From Tetragonia tetragonoides (Eukaryota > Streptophyta > Magnoliopsida > Caryophyllales > Aizoaceae), in contig CM076140.1 in NCBI GenBank assembly GCA_038025085.1, forward strand, positions 23,530,501 through 23,594,500: a DNA stretch of 64,000 bases. Direction: 5' to 3'. Below, piece by piece: positions 1 to 64,000 of this stretch (its first letter is position 1; every line of letters begins with the position of its first letter). Position numbers and translations under genes: made by a program. Under the pieces are notes generated by a model. It did no database searches. It worked only from the letters and a program-made list of their open reading frames with translations, and had not been told where the DNA came from.

Positions 1-197
1 GACGGGGTCAATGCTTGTGCTGGTTGTTTAGATAGTATGATATGTTCGCTGTTAAACACGAGAGTCCGAACATGAAGTAACGGAAGGTGACTCGGTCGTC
101 ATTCACTTGTACCTTCCTTTTCGACGAGGAAAAAAAAAACAGGAATGCCTTATACCTTATTGACATGACCAGTTTCATAACGGGTTTGTTCGACAAT
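1..197. other. 5' edge, nothing recognised
   Basis: No open frame with family features, RNA gene or clear repeat is visible. It is probably distal upstream sequence of the UBC12-like gene. Confidence 0.4.
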
Positions 198-617
198 GGG
201 TGTGTTCGGCAACTAGATTTTGGGTAGTGGTTAGTGGTTTGAACTAGTCAAACCACTACCTATTCTAATTTGTTGTGTTCGGTAACTAGCTTTGAGTAGT
301 TGTTGATAGCTGTTAAAGTAGTGTTTTACAAAAGCTAATAAAATTAGCCTTTCAATTCTAAAGGCTAGCTGTTGGAATTATTTAGGCATTTGATCCCGAT
401 TCTACCCATTTATTTTTAATAAAAAATAATAATAATATGTCCTTTTATGTCATTTTACATCAATCAGCTAACCAAACCGCTAACTTTACCGAACACTAAA
501 CCAAGTAAACAGCTAACAGTTACGTACCACTCATGACAGCTAATAGCTAGTTCAACCGCTAACCACTAATAAAATAGTTACGACTACAGCTACAGCTAAT
601 TATTCCCGAACAGACCC
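198..617. mobile_element. MITE-like element
   Basis: The left end reads GGGTGTGTTCGGCAAC and the right end, reverse-complemented, reads GGGTCTGTTCGGGAAT, matching at 13 of 16 positions. A possible 3-bp target duplication AAT flanks both ends (195-197, 618-620). The interior is non-coding and full of short inverted blocks of the AGCTGTTAG/CTAACAGCT type, plus a hairpin with 10-bp arms near 230-255. A second possible left end with a similar TIR lies at 182. The superfamily is not determined; hAT or PIF/Harbinger are possible. Confidence 0.45.
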
Positions 618-1080
618 AATAGCTAATCGTTGTAGTAGTCATAGCTGTTTTATCGGTGGTTAGCGACCCTACCAGCACCTAACTTGTCTACACAACAGCT
701 AGCAGTTACCAAAGCCCTAAGGGTCTTTCTTTTTTTTCTTTTTTTTTTTTTTGAAAAGGAACTCAAAAACGATAAATTTTGGCAAATTCTTCTTCCAAGA
801 GGATCCTCTCCAGTACTACTTCACTTCCCCCAAGTAAGATTAAGGTAGGTAATACCGTATTGTATTAGTATAAAACCATTCGAGTTTCTGCAAAACATAT
901 TACCTGACAGTCTGACACAATATTTGGTTTGATTCTCAGGCTGTAACACAGAAGAAGCATAAATAAAAAAACAAAATAAGTGTTTTTGTTCACAGAAATT
1001 CCTCTACTATTCCTTCGAATCATCATCACCATCTTTGCAACCCAAAACCCAACTCTTTGTTTAATCTCTCATCGCCTCTT
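618..1080 (+). promoter_or_regulatory. Probable promoter and 5' leader exon of the UBC12-like gene
   Basis: The stretch holds a T-homopolymer-rich tract (about 728-753) and then a CT-rich leader (about 1000-1080) that ends at a good donor (GTAAGG at 1081). The transcription start cannot be fixed from sequence. The assignment is inferred from the position upstream of the UBC12 start codon and from the CT-rich leader typical of plant 5' UTRs. Confidence 0.4.
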
Positions 1081-2333
1081 GTAAGGTCTGTTTCTCTTCT
1101 ATTTCTCTACATAATTTATCTATTTATTGTATTTTTCCCGCTTGAAGACTTATTTGAATTTCAATTAAAATTAATTGAACTAGAGTTCTGTTCTTTGAAT
1201 ATAATTTCTCAATTTTGTGTTGATCATGAAACTCTTGGAGAATACTAGGAATTTGAAAACCCAAAATTTTGTTTTTTTTTTTTGTTTTTGTTGTTCTTGC
1301 TTTGCTAATTAGTTTAATTGAAGTTAATTATATGTTATTCTAAACAAAGTTTCTGTTTTTATTACTGTAATATTGGTAACTGGAATTCAAAGAGATTAGG
1401 CAATAAGGGTTCTTCTGTTCATATGTTATTGCCACTGCACAACATAGAGAATTATCTGATTGACATATTGTATGAAATTACGAATCCTTTGATATTTATC
1501 TGATCAGTGAAGTATTAGTAGAGGTTAAAAAATTACATGTTTTTGTTCTGTTACAATGCTATATCATTATGTCTAGGATGATACTTGGTTGTTCCCTTTA
1601 GCAATTTTCGGCCCGGATTGAGCAATATTGATGGAGACTGTTAGAACATGGTCTTGGTCAATCGTAGTCTTGTGAAAATTCACTTCTACCTAACTTCAGT
1701 GCATCTGAACTTGACTCTTGTTGGGGCATTCAAGTAACCCTACTCAAAACATTTGTTGTAGTGAGGGCAGAGATAAGATACAATCAAGGTCTTTATTGCC
1801 TTGTATGGCTGAAGCTAAAGGAGAAGTTGGTGGATCGTTAGAATTTTCGAGCAAGAAAAAACGCCCCCCCTAAGAAAAAGTAGAATGGGAAAAATGTACA
1901 CCCCTTTAAGAATCAATTAAGGAATTTTGAGCAATCGACGGTGCCCCCTTAAGAGAACAAGTATAAAATGGAAATGTGTTACAACATCTTCAACCCTTCT
2001 GATCAACGAAGTAGGTCATTCCGTTTGTACGTTGCAGATGTTCCCCCCAAATTTCAAATATGTTGGAAGAGAAAACACTGACAAAGTGACGGTTGAACTT
2101 AGCAAGTAGTAATTTTCTTAAATGTTATATTTGTGGGAAACAAGATGAGGGTGAGGATAAGTGGGAGAAAGACGGAAAGAACTTGTTTAAGTGCAATAAA
2201 AAAATCCGTTACCAACATTTGGCAATTTGACTTGACATGCTACTACCTGTGTTTTATGTTAGTTGCTTGGTCTATTTCATTGCATTTCTTTCGTATTATC
2301 TAATCTGCGTTGCTCTTTTCATGCCCTTGTTAG
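1081..2333 (+). other. Putative 5' UTR intron of the UBC12-like gene
   Basis: The donor GTAAGG at 1081 and the acceptor TTGTTAG ending at 2333 bracket a T-rich, non-coding segment. The acceptor lies 5 bp before the UBC12 ATG. A leader intron is common in plant ubiquitin-pathway genes, but this one is inferred from splice signals only. Short open frames inside it show no recognisable product. Confidence 0.45.
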
Positions 2334-2338
2334 GAAGG

Positions 2339-5300
2339 ATGATTAAGCTATTTAAAGTTAAGGAGAAGCAAAAGGAACGTGGGCAAAATGATGGGAAGGG
2401 TGCAATGAAGAAGCAGACTGCAGTGGAGTTGCGTCTTCATAGAGGTATTTGACGTATTTTCCTTGAAGGCTGACAACACTATGTGTATTTTTGGATCTTT
2501 TCAAGATCAATGTTACGATGATTAACTTATTGAATGTATTCTATTTCTTGTATTCCTCCCCCGCTTCTTGTAATGTCCTGTGAAATGCTGGTTTTATAAC
2601 AACATACATAAATTTCTCTGTTTAAAGATAGTTATCATAATTGGAAGGAAGGGCGATGATTGGGTTTGGGGCTTTGGGGTGGGCTTTTTAACCTATTTAC
2701 AAGTCTTTGGGTATTGACATGTTTCATGTCTCACCATGGTCACGCAGGGCTCATGGTATGCAGGGTAATAAATTGATTAACAGATCTTGAAATTGATTAG
2801 TAAATTGAAGAACAAACCTTCTAACCAGCCGTGTCTATTTAATGTACTGTATTCTAAAGCTAGCAAACTAGTGCACTGGTATCTTTCAATCATGTGACAC
2901 AATCTCACTACCCCCAGAGATAGACTGAACCCTAGGACCTAATTTATGCATTCAGTGTTGAATTGGAACTTTGGCAACCAAGTCTTGTGACGTCTGGCGA
3001 CAGCCTCCATACTTCCAGTATACAGTTTTCTTATATTTGGTGGTATCCAGGTAGTCCTAAGTCCTGATGCTGAATTAAGAACATGTGTTTAGCAGGAAAG
3101 TATTGAACTGAGATAATTAAAGGTCTTTCTTGTAGCAATTTAGCTATTTCAGAAGTTGATGTAGACCACGACATAGACTAATGTGATTACTTCTCTGTCC
3201 GTTTTTCTCCTTTCCCCTTAAAGAGAGCTGCCTGTTTCTTGTAAAAGATGTAGCTATTTTAGAAGTTGATGTAGACTTCCGCAGAAACTAAACTAATTAC
3301 CTCTGTCCTTTTTCTCCTTTCCGTTAAAAGAGAGCTGCATGTCAGCTGAAATCTTGGCAATTATTTGAGATTTTGTTGATCAATAAACTTAATACTTGTT
3401 GTACCGACATATCCAAACATAAAAGTTTTAACAGGTTAGTCGATATTCCAATGTTTTTCCGCCATTGTATTTTCTGTTCATGTAAAGCTGAGTGGTTTCA
3501 GTAATATGGATAGAGTCCTTCATTCCAGTTTAAATTTCAAATTGCGTAAAGTATGGTGTATTTTTTTTCTGCATAGGTTACACCATATCTTGGGATTGTC
3601 TCTAAGCAAAAAGTTATTGTTCTTAGTTACAGTTAGTGGGGACTAAAACACTTCTTAGTTCACTGGCCAGCATGAATGAACTATTTACTATTTCTTTTCT
3701 TAGCGCATGCTTGGAATATGGATAATGTATTAGGGGATCATGAATGAATTAGAAGGCAAAATAAGAGGGTGATGGATGGGTGGAGAGGATGGGGCCAGGA
3801 AATTTAGAGGATGAGAGAGATTAGAAGGATAATAGCTACCCCCCCAACTCCTCCCTTTAGAACTTCATTTTCTCCACCACCTCCACCCATCCACCACCCT
3901 CTTATTTTACCCTATCATCCATTCAATTACCGACACGCATTACCCGTCATTCCGAGCATGCTCTAGGAAGGCATGTGAGGCACATATTTTTTTGTTTGGG
4001 GTGATGGGCAATTGTTGGTCTTTGTTACCATATATGGTCATCCATATGAGTTTGTCCCACCATATACTGCTGGATTTCACCATAAGAGTAATGTATGACT
4101 TGGTTTGGTAATACAAACTATCTTTGGTAAGGCTTTCTAGCTAGCTTATAGCTTATGAGAGCTAGCCAATGATGCAAGCTAGATTATGAAAAGCTACTTG
4201 AAGTAGCTTATAGCTTTGTGAAAGTTAGCTACCAATATTTTATTTCATGATTGCCATTCATCTTGTTTCCTATTAAATTAAGATGTCTTTTTTGGTCATT
4301 GTACAAATGCGAACAAGTTGTACAACTAATTTTACCAAACACTTCTTTTTCGATGCTTGCTACACAGCTTTAATTTATCAGCTAACATTTACAAGCGCTA
4401 TTAGCTGGTAAAATGTCTATTATTTAGCTTCACAGCTTGTTCACAGAACCAAAATCTTATGGCCATGCCTAAAGTCTTATTTTAGAAGGATAGTTAAGAA
4501 TTAACTTATCTTTCAAATCAAGCAGGCATCTACTTTCATTTGAATTTATTGTAGGACTTTACATTCTTAGTTTGTTAGATCTTATAAAAATGCACTATGG
4601 ATATGGTAATCTAGGGTAACAAGTGAAGAGCAATATAAATAACTGTGCGAATTAGTTTATTTTGTGAATTCTTTCTACCAACTACATCTTTATTGGCAGT
4701 AGTAGATGATTTGCATCATTTTCTGTGTGCGCTAGTTGTGTTTGGAGTTTGTGGCTATTGAATCCAAGGTTGCCCCAATTGTGTTTTGACAACCTAATAT
4801 TGTTTTACTTGGCCTTTGATCCAGGGAGCAAACCATCATAACTTTCTTTAGAGGCTTTCATATCTAACCTTTGCTGAATCTTTGGTTGCAACTCCCATCA
4901 GTTTGCTAATTTGCCTAGACTGGGTAGGAGAAGGTATTCTGATACCCCCATTCTTGATTGTATTATATGTGCGTATGTGAGGTATCTTGTGCCTATTGGT
5001 CAAGATTGTAGCATCCAATCCATACACAATCAGTTCTTAGGCCTACCGAGTTAACTAAGTCAGCTATGCTTGGGTTTTACTATAGATTTCTTATCTGAAA
5101 AAACAAAAAAGGTTTTACTATAGATTTAAAAACGAAAATCACTGTCAAGTTATATAATCAAACACTATCTAGTTGGTTTCAGGCTTTGTATGATGGAAAA
5201 CATAGCAAGTTGTGTTTTGTAAACTTTTTTAGTTAAAACTTAGAATACTATAACAAGAAGAGATAAAGTATAAAAGGCTATATATGGCCCAATAGGTAGA

Positions 5301-8300
5301 GTTGTAGAGTTCAAATGTGATGCATAACTCAACGGCTAAGCTCGTTCTTGGATAATCAGTTTTGAGTCTCTCTTAAATTCTCAAAGTAACAAAGCCTCAC
5401 CACAATATAAACTCTAATACAAGTTTAATATTGAAAGAAGGACTCAAAGCTCAAGGATATTCACTCCTAGAACAATGAGATTTGGGGATAAAAAGAGACA
5501 GCACTCTTTGTGTTCAATTTCATTCAAAAATGGTCTACTGAGTACATGGCCGTCTTTACCTATATATAGGGGAGAGAAGCGTCCTTAAATGACCTAGAAA
5601 GCATCTTAAAAGGGTCCTTACTGTCCAAGGCTCAGCAAAGATCAGTTGGTAGGACCACAAGGCGCGTCCTATACTCACAATAAGCTTGAGAGCGACTTGA
5701 AAGCGACAGTTGGCTCTACTTTGTACTATTTGGACCACTACATTAAATGCCCTTATTTAATGGTCCTCTTGGCCTTTTCCCCTCAACATGTGACTCTTTA
5801 TCCCTTTAGATATGTTTCCTAAGCTATTACAAAGGTGAGAACAAATTACAAATGTAAACTAAGCTTGCTTAATGCTAATGATGCAGTACGAATTTAATTA
5901 GCGCCTAAGATGCATGCAAGTTTTAATTACCTAGTAGCCCATACAGTTTGGCTTTATTGTAAGCAATAGTTAGAACTTTAGCAAGCCCTCTTGATCAGTG
6001 TGCACCCTATTGCCAACTTAGGGTCGACATTGAGCTCATTCAAATGAAGGAAAACCGGCATCATGGCTAGGAGCTGCGTACATGATAAAAGTGTGCTTTT
6101 TGCCTCTTGGGTAGCCTCTATGGACTGAATGGCTCTTGTATCCTCCTCTTCCTCTATTTTTTGGCTTGTCCTCAAGTCCTCTAAGTACTCATCTTGAAGG
6201 TAAGGCAGCAAATCACCAACATTAAAGGTAGAATGTACACTTGAATCACATTCCACTTCAAAAGGAGCTTCAAAGTTCGGTAGAGCCAAAATAGGTGCTG
6301 AAATGAGCTTTGTTTTCAAGAGTTCAAAAGCCTCATTTGCACTATAAGACCATGAGAACTCTCCCTTCTTCAAACAATCTGTTATAGGAGCTAGAATGGA
6401 TGAGAAATTCTTAATAAACCTCCTATAGAAAGAGGCGAGACCATGAAAACTCCTAACATCAGTTATGCTCTTGGGAGTAGGCCACGACTTGATGTCTTCA
6501 ACCTTGGATGGATCCATGGAGATCCCATCCTTTGACACAACATACCCAAGGAAAACCACCTCGAGATCAAGGAAATTAGAATTCTCAAGCTTACCATACA
6601 GCTTGTGCTCCCTCAAGATGTCAAACACCTCTTCTAGGTGTTTTAAGTGCTCTCTCTCGATTTTAGAGTAAACCAAGATGTCATCAAAGTATACCACGAC
6701 ACATTTTCCAATTAGAGGCCTCAAAAACTCATTCATGAGCCTCATAAAAGTACTTGGAGCATTGGACAAACCAAAAGGCATAACCTTCCACTCATCTCCA
6801 TCTTTCATTCTGATTTGATGGTATCCACTTCTAAGGTCGATCTTTGAGGACACACAAGAGCCATGGAGCTCATCTAACATGTCATCAAGCCTAGGGATTG
6901 GATACCTATACTTGATGGTGATGTTGTTTATAGCTCTACTGTCCACGCACATCCTCATAGAGCCATCGTTTTTTGGAACAAGCAAAGCGGGAACAGAACA
7001 AGGGCTCATGCTTGGCCTCACATAGCCACGACCAACCAAGTCATCAACTTGCCTTTGTAGCTCTTTGGCTTCACTTGGAGAACACCTATAGGCAGCCCTA
7101 TTAGGTAAAACAACTCCGGGAACCAAACCAATTCGGTGCTCAATCCCCCTAATAGGAGGTAGCCCCGGTGGTAAATCATCCGGAAATACATCCTCATAAC
7201 TTTTCAACAAAGGTCTAACCAATGGGGGAACATCAAGAGAGTAATCTATGTCCGAGGTCTCAACAATAAGAAGAGCAAAAGCAATGTCAACACCACAAAA
7301 TTCATTCTCAAACATAGACTCACTCAAAAATAGCCCATGATCTTGCTTAGGCTCGACAGTACCCGAATGCACTTCACTAGGATTTAAAGGAGCTAGAGTT
7401 ATCTTCTTTCCATTCATAAACAAAGAATAAGTATTCAATCTACCATTATGCCACACATATCTATCAAATAACCAGGGTCTCCCTAACAACAAATGGCAAG
7501 CATCCATAGGAACAACATCGCAAGTAACCTCATCTTTGTAAACGGAACCAATGGAAAAAGGGACAGAAACTTGTTGTTTTACCTTGACTTCATTGCCCTT
7601 ATTAAGACATTGTAGCTTGTAAGGGGCTGGATGCTTGGAGGTAGGCAATCCTAACTTCTCAACAAGTGTGTTAGAAGCGGCGTTTTGCACAACTACCTCC
7701 ATCCACAATCACATTGCACACCTTGTTCTTGATGGTGCATCGAGAATGGAATAAATTCTCTCTTTGTGTAGGCTCCTTGGGAGCCTCCTTGGAGTGTAGG
7801 TTCCTCCTCAACATCAAAAACTCTCCATGGTCGGCCCTCACAACCTCCTCATCATATTTGTCAAAGTTTGGATCAATATGAGCTTCATCTCCGGATTCAA
7901 CATCACTTGGCATGTTCTCGGATTCTCTCAATGTAAGGGCTGTTTTGTTTGGGCAATCTGCCTTAAAATGGCCCCAACCATGGCACTTGTAGCATCTCTT
8001 TCCCTTTGAGTCATCCTTCATAGATCCCTTTCCTTTGTCTAGCTTCTTATCAAACGTGGAGGGAATGTCCAGCTTTGATATTCTAGGAGCCCTAGAGTCT
8101 CCCATTGTGAAAGATGTGGGATTTCTCACATAAGGCTTGGAGTAATCTTTTCTGTCTTTGTCTTTGTTATCCGCCTTATGAGCTAACTTAATAGCATCAT
8201 CCAATGTCCATATTGGCTGCATTTCAAACTTCTCACGGATCCTTGCATTCAAACCACCAAGGAATCGCGCAATTGTGTGCTCTTGAGTCTCAACAACCCC

Positions 8301-11300
8301 GGTTCTTATCTGAAGTTGCTCAAAATCCTTCTGCAACACTCTTGTCATCTTGTGATAGTGTAGTGAGCTTCAAGAAGAGATCTTGTTTGTAAGATGCTGG
8401 AACAAATCGTTTCTCCATGAGTTTCTTCAATTTATCCCAAGACTTCAATCGTGCCCTTTGATGCTTTACATTCTCAAACCACAGCGAAGCATACTTCTTA
8501 AGCTTAAGAGTAACTAGCTTGAATCTTTTCTCATCACTATACCCATTTGCATCAAAGAAACGCTCAATGTTTTGCACCCATTCAAGGTACAAGCTAGGGT
8601 CCAAGTCCCCCTCAAAATCTGTTGCCTCAAACTTCAAGTCTCTCATGTCATCTCTATCATTCCTTTCACCTCGACCTCTCCTCTCCCTAGGAGTAGATTC
8701 TCCTGAATTATCACCACTAGAGCTATGATGAGAGCCTCCCTCTCCACCACGGCCCCTACGCCTTCTCCTTTCATCACGCATAAACCCAAGCAATTCCTCC
8801 ATTTGGGTTTTCAACGCATCTACATCCCTTGTCAAACGTAATTGTTGGGCCTGTTCTAAGGTCATATTCCTTCGAAAAGCCAAATCATCTTCGTCCATTT
8901 TGTAGCTAGGATTTTTGTAGGTGTTAAAGTGTTTGGCTTAGGGTTCTTTTGTAGTTGGTTTAGACAGAAAAGAAGGTAATGTGTTTAGGGAGAGTAAACC
9001 ACAAGTAATCCCCTTCAATCTAATCAACTCGATGTGAGTGTTAGAAGATTAAGGGTGCGATATCTTACTCTCAAAAGAACAAAGATAAGAAGAGTAACCA
9101 GAAATAAGATAGATAAAGAAGGGTTAAGAGAGAAAACAAGTCACCACAACAAATCTCAACCAAAGCATGCAACTTTATCAACAACAATTCCAGAAACGCA
9201 CTCAAAACAGAACGCCAACTTCAAATAATAAACTGCTCTATTACACAAGGATTTAACTAAAACCACCAACAAGCATTCAAAGATAAGGGTTTAAGGAACT
9301 CAGAAATTTATCAAATTTTTCACCTTTACCTCTTGAAGCGTGCCAAAAAAACCAAAGAAACCAGCCTGTTCCAGGCACAAGTCCAGCAGGAGCGACTAAG
9401 GAAAATTGCTTCAACGAGCCCCCAAATCTTCTCCTTTCGTCCTCAAACCAAAACCAGGTTAAAGAGGAATCTCCAATGAAGAAAAACCTCTATATGAACG
9501 AGCTAAGAAAACCAAAGCTCTGATACCAAAATTGATGCATAACTCAACGACTAAGCTCGTTCTTGGATAATCAGTTTTGAGTCTCTCTTAAACTCTCAAA
9601 GTAACAAACCCTCATCACAATATAAACTCTAATACAAGTTTAATATTGAAAGAAGGACTCAAAGCACATGGATATTCACTCCTAAGACAATGAGATTTAG
9701 GGATAAAAAGAGACAACACTCTTTGTGTTCAATTTCATTCAAAAATGGTCTACTGAGTACATGGTCGTCTTTACCTATATATAGGGGAGAGAAGCGTCCT
9801 TAAATGACCTAGAAAGCATCTTAAAAGGGTCCTTAATGTCCAAGGCTCAGCAAAGATCCGTTGGCAGGACCACAAGGCGCGCCCTATGCTCACAATAAGC
9901 TTGAGAGCGACTTGAAAGCGACAGCTGGCTCTACTTTGTACTATTTGGACCACTACATTAAATGCCCTTATTTAATGGTCCTCTAGGCCTTTTCCCCTCA
10001 ACATGTGACTCTTTATTCCTTTAGATATGTTTCCTAAGCTATTACAAAGCTGAGAACAAATTACAAATGTAAACTAAGCTTGCTTAATGCTAATGATGCA
10101 GTACGGATTTAATTAGCGCCTAAGATGCATGCAAGTTTTAATTACCTAGTAGCCCATACAGTTTGGCTTTATTGTAAGCATTTAAAGGATAGTTAGGACT
10201 TTATCAAGCCCTCTTGATCAGTGTGCACCCTATTGCCAACTTAGGGTCGACATCGAGCTCATTCAAATGAAGGAAAACCGGCATCATGGCTAGGAGCTGC
10301 GTACATGATAAAAATGTGCTATTTGCCTCTTGGGTAGCCTCTATGGACTGAATGGATCTTGTATCAAAATGTGGCCTGTTGGGATTGTTTAAAACCTAGT
10401 TCCAGTGCTCCACCGGGCGCCAATAGTGTAGTGACGCAAGGGGGATACAAGAATGGATTTTTACTTATGATCACAATGTTATTGAAATTGAGATATATTA
10501 AGACTAGTCAGAAAATTATCTTCTAGCTGGTTGATCTCTTTTACAAGTCAGAATGAAACAATTTTCAAATGTGAGTTTGAGATATGAAGTCCTAAGGGCG
10601 TGATTTCTGTTGAAAATTTAGTTGTATTTCTGGTCTGAATAGTATATTCCCATGGGGAATGGGAAGTATATTTTGGCTTGCATGTAGTTCTGTTGCTTTA
10701 TAGAGAGCTGAGCTTGCTTATTACTGGAAAACATGATAAAGAATCTTTATAGGCGTTCTCAAGACTACATGTGATTCCTGCATCATTATCCGCCTAATCT
10801 TTCAATCCTAGTTCATAGTAACTTCTTTTTTGATATCAAGTTTTCATGAATACACCGTCATACAGTTTTTGTGAGTCATTTATTTGTGCATGGCATTTAC
10901 CTGCTGTTAGGTCGGTATCAATTATAGTTAATACTGACAAATTGAGTTATCTTTTAACATTATCCTTTATTCTGCCTCTGCTGTCTCTAGTATTAACTTC
11001 AGTTGAAAGCTTTTGATTAGTACACCGAACCAATTTCATAGTTCTTTTATTTTGCCCGAGGAAGTAATTACTATTGCCTACTGGTTGTGTCTTATGATTG
11101 ACGCATTTGCTGTGTCTAGTAATAACTTGTTTCTGAAAGTCAATAGCTTTGGATGACAACACTTGAACCGATTTCACAAACCCTTTTTCTTTTTGGAGCT
11201 AGGAAGTTTGTGCTGCTAGGTTGGTTAAGGTACGATCAATAAACTTAATTGCTATCCCATCTCTGATGAGCCTCACTTGTTATGCCGAGAATGGCTTATG

Positions 11301-12672
11301 TGAATGTTGCTGTAACTTTTTTTGTAGACTGTAGAGGTAGAGTCATGAATCTTCATCCTATTGTAGTTGATTCTGATTTATTTATAGTTCTCAGGAGTCT
11401 TTATTAGACAGCATTAGCTTTTGATGATGCAAGGGGTGGTGGCGATGACTGTGTATGGGCATCAGAAGATATATGATACTGATCTCATTACCTGTTCACT
11501 TTTTTCATTGTTGTGCAGCATTGTGGTGTAATTGCCTAGTATAAATTTTTAGCTTAATGAACATTCTGTACTATAGTCAAGCCAGAATAAGTGACAAGGT
11601 TGATATTTAAGGAAAACAATGTTCAAATCAGAGTAGCGTGGGAACATAAAAAACACGGTTGAATTACTGTTCGGTGGAAAAATTGTTCTAGCAAGGCCTA
11701 GCATAGAAAACTATAATTATTTTTTCCTACGGAGAAATTTGGAATGACCTGCAGTTTTCTGGAGTGGCCAAATCTGAGTGAAACATTTTTGTTGGTTGGT
11801 GTCTATTTTGAATAATGGTTTTAGTTAAGCAATTGAATACTCCTTACATGTTTTTCTTATCTGCCTTTTATTTGGGGCACTTACCAGATATCTCAGAGTT
11901 GAATCTGCCAAAAGCATGCAAAATCTCGTTTCCTAATGGCAAAGATGATTTGATGTACTTTGAAATTACTATTCAGCCTGACGAAGGATACTACAAGTGA
12001 GTATATTGTTGACAAGTTCTGCTTTAACGTCTTGCGCTTCCTTGCGTTTTTTGTTTTTAGATCTAAACCTTTTTTTGATTTTGTTTTTCCTTTTTGTACT
12101 TGGTTGTTGTGCTCTGGCTCATCCAGGAAGGGGAAATTTCTCTTTTCATTCCAAGTTTCTCCTGTCTACCCTCACGAGGCGCCAAAAGTCAAGTGCAAGA
12201 CAAAGGTAAACTAGAATCTATTAGCATTTGAGCGTAACAGAAGAAAGTATTCTTTGGTAATTGACCTTGTGGTTAATGCAAAGTGCTGATTTTATCTGCA
12301 GGTTTACCATCCCAACATTGATATGGAGGGAAATGTCTGCCTTAACGTTCTCCGTGAAGATTGGAAACCAGTCTTGAATATCAACACAGTCATATATGGA
12401 ATATCATCTATTCACGGTATTCAACTTCTCTTTTTAGCACTGTGGCTTCTAATTTGTTTTATTTTTGGTTCCTGTTAGATTTTTATCGGTGTGTGTCAGC
12501 AACTCAACACTCAGGTATTCATATTTATGTGCAAGAACCCAACCATGAACATCCTCTCAATCAAGAGGTCGCTGGAGTTTTGAAGGATAACCCCAAAACA
12601 TTTGAATTGAATGTTAGAAAGGCAATCCAAGGGGGACATATAGGGGATGTATATTTCCCTCCATGCATGTAG
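2339..12672 (+). CDS. UBC12: NEDD8/RUB-conjugating enzyme E2, UBC12 (RCE1)-like, five coding exons
   Basis: The product would accept NEDD8 (RUB) from the AXR1-ECR1 E1 and pass it to cullins, activating SCF-type ubiquitin ligases. Exons by splice signals and homology: 2339-2444, 11888-11996, 12127-12205, 12302-12416, and about 12536-12672 (or from 12515). Phases agree across the first four. Visible family marks are the [11 protein letters not shown]-terminal extension that docks the E1, the block [16 protein letters not shown], the HPN motif (YHPNID), the catalytic cysteine in [12 protein letters not shown], and a C-terminus ending FPPCM. Total is about 180 residues, as usual for the family. 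Oddities: exon 1 is separated from exon 2 by 9.4 kb, and the exon 4/5 joint is damaged. After VIYG the expected Y/F-H-L-F-T codons are present but shifted by a small indel, so the reading frame gives ISSIH, and the best acceptor for exon 5 is weak. It may be a diverging or dying paralogue. Confidence 0.85.
3703..3963. mobile_element. MITE with long imperfect terminal inverted repeats
   Basis: The element is flanked by TA (3701-3702 and 3964-3965). The left end GCGCATGCTTGGAAT pairs with the right end (reverse complement GAGCATGCTCGGAAT), and the similarity extends inward well beyond 80 bp through AATAAGAGGGTGATGGATGG and its complement near 3880-3905, so almost the whole element can fold into one hairpin. 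There is no coding capacity. The TA duplication suggests a Stowaway/mariner-like origin, but the terminal sequence is not the usual Stowaway end. Confidence 0.6.
4132..4455. mobile_element. Possible second MITE
   Basis: The segment begins TTTGGTAAGG and ends ACAGAACCAAA, and is rich in AGCTTATAGCT and GAGAGCTAGCC inverted blocks. ATC occurs just outside both ends. The TIRs are weak beyond the first six bases, so the call is tentative. Confidence 0.3.
5320..6143 (-). repeat. 3' LTR of element A
   Basis: Direct repeat of 9533-10366. It carries a minus-strand TATA box (CTATATATAGG, about 5561-5571). The purine-rich tract just inside it on the minus strand (complement of about 6144-6166) is the polypurine tract. 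The terminal base adjoining the tract is mutated (TGATAC to GGATAC). Confidence 0.88.
5978..7708 (-). pseudogene. Element A pol remnant (protease C-half, RT, deleted RNase H/IN)
   Basis: This 576-codon open frame covers the protease C-terminal half ([11 protein letters not shown]), the RT fingers and palm ([19 protein letters not shown]), the catalytic YFDD in [12 protein letters not shown], and the connection region [16 protein letters not shown]. It then reaches FEVECDSS, the first RNase H residues, and passes directly into [20 protein letters not shown], a polyprotein C-terminal tail. About 2 kb encoding RNase H and integrase is therefore missing. Between DEWK and VMPFGL some 13 residues normally present in RT are also deleted. 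The last 55 or so codons lie inside the 3' LTR. The frame is open, but the product could not be a working RT. Confidence 0.85.
7671..8898 (-). pseudogene. Element A gag and protease N-terminus
   Basis: Gag begins at 8898 ([10 protein letters not shown]) with an R/G-rich stretch followed by the capsid-like core ([20 protein letters not shown]). The frame shifts near 8320-8348, and the downstream part holds one CCHC knuckle ([14 protein letters not shown]) and the protease active-site region ([14 protein letters not shown]). A second shift near 7680 moves into the pol frame, within the protease motif. Two frameshifts and the pol deletion make it a dead copy. The architecture (Gag core, single CCHC, DGGSC protease) matches element B. 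Confidence 0.8.
9517..9528 (-). other. Primer-binding site of element A
   Basis: On the minus strand TGGTATCAGAGC lies 4 bp inside the 5' LTR. It matches the complement of the initiator-methionine tRNA 3' end. Confidence 0.85.
9533..10366 (-). repeat. 5' LTR of element A
   Basis: Direct repeat of 5320-6143, about 10 bp longer through small indels including TTTAAAGG near 10184. It has a minus-strand TATA box near 9776-9786, TG...CA ends and an AAATG duplication outside it. Confidence 0.88.
10372..11887 (+). other. Distal part of the UBC12 intron, no gene seen
   Basis: Non-coding. Two diverged direct repeats are visible at about 10895-11060 and 11095-11240: both run from a TGCTGT-TCTAGTA-TAACTT block through ACCGAACCAATTTCA / ACCGATTTCACAAA to AGGAAGT. 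Nothing else was recognised. Confidence 0.4.
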
Positions 12673-12925
12673 TCTTCGGAATGTGCAAGTAAAAACGTTG
12701 CATATACCATAGTTCTGTGGGTCACTGACTCAAGCTCTGTTAGACTTTCAAGTCTTAGAAAAATTGCAGGGAGCTTTTTTTTTTTATTTTGAATGCCATG
12801 CAGGCATCTTACTTGTTATTTATTATATTTTTTATTTTGAGAAATCTTACTTGTTGAGTTTGGATGAAGCAAGTGTAAATTGAGATTTTATTTCAGACGT
12901 AGTCCTTCCCCCAACAGACCAACTG
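12673..12925 (+). other. Probable 3' UTR and flank of the UBC12-like gene
   Basis: The sequence is AT-rich and non-coding, with T- and TTTATTTT-rich tracts. Element B inserted at its end; 12921-12925 is the AACTG target duplication. The polyadenylation site cannot be fixed. Confidence 0.4.
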
Positions 12926-13750
12926 TGATGCAAGAGCAAGTGTGACAGTGAACTATGTTGGTCAAGACCTCAAAGGCTTAATGTTGGGATTCCCTAATAT
13001 GGCTAATCAACCATTTGTCACTATGATATAGTGGAAACATGATACTTGAAGAGTAAGAGAAGAAGTGCAAGCTTAAAGTCTCGTCCAAGACCAAGAGTTC
13101 AAGCACAAGTAGGATTTAGTTTAATTAAGCAGTTTTCGATTAATGTTTAGTTTCGTAGTCAGTGTTAATCGTGTAAATCCGTGTGGACAATGGATTAGTT
13201 AGGATAATACTGGTTTTAGGCTTAGGATAATTGTTAGTTACTTTCCTAATTAATTTAGGAAAGTTTATTAGCAATTCAGTTAGTTATAAACTACCAAAAC
13301 CGTGTAGGAAACAACTGTGCGTCGAATTAGTCAACACGCCCGTTTACAGATGGTTAGGAAAGTTATTTACAGTTGTTTAGGAAAGTAATTAGTCCTATTA
13401 TAGTTAGGAGTACTATACCTAGTCATATTAGAGGTTAGTTACCAATTAGGATTAGTTTTATTTGCCTATATAAGCAATTCACGGTCATGGGGGTTGGCAA
13501 GACGTGATATTGATTAAGTTGAATGCAAATTCAGATTTCTTTGAGTGTTTTTTCTCATTGGTGATTAAAGACCCTCTCTCTCTTCTTTGGTGAAGAACCC
13601 TAGCCTTTGGTGGCGCCATAGCTTGTTGATTGAGTCTTGATTGGTCTCTTTGGTGATTCTGGTTGAGTTTCTTCATCAAGAACGTATCTTTATTATTCAA
13701 AAACCTATCTTTATAACCCAAGATCATATCTTTTATAATAATATACATCA
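12926..13750 (+). repeat. 5' LTR of element B
   Basis: It begins TGATGCAAGAGC and ends ACATCA. A TATA-like CTATATAAGC lies at about 13472. The length equals that of the 3' copy. Confidence 0.95.
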
Positions 13751-13754
13751 AATT

Positions 13755-13766
13755 TGGTATCAGAGC
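13755..13766 (+). other. Primer-binding site of element B
   Basis: TGGTATCAGAGC lies 4 bp after the LTR and is complementary to the initiator-Met tRNA 3' end. Confidence 0.9.
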
Positions 13767-13939
13767 TCATATTTGAAGCTTTCTTAAGCTTTAAACGATC
13801 CAAGAACACCAAATAACTACGCCCACTCATCCATAACAGCCTATCTCGATGATTAAACACCACAAACAGCCCACCCTTCACGTAAACACTACCTTTATAC
13901 ATCAAGACCCTACCTTTCCAACACAAAAAATAAACCACC

Positions 13940-15467
13940 ATGCCTAGTACAAAAGATGAATGTTTCAGGAAGATTGTACGTGAAATAATTGACGAGCAAA
14001 TTGAAGACAAGTTCAAGATATATGATACTGCACTCCAGGGAAAGCTTGATGAACTTGTTAAATCTTTCAATTTGAAGGTAACAACAACTGAGAGTAGTTT
14101 GGATGAAACTCGTGAGACCATGGAGAGCATAATTAGAGGAGATGTACCCACTGGGGGCAATGGAGGTCGACCGAGGGCAGACCAAGATGACGATCGAAAT
14201 CTCAAACTCGACCTCCCCGAGTTTGATGGAGGTCAAGATCCTGAGGATTTTTTGGAGTGGTTGCGTTCAATTGAAAGAGTGTTTGAATACAAGCAATATG
14301 ATGACAAGAAGAAATTCAAAGGCTTTGCTTCAATTTGGTACGACAACATGAAAACCAATAGGCAACGACAAGACAAAGCTAAACTCAAATCATGGGATAA
14401 ATTGGTTAAACACCTTAAACGCAGATTCCTCCCACGTGAATATGAACAAGATTTATACCTACGCCTCACCAAGCTGCGTCAAGGAGCCATGAGTGTTGAG
14501 GAGTACATAAGGGAGTTTGAGAAACTCACTATGTTTTGCAATTTGGAGGAGAAGAAAACACAAAAGACAGCCCGATTTGTTGGTAACTTAAACACTTCTG
14601 TCCAAGAGAAGGTTGAAGTTGCTACTTATTCAAACTTTGAAGATGTGTGCAAGCTAGCTCTCAAGATTGAAAAGCAAAACAAGAAGCTTAACAGCAAACC
14701 ATTTGAAGGAGTTTTACTAGTGGCTCATCCTCAAGTAAACCTGTCACCACTTCATTTGTTAAGCCTATTTCTAAAGTCAATACTACTGAATTGAAGACAC
14801 TTGAGAAGGTAAAGGACCTCTTGGACAACAAGATAAAAGTAAAAAGAGGTGTTTTAGGTGTCAAGGCATGGGACACTTTGCTTCTGAATGTGTTAATACA
14901 AGAGTTATGACATTGGCTGAATATGAGGACTTTGGTAGTGCGTTTTTTGCTGAAGAGCCTGAGTTTATACCAGATTCTGAAGATGAGGAGTGTGATGAAA
15001 GTGCTGAGCATGGAGGAGAGACTCTCGTCCTTCAACGTACACTCCATGTTGATTCCATAGATGAGGCTCAAAGGGAACAATTGTTCTATACTCGCTGCAG
15101 GGCCGGAGGTAAACTTTGCAATTTAATTATTGATAGTCGTAGTTGTACCAATGTTGCTTCTACTGAATTGGTTGAGAAATTGAGTTTACCTACAAGAAAA
15201 CATCCTAAACCCTATTCATTACAATGGCTAAATAAAGATAAAGGGTTAAGAATGTCTAAACAAGCTCTAGTTAATTTCAAGATTGGAAGTTATGTTGAGG
15301 AGCTTTGGTGTGATGTGCTTCCTATGGATGCTTGCCATATCCTTCTTGGTCGTCCATGGCAGTTTGATAGAGATGTGACACATAAGGGTAGGAGTAATGT
15401 TTATACTGTTTTGTATGGAAAGAAAAAAGTTAATTTACACCCCCTACAACCTAATGAAGTTAGATAA
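13940..15467 (+). pseudogene. Element B gag-protease
   Basis: Gag starts MPSTKDECFRK at 13940, with a coiled region and then the capsid-like core (LPEFDGGQDPEDFLEWLRSIERVFEY). About nine residues usually found between KKKFK and the ASIWY block are deleted. A frameshift near 14705-14720 breaks the 284-codon frame. The next frame carries the CCHC knuckle (CFRCQGMGHFASEC) and the aspartic protease. The protease active site reads IIDSRSCTN, where the family has D-(S/G)-G-S-C; the invariant Gly is replaced by Arg, so protease activity is not expected. The tail ILLGRPWQFDRDVTH is intact. Confidence 0.85.
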
Positions 15468-15596
15468 TTAAAAACTCAAAAGGTTCAAGATAAATCTGCT
15501 ACTTTGTTTCTTGATGCACATGAGTTTGAGAAGGAGGTTGAGGAAGAGGGAGTTGTGTATGCTTTAACTTGAAAAGAACTGAAAACTGAGAGTGGA

Positions 15597-18148
15597 GTGA
15601 TAAGTGACCCAGACCTAAAGAAACTCTTAGACTCCTATGGTGATGTGTTTCCTAGTGACCTACCCCCGGGATTGCCACCCTTTCGTGGTATTGAACATGC
15701 TATTGATTTGATTCCGGGATCATCCTTGCCCAATAAGCCAGCGTATAGATGTAATCCACAAGAGGCTAAAGAATTACAACGACAAGTTCAAGAGCTACTT
15801 GATAGGGTTATGTTCGTGAGAGCATGAGTCCATGTGATGTACCTGCTTTGTTGGTTCCTAAGAAAGATGGAACATGGAGAATGTGTATAGATAGTAGGGC
15901 AATCAATAACATTACTATCAAATACCGTTTTCTTATGCCTAGACTTGATGATCTACTTGATGAGTTACATGGTGCTGTGATTTTTTCTAAGATTGATTTA
16001 CGAAGTGGTTATCATCAAATGAGAATCCGTGAAGGAGACGAGTGGAAAACAGCCTTCAAAACTAAGTTTGGTCTTTATGAGTGGCTTGTTATGCCTTTTG
16101 GTCTTTGCAATGCTCCTAGTTCTTTCATGCGTCTGATGCATGAGGTTTTGAGGCCTTTCATTGGTTCCTTTGTTGTTGTGTACTTGGATGATATATTGAT
16201 CTACAGCAAGACAAGAGAAGAGCACTTGATACACTTGGTAACTTTGTTTGACAAGCTGCGAGAAGTCAAGTTGTATGGTAAGCTTGAAAAGTGTTCGTTC
16301 TTGATAGACAGTGTATTGTTCCTTGGTTACATTGTCTCGTCCAATGGTATTCATGTAGATCCCAGCAAGGTCGCAGCGATCAAAACTTGGCCAATTCCTT
16401 CAAACATCCATGAGGTACGTAATTTTCATGGTTTGGCTTCGTTTTATAGAAGATTCATTCGCAATTTTAGTACCATTGCTGCTCCTGTGACTGAATTAAT
16501 GAAGAGAGGAGAGTTTATATGGTCTAATAATGCTCAAAAGGCTTTTGAATCGTTGAAAGACCTATTGTCTAATGCTCCTATTCTAGCTATTCCTTATTTT
16601 GAGAAACTGTTTGAAGTCGAGTGTGATGCTAGTGGAGTAGGAGTTGGGGGTGTTCTAATTCAAGAAAATCGACCAATTGTATTTTTTAGCGAGAAGTTGA
16701 GTGGTTCCAGGCTCAATTACTCAACATATGACAAGGAATTCTATGCAATTATTCGTTCTTTGGAGCAATGGGAACATTATTTGCGTCCAAGGCCCTTTAT
16801 ATTGTATTCTGATCATGAGTCCTTAAAGTATTTGCATGGACAAAGAAAGTTGAATCCAAGACATGCTAAATGGGTGTCATATTTGCAAACCTTTACTTTC
16901 TCTACAAAGCACAAAGATGGTAAGTCTAATGTTGTGGCCAATGCACTTTCTAGGCGCCACTCTATTCTTACAGTTTTGGAGCAAAAGTTGTTAGGGTTTG
17001 AATTGATCAAAGAATACTATAAAGATGACCCAGATTTTGCTTCCCTCATTATTGATTGTGAAAACCATTCACAAGGCTCTTTCTCTATGTGTGATGGTTT
17101 CCTTTTCAAGGATAATAAGCTATGTGTACCTCATTGTTCTTTACGTGAGCTGCTGGTTCTTGAAGTGCATGCAGGAGGTTTAGCTGGACACTTTGGTATG
17201 AACAAGACGTTGGAGACATTACAAGAACAGTTCTATTGGCCTAAGATGCTCCAATATGTCAATGGTGTTGTGCGTAGGTGTGCTACATGTCAAAAGGCAA
17301 AGAGTTTCTTCCATAAGGGGCTCTATGTTCCTTTACCAATTCCAGAACAACCATGGGAAGGGATAAGTGTGGATTTCATCCTCGGTTTGCCTCGTACTCA
17401 AAGAGATAAAGATGCTATTATGGTAGTTGTTGATCGGTATTCTAAGATGGCTCACTTTATTCCTAGCCATAAAACTGATGATGCCTCCCATGTTGCTGAT
17501 TTGTACTTTAAAGAAGTAGTTAGACTTCATGGTGTTCCTAAGAGCATAGTTTCTGATCGAGATGTGAAGTTTCTGAGCTACTTTTGGAAAACATTGTGGA
17601 GATTGATGGGTACTAAGTTGTTGTTTATTACTTCTCATCATCCCCGAACGGATGGCCAAACTGAAGTCACAAATAGAACACTTGGCACATTGCTATGTGG
17701 CCTAGTAAGCAAGACTACGAAGGATTGGGATCTTAAACTAGCCCATGCTGAATTTGCTTATAATAGAAGTCCAACTAGGGCTACTGGGAAGTCTCCTTTT
17801 TAGATTTTGTATGGTATTAATCCTTATCTCCCAGTTGATTTGATTCCTTTACCTAAAGGTGAACTACTAAATTTTGAGGCCAAAACAAGAGTTGAAGCTT
17901 TCAAGAAGTTGCATGATCAAGTGAGAGCTACAATTGAGAAAGAAAACGCCATATACAAAGAGAATGCTAATCAAGGGCGCAAACAACATGAGTTCAAAAC
18001 TGGAGATCTTGTATGGCTCCATTTACGCAAAGAAAGATTTCCAAGCAGAAGAAAGAACAAGCTCATGCCAAGAGCTGATGGTCCATTCAAAGTGCTAGAA
18101 CGTTACGGAGAGAGTGCTTACAACTTCCAGATTACTACGGTGGTGTAA
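15597..18148 (+). pseudogene. Element B pol: RT, RNase H, integrase
   Basis: In order: RT ([20 protein letters not shown], catalytic YLDD in [12 protein letters not shown]), RNase H ([12 protein letters not shown], then SDHESLKYL), integrase zinc region (H-H-C-C in the GHFGMNKT...CATCQKAK stretch), catalytic core with Asp in VDFILGLPR, Asp in VSDRDVKF and Glu in DGQTEVTNR, and the C-terminal YGINPYLPVDLIPLP block. Breaks: a frameshift at 15824, a TAG at 17801-17803 after GKSPF, and a one-base shift near 18130 that displaces the final SATFNIGDLSPYL tail into the frame entering the LTR. The main frame (15824-17803) is open for 659 codons. Confidence 0.9.
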
Positions 18149-18215
18149 GTGCTACATTCAATATTGGAGACTTATCCCCCTACTTAGATGATGACAATTT
18201 GAGGGAAAATTCTTC

Positions 18216-18230
18216 AAAAGAAGGGGAGAA
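18216..18230 (+). other. Polypurine tract of element B
   Basis: AAAAGAAGGGGAGAA immediately precedes the 3' LTR and is the expected plus-strand primer. Confidence 0.85.
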
Positions 18231-19055
18231 TGATGCAAGAGCAAGTGTGACAGTGAACTATGTTGGTCAAGACCTCAAAGGCTTAATGTTGGGATTCCCT
18301 AATATGGCTAATCAACCATTTGTCACTATGATACAGTGGAAACATGATACTTGAAGAGTAAGAGAAGAAGTGCAAGCTTAAAGTCTCGTCCAAGACCAAG
18401 AGTTCAAGCACAAGTAGGATTTAGTTTAATTAAGCAGTTTTCTATTAATGTTTAGTTTTGTAGTCAGTGTTAATCGTGTAAATCCGTGTGGACAATGGAT
18501 TGGTTAGGATAATACTGGTTTTAGGCTTAGGATAATTGTTAGTTACTTTCCTAATTAATTTAGGAAAGTTTATTAGCAATTCAGTTAGTTATAAACTACC
18601 TAAACCGTGTAGGAAACAGCTGTGCGTTGAATTAGTCAACACACCTGTTTACAGATGGTTAGGAAAGTTATTTACAGTTGTTTAGGAAAGTAATTATTCC
18701 TATTATAGTTAGGAGTACTATACCTAGTCAGATTAGAGGTTGGTTACCAATTAGGGTTAGTTTTATTTGCCTATATAAGCAATTCACGGTCATGGGGTTT
18801 GGCAAGACGTGATATTGATTAAGTTGAATGCAAATTCAGATTTCTTTGAGTGTTTTTTCTCTTTGGTGATTAAAGACCCTCTCTCTCTTCTTTGGTGAAG
18901 AACCCTAGCCTTTGGTGGCGCCATAGCTTGTTGATTGAGTCTTGATTGGTCTCTTTGGTGATTCTGGTTGAGTTTCTTCATCAAGAACGTATCTTTATTA
19001 TTCAAGAACCTATCTTTATAACCCAAGATCATATCTTTTATAATAATATACATCA
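18231..19055 (+). repeat. 3' LTR of element B
   Basis: 825 bp, colinear with 12926-13750 and followed by the AACTG target duplication. Confidence 0.95.
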
Positions 19056-19060
19056 AACTG

Positions 19061-20337
19061 ACGAAGCCAAAATTTTGGGTGGTCTAAGTTGTATCCATTT
19101 GGGTACATCCATATTCCACACTTTATTACAATGATGTCAGAGGATTCGTGCACGTTTGGGTCCACCTGCTTGTATCCAGTATCTCGCCCCCATGTGGTGT
19201 CATATTTTGTTTCATGGTGTCATTCTCTCTCCTCTCTTCCCGCTCCTTGACCCACACAACAACCCCCCCTTCTCCACATACACCACCTTCTTGTGGCAAA
19301 CACCTTTATTCAGCAAGGGAGACACAAATGGTGGCCAATTCGACCAACTTTTACAAACACCCATCGTTGAAATCTGACTTCGAATAGGGGCGATGACAAA
19401 GATGAGAGAGAATGTGGAGGATCAATAGCATATCCAGAATTTTTATACTGAGTATGCACAATTTAAAGAAGAATAACATGTAAAAAAGAATATAATAAAA
19501 TCTTATAATTTGAAATCACAATAATGTGTTAAATCATCATTGAGTGTAACTATAAAGATTAAAAATCAATCCAACTAATTTGGAGTTTTAAATTTATGAG
19601 CATTCAGCAACATCTGTCTTTCTATTAATTTAATTCTAAATCAAAATTTTCAATTACCAAAAAAAAAAAAGAAAAAAATAAACTAGTAAAATACCAGTTG
19701 CAGTGTTGCGCATTCAATTTGTAAAAGTGATAATATACTCGTAGAATTTTTCTTATTAGTTCTAGCTAATGCGTGTCGACACTAGCTCTACTCTGAGAGC
19801 AAGAAACTTACGGGAGTGGATTTAAACATGGGCGTGGACACGTAACAATGTTCATTTTTTTTAGAAGAAAGACGATTGAGATTGATGGATCTAGAGGGGA
19901 TGAATTAGATAAGTTGACTTCAGAAGAGAATGGTTTAAGCAGGAGTGGGAAGGGGGGGTTAAGTGCCACATGACAATCATGTGGGGGTATAACGCCATTT
20001 ACAAAAAAAAATTGACCGAAAATGAGTTTAGTATGACCCGGCAACCAAAGCACGGGTAAAGGTAATTACATACAACCTTTTTATTAAATAAAATACTATC
20101 TTATAAACATTTTTGCCACTAAGGTAATTCCTCGTAAATTTAAAAACTTAAAATGATTAGTAGAAACTCGTTTTATAATGTTTTTTCTCTCCTAATAGCT
20201 AGTTACTTCATTCTTCTCTTAGAGATTGTTTAATAAGTTCTGAAAGTTCTAAAGAAGTGTCCCCCTATGATTCAATACAAAACATTAGTAAAGTCCCAAC
20301 ATCAAGTTTTAAAATGTGAAAGCTCTTGAGAGTCTTC

Positions 20338-20426
<89 letters not shown>

Positions 20427-20776
20427 TCCTTATTCGTGTGGTGACGACACGTGGGACGATAAAAGCGTTTAAATTGGCGTAGTGATGACACCTAGACGCC
20501 ATGTAAACAAGCAAGTGTCACCAATTATTACTTACCTTTATTAATATGACAATTACAATTATTAGCAAATTGTTCAGATTACAATACAATAAAACTCTAA
20601 TTACACAATTCTAAAAATTAAAATTCTTACTTCATTGGATAGGGATTGAAAATAAGCAAACCTTTAAATATTGATTTTGTATTCAACAAATATTAATAAT
20701 CAAGCACGACCAGAATTATTATTAATGTGCTTTATGTAAACCTCTTACAAGCACGTTCTATTTGCGTGGTGAGTAG
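19061..20776. other. AT-rich spacer, no gene seen
   Basis: Original flank downstream of the UBC12-like gene after element B. It contains short open frames without recognisable domains, A-rich tracts and a long TA microsatellite. No TIRs or RNA genes were identified. Confidence 0.45.
20340..20424. repeat. (TA)n microsatellite, about 42 units
   Basis: Uninterrupted TA dinucleotides. The tract is self-complementary and prone to cruciform extrusion and slippage, so its length in any assembly is uncertain. Confidence 0.97.
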
Positions 20777-21181
20777 TGTTATGTCCCAAAATATCCAGTT
20801 AAGCCCACAAGACCACTCTCCTTCTAGGGCCCATTCCTGAAGGCCTCCTGGGAACCTTAATCAAGGAAACGACCCAGTAAATACACGTGTCAAGCTGATA
20901 CTGACCAAGGACACTCTCCTATATGCGCATGCCACGTGTCACCTAGGGATTGTCCCAGTACCCGTGAAATCCGCGCCTATAAATACTCCCACTTCAGGTA
21001 TGAATAGGATAACTACTTTCAATCAATCAAATCACTTATTACCTAATAGAGAGAGAATACTGACTTTAGCATCGAAGCGGGGATCCCGGAAAACCCCTCC
21101 GGGCTAGTGACGTATTCTGATTTTGTAGGTACCAACGCCAGTCTTAGTACTCCTAGAGGACGAGGAATTAACCCCAAAACA
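20777..21181 (+). repeat. 5' LTR of element C
   Basis: It starts TGTTATGTCCC and ends AAAACA, about 405 bp, with CCTATAAATACTCCC as TATA box near 20978-20992. The primer site follows at once. The right boundary is inferred because the partner LTR is outside the window. Confidence 0.7.
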
Positions 21182-21183
21182 TT

Positions 21184-21200
21184 TGGTGCCGTCTGTGGGG
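21184..21200 (+). other. Primer-binding site of element C
   Basis: TGGTGCCGTCTGTGGGG lies directly after the LTR. GCCGTCTGTGGG-type sites are typical of Tat-lineage elements. The exact tRNA was not determined. Confidence 0.65.
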
Positions 21201-21246
21201 AGTACTGAACTACAGGCAAAACAAGTTACTTTCCTTGAAACTCGAT

Positions 21247-22781
21247 ATGACGGAAATAGAAGATATAACCGACGAGTTTGGCCCGGCAGTCCCTCACGGA
21301 GAGCCGGTAGACCCGCTGGTACCTAGGCCTACGGCCCCTCCAGCACATAGAACGACCACGCTGACTCGAGCCGGCCACCCGATAATCGAGGGAATCTTGT
21401 ACGAGGGAGACCTCGTCCGAGCTCTAGCTGGGATGCAAAGGACAATCATGGAGGGCGGCGTCAAAGAGGTACGAGATGCGCTTAAATCACAACCCACGCC
21501 ACCTCGACCCCTTAACATACCCAACTTTGGCACAATGCCAGCCACCCCGGCAGTTCGACAAGCTCCAAGGCGGTGTCTGAACCCAGAGGATGCAAGGAAC
21601 ATAATCGACTGACGACAGGAGAGGAACACTGGACAAGTCAGCCTACAAGAACGGGGAGAACCCTCGCAGCCGGATGCCCGAGAGACGATCAACCGTCGGC
21701 AGCGAGAATGTCAACATTCATCAACCCCGTATGTCGACGATGAATGCAGTTAAGGGACCATTCGAAGCGACGTCCGAGGAAAAGCCATCGTCATTCCGTC
21801 CACTCCTCGGCAGGATGATCGAGCCGAAGGTAGTCGGAATGACAGTAGTAGGAAGAACTCTGTCGGATCGCTCGCCAGGAGGCTAGGAGAACTTTATGTG
21901 GACGAGAAGCGCCTGGACTCCCCATTCACCAAAGAGATCCTATTCACTCCCAGAATAGAGAAGATCAAAGTCCTGACGATAGCCGTTTATGATGGGGTAG
22001 CAATGATCGATCCTAGCGAACATGTCGACGCTTACACGACAAATATGTACATGTACGCGGTGGACGTCCCAACCCTGTGCAAATTCTTTCCCCCTACATT
22101 GAGAGGCCTGGCCTTGAAATGGTTCAATGAGCTTCCTAGGGGATCGGTTGATAACTTCAAAACCCTTGCAGACAAATTCACCAATCACTTTGTCGGGAAC
22201 AAGCGGCCGGAGAAGACTATCTCCCACCTTGCCGGCGTGGTCCAAATTAGGAAAGAACCCCTCCGGGGATACCTTAAGAGGTTCAACACGGCAAAAACAG
22301 AAATTGGCAGAGTAAATGACGAGGTCGTGTACTCCTACTTCTTCCAAGGCCTCCTCCCAGGGCACTTTCAAATTTTCCCTGGTGGAAAAGAAAGTGACGT
22401 CCTTGAAAGAGGCCCTGAAGCGAGCTGAAGGCTTTTGTACAGCCACGGAGGTCTGCTACTCTAGCAAGGAAAAGGAAAGAGAGAGCAGTGCACCACAAGG
22501 GAAGAAGCGATCCACCGAGGTAATGGCAGCAGGAACCTCCAAGCCAAAGAAAACCCTTCCCCAGAAGTCCAGCCGACCTTCTTACGCGACCGATGAGGGG
22601 GAATATCCCTTCACACATCCAAGAGAGGTAATATTCACTGATATCAAGGAGAAGAACTGCCTACGAGAGCCCAGCAGGATCCGACAACCATACCGGTTTC
22701 GGGACAAAGCTAAATATTGTGACTTCCATGGGGATGTCGGCCACGAGACGTCAGAGTGCAAAGACTTGGAGAAAGCGCTAT
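21247..22781 (+). pseudogene. Element C gag (5' part)
   Basis: The first Met is at 21247 (MTEIEDITDEFG). The same frame is broken by TGA at 21610 and by a TAA near 21748, then is open through the capsid-like domain (YDGVAMIDPSEHVDAYTTNM, FPPTLRGLALKWFNELP, FTNHFVGNKRPEKTI). A frameshift near 22370 moves to the frame carrying the zinc knuckle (CDFHGDVGHETSEC). Insertion D interrupts it in KAL; the remaining Gag residues resume at 26031. Confidence 0.8.
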
Positions 22782-25700
22782 TGTAGTATCCCGAAAATCT
22801 AAACTCAATTATTAAACTAAAATATTAATTAATTAGCATAAAGTTTTTCGCTTAGTTTGCTAAGTATGATTAACGTGTCTAATGCATGCACTTACGTAAA
22901 TTTTTTCTAAACTAAATACTAATCTCGTTTAAAACTAAAACTTATTTGTTTAATTAACCAAACTACTTGATTTTTTTTATTTAATTTATGTTTACGGTTT
23001 GCTTAGGCATGATTAGGCCTTTGTTTGGGTTGATGACCAAATTAGGAGATGATTAAGCTAGGATTAGTACTTTCCATTTTTACCTAATCAGTTTAATATT
23101 CACTCTTGACACCAAAGCTACTTACTTGTCAACTTACCATGCTCTAGCTTTCCACTTGTCATGTAATGGCCTTGACACCATGTATTGCCATGCTTACTAA
23201 GCTAAAATGGAAAATATGCCATGTTCTCTTGCTTCCTAATGCAACCTAGCTAAGAAATCAAGCAAGTAAAAATTATAAAGGGGAAGGGGGAAGCTACGGT
23301 TAAGAAGAGAAAGAAAGAGAAGAAGAGAAAATGTTTTCACCTTTATAAAACTAAACAAAAACAAAGCCATAAACCAATTAAGATCAAAAGTTTCTTACAT
23401 ATTCTCTTCCTTAAAGATTTGTACCATATTTGCAAGCAAACCAAAATCCTTCAAAAACTTACAAAGAGCACCTTTGCTCATCTTTTTCTCTTCCCAAAAC
23501 CATACACCACCACCGACATATATTCTCTCTTATTCTCATATTCTCTTTGTATCATTCTTCATCTAATATCACAAATCTTTCTAAGTAAATAAAATCAAAA
23601 TGAAGTAAAGAAAGAAGAAGGGGAAACCGTAAGATAAGAGAAGGGAAAAGAGAAGAAGATTTGGTAAGAACACTTAAACAAATTCATGCATTAATCATCC
23701 TTATTATTTCCTTTGTTTCTAATAATCAATTCCTTCTTATTTCTTAACTCTAACTTTTTCCTCACTTCTTTTCTTCACCACTGCCATCACCACTTTAGCT
23801 CCACCATCACCAGAACGTGAAACTCCCGGACCTTCAAGAACCACCAAGAGATACCACCAAGGTTTAATTCTTTGTACTATTATTTATCTCAAGCTTAAGT
23901 TATTATTATCACCTAAAGTCCATAATTAAATAAAGAAACCCTAACAAGTATAATTACAACCATAATCGAAAGTGTAAGGAAAAAGGTTTAAGAATCTAAG
24001 ATCTAGTTAATCTTGACTTAAAAACTCAAAAACTATTGTTGCATGTCCATTTACAAACTTACGTAAACTTGATCTTAACTCATTATGGCCAAAATCATTT
24101 AAACACCATTTGTCTCTAATTTTCCTTAATTTCGAATCTAGTATTTTCGAAAGTTAAAAAGGGTAAAATAAAAGGAGGAATTAACAATGAAATGATAATA
24201 ATAATTTAGGAATTAAAAGGGTAATTTTTGAGAATAAAAAGGCCCAAGGCCGAAAGGAAATAAAAGAGAAGAAATAAAAAGAATGTTTATTAATCCTTAA
24301 ACATGTTTGTTAAATTAGGGAACTTGTGCTAGTAGTGAGTGATCAAGGAAGCTAGGAGAGGAAGTGTGTTTATAGAAGGTTAAAGAAGGTATACTCATGT
24401 CCATTAAAAAACCCCTTATTTCGATTTAATGAACTAAAGAAGATACTCATGGATTTCTTATAATTATATGCTACATGTACTTATATATATACATATGATT
24501 ATGGATATGATTGTAAAGTTATGTAAATGATTGCATGTGATTATTTTGGTGACATGGTCGAATGAATTTGATGTTGCATGTCACAAATTACTTGATAATT
24601 ACATGAAGATCATTAAAGTCTATTATTTAAGCTTGATATATATGGCCGAATGGATTTTTGATCTAGATATCAAGTTGATGGATGTTTGTTTAATAATTTA
24701 ATAAAGTCTTATAATTATGAACATGTGATTGAGATGACCGACTGAGTTTGAGAATGCTTGATTATATTTACTTGATAAATTGCATGTAAAATCGTGACTA
24801 TGCTTGAGTATGCTTATAGATCAATTAAGCTTATGACCGAATTGATGTTGAGTGATGATAATAAAAGCCTTTGAGTTTTATACATGCATATACGAAGATC
24901 TAAAGTGTTGAAACGATTTAGAGAATTAATGTGAAAAAGGAACATGTTTGGGAAGTGTATGAATTATGATTTATGAACATGTTTATTGAGATGAATATGA
25001 CCGATTTAGACATAAGCATGTCTACTAACTTACTTGTAGTGTGCTCCCAAACTTGGTACCCTTGGGAAATTGAAGAGCATGCCAGTGTGCACACTTTAAT
25101 AAAATATTGTAGGATTAAACCCATTATTGATTAAGCTGTAGGGATTAACTAATCCTGAGTATCTCGCTTATCATGGTTTAATCTGAGTTTATGTAGGGTA
25201 TAAAACCGAGATGATATGATTATTGCCAAAAAGGCCAAATGAATGAAATATGATTTGTGGGGTCGATTGAACCCGAGTGTAGGACTCATAGAGTCTGAGT
25301 TGTGCTATGCTCTTCCTTACTACCTAACATAGAAGTCTAGTCTTTGCATGTTATGACTTGAGTTACTTTATAGCTTACTAGACCTCAAAGGTCATTTTCT
25401 GAGTAATTATGAATTTGTGTATGATATTGGTTGCTTAATGCTCTTTGCATGTGAATCTTGTACGTATGCATGGCTTTGTACGTAAAGGAATATGCTAACT
25501 ATGTTTATAAGAACAGACAATCTCTTTAAGATACTATTATGAGTATTATTACTATTATTCCAAGTGATGGTTGTTAATGCTAAATGTATTTTAAGTATAA
25601 ACATAATGTATTTTACAAAATGGGGTGAGTATTGCTTAGCTTTCGCTAATTTTCTTTTGTTTTTGTGTCATCTCTTCTTGCGTGGATTATTATATCTTTT

Positions 25701-26030
25701 TAATAGATTTTGGGCAAGGGAGATAGTGAAGGATGGAAGGAACCCTTTTGTGCATGCTTACTGCATGTCTTTGCTGTTGTTTGACCCCGTGGATTCCGCA
25801 AATAGAGGACAACCCCGTATGATCTAGTAATATAACTAGTGATGTAGTTTTGGAACAGTACAACTATGTAATTTCCGCTGTTATAATATAATATAATTCA
25901 GTTTGTTGTTGTACTCTTTATCAATCTTTGCCTTGTGCTTGTCTTGTTACAAGTACGACAGTAATGTCTTGGATTGGATTTAGGGCCCATAAGCATGATT
26001 AATTAGAGTTATCCAATCCGGGGCGTTACA
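22782..26030. mobile_element. Putative solo LTR D (3.25 kb) inserted in element C gag
   Basis: It begins TGTAGTATCCCGAAAA and ends CCGGGGCGTTACA, with TG...CA ends. The flanks are GCTAT (22777-22781) and GCTAC (26031-26035), a 5-bp duplication with one mismatch. No coding region, primer site or polypurine tract is visible across 3.2 kb. The GGGGCGTTACA end is common in Del/Tekay-type LTRs, and a possible TATA box (TTATAAAGG near 23272) favours plus orientation. The C gag frame resumes across it. A non-coding LARD-type element is the alternative, but no internal LTR pair is seen. Confidence 0.65.
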
Positions 26031-26567
26031 GCTACGACTGCTCTTATCCCAAGGTCGGCTAAAGAACTACGTAAGAAGAGATGTCGTAATCACCCCGGCC
26101 TCCAAAAAACCCGCCAACCCCGAGGTCGACCAGATAGAAAGCGATGAAGGAGACTTTGTTGCCACAATTGTAGGCGGGCTACCCCTTGATGACCGGACAG
26201 TGAGCGGTCATAAGGCGTACGTCCGAGAAGCAAGTCAAGTCATGTTGCTCGTCCCTGGGCAAATGAAACCCATGCCCACGATGACATTTTTGGAAAGAGA
26301 TTCAAAGAGTATTGTCATCCCCCATGACGATCCCTTGGTGGTTGAACTTAAAATCTAGGATCGCCGAGTAAAGAGGGTACTGATCGACAGCGGAAGCTCG
26401 ACTAACTTACATTGATAGAATGCCTCCGACAACTGAATTATAATGAGGAGAAGTTGCAAAGGGTAACTCGACCTATCGTCGGTTTCGGAAAAAAGGTCGT
26501 CCACCCAATTGGAACATGTAGGCTGTCGGTTTGTTTCGGACCACCGAGTAAATGTCGCAATACTTAC
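26031..26567 (+). pseudogene. Element C gag C-terminus and protease N-half
   Basis: It resumes the Gag frame with a basic stretch (LSQGRLKNYVRRD) and a spacer, then reaches the aspartic protease active site (VLIDSGSSTN, with D-S-G intact). A TAG near 26357 and a frameshift near 26412 break it. The next frame (LNYNEEKLQRVTRPIVGFG) is the family's flap region. Insertion E interrupts the gene at 26567; the protease tail continues at 58900. Confidence 0.8.
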
Positions 26568-27453
26568 TGTAGGCTACCGGATTTTTCTCCCCTTTTTTCC
26601 TTCGCCCCGCCTTCGGGTTTCGGGCAGCCTGGGAGAGCGCGGTGGTTCGTTCGGGTTTTCGTGAACCTTTGAGTGTGAATGCACATAAAGATTTTCCTTT
26701 TGCACTTAGGACATGATCAAGATTGTCGGAAGTTGCCACCAAATTTAAGGTAATTTGGAAACGTTGGAATCAAGTCGATAGTCTAGAAAGACGTCAACTC
26801 AATTCCTGTGAACCCCAATCCCTATTGGGGAAATTGACTTCATAAATGAGTTCGGGGGCGTAGGTACGAGCTAGGAAGGTGTTAGGCATCCAACTCGCCC
26901 GTTGACAACAACGGCCTTTACTAATCGATTCAAAATAATTATTAATGCTACGGCTCCAAACAGGGTTCAATTTGTCCAAATTCCTAGTTTTAACTAATGG
27001 GTTGAAAAATCATTATTATTGTGACCACTTTTAACAATTTATCAAATTACATGCTTTTATTTGCTAAAAACGACAAATATGCTAAAACCTGCGAGTTAGA
27101 GGCAACCAAATAATCCACCAATCAATCCACAAGCAAAGCATAATTTAATCATAAAAAGCAATAAATAACCAATTTAAAACATTCATTCATCCATTAATTA
27201 GGCTTAATACAAGCCCTTTTGCTCGAAAACCCGCCATGCATGTACATATTACATAAACCAAAATCGTTAGTAATAACAAGCAATATAAAATTTACTGAAA
27301 ACCCTCAGGTTGGATTACCTGGATGCTCACAATGAACTTATTGGGTTATATTGCTCGAATTCATGCTCTTGGTGAAGTGTGAAGGTTTATTTTGTGGTGT
27401 TACCATGTTAGGGCTAACCTAAAGAAGAAGTAGAATCAGAATTTCTGGTTTAG

Positions 27454-27454
<1 letters not shown>

Positions 27455-27534
<80 letters not shown>
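27455..27534. repeat. (GA)n microsatellite in the E 3' LTR
   Basis: About 40 GA units. The matching site in the other LTR (58188-58242) has about 27 units, so the tract has changed length since insertion. Confidence 0.95.
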
Positions 27535-27537
<3 letters not shown>

Positions 27538-27692
27538 TCTAGAATTCCCAACTTGAGAGAGAAACTACCAACCAAAAGACCAACCCCTTCAACTGAACCA
27601 TAAGGTTTGTTTATAGAGAAGAGGGGGAGCTGCCACGGTTTGGCACGGAAATTAAATGGGGCTCGAATTTGCCGTCTACGAGAAAAGGTCCA

Positions 27693-27868
27693 GGCGGCCA
27701 TGCAACTAGGCCGAACGGCCAAACTGGCAGGACAAGAGGTCAAACCGCTTGGCAAGCGGGTTAGCCGCTAGGCAAGCGGTCAAGCCGCCTGGCCTAACGG
27801 CATGGTCGCTTGTCCTAGCGGTTACCGCTTGAACTCAAGCGTGACGGCTTGGACCTGGAGCGGCCTGC
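27693..27868 (-). promoter_or_regulatory. 21-bp dyad array, E LTR promoter (3' LTR copy)
   Basis: Tandem units of AGCGG-N5-CCGCT type, for example AGCGGTCAAGCCGCC, lie 80-250 bp upstream of the minus-strand TATA box. This copy is more degraded than the 5' LTR copy at 58399-58566. Confidence 0.8.
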
Positions 27869-28211
27869 CTGCATAGGCGCCTGACATGATTTTCTCGCGG
27901 GGGAGGCTTTTTGGAGGAGGTCCACACGGGATTGACTGAGTTCCCTTGTTTGACCAATGGTTGACTCAAGGGTTTGGGTTCCCTTTCGGGCCCTTAGGTT
28001 CAAAGAGGCCTATCTCTCAGTTTTGGACTCCAATTAAATTGAGTCCAACTGGTTTGGATCACCTATACAAAAGGCTTCCACTAGTTAAATCAAATGAACT
28101 GGGCTAATCATTGGAGCAATTATTCTCGCATCCCAAGTTCGAGCAAAATTCAATCCTTTCATCATCGGGTTTTTATGGGACTTATCATAGACACAATTTT
28201 TGGTGTCTACA

Positions 28212-28439
28212 GAAGCTCCTACTTTGGTCGAGCTCGAATAGAGCGAAGGTCAAAGTATTCCTGTGCCAGTACCTGCAATAAAGCAAGCAAACTGAATGAG
28301 GTGACAATCAGTTAAAGATAAACAATCATCTTTAGGATAAAGTAATAATTTACTCGGTCTATTTGACTGAGAGTTTGACCCTATGCTGTAGGTCACACAA
28401 TAAAATTCCTTCGATTATCAGTCGAACGGAGAGACCCTA
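28212..28439 (-). other. E 3' UTR, distal fragment cut off by insertion F
   Basis: Holds the polypurine tract next to the LTR and the last copy of the CTATGCTGTAGGTCACACAA tandem repeat, which continues on the other side of F at 41695. The F target duplication CCCTA is 28435-28439. Confidence 0.8.
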
Positions 28440-29716
28440 TGTAAGGACCCGGGATTTTCGTCCAATCCTTTTATATGTGCATTGGTTTCCACGGAGTGTG
28501 TCCTTATAGGAAATTTGTAAGTTGGGGATTTAGATAAATTCATGGGACCAACGAGTTAGAAAGGATTTTATAAAGACATGAATTGAATAAAAACCATGAA
28601 AGAGGTCACAAATCTGCTATCGACATTTTATCGAAGGGACAAACCGAAGGGACAACCCAATAGCGCGATAAGTGAACTAATCATGTTTTTAGAAAGACTC
28701 CCGCTCATATAGAACATATGAGTACCCAAGAATAAAGGGTTCGGGGGCGAAGGTACGAGGTGGGAAGGTATTAGACACCCAACTCTCCCGTATTATGACG
28801 ACCTCTACTAACTCAAGTTTGCTTAATAATTTAAAGACATAATTCCCATGCAAAACCGGATTAACAACCTAGACTTAGACTATTAATTGGTTCATCACAA
28901 GCATCACAACATTTATTTAACCCTTGTCTAGACATGCATTTGATTTGACAAGTTGAGCATTACAACGACTATACAGACAATATTTAGGAACCAATAAAAA
29001 CGTTACTTAACATGATATCTACATTATGACTACTAGAAAATAAACAATTAGGCAATTAATTTAATTTGAGCCCTCAGGAACTCGTACCTGAACTGTAGGC
29101 TATATTTGACAAGAATAGTAAAAATAGATCTCAAGTTTGGAAGAAAGAGGGGGAAGCTTAGAGTCAATACTACTGAGAATAGAGGGTGTCAACTGTAGAC
29201 TGTGTGTTTTGAACTGAAGGTGGAGGGTTGTATTTATAGGCGTGGAGGAGTAGGGTTGGACGGCCGAAAATGAGCTGAAAGTCGAATTGGGCTTGAAAAA
29301 TGAGTCGGGCCAGAAGCAGGGTCAGCGCCGCTAGTGGCCCTAGGATTTATCCCAGGGCCGCTGACGGCTGTCGGGTGCCAGCTGTATGACGACTTCCAGT
29401 CCACTTTTATTTTCCTGAGGAATTTAAATATTCCAAAAGATGTGAAAAATACCGTTTTACCCCTGAACGGTAAAAGACAGTTTTACCCCTAAATCGCAAC
29501 TTGGAGACCGGGAGTTGGAAAGAGGCATGAGACGTGTCGTTGGAAAGCTCTTGAACAGGGCTTTTGAATGGGATTGGAATAAAGGAGTGTTTGGAGGAAA
29601 AACCTGAGACCTTATCTTAACTATTAAAGCAAAAATAACAGTTCAAGCTTATAAATTACTCCATTCATCATCGGGCTTTTGCGGAGAAATCTGAAGGGGC
29701 TTTTTTGGCGTCTACA
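28440..29716 (-). repeat. 3' LTR of element F
   Basis: 1277 bp. On the minus strand it starts TGTAGACGCC after the polypurine tract AAAGTGGGGGCTTC (complement of 29717-29730). It carries GCCGCT dyads near 29333-29375 and a minus-strand TATA box near 29236-29246. Confidence 0.9.
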
Positions 29717-30026
29717 GAAGCCCCCACTTTGATCAAGCTTAAGTAAAAGCGAAGATCAAAGTATTCCGAAGGCGACATGCAAGATGCTGATGTGCACACG
29801 GTGTGTGAGAGTGTACAGTATATATGCATATGAAGACAAACCTGGGTTGGGACATGCTCGTAGCGTGCTAAGATTTCATCTCTGTGAACACAAGAGAAAA
29901 TAGAGGTTATGGTAGCAGGATAGAACATCGCTCGTAGATGGTCTAAACGTCTGCTTGGGACCTGTATTCAGAGTGAATGAAAAAGTTAGTAATACTTTGA
30001 GAATGATCAACGTGGAGTGCTTCGAC

Positions 30027-30540
30027 AAACAGTGACTAAACACCGCTCGGCGGGTGTCGAGATTCCGTCCCTGTACGAGAAATGAAAAGGTCAACGAGAC
30101 AGCGCGAATAAAAATAACGGCTGTAAATGGGAAGTAACACTGGTGAGAGTGAATAGTATAAATGCTTTATCGAGCAAAACAGTGACTAAACACCACTCGG
30201 CGGATCCGAGATTCCGTCCCTGCACAAGAAACGAAAAGGTCGACGAGACAGCGCAATCAAAATGACAGCTGTAAAATGGTTAAAACATATGAACAGTTTA
30301 AATGCAATAGTTTAAGCAATCATTGACTGAAACATATAAAAAATAATGGACAGCATAACTACCACAGTTTAAGCAATCATTGATTGACACAAAAACAAGT
30401 AACCTCGTAGAGGGACAGTTTAACCGCAATAGCTTAAGCGATCATTGACTGACCCCAAAAATTTATGACCTCGCAGAGGGACAGTTTAACAGCAATAGCT
30501 TAAGCGATCATTGACTGACCCCAAAAATTTGTGTTTTTGA
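30027..30540. repeat. Tandem repeats in the F 3' UTR
   Basis: Two direct copies of a roughly 150-bp unit (AACAGTGACTAAACACC at 30027 and about 30177) are followed by copies of a 66-bp unit (GACAGTTTAAC at 30414 and 30480, with older variants upstream). Hypervariable 3' UTR tandem repeats are a known trait of Tat/Ogre elements. Confidence 0.8.
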
Positions 30541-30635
30541 GTTGTTTAGTAAGGTCGATTGAATTTGTGGGCCAGATTGCTTTGCTCCCGCGGGGCCGTG
30601 GGACAGCAAGTGGGCCCATGTGTGCAGGTCTGTAG

Positions 30636-30722
30636 GGCCGCTAGCGGCCCAGGCCAGCGCCGGTAGCGGCGCTGGGCCTTTGTTGAAGGCTGCTAGCTGC
30701 TCTGGCCAGCGTCGCTGGGCTT
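30636..30722 (+). promoter_or_regulatory. Dyad array upstream of the F PMD gene
   Basis: Dyads based on CCGCTAGCGG start at 30638, 30660, 30690 and (degenerate) about 30712, a 22/30/22-bp spacing identical to the array in front of the second F gene. The ATG is about 300 bp downstream. The TATA box is unclear (possible AGTAAAAAG near 30731). Confidence 0.75.
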
Positions 30723-31016
30723 GAGCCGAGTAAAAAGCGCTTCGTCGCTTCCTTTTTTTTTCGCGTGCATTCTTCTTCCTCACTGAGCTTCATTGTCGAG
30801 AGCAAAATTTTCGAGCTTCCTCCATTGTCGAGTGCTCCACTTTGCTTGAGGTAAGTCGATTCTTGACCAAATTCTTCGGTTTTTGTCTTGAACTTGCTTA
30901 TTTTTCCGCTTAGTTGCTGAATTTTCGGTTGCATTGTTGAATGGGTGCCTGTTCTTTGCGAATCTGAAACTTTTAATTTCCCATTTGTAGAGAGAGAAAG
31001 CTTCATTTTATTCCCC

Positions 31017-33774
31017 ATGGCTCCCGCGGCTAAGGAAAAACGTCCCATGAGTGAGGAGTATGACCGGAGCCTTTTCCGCACTGGGCTACCTTCTACTAGT
31101 GCACCTCCGACTAGTCAAGCGGATGGAGCTCGGTTTTACCAGGACTTTTTCATGCGCCCGGCTGGGGTTTGGAACTGCAGTGTTCTATTACCGGATAGGC
31201 AGAGTCATCTGTCTAACTTTTTTTATTTATTTATTTATTTATTTTTTTTTTTTCTGTTCAGTATATTTGAACTGAAAATTAGAACTGTTAGTGCTTCGAC
31301 ACATGAACAAATTGGGACTTGTACTGGATTGATGGTCAGCTGTATATAATTTGTGTGGAATTATTTTGGAAGTGTTTGTAGTATATGGGGTGTTTAGAAA
31401 ATTTTGTTTGTTGGCTAGGGTGTTGGTGTTTTGTTGCAGGCTCATGGGGCTACATCCCATTGGGCTACGATGCTAGAGACCTTTTCAGTGGGGGCTAGAA
31501 ACCTGGTATTGGGCTTAGGTCTTGACCAATTCCTGACTGTTATCCCTACTTGTCACTCGGGGTCTAGGATTATTGTCAGGGGGTTATTGGAGAGGTTTTG
31601 GGATTCCACGAACACTTTCCATACACTTGTAGGGGAGATGTTCCCCACCCCTTATCAGTTTGCTGTGCTTACGGGGCTATCCTTTAGAGGTCGTCGTATT
31701 CGGTATGACGCGAGCTATTGGCAACAGAGTGACAGTTTGCTTGAGCTTTATGGGCCTGTGTCTGCCCACTTTGATAAGGATCAGGTCTCTTTGGTGCGGT
31801 TGTGGGGGGCCTTGGCGGAGCAGGGGCTTACTGACGAGCAGAGGGCCCATATTTTCCTGGCTTGCTTGCCTGGGTCGACCATCTTTGCTTAGAAGAAGAG
31901 CGTATGTCAAGTCGGTTTTCTGACATGTTTAGAGGATTTGACCAAGGTCCATGAGTACAACTTTGGAGCTTCCACTTATGCTTCCTTGGTGAGATGGTGT
32001 CGCCGGGCTTATAGGCCTAAGGAGACGAGTGAGAGGGCATCTATCTCGGGCCCATGGAGGATACTGGAGGTAGGCTCTCATACTTCACTCTCTCTTTGTT
32101 TTTTTGCCTATGCTTTTGAATGTGGAAATCATCCTTTTTGTTTGCTTGTATGGCAGCTATGGTTCTTTGAGTATTTTCCTTTGAGTATTTTCCGGCTTTC
32201 GGTCCTCACCATCCTGGTTTGAGGATGTTCCCATTAGGTTCACAGTGGATTGGTAGGGATAACCACTCGTTTACCTCTCTGGAGCATTTTTGGGCCATCT
32301 TCGAGAGCCATGCCGCATCCATGGTATGTTGTTGTTGACTTGTGCATTTTTTTTTTTTTGGTTCATTTTGTGTGAATGAACTTTTGAACTGGTAACGTGC
32401 AGGTGTCATGGTCCGCTTTTGATGGTATCCCTGGGGTTCCACCTCATATTACCCTTGAGTCCTTTAGAGTGTCTTCTCTGGGGGTGGTCTTTGGGGGGCC
32501 ATTTGGCTTTGTATGGTACTTGGGGGACCGTTTGACTCGGCTAGTCTATCCCTCCCTGGGTAGTCACCTGGTTCCGGAGGATCCTCCTTTTACCATGTTC
32601 TCTCTGCGTGGTCTGAGCGTGCGAGACATGGGAGTCGTGATCCGTGGTATGGCGGCCACGGAGTTTCTTATGCCGGAGGTTGTTGGCTTAGACCGCACGG
32701 CCGTGTACCTGACCTACTGCTTGGATCGCTTGATGCCATACCTTACTTCTGAGGTAAGAAACTTTTCTGCATCTTTTTAGCTGTATGTGTGATATACTGA
32801 CTTCTTGCATCTCGCAGGCGGATCGCCTAGCTCCTCAGGGTCCCAAGAGGTCCCATTCTAGAGTTCGGGGTCAGCCCCCAAGCGTGACATTGCCGACCAA
32901 TGAGGTCAGGTACATTGGGGAGAGTGGGGGACGCATAGTAGAGGAGTTCCCTTTTCATATGGCTGACGGAGAGGCTGTGGAGGGCTTGCCCTTGCCTGAT
33001 GGTTGTACGGGGGTAAGCTCCTTTTTATCCCTTCTTGTGTTTGTGTTTGCTTTTGAGTGCTAACTCTATCTCGTGGCTCTCCTTTTTTGTAGTTGAACTG
33101 GGAGCAGACCTCTCAGATCTTCAAGCTCATTCACCTGCTGAAGAAAGGCTATGGTCGAGTAATGGGCAAGAGGTAGAGTTCTCGGTCCAAGACCGTCGAT
33201 GTAAGTAGACTTTTATCTTTTGTTTAGCTAAGTGAAGTGCTTAACTTAACATCTCAACTTTGATTATCTGCAGATGTCCCAGTCTTCGTCTTCAGTGGGA
33301 CCTCGATACTCTTCTGCTGCGAGGGCTTCTTCGGCGAGCAAACCGTCTGTTGCTCATTCACCTCCCATAATTGTGACCAGGCATCCTGTTGATGAGGCGC
33401 CCGGACCTTCTGTACCGTATATTTCTGAGATGTTCTCTCCCGCAGGTTTCCAGCCTTCTCTTGGTAGCAGGCCTGTTGTTACGCCCTCGACTGGAGGTTG
33501 GGCGAACGCCCTTGGATGGGATGTGCCTCATACTGGGCCTTCGCATCAGGATATGGCTATGAATTTCGCCAGTCAGGCTACAGAGAGTTTCTTTGCCGCA
33601 GGGTTTCCGGCAGGTACCCCTATGCGCGCACCAGCATATGTTAGGCAGGACATGAGCCCCGACAACAGCAGGCCCATTTATAGTTCTTCTCTCCATTATT
33701 CAACTGGGAACAATGGTCATGGGCTGTCCGTTGATGATGAAGCTGACACCAACGGTGGTGACAACTCTGGCTGA
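31017..33774 (+). pseudogene. PMD (plant mobile domain) gene of element F, seven exons, antisense to gag-pol
   Basis: PMD proteins (MAIN/MAIL1 in Arabidopsis) act in transposon silencing and genome maintenance, and the domain also occurs in transposons. Probable exons: 31017-about 31210, 31440-32069, 32157-about 32322, 32403-32753, 32818-33012, 33093-33200, 33274-33774, most with consensus GT-AG joints. Exon 2 holds the PMD core: LLERFWDSTNTFH, then GEMFPTPYQFAVLTGL. The last exon is Ser/Pro-rich and low in complexity. Breaks: TAG at 31890-31892, a 14-bp tandem duplication near 32167-32195 that shifts exon 3, and TAG in exon 6. Exon order and positions match the E homologue. Confidence 0.75.
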
Positions 33775-34166
33775 GCGATGTTGGATTTCCTTGTAGACAT
33801 TGATCTTAAGGTTTTGAACTCCTGTTTTTATGCATTTTTATGATATGTATGATATGATGAATCGATTATGCCCGTCTGATCCCCAAATATGCAATGTGTT
33901 GTGCAGTAGGAGAAAGCCATAATTTAGGAAATAAGATAATAAAAAGGGTAAAAATTTTACAAGAAAAAGCAAAAACTACACATACTATACCCCCTAAAAA
34001 AAAATGGAAAAAATAATAAAAAAAAAGAAAAATTGAAAAAGATAAAACTAAGAGAGTCTCGGGCTTTGTAATTCAGCGCGCGTATCAAAACTGGGCTTAA
34101 ATCAGGTAGATCGGATCAAGGGAGCGAGCTGGAGCGAGAGGAAAAATCGGACCGGGCCAGGGTCAG

Positions 34167-34290
34167 GGCCGCTAGCGACACTGGGCTGGGCCGCTAGCGG
34201 CGCTGGGCTGCAGGCTGAGGCCGCTAGCGACGCTGGGCTGGGCCGCTAGCGGCGCTGGGCTGCAGGCTGAGGCCGCTAGCGGCGCTGGTT
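34167..34290 (+). promoter_or_regulatory. Dyad array and TATA box of the F DUF7745-like gene
   Basis: Perfect or near-perfect CCGCTAGCGG dyads start at 34169, 34191, 34221, 34243 and 34273 (22/30/22/30 bp). A clear TATA box (CTATAAATAGG, about 34334-34344) follows 50 bp later and the ATG is at 34415. Confidence 0.85.
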
Positions 34291-34414
34291 TGGGCTTTTT
34301 GTGGATTTCTGACTTCTTTGGCCCGCGTTTTTACTATAAATAGGATTTACGGGATACTTGATGTTGTATCACTTTTCAGACCCTAGCTCTCTCAAATTTC
34401 CCAAATCTTCTATC

Positions 34415-35760
34415 ATGGTGAAATCCTTTGAAAACCTGTTCGATGCTTGGTGCAAAAATCTGACAGTAGAAGACAAACTTGAAATGGCTTCATTCCATGT
34501 TTCTACCTTGCTGGCCTTAAGACCAATAAAAATATTGTGGCCTCTTTTTCGATCCGCTCTGAATTATTGGGACCCTGACCTGCATGTCTTGTGTTTTGGT
34601 AACTCTGAATTATGCCCTTTAGTTGAAGAATTTGCTGCGATCACTAATATGCATGATGTTCTTCCCCAGCTATGGCTTATGTGAGAGATGGTTCTAGGGA
34701 TCAGTACAAGAAATCCTTGGGTTTGTCATCTGCAAAAGCCAAAAGCATGGTTCTTGGTGTCGATGTGGACTTGGTTCAACTCTACGAAAAGTTTGCTATT
34801 TAATCAGAAAAGAATGCAATATTCAAGCGTTGTTACCGTCAGGCTTTTGTACTTTGCCTGTTAAACCGCCTATTGTTTGCTAATGCAGAATCTCCTAACT
34901 TGGGTAGAGCCTCGTTGCTGCGAGTGGTTAATCAAATGGTTGAAGGGCATTCTCCTTTGCATCTAGTTGTAGGGGAAACTATTATTGGGCTCGATAGGTT
35001 GAAAATTTCTCTTCATGAAGCTTTTTCTGGCAGCCCCATGTTGCTTCAAATTTGGTTATGTGAGCATCTGAGGTTAATAGAGTCGCCAGATAATATGATA
35101 GCTCGTGTTCCTCGAGCTTGGTCAAAGAAAACCTATACCGCCGCTAGCTTCTTGGTTAGGAAAAGGCTGTATTCTGAAAAGTCCCTTCCTGAATGGGACG
35201 CCTTTTTCCATGCGGGACCTGTTATTTGTTGGCATGTGTCCTGGTGGAGATTGACCTCCTTAGTGGCTTGTGACAATTTGGTTCCTCATACTACCGTATT
35301 GAGTTTGTACAGGACTATTTTCTTTTTCCCCTCTAGGGTCATGAGGCAATACGGGTTGAAGTAGTTTATTCCTCGTCAGGAAACTATGAGACCAACTATC
35401 GTAGCGTTGACCACTGAGTTTGCTACGGATTGGGGAAAGTATTAGCGTAGCCGGGACCGTTGGACTGTACCTCGGGTGATTGCCCCAACTCAAGTTTTTG
35501 AGACGTATCTGAACTGGCTTTCCTGCGGTGATGGAGAAACGAGACGAGCCCTTCGTCATGAGGAGTGGGACGAGCTAAAGCCTAAGTATGACTCAAAAAC
35601 AGGAAGTAAGAAAATAAAGGAAGGGCCTCAAGTGGGAGGCTATCACGTACTGAAAAGAGGCAAGCCCCCAGCTCAAGGGAGCAATCATAGGTCGTCCTCA
35701 AGTCAGGGTCCGTCAAAGATGACCTCTTCAACGAGGCCTTCTAAAGGGAAGAAGGATTAA
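34415..35760 (+). pseudogene. DUF7745-like gene of element F, antisense to gag-pol, intronless
   Basis: Starts MVKSFENLFDAWCKN. The family core is visible as ALNYWDPDLHVL then ELCPLVEEFAAIT, followed by SPLHLVVGETIIGLDRLK. The C-terminus is basic and Ser-rich (RPSKGKKD), possibly nuclear. Breaks: a frameshift near 34670, TAA at 34801, TAG near 35362 and another TAG near 35443. The intron that splits the E homologue after the Gly-Ser-Pro-x-Leu-Leu-Gln block is exactly absent here. The DUF7745 call rests on remembered family patterns, not a search. No biochemical function is known to me. Confidence 0.65.
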
Positions 35761-35964
35761 AGTAGTTTTCTAAGAAAGCAAGTCTAGTTTTTTAAAAAAT
35801 AATAATAAGAATTTGTTTAGCTTAAACCATCATAGTTGCATTTATTATTTATTTTTGTAACCTTAGTGAGTTAAGTATTTTTGCAATGTAAGCTTATTCG
35901 TTCAGTTTGAATAAAGATTACCCTTTTTTGAATGAGTTGAAAGGAATTTCGGATTGATTTTGGA

Positions 35965-36024
35965 CGGGCCCCTTGAAAGGGTTACCTATGTATCCAGTGT
36001 GGAATCAGGCCAGTGTAGTTCGTT
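35965..36024. other. Conserved non-coding block at the convergent gene junction, F copy
   Basis: GGGTTACCTATGTATCC followed by GGAATCAGGCCAGTGTAGTT lies between the 3' ends of the DUF7745-like gene and integrase. Element E has the same block at 48611-48669, while the flanking non-coding sequence is not conserved. Confidence 0.7.
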
Positions 36025-36048
36025 CAATTGTGTACGTCTCTTTTTTTT

Positions 36049-37338
36049 TTAATTTTTTTTTTTAGTTTTTTTTTGGACGTAGCACTTCTTCAGTTGGTCC
36101 ATATTGGTGAGCTGACTGAACTCGATGCCATCAATATCCATGAGTCTGACTGCGCCTCCTGACAGAATGTCTTTCATGATGAACGGGCCGGACCAATTTG
36201 GTCGAAATTTTCCCCAAGGGTCGGTAACTGGGGCACGTAATTCTTTCCAAACTAAGTCCCCTTCCTTTAAATTCCGAGGTCTAACCTTTTTGTTGAATGC
36301 TCTTGCCATGCATTGCTGGTACATGTGGGAATGGTCTAGGGCCCGTAGGCGTCTTTCATCCGTGAACATGAGCTCTTCGTAGCGGGCTTGTAACCATTAG
36401 GTTTCGGGAATTTCACCCTCTAGGGCTACGCGCATAAAGGGTAGTTGGACTTCTATGGGTAGAACTGCTTCCATTCCGTAGACTAGGGAATAAGGTGTTG
36501 CTCCCGTAGAGGATCTTATGGATGTCCTATAACCCCAAAGGGCAAATGGGAGTTTGATGGGCCAATCTTTGTAGTTTTCTATCATATTTTCAATGATAGT
36601 CTTAAGGTTTTTGTTGGCGGCTTCTACTGCGCCATTGGTTTGGGGACGGTAAGGGGATGATTTGTGGTTGTAGTTCTTGAGGAGGGTGGCTGTCTCGGCT
36701 TTGAAGTGGGATCCATGGTCACTGGTAATTTCATGCGGAACACCGTATCGACAAATGATGTTGTTCCTTATGAATTTGGACACTTGTTTGGAGGTAAGGA
36801 TGGCATAGGATTGGGCTTCGACCCATTTGGTAAAATAGTCTATGGCTACTAGGATGTATTCATGTCGTCCCGAGCCCTTTGGGGTGATCTTAACAATGAT
36901 ATCTATTCCGCATGCGGAAAATGGCCAAGGGGATGTGAAGTTGTGGAGCATTGAGGGTGGCATATGCTGCAGGTTGGCATATATCTGACATTTCTTGCAC
37001 TTCTTGACATAGTCGTAGCAATCCCTTTCCATAGTGGTCCAATAGTATCCCAACCGTAGGACCTTTCTAGAGAGCATTCGACCATTCATGTGTGGCCCGC
37101 ACACACCATTGTGTACCTCGTCCATAATCTTTGCGGCTTCTTCGGAGTTCACTCATCTGAGGTTGACCCCGTTGTGGGACTTTCTGTACAGAACCCCCTT
37201 GTATTCTATGTATTGAGCCGCTAAGAGACGGATGGCCCGTTGAGCTCTTAGTGGTGCATCTTCAGGATATATTCCTTTGGTGATGTAATTGAAGACGTCT
37301 TGGTACCAAGGATCCTTTTCGATTGGAGCCAAAGTCAT
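36049..37338 (-). pseudogene. Element F integrase
   Basis: Upstream segment 37338-37153 (DPWYQDVFNYITKGIYPED) is the linker before integrase. The zinc region has H-H-C-C (HNGVCGPHMNG, CKKCQIYANLQ). The catalytic core keeps Asp in CGIDIIVK, Asp in TSDHGSHF and Glu in NGAVEAANK. The C-terminal domain (FRPNWSGPFIMKDILSGGAV) ends at 36049. A TGA at about 37153 and a stop at 36397 split the frame in three. The sequence is closely similar to E's integrase, so this is the best-preserved pol domain in F. Confidence 0.85.
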
Positions 37339-37393
37339 CTCTGTGTCGAGGTTGTGATAGTTCAGCCACTCAAATTCCTGTAAAAGTGAAAAT

Positions 37394-37804
37394 CTACATT
37401 CTTGCTTTGCGAAGTTTACTTACATTGCTTAAATTAATTAACTCTGTTTCCTCCACAATGGAGGTCTTTTGTTCATGATTGATTACTGCTTTTAGCAGAT
37501 CTTTAGGCAACTCATTTTCATCATTGGGTTTATCAATAGCTAAACAAGGTAACAAATAAGCACAAAGATTTTTCATTTTATTGATATTAGAATTGGAAAT
37601 AGCAAGAAAGGGATCTGAATTTCCCTTCACATTGATACAAGACTTAGAAGAAGTAAAGGGGACCCTTCCCGGTCCTGACTCATATTTAGGACCTAAGCTA
37701 GACACTGACTCTGGCTGAGACTCGGAATCAGATTCTTCCATCATTGGTCCTTCCCCGGTAGATATCGTCCATTCGGGCCAGTCTAGCTCACTTCTTTGCG
37801 CCAT
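37394..37804 (-). pseudogene. Element F acidic spacer region up to the RT deletion
   Basis: Corresponds to E 52791-53258 plus the first RT-linker residues (KTSIVEETELINL). It then ends at a 46-bp GT-AG segment (complement of about 37379-37424) instead of continuing into RT. Beyond that segment the frame would continue in phase 0 into EFEWLNYHNLDTE and integrase. RT and both RNase H domains are missing. Confidence 0.7.
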
Positions 37805-37980
37805 CCCATTGTGACATCTTCAGTAGTATATATTAGGTCCGCAGGATTGAAGTTGCGATCATTGAGAGCCATTACATCCTCATCCATCTCGGGAGTTTCA
37901 ACCATTCTAGTTTCTTGGCCAAACAAAAGACCTAGCAGCTGGTTCCCTGGTGCTTTGGTCCATTCTTGACTTGCCGGTTT

Positions 37981-39351
37981 TTAGGGGTGCTGTGCCTCCT
38001 CGTCCAATTGATTGCAGTCTCGGAAGATTTCAAAACCCGAGTGTGTGACCTTAGCTTCTTCGTCATAGTATGGCTCAGGGAAGCCATAATATGGGCAGTA
38101 ATCTCCTTCTGTGATGAACTGGCCATTTAGAGTGTGGCTATACGGTGAGATGACTTGTTTTTCCTTAAATTGTTTCCTTTGTTTCAGAGCCTGGTCTTGG
38201 ATTTCTTTGTCAGTAGGTTTGTAACCAAGCCAAAAGGAGTTGTTTTTGTCTTCTAACTTGAAGGTGGTGGGCCCTTGTCCATTTCTTCCTAAACCCATAC
38301 CGGGTATGTACCCTTGCTTCTTGAGAAAACCATTAACATGAGGGTTTGAGTGTGGTATGAACGGTGCCTGATCTATTTCCAACACGTTGACTTCGGGTTG
38401 TGATTCATACTTACATATGGTGATCTTGAATATTTGGGACTTCGGAGGAGAAACAATTCCGGAATCAATGATGAACTGGATGTCACACTTCAAGCGATGA
38501 CATTGGTCAGTAAGGTGGCCAATGCATATGTGGTATCTACAATAAAGGTAATGATCCTCCTCTTCTAGTAAGACCCCTTCTAGGAACCGGAGATCTCCAC
38601 GACGAAGTAAGGCTGTCATAAAATCATGAACAGGTACTGCCAGTGGCGTGAATTTATGGGTAGGCGTGCTTGATCTTTTCTTGGATAACCAATGATGTGC
38701 AGGCCACATGGTCCCTTTATCAATGAAAGTTTGGATTTTGTCTCTTAAGTTCCTGCAGTCATTGGTGTGAGGTCCGCAGGCTCGGCAGTATTCACAGTAA
38801 ACACCTGGGTTTTCATTTTTCGGGATGAGTTCATAAGTGGGCCCTATTGGTTGCATGTAGCCATATACCCTCATTTGTTGAAAAATGTGTTCCTGAGGCC
38901 AGCGAGGTTGCTCTTGATTGAGAAGAACTTTGTCACCTTCTAGAGCCTTAATTCTTTGTTCTAACCCATCGACCGTCTTCTGTAACCTTTTGATCTCTAA
39001 GTGATAGACAACTATGTATTGAGTTAGGTGCTCAATATCATCGTGTGCTTCAACAATGGCCTGGGTTGGCTTGCCTGCGCTTCTGTACTCAACGAGGCGC
39101 GGGGTTTCATCGGGATCAAGGCCTACTTGGATTTTGGCCTCCCGGAGTGATCGGTCCAGTTGTTCATCCAAATCAAGGGATTCGTCTTGAGTATCAAGTA
39201 TTGACTCTCTTGAAGTTTCCCGAATTGGATATGCAGTTGTCACAAAATGAGTTTTGATTTTCTTAGCATTCTGGCCCATTTCCGACCCTGGCATGAGGAG
39301 AGATCCGTTCTGTGTATCTTCGGCTGAGGAACGCTTGAGGGACCCTGACAT
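37981..39351 (-). CDS. Element F Gag-like remnant: coiled coil, two zinc knuckles, G-patch
   Basis: From the Met at 39351 (MSGSLKRSSAED) the frame is open for about 456 codons. It holds an acidic N-terminus, a predicted coiled coil (IKRLQKTVDGLEQRIKALEG), two knuckle-like motifs (CRACGPHTNDC and CRYHICIGHLTDQC), and a G-patch-like motif (GYIPGMGLGRNGQG). The conserved YSHTLNGQF and YYGFPEPY blocks also occur in E at 53249-53692. The capsid core found in E Gag and the protease are absent, so this is a fused Gag-tail/spacer protein. It is the only long undamaged minus-strand frame in F. A nucleic-acid-binding role is inferred. Confidence 0.7.
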   Translation of the reverse strand: MSGSLKRSSAEDTQNGSLLMPGSEMGQNAKKIKTHFVTTAYPIRETSRESILDTQDESLDLDEQLDRSLREAKIQVGLDPDETPRLVEYRSAGKPTQAIVEAHDDIEHLTQYIVVYHLEIKRLQKTVDGLEQRIKALEGDKVLLNQEQPRWPQEHIFQQMRVYGYMQPIGPTYELIPKNENPGVYCEYCRACGPHTNDCRNLRDKIQTFIDKGTMWPAHHWLSKKRSSTPTHKFTPLAVPVHDFMTALLRRGDLRFLEGVLLEEEDHYLYCRYHICIGHLTDQCHRLKCDIQFIIDSGIVSPPKSQIFKITICKYESQPEVNVLEIDQAPFIPHSNPHVNGFLKKQGYIPGMGLGRNGQGPTTFKLEDKNNSFWLGYKPTDKEIQDQALKQRKQFKEKQVISPYSHTLNGQFITEGDYCPYYGFPEPYYDEEAKVTHSGFEIFRDCNQLDEEAQHP

Positions 39352-39390
39352 GATCTGAGTGAGTAGAAGACCTTTGAGAATAAAAAACAA

Positions 39391-40370
39391 AGATCATGAG
39401 ACTCTCATCTAAGAAAAAGTTGACCCACACATAGAAAATCACATTGTCCTAGAAAAAAGGTCCTTAAGCCTAAATGCCTGAATATTTCCCTAATATCCAA
39501 GGAAAATAAAGTCAATGAACGAAAATAAGAAAAATAGAAAAAGATGGAGTATCCTATTTTTTTTTTTTTTTCTAGACTCAAAGAAAATGGAAAATGGGAT
39601 AAAATAAAATAAAAGAATTTCGGGCACTTTTTTTTTCGAATTTTTTTTGTTCGGCGGCTTCGATTTTTTGCCGATTTTTTTATTTTATTTTCGATTTCCG
39701 TTTTTTTTTTACCAGATCTGAATTACATCAAAAGAAAAAGGAAAATAAAGAAATGGAAAAAAGGGAAGGGGAAATCAAAAGACTGACTATTTTTTCTTTT
39801 TTTTTACTAAAAAGATGCTAGAAGATTGTTCAATGACTTTTTAGAATATATCATCGAGAAATTGATGAGTGTTCATTGAATTTGAATTCTCGCACCATCT
39901 TCAGGCATTAGGAACTAGCTAAAAATAAAAGAAATGACTCCTAGCACGTAAGCACATGTTGGCACATAATCACGATATTCATGCGTTTAGGCAAGCACTA
40001 CAATGAGATAATTACAGGCAAACATGTGATCAGACGGGCATTACGACGACATATGCACAACAAGCAAGCGAATGCACGAATGTGGGTTAGAGGCTTTTGG
40101 CTCCTGTGAGGTTATCAATTGTAATTATTTTCATCAACAAGGATTGATGAGTCATGGGTGAGGAAGCGTCGATTTGCACGATAGGACAACTGTATATTCC
40201 TTTAGATATACGGGCTGTCTACGAGTTGCGACACAAACTTCCTCGAGGGTCGATAAGGGTCAAAATTGTGCCTAAGCACATGCAAATGATGCAAATGATG
40301 CAAAAATATGGAACATAGTTATTAAATAATTAAGCAAACTTGACTTTCGAGCCTCACCCTCTTAAATAAA
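39391..40370 (-). other. 5' leader of element F
   Basis: Non-coding, with long T/A homopolymer runs (39550-39800) and no visible tandem repeat. Confidence 0.6.
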
Positions 40371-40388
40371 TCCCCAGTGAAGTCTCCA
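40371..40388 (-). other. Primer-binding site of element F
   Basis: Minus-strand TGGAGACTTCACTGGGGA directly follows the 5' LTR. It is of the same type as E's site (57269-57286) and of Tat-lineage sites in general. Confidence 0.75.
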
Positions 40389-40389
40389 C

Positions 40390-41694
40390 TGTAAGGATCC
40401 GGGATTTTCGTCCAATCCTTTTATATGTGCATTAGTTTTCACGGAGTGCGTCCTTATAGAAAATTTGTAAGTTGGGGGTTTAGATAAATTCAAGGGACCA
40501 TCGAGTTAGAAAGGATTTTGTAAACATATGAATTGAATAAAAACAATGAAAGAGGTCACAAATCTGCTTTCGGCGTTTTATCGAAGGGACAAACCGAAGG
40601 AACAACCCAATAGCGCGATAAGTGAACTAATCATGTTTTTAGAAAGAATACGACTCATATAGAACATATGAGTACCCAATAATAAAGGGTTCAGGGGCGA
40701 AGGTACAAGGTGGGAAGGTGTTAGGCACCCAACTCGCCCGTATTATGACGGCCTCTACTAACTCAAGTTTGCTTAATAATTTAAAGACATAATTCCCATG
40801 CAAAACCGAATTAACAACCTAGACTTAGACTATTAATTGGTTCATCACAAGCATCACAATATTTATTTAACCCTTGTTTAGACATGCATTTGATTTGACA
40901 AGTTGAGCATTACAACGGCTATACAGACAATATTTAGGAAGCAATAAAAACGTTACATAGCATGATATCTACATTATGACTACTAGAAAATAAACAATTA
41001 GGCAATTAATTTAATTTGAGGCCTCAGGAATTTGTACCTGAAGTGTAGGCTATATTTGACAAGAATACTAAAAATAGATCTCAAGTTTGGAAGAAAGAGG
41101 GGGAAGCTCAGAGTCAATACTACTGAGAATAGAGGCTGTTAACTGTAGACTATGTGTTTTGAACTGAAGGTGGAGGGTTGTATTTATAGGCATGGAGGAG
41201 TAGGATTGGACGGCCGAAAATGAGCTGAAAGTCAAATTGGGCTTGAAAAATGAGTCGGGCCAGAAGCAGAGTCAGCGCCGCTAGCGGCCCTGGGAATTTG
41301 GTCAGCGCCTCTAGCGGCGCTAGGATTTATCCCAGGGCCGCTGACGGTTGTCAGCTGGCAGCTGGATGTCGTCATTATGACGACATCCAGTCCATTTTTT
41401 ATTTTAATCCAAAAAATGTGAAAAGACCGTTTTATCCTTGAATAGTAAAAGACGGTTTTACCCCTAAATCGCAACTTGGCGACCGGGAGTCGGAAAGAGG
41501 CGTGAGACGTGTCGTTGGAAAGCTCTTGAACGGGGTTTTTGAATGGGATTGGAATAAAGGAGTGTTTGGAGAAAAAACTTGAGACCTTATCTAAACTATT
41601 TAAGAAAAAATACCAGTTCAAGTTTATAAATTACTCCTTTCATCATCGGGCTTTTGCGGAGAAATCTGAAGGCGCTTTTTTTTTTGCGTCTACA
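40390..41694 (-). repeat. 5' LTR of element F
   Basis: 1305 bp, colinear with 28440-29716 apart from a roughly 28-bp difference near 41340-41400. It carries a minus-strand TATA box (CCTATAAATACAACC, about 41180-41190) and the dyad array upstream of it. Confidence 0.9.
41273..41347 (-). promoter_or_regulatory. Dyad array of the F LTR promoter
   Basis: Three units start at 41273, 41303 and 41333, exactly 30 bp apart: one perfect CCGCTAGCGG, then CTCTAGCGG and CCGCTGACGG variants. They lie about 85-160 bp upstream of the minus-strand TATA box. Confidence 0.8.
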
Positions 41695-42215
41695 CCCTAT
41701 GCTGTAGGTCACACAATAAAAATATTTCATTAGAAATAAAAAAATAAGAAATCCTTCGATTTCAGTCGAAGGGAGAGACCCTATGCTGTAGGTCACACAA
41801 TAAATGTCCTTCGATTATCAGCCGAAGGGAACCCTATGCTGTAGGTTACACAATAAATGTCCTTCGATTTTCAGTCGAAGGGGAACCCTATGCTGTAGGT
41901 TTCACAATAAAAGTTATTTCGTTAGAAATAAGAATAATGATAAAAATCCTTCGACTTTTAGTCGAAGGGTGACCCTGTGCTTTAGGTCAAACAATAAACG
42001 TCCTTCAGTCGAAGGGGAACCCTGTGCTATGGGTTACACAATAAAAATATTTCGTTAGAAATAAGAATAATGATAAAAATCCTTCAACTTTTAGTCGAAG
42101 GGTGACCCTGTGCTGTAGGTCAAACAATAAACGACCTTCGATTTTCAGTCGAAGGGGAACCTTGTGCTGTAGGTTACACAATAAAAATATTTCGTTAGAA
42201 ATAAAATGGGTAGTA
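41695..42215. repeat. Hairpin-bearing tandem repeats in the E 3' UTR
   Basis: About eight copies of an ACCCTATGCTGTAGGT-CACAATAAA unit. Each is followed by a stem such as CCTTCGATTTTCAGTCGAAGG, some with an extra ATTTCGTTAGAAATAA hairpin. The array began before F inserted, since one unit is on the far side at 28375-28439. Confidence 0.85.
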
Positions 42216-42433
42216 AATGTTATCGTAGAGGGTAATAAAATGCTGCTCAGACCTTAGGTCGGGTGCGAGCCCATGCCATTAGGCCGAGTATAAATGTACA
42301 AACCTATGGGTTTAAAGTAGTCCATCTTTCATAAACGGACTTTGGCGCGCAAATAACTGCTATGGACCTCACGTGGGGCCCACTGATTTTGAACCCATAG
42401 CCCTTAAAACGTCATAAGAGAGAGAGTGAGTCA

Positions 42434-42601
42434 GGCGATCAAACCGCCATGTCAAGCGGTCGAGCCGTTAGGTGGAGCGGCTAAGCCGCTGGATGGAGCG
42501 GTAAAACCACTTGGTGGAGCGGTCGGACCGCTCTCCCTAACAATCAAGCCATTGGGACTAGCGGCCAATATGCATGGCTTACGGTTCAACCGCCAGCTGG
42601 G
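42434..42601 (+). promoter_or_regulatory. 21-bp dyad array of the E PMD gene promoter
   Basis: Units start at 42434, 42455, 42476, 42497, 42518, 42539, 42560 and 42581, exactly 21 bp apart. The best unit is AGCGGCTAAGCCGCT. A TATA-like CATAAAAGG follows at 42656-42664 and the ATG is at 42924. Confidence 0.85.
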
Positions 42602-42923
42602 CGGTCTGACTGTCCATATAGGCTTTGACCGACTGTTAGGTTTTCAGGGTGCTCGCATAAAAGGAAAGGGGGGAAGCCGAAATGGGTCATCTTCCCCATT
42701 TCGAGCCTTCTCCTTTCTCTCTCCTCCATTTTTACTCAAGTTTTCAACCTTCCTCAAAGCCCCTAGCTCCAAATCTTGAGGTTTTCTTGCTCAAATTCTT
42801 AGTAGAACTTGATTTTGTTAGTTGTTCTTGTGCTTTTGAGTGTCAAAACTCAAAATTGTGTGAATTTGTGAGTTTCGTGAGTTTCACTCAAATTTCCAAA
42901 AACTCCATTTTTGCTCTTCATCC

Positions 42924-45873
42924 ATGGCTCCTAAACTTAGAGGAGGTAGGAAAAGGAAGGGGCAAGAGATTGTTGTTCATGAGGCCCCGAATGTTTTCAC
43001 TCAGGTTTTTGTTTCCAGTATACCCCATCACCGGGTGGGTGAGAACCGGTTAATCCAGGACGAGTTCACTCGTAGTGATTTCCATCCTACCGATCGTTGG
43101 GAGCCCCGCGATCTTGTTTTCAAGAAGCAGGAGCATTTGGTTACCGTTGGTACCAAATGTCGGGTATGTCATCTTTTTTTTCCTTTGATCTTTTACACTT
43201 AGACAATCATGTGTAGGCAAACATAGAATTTTTAGGTTGAGAACTGTAGTGTAGCTAAATGCGGAAAAACAAATTTGCGTGAAATTGTTTTTCTTGTTAA
43301 TTTGCGAATTCTCGTAGGTTTCTTGTATCATATATATTTTTGCATGTGAAGAATGAATTTGCGTGAAATTCATCTTTAATGGTGGAAAATAAATTTGTAT
43401 GAAATTTATTCTCGTCGCAATTATCATATATTTTTGTGAAAATAAACATGAGTGAAGTTTTTCTTTTTGTTACTGTGGTGGTAGGTGGTTTTTGAGTATA
43501 TTTGTGGAGAAGAAACTTGTGTGAAATTCGTTCTCTTTAAAATTTACTCTTGTCATATTGGTTTAGCTAAAATGCTAAATTTTACGAGTTCTAAAAATTT
43601 AGGACTAAATCGGAGACTGGAAGTTGTTACTAGGATCGCCTAGCTAATTGTCTTGCAATTATTGTGTTATGTAGGACGTAGATGCTACCTTGCGGAGTTA
43701 CGGTATCCTTTCGGGTATCGAGAGAGCCCGTAGGTACGTGACTCCCACGGTTGGCGCTATTGTGGAGCGTTGTGGTTTCGGCCACCTTCTAGCATCCATT
43801 GTTTCTGCTGAGCGCTCCGACCACTTGCTCGTTAGAGGTCTTGCGGAGCGGTACTGGGATACTAATAGTACTTTTCATTTTCCTATGGGTGAGATTATGA
43901 TCACCCCTTTCGAGTTAGGTCTCATTTCAGGGCTCCCTTGCACTAGTATCCCTCTCACTTATGGAGAGGTGAGTAGGGATGACATGGTGGAGATGTTTGG
44001 CCTTTTTGGGGCCAACTGGGATGGTATGAAATATGGGCGGACTGACGTTATGGTCCAGTTCTTGACCAACCCGAGGAAGCTGAAGAAGGTCACGACGGAG
44101 CAGCATGCCCGCCTTTTCTTGGCCTATGTTCTAGCTTGTTTCGTCTTTTCGGATAAAGCTAGTAGGTATCATGTTTGTTATTTCCCGTGCTTGCGGAATT
44201 TAGACAGAGTTGCGGAGTACAATTGGGGTCTTCCCACATACTCTTGTCTTCTTCGGTGCTTGATGCAGTCCAGCCGCCTCAATGGAGAGGAGGGCGCGTC
44301 TCGCGTCTCCTTGGTCGGTTATTGGAAGGTTATGGAGGTAATTTCCTTTTACCCTTATGCTTTGTTTTTTGGCTTTTTACTAATAACTTGTGTCTAATCC
44401 ATGTGCTTTGCATGTCTTAGATTTGGTTTTATGAGCATTTCTCCGACCTTGCCCCTCTTATCGAGGCAGAGGAGTTGTCCTTTCCGGTGATGCAGACCTG
44501 GAAGGGACGGGCGTCTTGCCCATTCACTACGCTGCACGCCCTTAGGGAGGCGATATATCCTTTGACCACCCAGGACGTAAGTGATCATCTTTTGTGCTTT
44601 TATCGTCCTTTTATCCTTTTGTGTGCTCAATCTTAGCTTTTGTAGGTCGACTGGTTCCCCTTGGACGGATTACCTTCCGGGTCTCTCGGATAGATTCTTG
44701 GGTGCTCGGGAGTATGACCAGAGGAGGATCCTTATTGAGGGTCCCTTCGGTTTTGAGTGGTTTTTGGGAAGAGACTGATTAGGCAGACTTTCTCCGACCT
44801 TCCGGCCCCGAGGATTCCTTTGGACCCTCCGGATTCTATGCTTTACGTTCGTCACCTTACCGTGGAGTAGGTAAGGGCGGTTGCTGTGGGGGTGAATGCC
44901 CTTGAGTATTTGCTTCTGGCTGATCCCGAGGTGGATCTTATGGTCGCATATACTGATTTTGTTGAGGCTCGATTGTGCCTCAACTTTTCTACCGACCCGG
45001 TAAGTAATGTACTTTGTTTCCTAATTTCGTTTGGAAATTTAGAAATATGTCTAATATTTTTGAGTCTTTGCAGAGTGCTGCGAGTTTTTCGTCGTCTCAT
45101 GCGACTGCTTCTTCTCCGCGCCCTACTCTCCCTTCTATGTTGATGAGTTATACAGGAGCGGATGGATCACCTCAGGTTCTCTTGATTCCTGAGTTTTGTG
45201 GCCCCCATGAGGAGGTTGAGGGATTGCCTCTACCAGCTTGTTGTAGGGGGCTAAGTGAGGATCCATTGTAATTTGCAATGTTTCCTTTGTATTTATACTG
45301 GCTCTTTTATTGATGTGCACAATTGGATGCTGCTGAGACACGGAAGATCTATAGGGGCATGCATGCCTTTAAGAATTTGATTTCCAGATTCATGTCTCAG
45401 AGTGTATGCACAAGTCGTCAGTCCGACGTTCGAGAGGTATGTTCATTTCAAGTAATAGTGCTTGATTTGAATTTTTTGTAGTTTTTCACCTTGAACTTAT
45501 TTCGCAGCCTGTTCCAGTGGCGAGGCCTCCAGTTATTCGTACTCTGGAGTCGGTATCTACACCGCAGCGTCCTCCTCCTAGGCAAGAGAGTACGGAGGTG
45601 CGTCAAGGGGCAACTCGGGCTAGAGTGGATACGGGGAACCCGCCCCAAGTGCCTTATTTTCCGCAGTGGCCTGCACCGCCTCCCTATATGGGGTATCCGG
45701 GCTATCATATGCCCATGTATCCTCCAGTCCCTCCAAGGGCTTCTTGGAGTCAGGAGAGTACAGGGTATGGCGGCTATCCCGGCATGTCGGAGCCACCGCG
45801 TCATTTACTGGATCTCGCTTACTTGACGGGTTCATTATTTGCTTTTGACCCTAGAGCTTGGGCGATGTCTTAG
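42924..45873 (+). pseudogene. PMD (plant mobile domain) gene of element E, seven exons, antisense to gag-pol
   Basis: Exons by splice signals and the F homologue: 42924-43163, 43675-44337, 44421-44576, 44646-about 45000, 45074-about 45250, about 45327-45438, and about 45508-45873. Exons 1-3 are intact and in phase, with a Lys/Arg-rich start (MAPKLRGGRKRKGQE). The PMD core in exon 2 reads LAERYWDTNSTFHF, GEIMITPFELGLISGLP, then LPTYSCLLRCLMQSSR. Exon 4 has a stop after 15 codons and two frameshifts. The exon 5 donor is changed from GTAAGT to CTAAGT, and the next acceptor lacks AG. The last exon is Pro/Tyr-rich and ends AWAMS. It is homologous to the F gene and decayed. Confidence 0.78.
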
Positions 45874-45959
45874 CCCTGTCCTTCAGGTGCTCCATCATCG
45901 AGTGGACCCGGAAAGTCATCTCAGGCGGGTCCGAGTACTGGCGAAGATGGCCAGTGATA

Positions 45960-46480
45960 TTTGTTGTAGTGCATTTTGAACTTTCGGGCTTATATTAAAC
46001 CTGCTATAAATTATTGCATTTTATTCACGCATAAAAATATATCACGCAAATGCCCATATGTGAACTTAATCAACTAATTTCCGAGTGGAAAATCACAAAC
46101 CACGATATTCGGAAATTTAGGATTCCCGACAATTTAGCACATTTGGGGTACCCCTTCCCCTAAAAATAAAAATAAAGTAAAGAAAAAGCTAATGGAAAAA
46201 AGATAATTAAAAGGGGAAAATAAAAATAAAGAAAATAAAGAATCAGAAAATAAATGGAATAAAAGTGGAACTTGATAATCAAGATAAAAATAAGGAAAGA
46301 AAATAAAAAGGGAATAACATAGAAAAGTTGCAAGAGCCAAAATTAAGGTAAGAAAGATCTAAGGGAAGGCTTCCAAAATCTGTCTAAGTGGGAATTAGGA
46401 AGCTAGAGCCCGGTCAAACGGTGGGGTCGGGTGGGCCGAGGTCTGTTGCGAAATAGCAAACCAAGCGCCTATATAGGATG
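45960..46480 (+). other. Spacer between the two antisense genes of E
   Basis: An A/G-rich non-coding run (46150-46370) with AAAATAAA blocks. F has a similar A/G-rich spacer at 33930-34070. Confidence 0.6.
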
Positions 46481-46495
46481 ATCGCTAGAGCTCCT

Positions 46496-46660
46496 AGCGG
46501 CTATGCTGGAGCTCCAGCGGTTGCCGCGTGGGCAAGCGGCTATGCAGCTTGGGCTAGCGGTTTGGCCGCTTGACCAAGCGGTCATGCTGCTGGCTGGAGC
46601 GGCTTAGCCGTTGGTCCTAGTGGCTAAGCCGTCTGGACTAGCTGAGAGGCCGCCTGGCTC
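46496..46660 (+). promoter_or_regulatory. 21-bp dyad array and TATA box of the E DUF7745-like gene
   Basis: Units start at 46496, 46516, 46535, 46556, 46577, 46598, 46619 and 46640, the last six exactly 21 bp apart. Examples are AGCGGTTTGGCCGCT and AGCGGCTTAGCCGTT. A TATA box (CTCTATATAG, 46717-46726) lies 60 bp downstream and the ATG is at 46814. Confidence 0.87.
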
Positions 46661-46813
46661 CTTTTTCGTCAGTTGTCTGAATTTCCTTAATTTTTCGACG
46701 AGAATCCAACCGTGACCTCTATATAGTTGGGTTTCCTTCTCTTCTTTTCTTACCACTTACTTTGAGCCCTTAGAGAGAGAAAATTCCTTGAGAGAAAATC
46801 TTTAATCTTAACA

Positions 46814-48366
46814 ATGGTGGACTTTGATGATGTCTTTGATGCTTGGTTGGCTTCCATAACTGTAGAGGAGAGGTTAGAGCTTACCCCCTTCCATCTTAAT
46901 GCCTTCTTTCACCTCAAACAAGTTAAGATTTTGTGGGACTTTCTTCATGCTTCCATTGAGTTTTGGGACCCCAAGTTCCATGTTTTCCGTTTTAGTGCTC
47001 ATGAGATGTGTCCGTTGGTGGAGGAGTTCTCCGATATCATTGGCTTTCCAACTGAAAGCCCTCCCGCCATTCCTTACTTGGGGAATGCTTTTGTGGGTGA
47101 TTTTCAAAGATACCTCGGGTTGTCTCCCCGTCAAGCGGGTCAAGTGCTTCATGGTGAGGATGTTGATCTTTCCAAGCTCGTGACTTTCTTCACCTCTAGG
47201 GCCTGGGATGCGATGGATATGAGGTACAAGAAACGTGCCTTTTTATTTTGCCTCCTTCATCGTTACTTGTTCGTTGGTGGTAACGAAGATGCTCTTATTC
47301 CCTCCGAAAAGAAGTTGACCATCAATAGGGCCAAAGCTTGCCTTCTTAGGGTGACCGAGCAAATTCAATGGGATAGCTCTCCTATGCACTTGGTCGTGGG
47401 AGAGACAATCCTTGCTTTAGATAGGCTCAAGAGTAATCCTCAAGAGTCCTTTACCGGGAGCCCTATACTCCTTCAAGTAAGTTTTGTGATAAAGCCTTAA
47501 TCTTTGTGGATATAACTTTATGTGGTGAAATTCTCATCTTGTATTGACTTGAATTTTCCTTTGTTGTTTTTGTGTAGATATGGCTTCAAGAGAGACTTCA
47601 CTTGCTTGAGGCTCCCATTGACACTAGGAAGTTCCTCCCTAAGCACTTTTCGGCGAGGCGCCGAAAGTTCTCCGAATCCTCTCGGGAGGAGTGGATAGCA
47701 TACTTCTACACCGACATCCAACCGGCTTGGTTTGTCCCACGGTGGCGTACCACCAAAATTGTAGGGTGTAGTGAGAATTTGCCCTTTACGAGGATCATCG
47801 GCTTGTACACTTTTACATTCTTCTTACCGAACCTCCTCCTCCGCCAATACGACTTAAGGCAAAGGATCCCGAATGTAAGTTGTGAACCTCCTTGCCAAAG
47901 GCCTTTAACATCCTCTTTGGGTTCTAACTGGGAACGACACTAGAACTGTCGCCAGGTGTGGACTAAGCCGGTATACCCGCATTCAAAAGGGTTATCTATC
48001 TTTTACAAGGAATGGATTCGGAGCAGTGACCACCAAGTCAACCAAAGGCTCCTAGAAGAGGAAAATGAGTTGTTCTGAGCCCGCAAATATGATGAGCCCA
48101 GCGGTGTAAGGATAACTCCCATTGATAGGCCCGCTAAGCCTTCCAACCCCCAAACTAAGGGTAAGGGAAAAGGCAAGGCAAAGGCCCGATCTAAGAAGAG
48201 GAAGAATCCGGCCCACTCGGCCAAGAAAGTAGCTCCAATTAGGCCCAATGATCACGAGGCCTCTTCTAGTTGTGGTAGGGAAAGATGGACTCCCAAAGAA
48301 CGAATGAAACTTGATGAGCCTAGTGAGCCTGCCCAAGAGCCCGAAGTCAAAGACAAGGAGGAGTAG
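46814..48366 (+). pseudogene. DUF7745-like gene of element E, two exons, antisense to gag-pol
   Basis: Exon 1 (46814-47476, 221 codons, MVDFDDVFDAWL) is open and holds the family core IEFWDPKFHVFRF then EMCPLVEEFSDIIGFP, and later SPMHLVVGETILALDRLK. A 101-bp GT-AG intron (47477-47577) is followed by exon 2 (IWLQERLHLLEAP). The frame is lost near 47880-47960. The C-terminal part resumes in another frame as a Lys/Arg-rich tail (TKGKGKGKAKARSKKRK), probably nuclear, and stops at 48366. Exon 1 could still encode a protein. The family assignment comes from pattern memory. Confidence 0.68.
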
Positions 48367-48610
48367 TCCACCTCTAGTTGTCTAGCAAGTCTTGTTTTTT
48401 GTGCTTAGTAGTATAATTCAAATAACGGGTTTGCATGCCCAAGTGGATGTAGTTCAGAATTGCCCCTTTATTTTTATTATTATTTTCGCACCTTTTTTCT
48501 TTTCAGAGCATGTAATAAACTTTAGCCATATTAATGAAAGACTTGCTTATTTGTTTGCATTAATCGAAAGGATTAAAACTCCCTTGGAGATTTATTTTAT
48601 TAAAGTGGCC

Positions 48611-48669
48611 GGGCCCAAGTTATATGGGTTACCTACATATCCATGCGGAATCAGGCCAATGTAGTTCGT
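48611..48669. other. Conserved non-coding block at the convergent gene junction, E copy
   Basis: GGGTTACCTACATATCC followed by GGAATCAGGCCAATGTAGTT, matching F 35965-36024. It sits between the opposing 3' ends of the DUF7745-like gene and integrase. Confidence 0.7.
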
Positions 48670-48791
48670 AAAACCAAATCTTGTTTTTTTTTTTTTTTTG
48701 TTTTTTTCCGGTCGTGGGTCCTATGTGGACGGGTTTGACCGATTTTGACTTGGACTTGGTGCCTTAGTGGGCTCTCTTAAAGATTTAACAT

Positions 48792-50714
48792 TTATGCATA
48801 GAATCGCTTAAGTTGGTCCATATTTGTGAGTTGAGTAAACTCGTTGCCGTCTAAATCCATTAACTTTACCTGATGCAGGAGCAAGTACGTTAAAGGACAA
48901 GCAAGAAGACGACGAATCAAGAACGTCCAAGAACCCAGTTCTTGAAACGTTAATGCTTGATCTTGAGCTGCTCATTGCCAAGAGTATAATGCCACGTGAG
49001 GTAAAGTGTGAGGTAACTATGTTAGAGTGGCAAGAAGATGACTAGAAGCTGAAAAGAAGAAGCCTTGGGCGCCAAGGAAACTGTTCCAGCGGTTTTGAGC
49101 CTTGGGCGCTAGGTAATCAGTTGTTCAGTTCTATTTCGTTTAGTATTCCCTTAATTAGTTAGAATATGTTTAGGAGAGTAATAATCTGATTGTTATTAGT
49201 ATTAGAAGTCCATTAGGTGTTAGGAAAGCTGTTAGTTAGTCCGTTTTACAATTGTAGTCAGTTTTGTAGTTAGTTACCTATTCGGACTAGGATTAGGATT
49301 CCGAATAGCTTTAGATTTCTTTGTCTATAAATAGGGGAGATCTTTTCTATTGTAAACTTGTGCTTTGATGATTAATTATTGAATACGTGAGTATTTACCC
49401 CTCAAATTGAGTGATTCAGGTTGAAACCCTTACGAGTGATTCGTGAGTTGTTCTTGAGTGATTCTTGAACAAGATCCCTTTGTGTGATACTATCAAAGGT
49501 TAATTTCCGTTTTGTTACTTATTTCACATCATTACCGCTCCACCGGATAATATTGTCTTGATGATGTATGGGCCGGCCCAATTAGGCTTGAACTTTCCCC
49601 GAGGGTCAACTACAATTGGTCTTACCTTTTTTAGGACTAAGTCTCCTTCTTTTAGTCCTCTAGCCTTAAATCGTTGATCAAAATGTCTTGCCATCCTTGC
49701 TTGGTAGACAAGACCGTAATGTAGGGTATTTAGTCGTCTTTCATCTAGCAAGACCAATTGGTCATACCGAGCTTGGACCCAATCTACTTCGGGTAATTCA
49801 CTTAAGGAAGGGATTTCTACCTTGATTGGGAGTACCGCCTCCATTTCGTGTACTAAACAATAAGGCGTTGCTCCTGTTGAGGATCGAATAGTAGTTCTAT
49901 ATCCCCATAAGGCGAATTGTAGCTTGTTGGGCCAATCTTCATAGTTTTCTGTCATCTTAGCTATCATTTGCTTTACGTTCTTGTTTGCGGATTCTACGGC
50001 TCCATTCGTTTGTGGCCTATAAGGTGAAGACTGTCGATGTTGAATTTTAAACTTAGTGAAAAGTTAGGCAAGATCCTTTTTGAATTGGGTCCCATGATCA
50101 CTTATGATCTCGTGGGGTACTCCATATCTGGTAATGATATTGTCATGTATGAACTTTGCCACGTGTTTCGACGCTATTCTTGCATACGAGCGAGCTTCAA
50201 CCCATTTGGTGAAATAATCTATTGCGACTAATATGTACTCATGGCCTCCTTTTCCCGTAGGGGAGATTTTTCCAATGATGTCAATGCCCCATGCAGAGAA
50301 AGGCCATGGCGAGGTGAATGTCTGTAGAGGAGTAGGAGGTCTTTGTTGTAAATTGGCGTGGAATTTGCAGCGTGTGCACTTTCTCACGTATTCGATGCAG
50401 TCTTTCTCCATTGTGGTCCAATAGTATCCTTGCCTTAGGATCTTCTTGACCAAGGTCAGTCCATTCATGTGAGGACCACATACGCCGTTATGTATCTCGC
50501 TCATGACTTTGCTTACTTCACGTTCCTTTAGACATAGAAGACTTAGCCCTTGTGGTGTCTTTTTATAAAGTTTGTCTTGCACATGTATGTATTGTGCGGC
50601 TAGTCTTCTTAAAGCTCTTTGTGCCCTAGGTGTCGATTGTGGAGGGTAATCACCTTTGGCTAGCATATTGAGAATGTCGGTAAACCATTCCTCTTCTTCC
50701 CCTCGTTGACGCAT
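48792..50714 (-). pseudogene. Element E integrase, split by solo LTR G
   Basis: The zinc region (HNGVCGPHMNG, CTRCKFHANLQ) and catalytic core (Asp in WGIDIIGK, Asp in ISDHGTQF, Glu in NGAVESANK) are present, followed by the C-terminal domain (FKPNWAGPYIIKTILSGGAV). A frameshift near 50064 separates the second Asp from the Glu. Solo LTR G interrupts just after SGGAV, and the final LTNMDQLKRFYA resumes beyond it, ending at 48792. Confidence 0.85.
48871..49531 (+). mobile_element. Solo LTR G (661 bp) in element E integrase
   Basis: It starts TGATGCAGGAGC and ends CACATCA, with an exact TTACC duplication on both sides (48866-48870, 49532-49536). A TATA box (TCTATAAATAGG, about 49324-49335) gives plus orientation. 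Start, end and several internal blocks (GTTAGGAAAG, GTAGTTAGTT) resemble the LTR of element B, so it is a relative of that family. Nothing of the internal region remains, as expected after LTR-LTR recombination. Confidence 0.92.
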
Positions 50715-51637
50715 TCTTCGAGTGCATTACAAAAGCCGGGCTCAGTGCGCCTTTGAATATGAATGGGCATAATGATTACATCACCTAGAATATTTACCAT
50801 GGAGGCCATTTTTGCTAAGGCATCCGCGAACTGGTTGTCATATCTAGGAATTTATGTAAAACGGACGTGAGTGAAATATTTGGCTATCTTTTCAAGATAT
50901 TCCTGGTAAGGTGCCAGGGATTCGCTTTTCACTCTCCACTTTTTGGAGACTTGATTTATGATGAGAGTTGAGTCTCCATATACCTTTAGGTCCTTAATTT
51001 GTAGTTCTATTGCCGCTTCTAAACCAATGATGCATGCTTCATATTTGGCGTCGTTGTTAGTCACCTCGTGGTCTAATTTGACGGCTATGGGTGTATGTGC
51101 GCCTTCTGGGCTGACTAATAATACTCCTACGCCATAACCTTTTTGGTTTGATGCTCCGTCAAAGTACAACTGCCAAGTGGTTTCTTCGACACTCATTATT
51201 CCTTCGTAAGGAAAGTCATGTGTGACATCTTCACTATTAACTGGGTTTTCAGCGAGATGTTCATAAATGGCGTGTCCTTTGATCTCCTTTTGGTATTCAA
51301 AAGTTAGATCGAATTCTGAAAGCAAGACAGTCCACCTTGCTATTCTTCCACTAATAAGAATGGGTTTTTCGAACAAGTACTTTAGTGGATTCATCGATGA
51401 CTTTATATGGATAGAATGTTGTAGCATGTAGTGTCGAAGCTTCTTCGTTGCAGTGACCAATGCGAGACACGTTTTCTCTAGTGTGGAGTAGCATGGTTCG
51501 TACTCTAAGAACTTCTTGCTAAGGTAGTATATTTCCTTTTCGTCATTCTCCACCTTTTGGGCCAACATAGCACCCATGGCGGTTTCTGTGACTGTTAGGT
51601 ATAGCATAAGTGGTTTTCCCGGAATTGGCGGAACCAA
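50715..51637 (-). pseudogene. Element E dual RNase H region
   Basis: The first part is the conventional RNase H domain (PLMLYLTVTETAMGAMLAQ, then YYLSKKFLEYEPCYSTLEK), degraded in its acidic motif. The second is the archaeal-like RNase H typical of the Tat lineage: LYFDGASNQKGYGVGVLL, NNDAKYEACIIGLEAA, VYGDSTLIINQVSKKW, with Asp-Glu-Asp positions kept. The open frame is 51637-50852. A stop at 50852 and a degraded linker separate it from integrase. Confidence 0.85.
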
Positions 51638-52803
51638 TACGGGTGGATTAGCTAAGCACTCCTTAATTTTGTCGAAAGCTTGTTGGCGTTAATCATCCCA
51701 GGTAGATTTAGTGTCCTTTTTGAGATTTTTTGAAGATAGGCTCGCATGTAATAGTCAACTTGCATATGAATCGACATATATATTGGAGTCGTCCTAAGAA
51801 TCCTCTTTTGTCCTTTTCATTTTTAGGAGAGGGCATGTCTCTTATAGCTTTGATTTTGGTAGGATCAATTTCGATGCCTCTTGTGCTTACGACAAATCCT
51901 AAGAGCTTGCCAGAAGTTACTCCAAATCACACTTTTGAGGATTCAATCTCATGTTGTAATTCCGAAGTCTATCGAAGAATTTCTTAGAGAGGGTATATGC
52001 CCTTCTCTCTCCTTGGATTTGATGATCATATCGTCTACATACACCTCGGCTTCCTTGTGCATCATGTCATGTAGAAGGGAAGTTGCGGTTCTTGGGTATG
52101 TTGCTCTCGCATTCTTCAACCCGAAAGGCATGACGGTATAGCAATACGTTCCCCATTGGGATATGAAGGTGGTTTTCTCCATATCTTTTTCGGCCCTTTG
52201 GATTTGGTTATACCTTGCATAGCCATCCATGAATGATAAGAGGGCATGTCCTGCGGTATTGTCCACTAGTACGTCTATATGTGGCAGGGGGAAGTCGTCC
52301 TTTGGACTTGCCTTGTTTAGATCTCTGAAATCGACGCACATCCTTACTTTGCCATCCTTTTTCGGAACGGGCACTATGTTAGCAACCCATTCTGGATATT
52401 GAGCAACCTTAATAAAACCTGTTGCGAGCTGTTTCTGCACCTCTTCTTTGATTTTCAATGTCCACTCAGGTTTCATTCTCCGAAGTTTTTGCTTTACCGG
52501 TTTTGAATCCGGATTGAGCGGTATTGTATGTTGTTCTATCTCACGACTTATTCCCGGCATATCTTTGTAGGACCAAGCGAAAACGTCTATGTATTCTTTT
52601 AAGAGATTTATAAAACTTTCTCGCTGTTTGGGAGTTAACGATAAGCTAATGCGCACTGGGCGCGACTCTTGATCGCTTGCAAGATTGATTAATTCTGTTT
52701 CTTCCATAATTGAAGTCCTTTGTGCATGCTCTAGTAGTGCTTTAGTTACTTCTTTGGGCAATTCTTGTTCATCTTTTGAATTATTAGCTACTAAGTAATC
52801 CAA
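51638..52803 (-). pseudogene. Element E reverse transcriptase
   Basis: The linker (SIMEETELINLASDQ, ISLSLTPKQRESFINLLKEY) leads to RT fingers (VPVPKKDGKVRMCVDFRDLN) and palm (MPFGLKNARATYPR; catalytic YVDD in VYVDDMIIKSK). The usual Gly-Ala after LKNA is changed to Arg-Ala. The frame shifts at 51949 soon after YVDD, and the thumb/connection is in other frames to 51638. The catalytic aspartates survive, but the gene is broken. Confidence 0.87.
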
Positions 52804-53692
52804 GAAGTAGCAGAATCAGTAATTATTTCATTGATAGAGGAATCTGGAACATCAACTGAGCCATTACTATTGGCTTTAACATCGTTAGACTTGCAAACAG
52901 AATTAAACATAGATTTGGGTGGACCACCCGACTCTACTATATTAGACTCATCTTCAGAATTGGACTCACTCCGGTCGGAGTCAGTGTCGGTGTCAGGCTT
53001 GGACTCTTCGGAGATCGTGATCTTGATCTTCTTTCCATTGGCTCCCGTCCAGCTTATGGTACGTTTCTGCTTTTTGAGTTGACCCTCATTCGGAGTGATC
53101 AACTTGGTTGGGTCCAAGTTTGCATCTTTAATTGCTTTATTGACATTGTGGAGCTCCTCATCTTTTGGATGGCGATGCTCTTGTCTAAATAGTAGACCCA
53201 AAGCGTTGTTGGGTGTATCCTCTACCCAATCAAAGTTTAGCCTCCTTCTCACAGGCAAAGGATTTTCTTCCAGTACGTAGAAATCTTGAAGACTTCGAAT
53301 CCGGGAACTTGGATTCCATAAATAGGGAGAACATAGGGCTCGGGAAAGCCATAATAAGGGAATGGATCTCCAGACTGGACGAACTGCCCGTTTAGTGTGT
53401 GCGGGTATGGTGCCATGGGGATGCCATAGACATTGTTTTCCTTAATGGCCCTTCGCTTTGCCTTTTCTTTGGCGATGTATTCTCGTAATTCCTGCTTGGT
53501 AGGGTTATAGCCCAACCCAAAAGGATTATTTCCGGCTTTGGATGACCAAACTGGAAGTGGTTTGGAGACATCTTTCCCTATAGATGTGCCAGGGAAGTGC
53601 CCCTGATTCCTCAAGATGGCATTAATTCCTAGGTGGGAATATGGTGCGAAAGGAGCTATGTCTTGCTCAAGTAGGGCTACGCCTTCAGTCAT
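52791..53692 (-). pseudogene. Element E G-patch spacer between protease and RT
   Basis: Two overlapping frames (53692-53249 and 53258-52791). The first has a degraded G-patch (NQGHFPGTSIGK), the APYPHTLNGQF and YYGFPEPYV blocks shared with F, and a KR-rich helix. The second is acidic (SDRSESNSEDESN). G-patch segments in this position are known from Tat-lineage polyproteins; the function is unknown. Confidence 0.7.
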
Positions 53693-53713
53693 AAAACCCC
53701 AGAATTCTTCGTC

Positions 53714-54316
53714 TTACGTAGTGTGCTCGACTTTAAGAACTGGCGTGTCTTCAATGTTAGCTATCATGGAATCAGCTCTAACCTCTAGAACTACCCCTCC
53801 GACCATCATTTGGACCTTTTGGTGTAATGTTAAAGCTATCGCGTTTAATCCATGGAGCCATGGGCATCCTAGGAGTAAATTGAATGAAGATGGGATGTCG
53901 ATGACATGGAATTGTATCGTTTTCTCAATTGGCCCACTGTTAAGGTTAACCGAAAATATGCCTAAGACTTTTCGTTTGGAATTGTCGTAGGCCCTCAATC
54001 CTTGTGCGGCATGTGCGAGGTTGTTGACATTTATGCCTAAGAATTGGGCGGTCCTTAGGGGACAAACATTGACAGCGGACCCATTGTCTACTAGAGTCAT
54101 TAGAACCTGTTTCTTCTCACATATGGAAGTTAGGTAGAGTGCCTTGTTGTGGTGAGTTCCTTCGGGTGGAAGGTCTTCACTAGTGAATACAATTGCTTGC
54201 AAAGAATTTCCTTTCTTGAGAAGATTGACTAAGTCATCCGGAGTAGCTTCGGGGGAAACCATAGTTTGGTTAAGTGCTTTTAGTAAAGAATTCCTATGTA
54301 TTTGAGAAGTAGTCAA
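53714..54316 (-). pseudogene. Element E aspartic protease
   Basis: A 200-codon frame with active site LMTLVDNGSAVNVCP (Asp-Asn-Gly-Ser) and the later VIDIPSSFNLLLGCPWLHG block typical of Tat-type proteases. The protease domain itself looks intact. It is separated from Gag by a stretch with stops (54317-54414) and from the G-patch region by a stop at 53714. Confidence 0.82.
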
Positions 54317-54414
54317 AAGTTGCCATATAGAGATATCGGCCTTAGTCTTTTGAAGCTGTTTAAGCAGTGTAGTGCCATCATCCTCGATTGGAGGGTTTTG
54401 GTCCTTGTTCTGGA

Positions 54415-55895
54415 CTAGTGGAGAGTCTCACTCATGTTGTATAAATAAAGTTGTGTTTTGTAGTGGATCCTTATTTTGGAGATGGGGTGGTATATAGTGC
54501 CTTCCCGACCTCGTGAGGTGTTCAACTTTCGGAGATTCATCATCAGAGGAGTGGTACCATGCTTTGGAAATTTGGAGGCTGGCATCTTCCTCGTCGCTAT
54601 CGTTTCCCAAAGTCCGGCAACCTCTAGGTGGCGGGAGTCAAGCTTATATGGTGGGATAGGATGTCCCATTGGCACAATCAGGCGAGAGGGGTCCTTTTTT
54701 TCCTCTTCATTCGTAATGACGAAAACCGCACCTAGAGGATTGGTGTTGTTGTTTGGAGTGGGAACATTCTTTGGCTTGGGAATAGTCCCGTTGTCAAAAA
54801 GATCCTGGATTTTATTTATGAGTGTCCAACACTTCTCAGTATCGTGCCCTTTTCCTCTATGGAATTTGCAATAAAGATTAGGATTCCATGATGGGCTCCT
54901 CTTTTCGATGTCAGGATCCGGAGTGGGACCCATGACATTGAGATAGTCATTCTTGACAGGCTTTTCCAAAGCTTTAGCATAGGTCATGCCCAATGGGGTG
55001 TATTGTCTTTGCGGTTAGTCGTAGACAGCATGTTGGAAGAGTTTCCCGAATTGGGGTTCTTCTTGTAGTTCGAGTTATAAGTGCCTTTGTTGAAGAAGTC
55101 CTTGTTTTTCTCCTTTTTAAGTGCTTGATCGTCCTCTATGAGCAATCCTACACTATTGAGTTGTGTGTATGAAGTAATTGCTTGATACTTAAGAGGATTC
55201 AAGTAAGGAGGTTGTAAGTTCTTGATGAGTTTTCGAATTTGCTCTTCCTCGGATGGACGGTCAAACATTTCGGCCAATTTAGTTCTCCATTTCTTAACAA
55301 AGTCAGTGAAGCTTTCATTTTCACCTTGCTTTATTGCTTCCAACTCTCTCATGGTAGTTGGTTGGATGACGTCCTCGATGTACCTAGTGTGGAATAAACT
55401 AGACACTTTGTTCCATTCCTGAATCTGATTGGGCTCAAGCTTGAAGAACCATGCCCTAACAGTGGGGTCCAAGGTTTGTGAGAAAAGATGAATATAGAGG
55501 TCAGGATCTACTCCTCTTAGGCCCATTGCGGTGGTGAAAGCCCTTATGTGACCTTTTGGATCATCATTTCCTTTGAAGGAGGGGACTTTAGGCATAGAGA
55601 ACTTTTGTGGGAGCTTCCTCTTGATGTGAGAGGAATATCCTTCGGCATTGATCATGTAGTCACTTATGATCTTGTTTTGACTCAGAGCTAACTCAAGGTT
55701 CTTAATTTGAGCACTTCGCTCTTCTACTTTGTCATCTCGAGGTGGAGGATCATCTTGGTTAAAAGGGCCAGCTTCCTTAACCATGCTCTCTATCCATGTC
55801 ACACGGTTTCCCATGGTTTCCAACATTGTCATCATTTCAGTCAACATCTCATTAGTAGTCTTAGGTATTGGAGGTGGCATGTCATCTTCGGCCAT
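54415..55895 (-). pseudogene. Element E Gag
   Basis: Starts at 55895 (MAEDDMPPPIPK) with a coiled segment, then the capsid-like core (FSMPKVPSFKGNDDPKGHIR, ARAWFFKLEPNQIQEWN). At 54984-54993 a one-base shift leads into the frame with the Tat-type knuckle (YCKFHRGKGHDTEKC). It is the only nearly complete Gag of the Tat elements in the window. The single frameshift lies where many elements are continuous, so I treat it as damage rather than programmed shifting. Confidence 0.83.
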
Positions 55896-56233
55896 TTCGG
55901 TCAACTTAGGACAGGATATGTCGATATGGAGGGGGAGTAACAAACACTGCTTCAGACCTAGCTTTGCTCGAAGGGGGAGACTCCAATATGAGCTTCCTAA
56001 CCAGACGTTGATTATTATGATCGCGCTCCCAACTTTTCGGACCGACTGTTTTCTTCCCAATCCTGGACAGCGGATAAGACTTAGAAAAGGAAAGAATAAC
56101 AAGTTCCACAAAAGAAAAGTTTTAAAACAAAAGTGGGAAGTCTCTATCTAGAATATTCTATCAACATAGTTACCCTTGGGGACTAAGTAATGAGTCTAGG
56201 TCAAATGATCTCGACGCGGGGAAAGAAAATAGA

Positions 56234-56578
56234 AGATATTATACTCTTGACTAAAAGGAAAGGGGAGAGATATTATCTCGACTCAATACGGGATAAAGCA
56301 AAAGATATTATACTCTTGACTAAAAGGAGAGGGGAGAGTTATTATCTCGACTCAATATGGGATAAAGCAAAAGATATTATAGTCTTGACTAAAAGGGTAG
56401 GGGAGAGATATTTTCTCGACTCAATATGGGATAAAGCAAAAGATATTATACTCTTGACTAAAATGGGAGGAGAGAGATATTATCTCGACTCAATATGGGA
56501 TAAAGCAAAAGATATTATACTCTTGACTAAAAGAGGAGGGGAGAGATATTGTCGAGATCTTTGACTAAAACTCACTAC
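56234..56578. repeat. 69-bp tandem repeat, five units, in the E 5' leader
   Basis: AGATATTATACTCTTGACTA recurs at 56234, 56303, 56372, 56441 and 56510, exactly 69 bp apart. It lies between the primer site and Gag. Because 69 is a multiple of 3, one plus-strand frame stays open through it; this is probably incidental. Confidence 0.92.
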
Positions 56579-57268
56579 CTAAATAAAGGGAAAGAATAAA
56601 GCGTTAAAATCTTTTCTAAGGTAACGAGCATCATATAGAACATTCAGGGATATTGTTTCCTAAAAATAAAGATTCTAGGCTCAATCTTAAGACAAAATCA
56701 AAAAAGGAAAAGATCCTAATTGGGGTCTAACGTAATATTCTATAACGACCAAAAAGACTACGCAAAGATTGCGTTCACATATGGGCAAACAGCACAACAG
56801 CGCAAATGACATGATCATGAAAATCTAGCATGGACATGGGACTGAGTTTCAACCTAAAGCATTGGTTCTAGTTCATGCAATGGGGTAGGCTTAAGGGTTC
56901 TGGTCAAAAGGTACTCATGATCAAGAATGTACAACAATCCGCGGGATGCGCGCATTCTAGTTATCCTACTCGTCGAATGGACGAATGCGTAGGAAGGTAC
57001 ATGAAGTGAGGGGATCCATGTTTCTTGGCAAACAAGAATCGAGTGGATTCTCACCAAGGCACTTCACCACACTCCAATGGCTAAGAAACTAGTTTGAACT
57101 TGTGAAAACAAGCTCGGAAGTCGTGCAAGCGCATGCTCGTGAATGCAATGAATGCAATTTAATAGATGAATGACACGTCACAAAATAATAATAAGAACAC
57201 TCAAGGTAGTGAACCAAGCAAAAATAACAACAATGAATCGATTTTCAAGTTACACATTCTTAATCATG

Positions 57269-57286
57269 TCGCCAGTGAAGTCGCCA
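57269..57286 (-). other. Primer-binding site of element E
   Basis: Minus-strand TGGCGACTTCACTGGCGA lies directly after the 5' LTR. It is similar to F's site and fixes the element's orientation. Confidence 0.75.
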
Positions 57287-57894
57287 CTGTAGGCTATCGG
57301 ATTTTTCTCCCCTTTTTCCCTTCGCCCCGCCTTCGGGTTTCGGGCAGCCTGGGAGAGCGCGGTTGTTCGTTCGGGTTTTTGTGAACCTTTGAGTGTGAAT
57401 GCACATAAAGATTCTCCTTTTGCACTAAGGACATGATTAAGATTGTAGGAAGTCGCCACCAAATTTAAGGTAATTTGGAAATCTTGGAATCAAGTCGATA
57501 GTCTAGAAAGACGTCAGCTCAATTCCTATGCACCCACATCCCTATTGGGGAAATTGACATCAAAAATAATTTCGGGGGCGTAGGTACGAGCTATGAAGGT
57601 GTTAGGCACCCAACTCGCCCGTTGACAACAACAGCCTTTACTAATCGATTCAAAATAATTATTAATGCTACGGTTCCAAACAGGGTTCAATTTGTCCATA
57701 TTTCTAGTTTTAACTAATGGGTTGAACAATCATTATTATTGTGACCACTTTTAACAATTTATCAAATTACATGCTTTTATTTGCTAAAAACGACAAATAT
57801 ATATGCTAAAACCTGCGAGTTAGAGGGCAAACAATTAATCCACCAATCAATCCACAAGCAAAGCATAATTTAATCATAAAAAGCAATAAATAAC

Positions 57895-58181
57895 AATAAT
57901 ACACATATGATGTATAAAATTAAGAAAGAGGGACGGATTAGATCAAAAAAAGAAAGAGCGGAATAATTGTAGAAGAAAAATAGTTAGAAAATAGTTGCTC
58001 CCAAGATTTGAACCTACAATCTACAAGGTAATAGAAAATAGGTCATACCAATACTCCACACAAGTATTTATGATACAAAATGCCTTCCATAATATATATA
58101 CTTTATAAAACTGACAAAACAAATTACCGAAAAAGAGGGTCGACGCCTGTAACCACTTGTACCCCCCTAGATACGCCCCTG
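57895..58181. other. Foreign block inside the E 5' LTR
   Basis: About 287 bp with no counterpart in the other LTR, which instead has 27180-27451. On the minus strand it starts CAGGGGCGTATCTAGG, resembling a common hAT-type end, and contains a box-B-like GGTTCAAATC (complement of 58005-58014). The other LTR's version resembles the F LTR, so this copy is the altered one. The nature of the inserted sequence is unresolved. Confidence 0.7.
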
Positions 58182-58183
58182 AG

Positions 58184-58187
<4 letters not shown>

Positions 58188-58242
<55 letters not shown>
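58188..58242. repeat. (GA)n microsatellite in the E 5' LTR
   Basis: About 27 units, homologous in position to 27455-27534. Confidence 0.95.
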
Positions 58243-58244
<2 letters not shown>

Positions 58245-58398
58245 TCTAGAATTCCAACCTTGAGAGAGAAACTGCCAACCAAAAGACCAACCCCTTCAAC
58301 TGAACCCTAAGGTTTGTTTATATAGAAGAGGGGGAGCTGCCAGGGTTTGGCACGGAAATCGAATGGGCCTCGAATTTGGCGTCTACGAGAAAAGGTCC

Positions 58399-58566
58399 AG
58401 CGGCCATGCAACTAGGCCGAACAGCCAAACCGGCAGGACAAGCGGTCAAACCGCTTTGTCAAGCGGTCAAGCCGCCTGGCCTAACGGCATGGCCGCTTGT
58501 CCTAGCGGTCACCGCTTGAACTCAAGCGTGACCGCTTGGACTTTGAGCGGTCTTCCTGCATAGGCG
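58399..58566 (-). promoter_or_regulatory. 21-bp dyad array of the E LTR promoter (best copy)
   Basis: Eight units start at 58399, 58420, 58441, 58462, 58483, 58504, 58525 and 58546, every one exactly 21 bp apart. The best unit is AGCGGTCAAACCGCT. The array is 75-240 bp upstream of the minus-strand TATA box. Confidence 0.9.
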
Positions 58567-58899
58567 CCAGACATGCTTTTCTCGCAGGGGAGGCTTTTCT
58601 GAGGGGGTCCACGCGAGATTGACTGAGTTCCCTGGTTTGACCAAGGGTTGACTCAAGGGTTTGGGTTCCCTTTCGGGCCCTTAGGTTCAAAGAGGCCTAT
58701 CTCTCAGTTTTGGACTCCAATTGAATTGAGTCCAACTGGTTTGGATCACCTATACAAAAGGCTTCCACTAGTTAAATCAAATGAACTGGGCTAATCATCG
58801 GAACAATTATTCTCGCAACCCAAGTTCGAACAAAATCCAGCCCTTTCATCATCGGGTTTTTATGGGGACTTATCATAGACACAATTTTTGATGTCTACA

Positions 58900-59258
58900 C
58901 TTACATAGACTTTCTCGTTGTCGAAGACGCATCAGCATATAATGTTATTGTGGGGCGTACGTCTCTGAACAAAATTCGGTTCGTCGTAGCCACTTATATG
59001 CTTCTGATGAAGTTTGAATGTGCCGACGGGTCTGTCGGGAGCTTGTACGGAGATCAGAAAATCGGTCGAGAATGCTACTTCACAATGGTGAGGCCAATCC
59101 TAAAGAGCGACGAGTCATAGGCCGAAAGGAAGGGGAAGAAAAAGCAAGTCATCGAAACGAGAAACATCAGCCACCCAGGCCCCGACGACATTGATCCTCG
59201 GTCTGACAACAACGAGTCAGCCGAAGCGGCCGAGGAAACCGAAGAGATTCCCCTCGAC
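58900..59258 (+). pseudogene. Element C protease C-terminus and linker
   Basis: It resumes the protease frame left at 26567 across E, with one CTTAC duplication discounted: FLVVEDASAYNVIVGRTSLN is the conserved protease tail, followed by GDQKIGRECYF. A TAG at about 59117 then interrupts an acidic linker. The in-frame resumption is strong proof that E inserted into C. Confidence 0.85.
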
Positions 59259-60685
59259 GTGAGATTTCCCGAGAAGGTAGTAAACATTGGAAGCTCACTA
59301 AGAGGCAATGACCAAACCGATTTGGTTAATCTCCTCCGGTCTTACAAAGATGTTTTCGCTTATTCAGCCAATGACATGCCGGAGGTGAGCCCGGACGTCA
59401 CCATGCACAGTCTTAATATCCTACCATCAACAGTGCCGGTCAAATAGAAAAAACGCCACCTGGGCGACGACAGGAACAAGGCAGTAATAGAAGAGGTGAC
59501 AAAGCTGTTAGAAGCCGGCTTCATCCGAGAATGTCAATACCACGGGTGGATCAGTAATGTGGTCCTGGTGAAAAAAAACCCAATGGGTCAAGGCGAATGT
59601 GTATAGATTTCACCGATCTAAACAAAGCCTGCCCAAAAGACAGCTTCCCACTACCTCGCATCGATCGTATGGTTGACTCCACTGCCGAGCATCAAACACT
59701 GAGCCTGATGGATGCCTACTCTGGGTATCACCAGGTCTAGTTGGATGAGGCCGATCAGGAAAATACGACCTTTATCACAGAACATGGGTTGTACTGTTAT
59801 ACGGCCGTGCCGTTTGAGCTCAAGAATGCCGGGGCAACATATCAGAGGCTGGTCAACAAGCTGTTTGAGTATCAACTAGGGGACAATATGGAAGTCTATG
59901 ATGATGATATGATTGTAAAGACGAGAAAAGGTGGCAGCCACATTAGAGACCTGCAGCAAACCTTTGAAAATCTCCGGCTGTATCATATGAAGCTGAACCC
60001 GAAGAAGTGCACGTTCGGTGTCCACGCCGGGAAATTCTTGGGGTATATGATAAGCCAGAGGGGCTTTAACGCCAACCCAGATAAAGTTGTCGCTATTCTC
60101 GACATGACGCCACCTAGGACGGTTAAGGAAGTTCAAAACTTGGCATGATGCATCGCAGCCTTGGGGCGGTTCATTGCCTGAGGCGCCGATAAAAGCGCGC
60201 CTTTCTTTAATACTATCAAAAAGAACACCAAGTTGCGTTGGACAGAAGAGGCAGTAAAGGCATTCGAGGATTTGAAACGTGACCTCACCAGACTGCCTAC
60301 CATGGTAGCCCTCGGCCAAGGTGAAGAATTATTCTGTTACCCAGCCACTTCGGATACAGTTGTTAGCGCCGTTCTCTTCGTCGAGAGAGACAAGATTCAA
60401 AAGCCCGTTTACTACACTAGCCATGCTTATAACGGCACCGAGTCAAACCAGTTGATTGAAAAGGTGGTGCTCGCCCACTTCACGGCTAGCAAGAGGTTAA
60501 AACCGTACTTCGAGTCTCACAAAGTGGTCGTCCTCTCAGACCACCCACCCAAAAACATCCTCGGCAAATACGACAACTCAGGCCGAATGTTGAAATGGGC
60601 GGTGCATCTTCAGGGATTGGGTATTGAATACGAGCCACGTAAAGCTATAAAGGGGCAGGCACTTGATGATTTTAAATACGCGTAA
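59259..60685 (+). pseudogene. Element C reverse transcriptase and RNase H
   Basis: The RT linker (LVNLLRSYKDVFAYSANDMP) leads into RT. A TAG at about 59446 and an extra A in a homopolymer near 59572 break the fingers. The palm is open from 59741 (VPFELKNAGATYQRLVNK; catalytic YDDD in EVYDDDMIVK, keeping the two essential Asp). Two more stops occur near 60148-60180. The conventional RNase H (FCYPATSDTVVSAVLFVERD, then VVVLSDHPPKNIL) is open to 60685. Confidence 0.87.
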
Positions 60686-62402
60686 AGCTATATGTACCTT
60701 GGACAATATATGTTGACGGATCGTCAACGGCACAGGGACCGGGAGTTGGGCTCATATGCACATCACCAGAAGGAGAAGATTATGAATACGCCCTCTGGTT
60801 CAAATTCATTGCAACCAACAATGAAGCAAAATATGAGGCCCTCATTGTCGGGATAGAGTATTGCCTTGCCGCCAGAGCAAGCAAGATACGAGCCTACTCC
60901 GACTCCCAGTTGGTCGTCAGTCAAATGTTGGGGACTTACGAAGCCAGGGATAAGACTATGGTTGCTTACCTTGTCAAGACCAAAGAGCTGGTCTTGCGAC
61001 TGGTTACCTTCGACATTACTCAGGTTACCCGATCAGAAAATAACCAGGCAGACGCTCTGTCAAAGCTTGCAAGCTCGGCAAAAAGTGACCACCCTAGGAC
61101 GGTTTTTTGGGATATCAAAGCCGAGAGGATTGAGAAGGTGGAAAGCATGATTATTGATAGGAGTCCGACCTGGATGGACCCCATAGTTCAATTTCTGACC
61201 GACGACACTTTACCGGAAGATAAGAAGGAAGCAGAGAAGGTCGAGCGAAGGGTAAAATGGTTTACCCTGTTTTGTGGTCAGTTGTACAAACAGTCATACA
61301 CTCAACCGCTGCTGAAATGCATTACCCCGGCATCTGGTCAGAAGGTACTAGCTGAGTTTCACGACGGAGTCTTCAGCTCGCATATTGGCGGACGAGCGCT
61401 GGTAGGAAAAACCCTAAGGATGGGCTACTTCTGGCCTACCCTAAGGCAAGATGCCATCTCGTACACCAAAACGTGCGACAAATGCCAAAGGTACGCCAAT
61501 ACTCCCCAAAAGCCAGCTACCGAGCTACAACCCATATCCACCACACTGCCATTCGCCTGCTGGGGCATGGACATTCTGGGTCCTTTCACAATGGCTAAGT
61601 ACCAGAGAAAATTTGTCATAGTAGTCGTTGACTACTTTACAAAATGGATTGAGGCCGAAGCCGTGTCCACCATCTCAGAAGCAGATGTAAAAAAGTTCAT
61701 TTGGTGTAACATTATCACTCATTTAGGATGTCCCAGGAATATCACATTTGATAACACAGCACAGTTCGAGACACCCAAACTTCAAGACTGGCTGAAAAAG
61801 TATGGAGTAACAGGTAGCTTCACCGCAGTAGCCAATCCTCAAGCTAATGGACAGGCAGAATCCTCTAACAAGCAGATCCTCCTAGGCCTGAAGCGAAGGT
61901 TAGACAAGGCGAAAGGGCTATGGGCCGACGAACTACTCAATGTCTTATGGTCTCTTCGAACCACTGAAAAGAACGCCACCGGTGAAACGCCTTTTATGCT
62001 AGTTTATGGTGTCGAAGCAGTGTTGCCGATTGAAGTGAAGGTACCTACTCTGCGGATTCTAATGTACGATGAGGGATTCAAGCACTCTCAACATCGCTAA
62101 GAATTAGATCTCCTTCCGGAAAAGCGGGGTGATGCGCTGCTGCGTGCCGAAATTTACCGCCTAAGAATGGCAAGGATGTACAACAAACCTATGCGACCAC
62201 GCCCCTGATATGTCGGCGATCTGGTCCTCAGAAAGACAAAATCAATTGGGAAGTCAGTTGAGTTCGGCAAGTTGACTCCAACATGGGAAGGTCCATATTT
62301 GATCACCGATAAAATTCGCCAACGAACATACCGCCTGTCCACCCAGGATGGAGAAATGCTCCCAAAACCCTGGAACACTGTTAACCTGAAGAAGTACTAT
62401 GT
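60686..62402 (+). pseudogene. Element C archaeal-like RNase H and integrase
   Basis: The frame is open from about 60686 to 62100. The second RNase H domain has IYVDGSSTAQGPGVGL, NNEAKYEALIVGIEY and AYSDSQLVVSQM, the Tat signature. Integrase follows with a zinc region (H...H in FHDGVFSSHIGG, CDKCQRYAN), Asp in WGMDILGPF, Asp in FDNTAQF and Glu in NGQAESSNK. The C-terminal part (RKTKSIGKSVEFGKLTPTWE) continues after TAA at 62098 and TGA near 62207, ending near 62402. The catalytic residues are kept, making this the best-preserved stretch of C. Confidence 0.88.
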
Positions 62403-62589
62403 TTGATCCCCATCGACCCCACTTGGCGACGGAAAAACCAAGATCAGTTATCTAGGTAGAATAATTAGCTGTGTAATCTCAAATATTCACTTGTAATCAC
62501 CTTCACGGGTGCAAAATCTTACATGAATGAGAACACAAACCTTAGTCTATATTGATTCTCGCTTCCCCCGCCCACGTCTATTTCCCTCG

Positions 62590-62820
62590 GAAAATATAAA
62601 CACTGGCTCTGAAGAAAAGTCAGCTAAAGGCAGCTAATATTGCGAATCGCAAAACATAAAGCGGACTCTAACAAACGTTAGCAAAAATCAGTCCAAACTC
62701 CAAACCATGAACAAAAACGAGCTCTGACAAACGACAGCAAATATCAACTCAAACACTCCACTATCAAAACGGATTCTGGATAATTAAGTCAGCTAAAATA
62801 TCAATCAAGATAGTTAACAT
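62590..62820. repeat. Degenerate tandem repeats in the C 3' region
   Basis: Imperfect units with GGCTCTGAAGAAAAGTCAGC, GGACTCTAACAAACGTTAGC, GAGCTCTGACAAACGACAGC and GGATTCTGGATAATTAAGTC recur every 60-70 bp. This fits the repeat-rich 3' UTR of Tat elements. Confidence 0.55.
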
Positions 62821-63053
62821 TAGAAAACGAACGAGCGTAAACACACCCCTTCGGAACAGTCACTTACACTTGTTACACATAAAAATTGTGCCTAAGATCC
62901 CAAATCATCATCTCCATCAGGAGGGTCGTCATCACGGACATGAGTGGCATCATCACTGAGCGAGTCATCGCCGCCTACAGGCTCAGAGTCATCAGAGGTA
63001 GCATCTCCCGAACTCCAGGCCTCAGGATCATCGAGGGCGTCCTTCTCAAAACC

Positions 63054-63668
63054 TCAAGTAAGAGAGTTCAATTCGAGATCATCAGACTCGAAGTTCAGAA
63101 GGTCGTCATCATCTATGGGATCACCAAAGTCAAAGATATCATCAAAATCCTGTTGATCCTCCTCCACGACCAGGTCGTCACCACGATCAGGATCGGCAGA
63201 AGGCACCAGTTCCTCGCCCTGCGGTTGATCTTTCAAAGAAATATCACCCCCTTGAAGGACGGGAGGATCAACGGATTCTGCGAGTAAAGGAGTAATCGCC
63301 TCGATCACAAGATTCCAATCATCCGAAGGATAAAGACGAGAGAAGACCGAGGCAATCCTCTTCCTCTCGTTGGTAGACCCCGCCCTGTAACCGTCATCGA
63401 GATACTGCTGACGACGAGCGTTAGAACTTCCGGGGTCAGAACCCTGTAAACGCGCCAACTCCTCGCGCAGGGCTAAGTTCTCCTTATACAACTGATCCGC
63501 CCTCTGGAATTCTTGCTCCATGGTAGCCATCTTCAGCATATGACTCTCCCGCTCATTGACGATTTGAACCCCTTGCATCTCAGTGAGTGCAGAGGAATCG
63601 CGCAGCACCTTGTTTGCTTCTCGAAGTTCCTGCTTCTCGAAGTTCCTGGTTCTCGAAGTTCCAATCAT
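63054..63668 (-). CDS. Antisense extra ORF of element C (coiled-coil, acidic C-terminus)
   Basis: Up to about 204 codons on the strand opposite to C gag-pol, between integrase and where the 3' LTR would be. The visible part has a heptad-rich segment (MATMEQEFQRADQLYKEN, LALREELARLQ), then a globular stretch (IASVFSRLYPSDDWNLVIEA) and a very acidic tail (EEDQQDFDDIFDFGDPIDDD). The N-terminus is truncated by the breakpoint at 63678, so the true start is missing. Antisense ORFs here are known in Tat elements. It shows no similarity by eye to the PMD or DUF7745-like genes of E and F. Function unknown. Confidence 0.6.
   Translation of the reverse strand: MIGTSRTRNFEKQELREANKVLRDSSALTEMQGVQIVNERESHMLKMATMEQEFQRADQLYKENLALREELARLQGSDPGSSNARRQQYLDDGYRAGSTNERKRIASVFSRLYPSDDWNLVIEAITPLLAESVDPPVLQGGDISLKDQPQGEELVPSADPDRGDDLVVEEDQQDFDDIFDFGDPIDDDDLLNFESDDLELNSLT
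63615..63662. repeat. 16-bp minisatellite beside the breakpoint
   Basis: Three copies of a CTTCTCGAAGTTCCTG unit within the antisense ORF, next to the junction at 63678. Each contains the palindrome TTCTCGAA-like core. Confidence 0.8.
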
Positions 63669-63677
63669 CCTGCTTGT

Positions 63678-64000
63678 CGGACGTCATCATGCACAGTCTT
63701 AATATCCTACCATCAGCAGTGCCGGTCAAACAGAAAAAACGCCACCTGGGCGACGACAGGAACAAGGAAGTAATAGAAAAGGTGACAAAGCTGTTAGAAG
63801 CCGGCTTCATCCGAGAATGTCAATACCCCGGGTGGATCAGTAATGTGGTCCTGGTGAAAAGAAACCCAATGGGTCATGGCGAATGTGTATAAATTTCACC
63901 GATTTAAACAAAGTCTGCCCAAAAGACAGCTTCCCACTACCTCTCATCGATCGTATGGTTGACTCCACTGCCGGGCATCAAACACTGAGCCTGATGGATG
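63678..64000 (+). pseudogene. Second copy of the element C RT region, cut by the window end
   Basis: Colinear without gaps with 59392-59714 (constant offset 4286). It begins at the shared block CGGACGTCA, so the junction with the antisense ORF has a 9-bp microhomology. It lacks the TAG found in the first copy (CAG here) but shares the homopolymer frameshift in the RT fingers. It is a duplication or recombination product within the C family, not the normal 3' end of C. Confidence 0.85.

Follow-up and report, generated by a model that had tools for sequence, protein, structure and literature searches.

Two nested Tat elements and their antisense genes

The window, which is the whole 64-kb stretch of DNA that was analysed, contains two elements, E and, inserted within it, F (Table 1). 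Element E is approximately 19 kb in length once the nested F is subtracted, and its gag, RT, RH, RVT_3 and integrase Pfam matches all lie on the minus strand, which is the gag-pol strand. A second RNase H (aRH) positioned between the RH and the integrase is given as the criterion of the Tat Ogre/Retand branch in the available text of PMC6317226, and E exhibits this order of domains (RT_RNaseH, RVT_3, integrase). The same text reports an extra ORF with a plant mobile domain (PMD) in 57% of Ogre elements; this Ogre/Retand trait is seen in E and, below the Pfam cut-off, in F. The Ogre clade also features a primer binding site antisense to tRNA-Arg (PMC9289625).

Each element encodes two antisense genes. 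The E PMD protein additionally gives a weak match to the DUF1985 profile (1.8e-4, 21.9 bits, below the cut-off of 35.1), a match that is absent from the F pieces scanned. The F DUF7745/PMD-like gene appears to be broken. Over the aligned parts, the integrases of E and F are identical at 104 of 155 positions (67%) and the DUF7745-like proteins at 32 of 74 and 40 of 90 (43-44%), while the PMD proteins are identical at 41 of 142 (29%) and are more diverged than the integrase. By eye, three of the four antisense proteins have a basic tail, located at the N-terminus of the E PMD protein and at the C-terminus of the E DUF7745-like and F DUF7745/PMD-like proteins. The predicted fold of the E PMD exon had a pLDDT of 38.6 and was discarded, and a search of solved structures returned three weak matches (E 0.53-0.82) for one query and none for the other. 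No relatives were found in viral contigs (two protein queries), genome contigs (one) or plasmids (one); the DNA collections searched cover viruses, bacteria, archaea and plasmids and thus say nothing on conservation in plants.

Table 1. Features of elements E and F, with positions in the window
Feature	Positions	Strand	Details
Element E	26568-58899	minus	Tat-type Ty3/gypsy; LTR pairs, ends and TSD, Pfam matches
E TSD	26563-26567 and 58900-58904		CTTAC
E 5' LTR	57288-58899	minus	
E 3' LTR	26568-28211	minus	
E RNase H pair	50855-51688	minus	RT_RNaseH followed by RVT_3, which separates RH from integrase; Pfam
E integrase	50067-50726	minus	directly after the RNase H pair
E PMD gene	42924-45959, end approximate	plus	PF10536 1.8e-17
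E DUF7745 gene	46814-48366	plus	PF24924 1.6e-6; also a weak PMD match
E 5' LTR U3 array	58399-58566		9 exact half-sites with a period of 21 bp; on the minus strand, TATATAAA follows 76-78 bp downstream
E 3' LTR array copy	27693-27868		7 exact half-sites; one unit (19-20 bp) different from the 5' copy
E PMD promoter array	42434-42601		7 exact half-sites; CATAAAA 56 bp downstream
E DUF7745 promoter array	46496-46660		collinear with the array of the E LTR, with 7 exact half-sites; followed 61 bp downstream by TATATA
Element F	28440-41694	minus	Tat-type, inserted in E; LTR pair, ends and TSD, integrase match
F TSD	28435-28439 and 41695-41699		CCCTA
F 5' LTR	40390-41694	minus	
F 3' LTR	28440-29716	minus	
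F PMD gene	31017-33774	plus	PMD 2.8e-7, 30.5 bits, below the cut-off of 34.9
F DUF7745/PMD-like gene	34415-35760	plus	matches below cut-off; several open frames
F 5' LTR U3 array	41273-41347		CCGCTAGCGG-type dyads, steps of 30,30 bp; on the minus strand, TATAAA follows 86 bp downstream
F 3' LTR array copy	29323-29367		one 30-bp unit shorter than the 5' copy
F PMD promoter array	30636-30722		steps of 22,30 bp; one exact dyad, with 1-mismatch and 2-mismatch copies
F DUF7745 promoter array	34167-34290		5 dyads, 3 exact, steps of 22,30,22,30 bp; TATAAA 46 bp downstream

Half-site arrays upstream of three promoters

Arrays of the AGCGG half-site are present upstream of three promoters in each element, namely the LTR promoter and those of both antisense genes, which confirms the observation first made by the sequence-only reading. 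Exact AGCGG/CCGCT sites occur 86 times in the window, and 47 of these lie inside eight arrays that make up 1,103 bp (1.7% of the window) and represent six promoter types, with 5' and 3' LTR copies counted separately. The form AGCGGY is taken by 46 of the 47 half-sites inside the arrays versus 16 of the 39 outside. All seven of the densest half-site clusters of the window, measured over 150 bp, are arrays of this set, with 8 half-sites in the E 5' LTR, 7 each at E DUF7745, E PMD and the E 3' LTR, and 8, 4 and 3 at F DUF7745, the F 5' LTR and F PMD, respectively; the next-densest 150-bp windows, the F 3' LTR included, hold 2. First-order Markov simulations (500 per stretch) reached the observed count in 0/500 runs at five arrays and in 2/500 at the F 5' LTR, and the counts at F PMD (25/500) and the F 3' LTR (32/500), each taken alone, are not extreme against these simulations. 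Among 314 rare 5-mer classes, the minimum count over the three promoters reached at most 7 for E and 4 for F, and a minimum count of 4 was reached by 0/4830 random triples of 300-bp stretches. When all 512 5-mer classes are ranked for the three E promoters, AGCGG is first by minimum count and second by enrichment; for the F promoters it is eighth by minimum count, the higher ranks being held by other pieces of the same palindrome.

The arrangement of the half-sites differs between the two elements. In E they alternate as dyads with a 21-bp period, whereas the CCGCTAGCGG-type dyads of F are spaced by 30 bp or by 22/30 bp. The sequence-only reading had described a common AGCGG/CCGCT half-site in differing geometry, together with the F spacings (30/30 bp in the LTR, alternating 22/30 bp at PMD and DUF7745), and both descriptions hold. 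Its claim of an exact 21-bp phase in E was too strong, since the E DUF7745 array has one 20-bp and one 19-bp step, the E 3' LTR array has one 20-bp step, and in the E 5' LTR the reverse half-sites are scattered in phase (mod 21: 8,8,6,5); forward half-sites are in phase in 5/5 cases in the E 5' LTR and 5/5 at E PMD, versus 3/4 in the E 3' LTR and 4/6 at E DUF7745. The placement of the arrays upstream of a TATA-like box was reproduced for five of the six promoter types, with the box 46-86 bp downstream of the array edge, and the earlier doubt over the F PMD promoter was borne out by the presence of just TAAAAA, 10 bp from the array, and no clear TATA box. There is hardly any likelihood that the 21-bp arrays code for seven-residue repeats. 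Although seven codons make up 21 bp and the E PMD array has one open frame across it, the three E arrays have no open frame with a common peptide, the TATA box is downstream of the LTR array and the 22-bp step of F breaks the frame.

Alignment of 22 E units in register, which omits two irregular DUF7745 units, gave a mean of 1.08 bits for half-site columns versus 0.44 for spacer columns. The better-conserved columns form two reverse-complementary pentamers spaced 10 bp apart. Such dyads are foldable by nature and, from the order of parts, both internal arrays fall within the predicted gag-pol transcript, as would suit RNA or DNA hairpins acting, for example, in the genomic RNA; this role is nevertheless very improbable, given that the partner compensates 3 of 42 deviating half-site positions in the 22 E units, that the U3 arrays lie upstream of the TATA box, and that E and F have different orientations and loop sizes.

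Sharing and copying of the arrays

Alignment through the arrays connects 6/6 within-element promoter pairs and 0/9 between-element pairs, as counted for two elements in one window. Array-only scores within an element (six pairs) have z of 6.8-19.8, with 0/200 shuffles reaching them, versus z of -1.0 to 1.5 between elements (nine pairs), and no within-element promoter match is left once the arrays are masked. On these counts a single cis-module seems to have been spread by each element to three promoters, and it is probable that each possesses one portable cis-regulatory module common to them. The arrays had been proposed to be element-specific; this is upheld for the units and their geometry and fails for the bare half-site, for which mixed E/F promoter triples score 3-7.

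Collinear alignment of the E LTR array with that of E DUF7745 gives a 70% match, in the same orientation to transcription. These arrays are related by copying, so sharing alone is no proof of function. Their alignment extends approximately 20 bp beyond the LTR array, but a shared flank was rejected because the flanks alone are not significant (z -1.1). After bias correction, half-sites are not jointly retained to a significant degree in the E 5' LTR/DUF7745 (P 0.13) or E 3' LTR/DUF7745 (P 0.075) pairs; with E PMD the test gives P 0.007 (LTR) and 0.0002 (DUF7745), in alignments driven by the half-sites themselves. An initial figure of 93-97% versus 72% for purifying selection on half-sites was rejected as inflated, as intact sites had been chosen, and such selection is not claimed in light of the two corrected values for the collinear pairs. 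Since insertion, the E LTR pair has kept 42/45 half-site and 141/152 spacer positions, a similar decay, as is to be expected of a dead copy. Retention of CpG after insertion shows no clear difference between array and remainder (12/17 versus 30/49 in E, 4/5 versus 27/45 in F), in an alignment that is flawed by a misaligned, replaced stretch of the E 5' LTR and by LTR bounds that deviate from the final ones by a few bases.

The arrays may lack a function and reflect promoter duplication with tandem slippage, being shared through copying, and the collinearity at 70%, the corrected retention values and the difference of one unit between the LTR copies in both E and F are consistent with this. We consider this reading unlikely, as the arrays keep their similarity while the adjoining flanks show no significant similarity in 12 comparisons, the conserved columns resolve into the two spaced pentamers, and F has the same half-site in the same place with another geometry.

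Repeated U3 boxes of the retrotransposons Tnt1 and Tto1 bind host factors. A host transcription factor could similarly bind AGCGGY in E and F, both elements holding its site in U3 and having spread the same enhancer internally. This possibility deserves weight but falls well below an even chance. Plant retrotransposon LTRs often recruit host factors, ONSEN being an example in the available text of PMC12786077, and E and F share the half-site while their remaining array sequence fails to align. The common half-site is explained at least as well by a host factor, whose tolerance of spacing or binding as a monomer would account for the differing geometry. With host and half-site the same, a difference in dyad geometry would be less expected of a dimeric host factor, and 0/10 plant motif cores, from a short list, occur in the arrays of both elements (GCC-box 2, W-box 3 in E only, DRE, G-box and TCP 0 each). 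The LOB-type GCGGCG occurs six times in the arrays, only in F.

Candidate readers of the arrays and comparable systems

An element-encoded factor is the leading reading on account of the PMD and DUF7745 products, the weak DUF1985 match and the divergence of PMD above that of the integrase, and the chance that the array binder is encoded by the element itself is put slightly short of even. Under this mechanism, an AGCGGY dyad array would have spread to the U3 promoter and the promoters of the two antisense genes, and a sequence-specific, probably dimeric protein would read it, setting the three promoters together. The likeliest reader would be the element's own PMD-superfamily antisense protein (PMD or DUF7745-like), acting as a family-specific activator or anti-silencer, which would place the antisense genes and gag-pol in a positive loop. 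What we infer is that the arrays act as enhancers, that their binder is a dimer encoded by the element, and that its effect is activation.

The VANC proteins of Arabidopsis VANDAL Mutator-like DNA transposons are described in the available text of PMC5735166 as anti-silencers that bind family-specific tandem motifs and carry DUF1985, and their target repeats contract and expand according to that of PMC10398659. The VANC analogy drawn by the sequence-only reading has gained weight from the sub-cut-off DUF1985 match of the E PMD protein (21.9 versus 35.1 bits), with the reservation that E and F are not VANDALs. VANC is a fast-evolving, element-encoded protein and the VANDAL transposase is much more conserved (PMC5735166), just as PMD differs more between E and F than the integrase, and the one-unit array differences in the LTR pairs resemble the contraction and expansion of VANC targets (PMC10398659). 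In contrast to the DNA transposons (PMC5735166), E and F are LTR retrotransposons, and their proteins are therefore not filed as VANC. The VANC21 motif YAGTATTAY is non-palindromic (the main text of PMC5735166, as available, lacks "palindrom"), whereas the E and F arrays are dyads; binding and methylation loss are demonstrated for VANC (PMC5735166, PMC10398659), whereas protein binding to the E and F arrays is a proposal. For Ogre/Tat elements we tentatively propose, as possible rather than probable, VANC-like self-activation or anti-silencing in which an antisense PMD/DUF1985-superfamily protein would bind family-specific, geometry-coded AGCGGY arrays at the LTR, at its own promoter and at that of its sister gene, protein and array coevolving while the half-site stays constant.

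Antisense genes of Tat elements (Grande gene23, Retand TRP28, RIRE2) have been proposed to be regulatory; gene23 of Grande is driven by its own promoter and yields a nuclear product (PMC7264820), and DNA binding is predicted for the TRP28 proteins (PMC11963269). As in E and F, the ORFs lie between pol and the 3' LTR with family-specific tandem repeats there; in contrast, the matches in the scanned pieces of E and F are to PMD and DUF7745 rather than to TRP28. The available text of these two sources, within mostly non-subscription literature, describes no motif array common to LTR and antisense promoters in Tat elements. The host proteins MAIN and MAIL1 belong to the same domain family as the PMD of E and F, and a promoter motif is enriched among genes dependent on the PMD complex MAIN/MAIL1/PP7L (available text of PMC7156037); MAIN and MAIL1 differ in being host genes with a role given as TE silencing and gene expression (PMC7156037, PMC5418596). 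According to the available text of PMC5418596, Gypsy elements alone encode the PMD-A clades.

An array sequence at all three promoters makes the vague regulatory guess for Tat antisense genes directly testable. If the proposal is correct, LTR retrotransposons would have an autoregulatory, family-specific switch resembling that of VANDALs, DUF7745, PMD and DUF1985 would gain a function, and these proteins of retrotransposons, MULEs and host genes would be one family of motif-reading chromatin regulators. The Tax responsive repeats of HTLV-1 are 21 bp long and are read by host CREB with Tax. Several such elements are present in the LTR of this unrelated retrovirus, comparable to E and F by analogy alone, and its antisense HBZ is a negative regulator of Tax-driven transcription (available text of PMC9822710). 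The motif was also matched in at least 120 stretches of viral contigs, which were taken for chance matches in phages.

Nested Tat elements and their antisense genes

The element families present mark the window as plant DNA. Elements E and F are nested Tat-type Ty3/gypsy elements, and each encodes two plus-strand genes placed between pol and the 3' LTR, antisense to gag-pol. The domain order in E is RNase H, RVT_3 and integrase, which is also the order that PMC6317226 gives for the angiosperm Ogre and Retand elements. The first antisense gene of E encodes a protein with a plant mobile domain (PMD) match identified in Pfam (1.8e-17) and a weak DUF1985 match (1.8e-4; 21.9 bits, below the cut-off of 35.1), and the second exhibits a DUF7745 match (1.6e-6) and a weak PMD match (7e-4). 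The antisense genes of F are of the same two kinds, with matches to PMD (2.8e-7; 30.5 bits, below the cut-off of 34.9) and DUF7745 (0.0055, also below cut-off); the second of these is spread across several frames and is apparently broken. The G-patch domain found in F has been reported from plant LTR elements (PMC9289625). E itself apparently landed in the gag-pol region of another gypsy element: to the right of E is an RT frame, a protease-like stretch (by eye) abuts the end of E, and on the left there is an open frame with no Pfam match.

Features of elements E and F and of neighbouring sequence (window positions)
Feature	Positions	Strand	Details
Element E	26568-58899	gag-pol parts on minus	Target duplication CTTAC
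Element F, nested in E	28440-41694	gag-pol parts on minus	Target duplication CCCTA
G-patch domain	37984-39393	minus	PF01585, 1.9e-5; in the long frame of F upstream of pol
53/133-bp tandem repeats	41752-42204		In E, adjoining the F insertion site
69-bp repeats	56233-56550		4.6 copies, ahead of the gag of E
66-bp repeats	30369-30530		In F, between 3' LTR and PMD promoter
Pol-unlike sequence	48880-49535		Cuts into the terminal part of the integrase frame of E; resembles a small insertion (by eye)
Stretch of E 5' LTR	57850-58160		About 280 bp with no clear 3' LTR counterpart; apparently replaced or inserted once E had integrated (partly by eye)
Perfect (GA)n	27457-27534; 58187-58242		Both E LTRs, transcribed side of the TATA box; lengths differ
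Gypsy element flanking E	25999-26358; 58900-60148		gag-pol apparently entered by E
Separate gypsy element, repeated ends	13677-13738; 18981-19043		Ends 5305 bp apart; about three 21-bp tandem units per end, consensus differing from the E unit

Half-site arrays at the three promoters

Arrays of the half-site AGCGG/CCGCT are present at all three promoters of each element (LTR, PMD and DUF7745-like), as the sequence-only reading had proposed. Within 1,103 bp at these promoters are found 47 of the 86 exact sites in the window, and the seven 150-bp windows with the highest half-site density all belong to E or F LTR and antisense promoters, the next windows holding two sites. The half-site is better described as AGCGGY, which fits 46/47 array sites vs 16/39 sites elsewhere. 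When 314 rare 5-mer classes were compared, the number of copies common to the three promoters was seven in E and four in F; among 4830 random triples of 300-bp stretches, none reached four copies of any such class in each of its members. When each array was compared by itself with 500 first-order Markov simulations, the counts of the F PMD (25/500) and F 3' LTR (32/500) arrays are not extreme, that of the F 5' LTR was reached in 2/500, and those of the remaining five arrays in 0/500.

The half-sites of E switch orientation about every 10-11 bp, so the dyad recurs each 21 bp. The exact 21-bp phase claimed for E holds for all forward sites of the 5' LTR (5/5) and PMD (5/5) arrays and for only part of those in the 3' LTR (3/4) and DUF7745 (4/6) arrays. 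The F arrays are composed of CCGCTAGCGG-type dyads with steps of 30,30 bp (LTR), 22,30 (PMD) and 22,30,22,30 (DUF7745), the spacings reported earlier. A downstream TATA or TATA-like box had been described for five of the six promoters, and the distance from the array edge measures 76-79 bp in the E LTRs, 56 bp in E PMD, 61 bp in E DUF7745, 86 bp in the F LTRs and 46 bp in F DUF7745. The box of F PMD, already regarded as unclear, has TAAAAA as its sole candidate, 10 bp from the array.

This cis-module is real, statistically strong and well placed, with a geometry private to each element. Each ingredient already has precedents: antisense genes, tandem repeats, and self-target motifs specific to a family. 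In agreement with the earlier reading, no description of a Tat element whose LTR and antisense promoters have one array in common was found in the portion of the literature surveyed.

Specificity and history of the arrays

Alignment of the six 600-bp promoters showed that all six within-element pairs align through their arrays and that none of the nine E-F pairs does, the lone E-F match being 39 bp long and outside the arrays. Masking of the arrays abolishes the within-element matches, and the flanks exhibit no significant similarity in 12 comparisons. Array-to-array z values range from 6.8 to 19.8 within an element and from -1.0 to 1.5 between E and F. The bare half-site is alike in both elements, with mixed E/F promoter triples scoring 3 to 7. 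Because arrays align within elements and not between them while mixed triples still score, the half-site is common to E and F, as had been noted, and the unit and geometry are private to each; the expectation that arrays are better shared within an element thus stands for units and geometry but not for the bare half-site.

In E, the LTR array is collinear with the DUF7745 array at approximately 70% identity along a stretch of about 195 bp. The match keeps the orientation relative to transcription and includes the irregular steps, and on these grounds one array is taken to be a putative copy of the other, unless both derive from a third. Their alignment extends some 20 bp beyond the LTR array, a flank that is not significant when tested alone (z -1.1). 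Since insertion, each LTR pair has diverged by a single unit, of 19-20 bp in E and of 30 bp in F, indicating that whole array units are gained or lost.

Selection on the half-sites is regarded as likely rather than established. Over 22 E register units, which exclude two irregular ones from the DUF7745 array, mean information is 1.08 bits in half-site columns and 0.44 in spacer columns. The uncorrected identities of the half-site comparison (93-97% vs 72%) are inflated because intact sites were chosen. After correction in E, the test is not significant for 5' LTR/DUF7745 (P 0.13) or 3' LTR/DUF7745 (P 0.075), and gives P 0.007 for PMD/LTR and 0.0002 for PMD/DUF7745, in alignments themselves driven by half-sites. 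Between the E LTRs after insertion, half-sites (42/45) decay as spacers do (141/152).

Candidate readers of the array

The identity between E and F in aligned parts is 67% for integrase, 43-44% for the DUF7745-like proteins and 29% for the PMD proteins, and all but one of the four antisense proteins carry a basic tail (by eye). No relatives were found in viral, bacterial/archaeal genome or plasmid collections, a scope that does not extend to conservation in plants. A host factor binding the arrays, a somewhat less likely reader than an element-encoded one, would account simply for the half-site common to E and F. In a short list of ten host motif cores that were counted, none was common to the E and F arrays.

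An element-encoded protein is the leading candidate, favoured tentatively on the divergence between E and F and the basic tails taken together with several precedents. A regulatory role has been proposed for Tat antisense genes; that of Grande is under a promoter of its own and yields a nuclear product, and the TRP28 proteins of Retand are predicted DNA binders (PMC11963269, PMC7264820). A promoter motif is enriched in genes dependent on PP7L and on the PMD proteins MAIN and MAIL1 (PMC7156037). VANC proteins, the anti-silencing proteins encoded by VANDAL transposons, bind family-specific tandem motifs of these transposons and cause methylation loss; they carry DUF1985 and are conserved far less than the transposase (PMC5735166), as the PMD proteins are relative to integrase. 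It is to DUF1985 that the E PMD protein has its weak, sub-cut-off match. The target repeats of VANC shrink and grow (PMC10398659), in likeness to the whole-unit differences between the LTR arrays of E and F.
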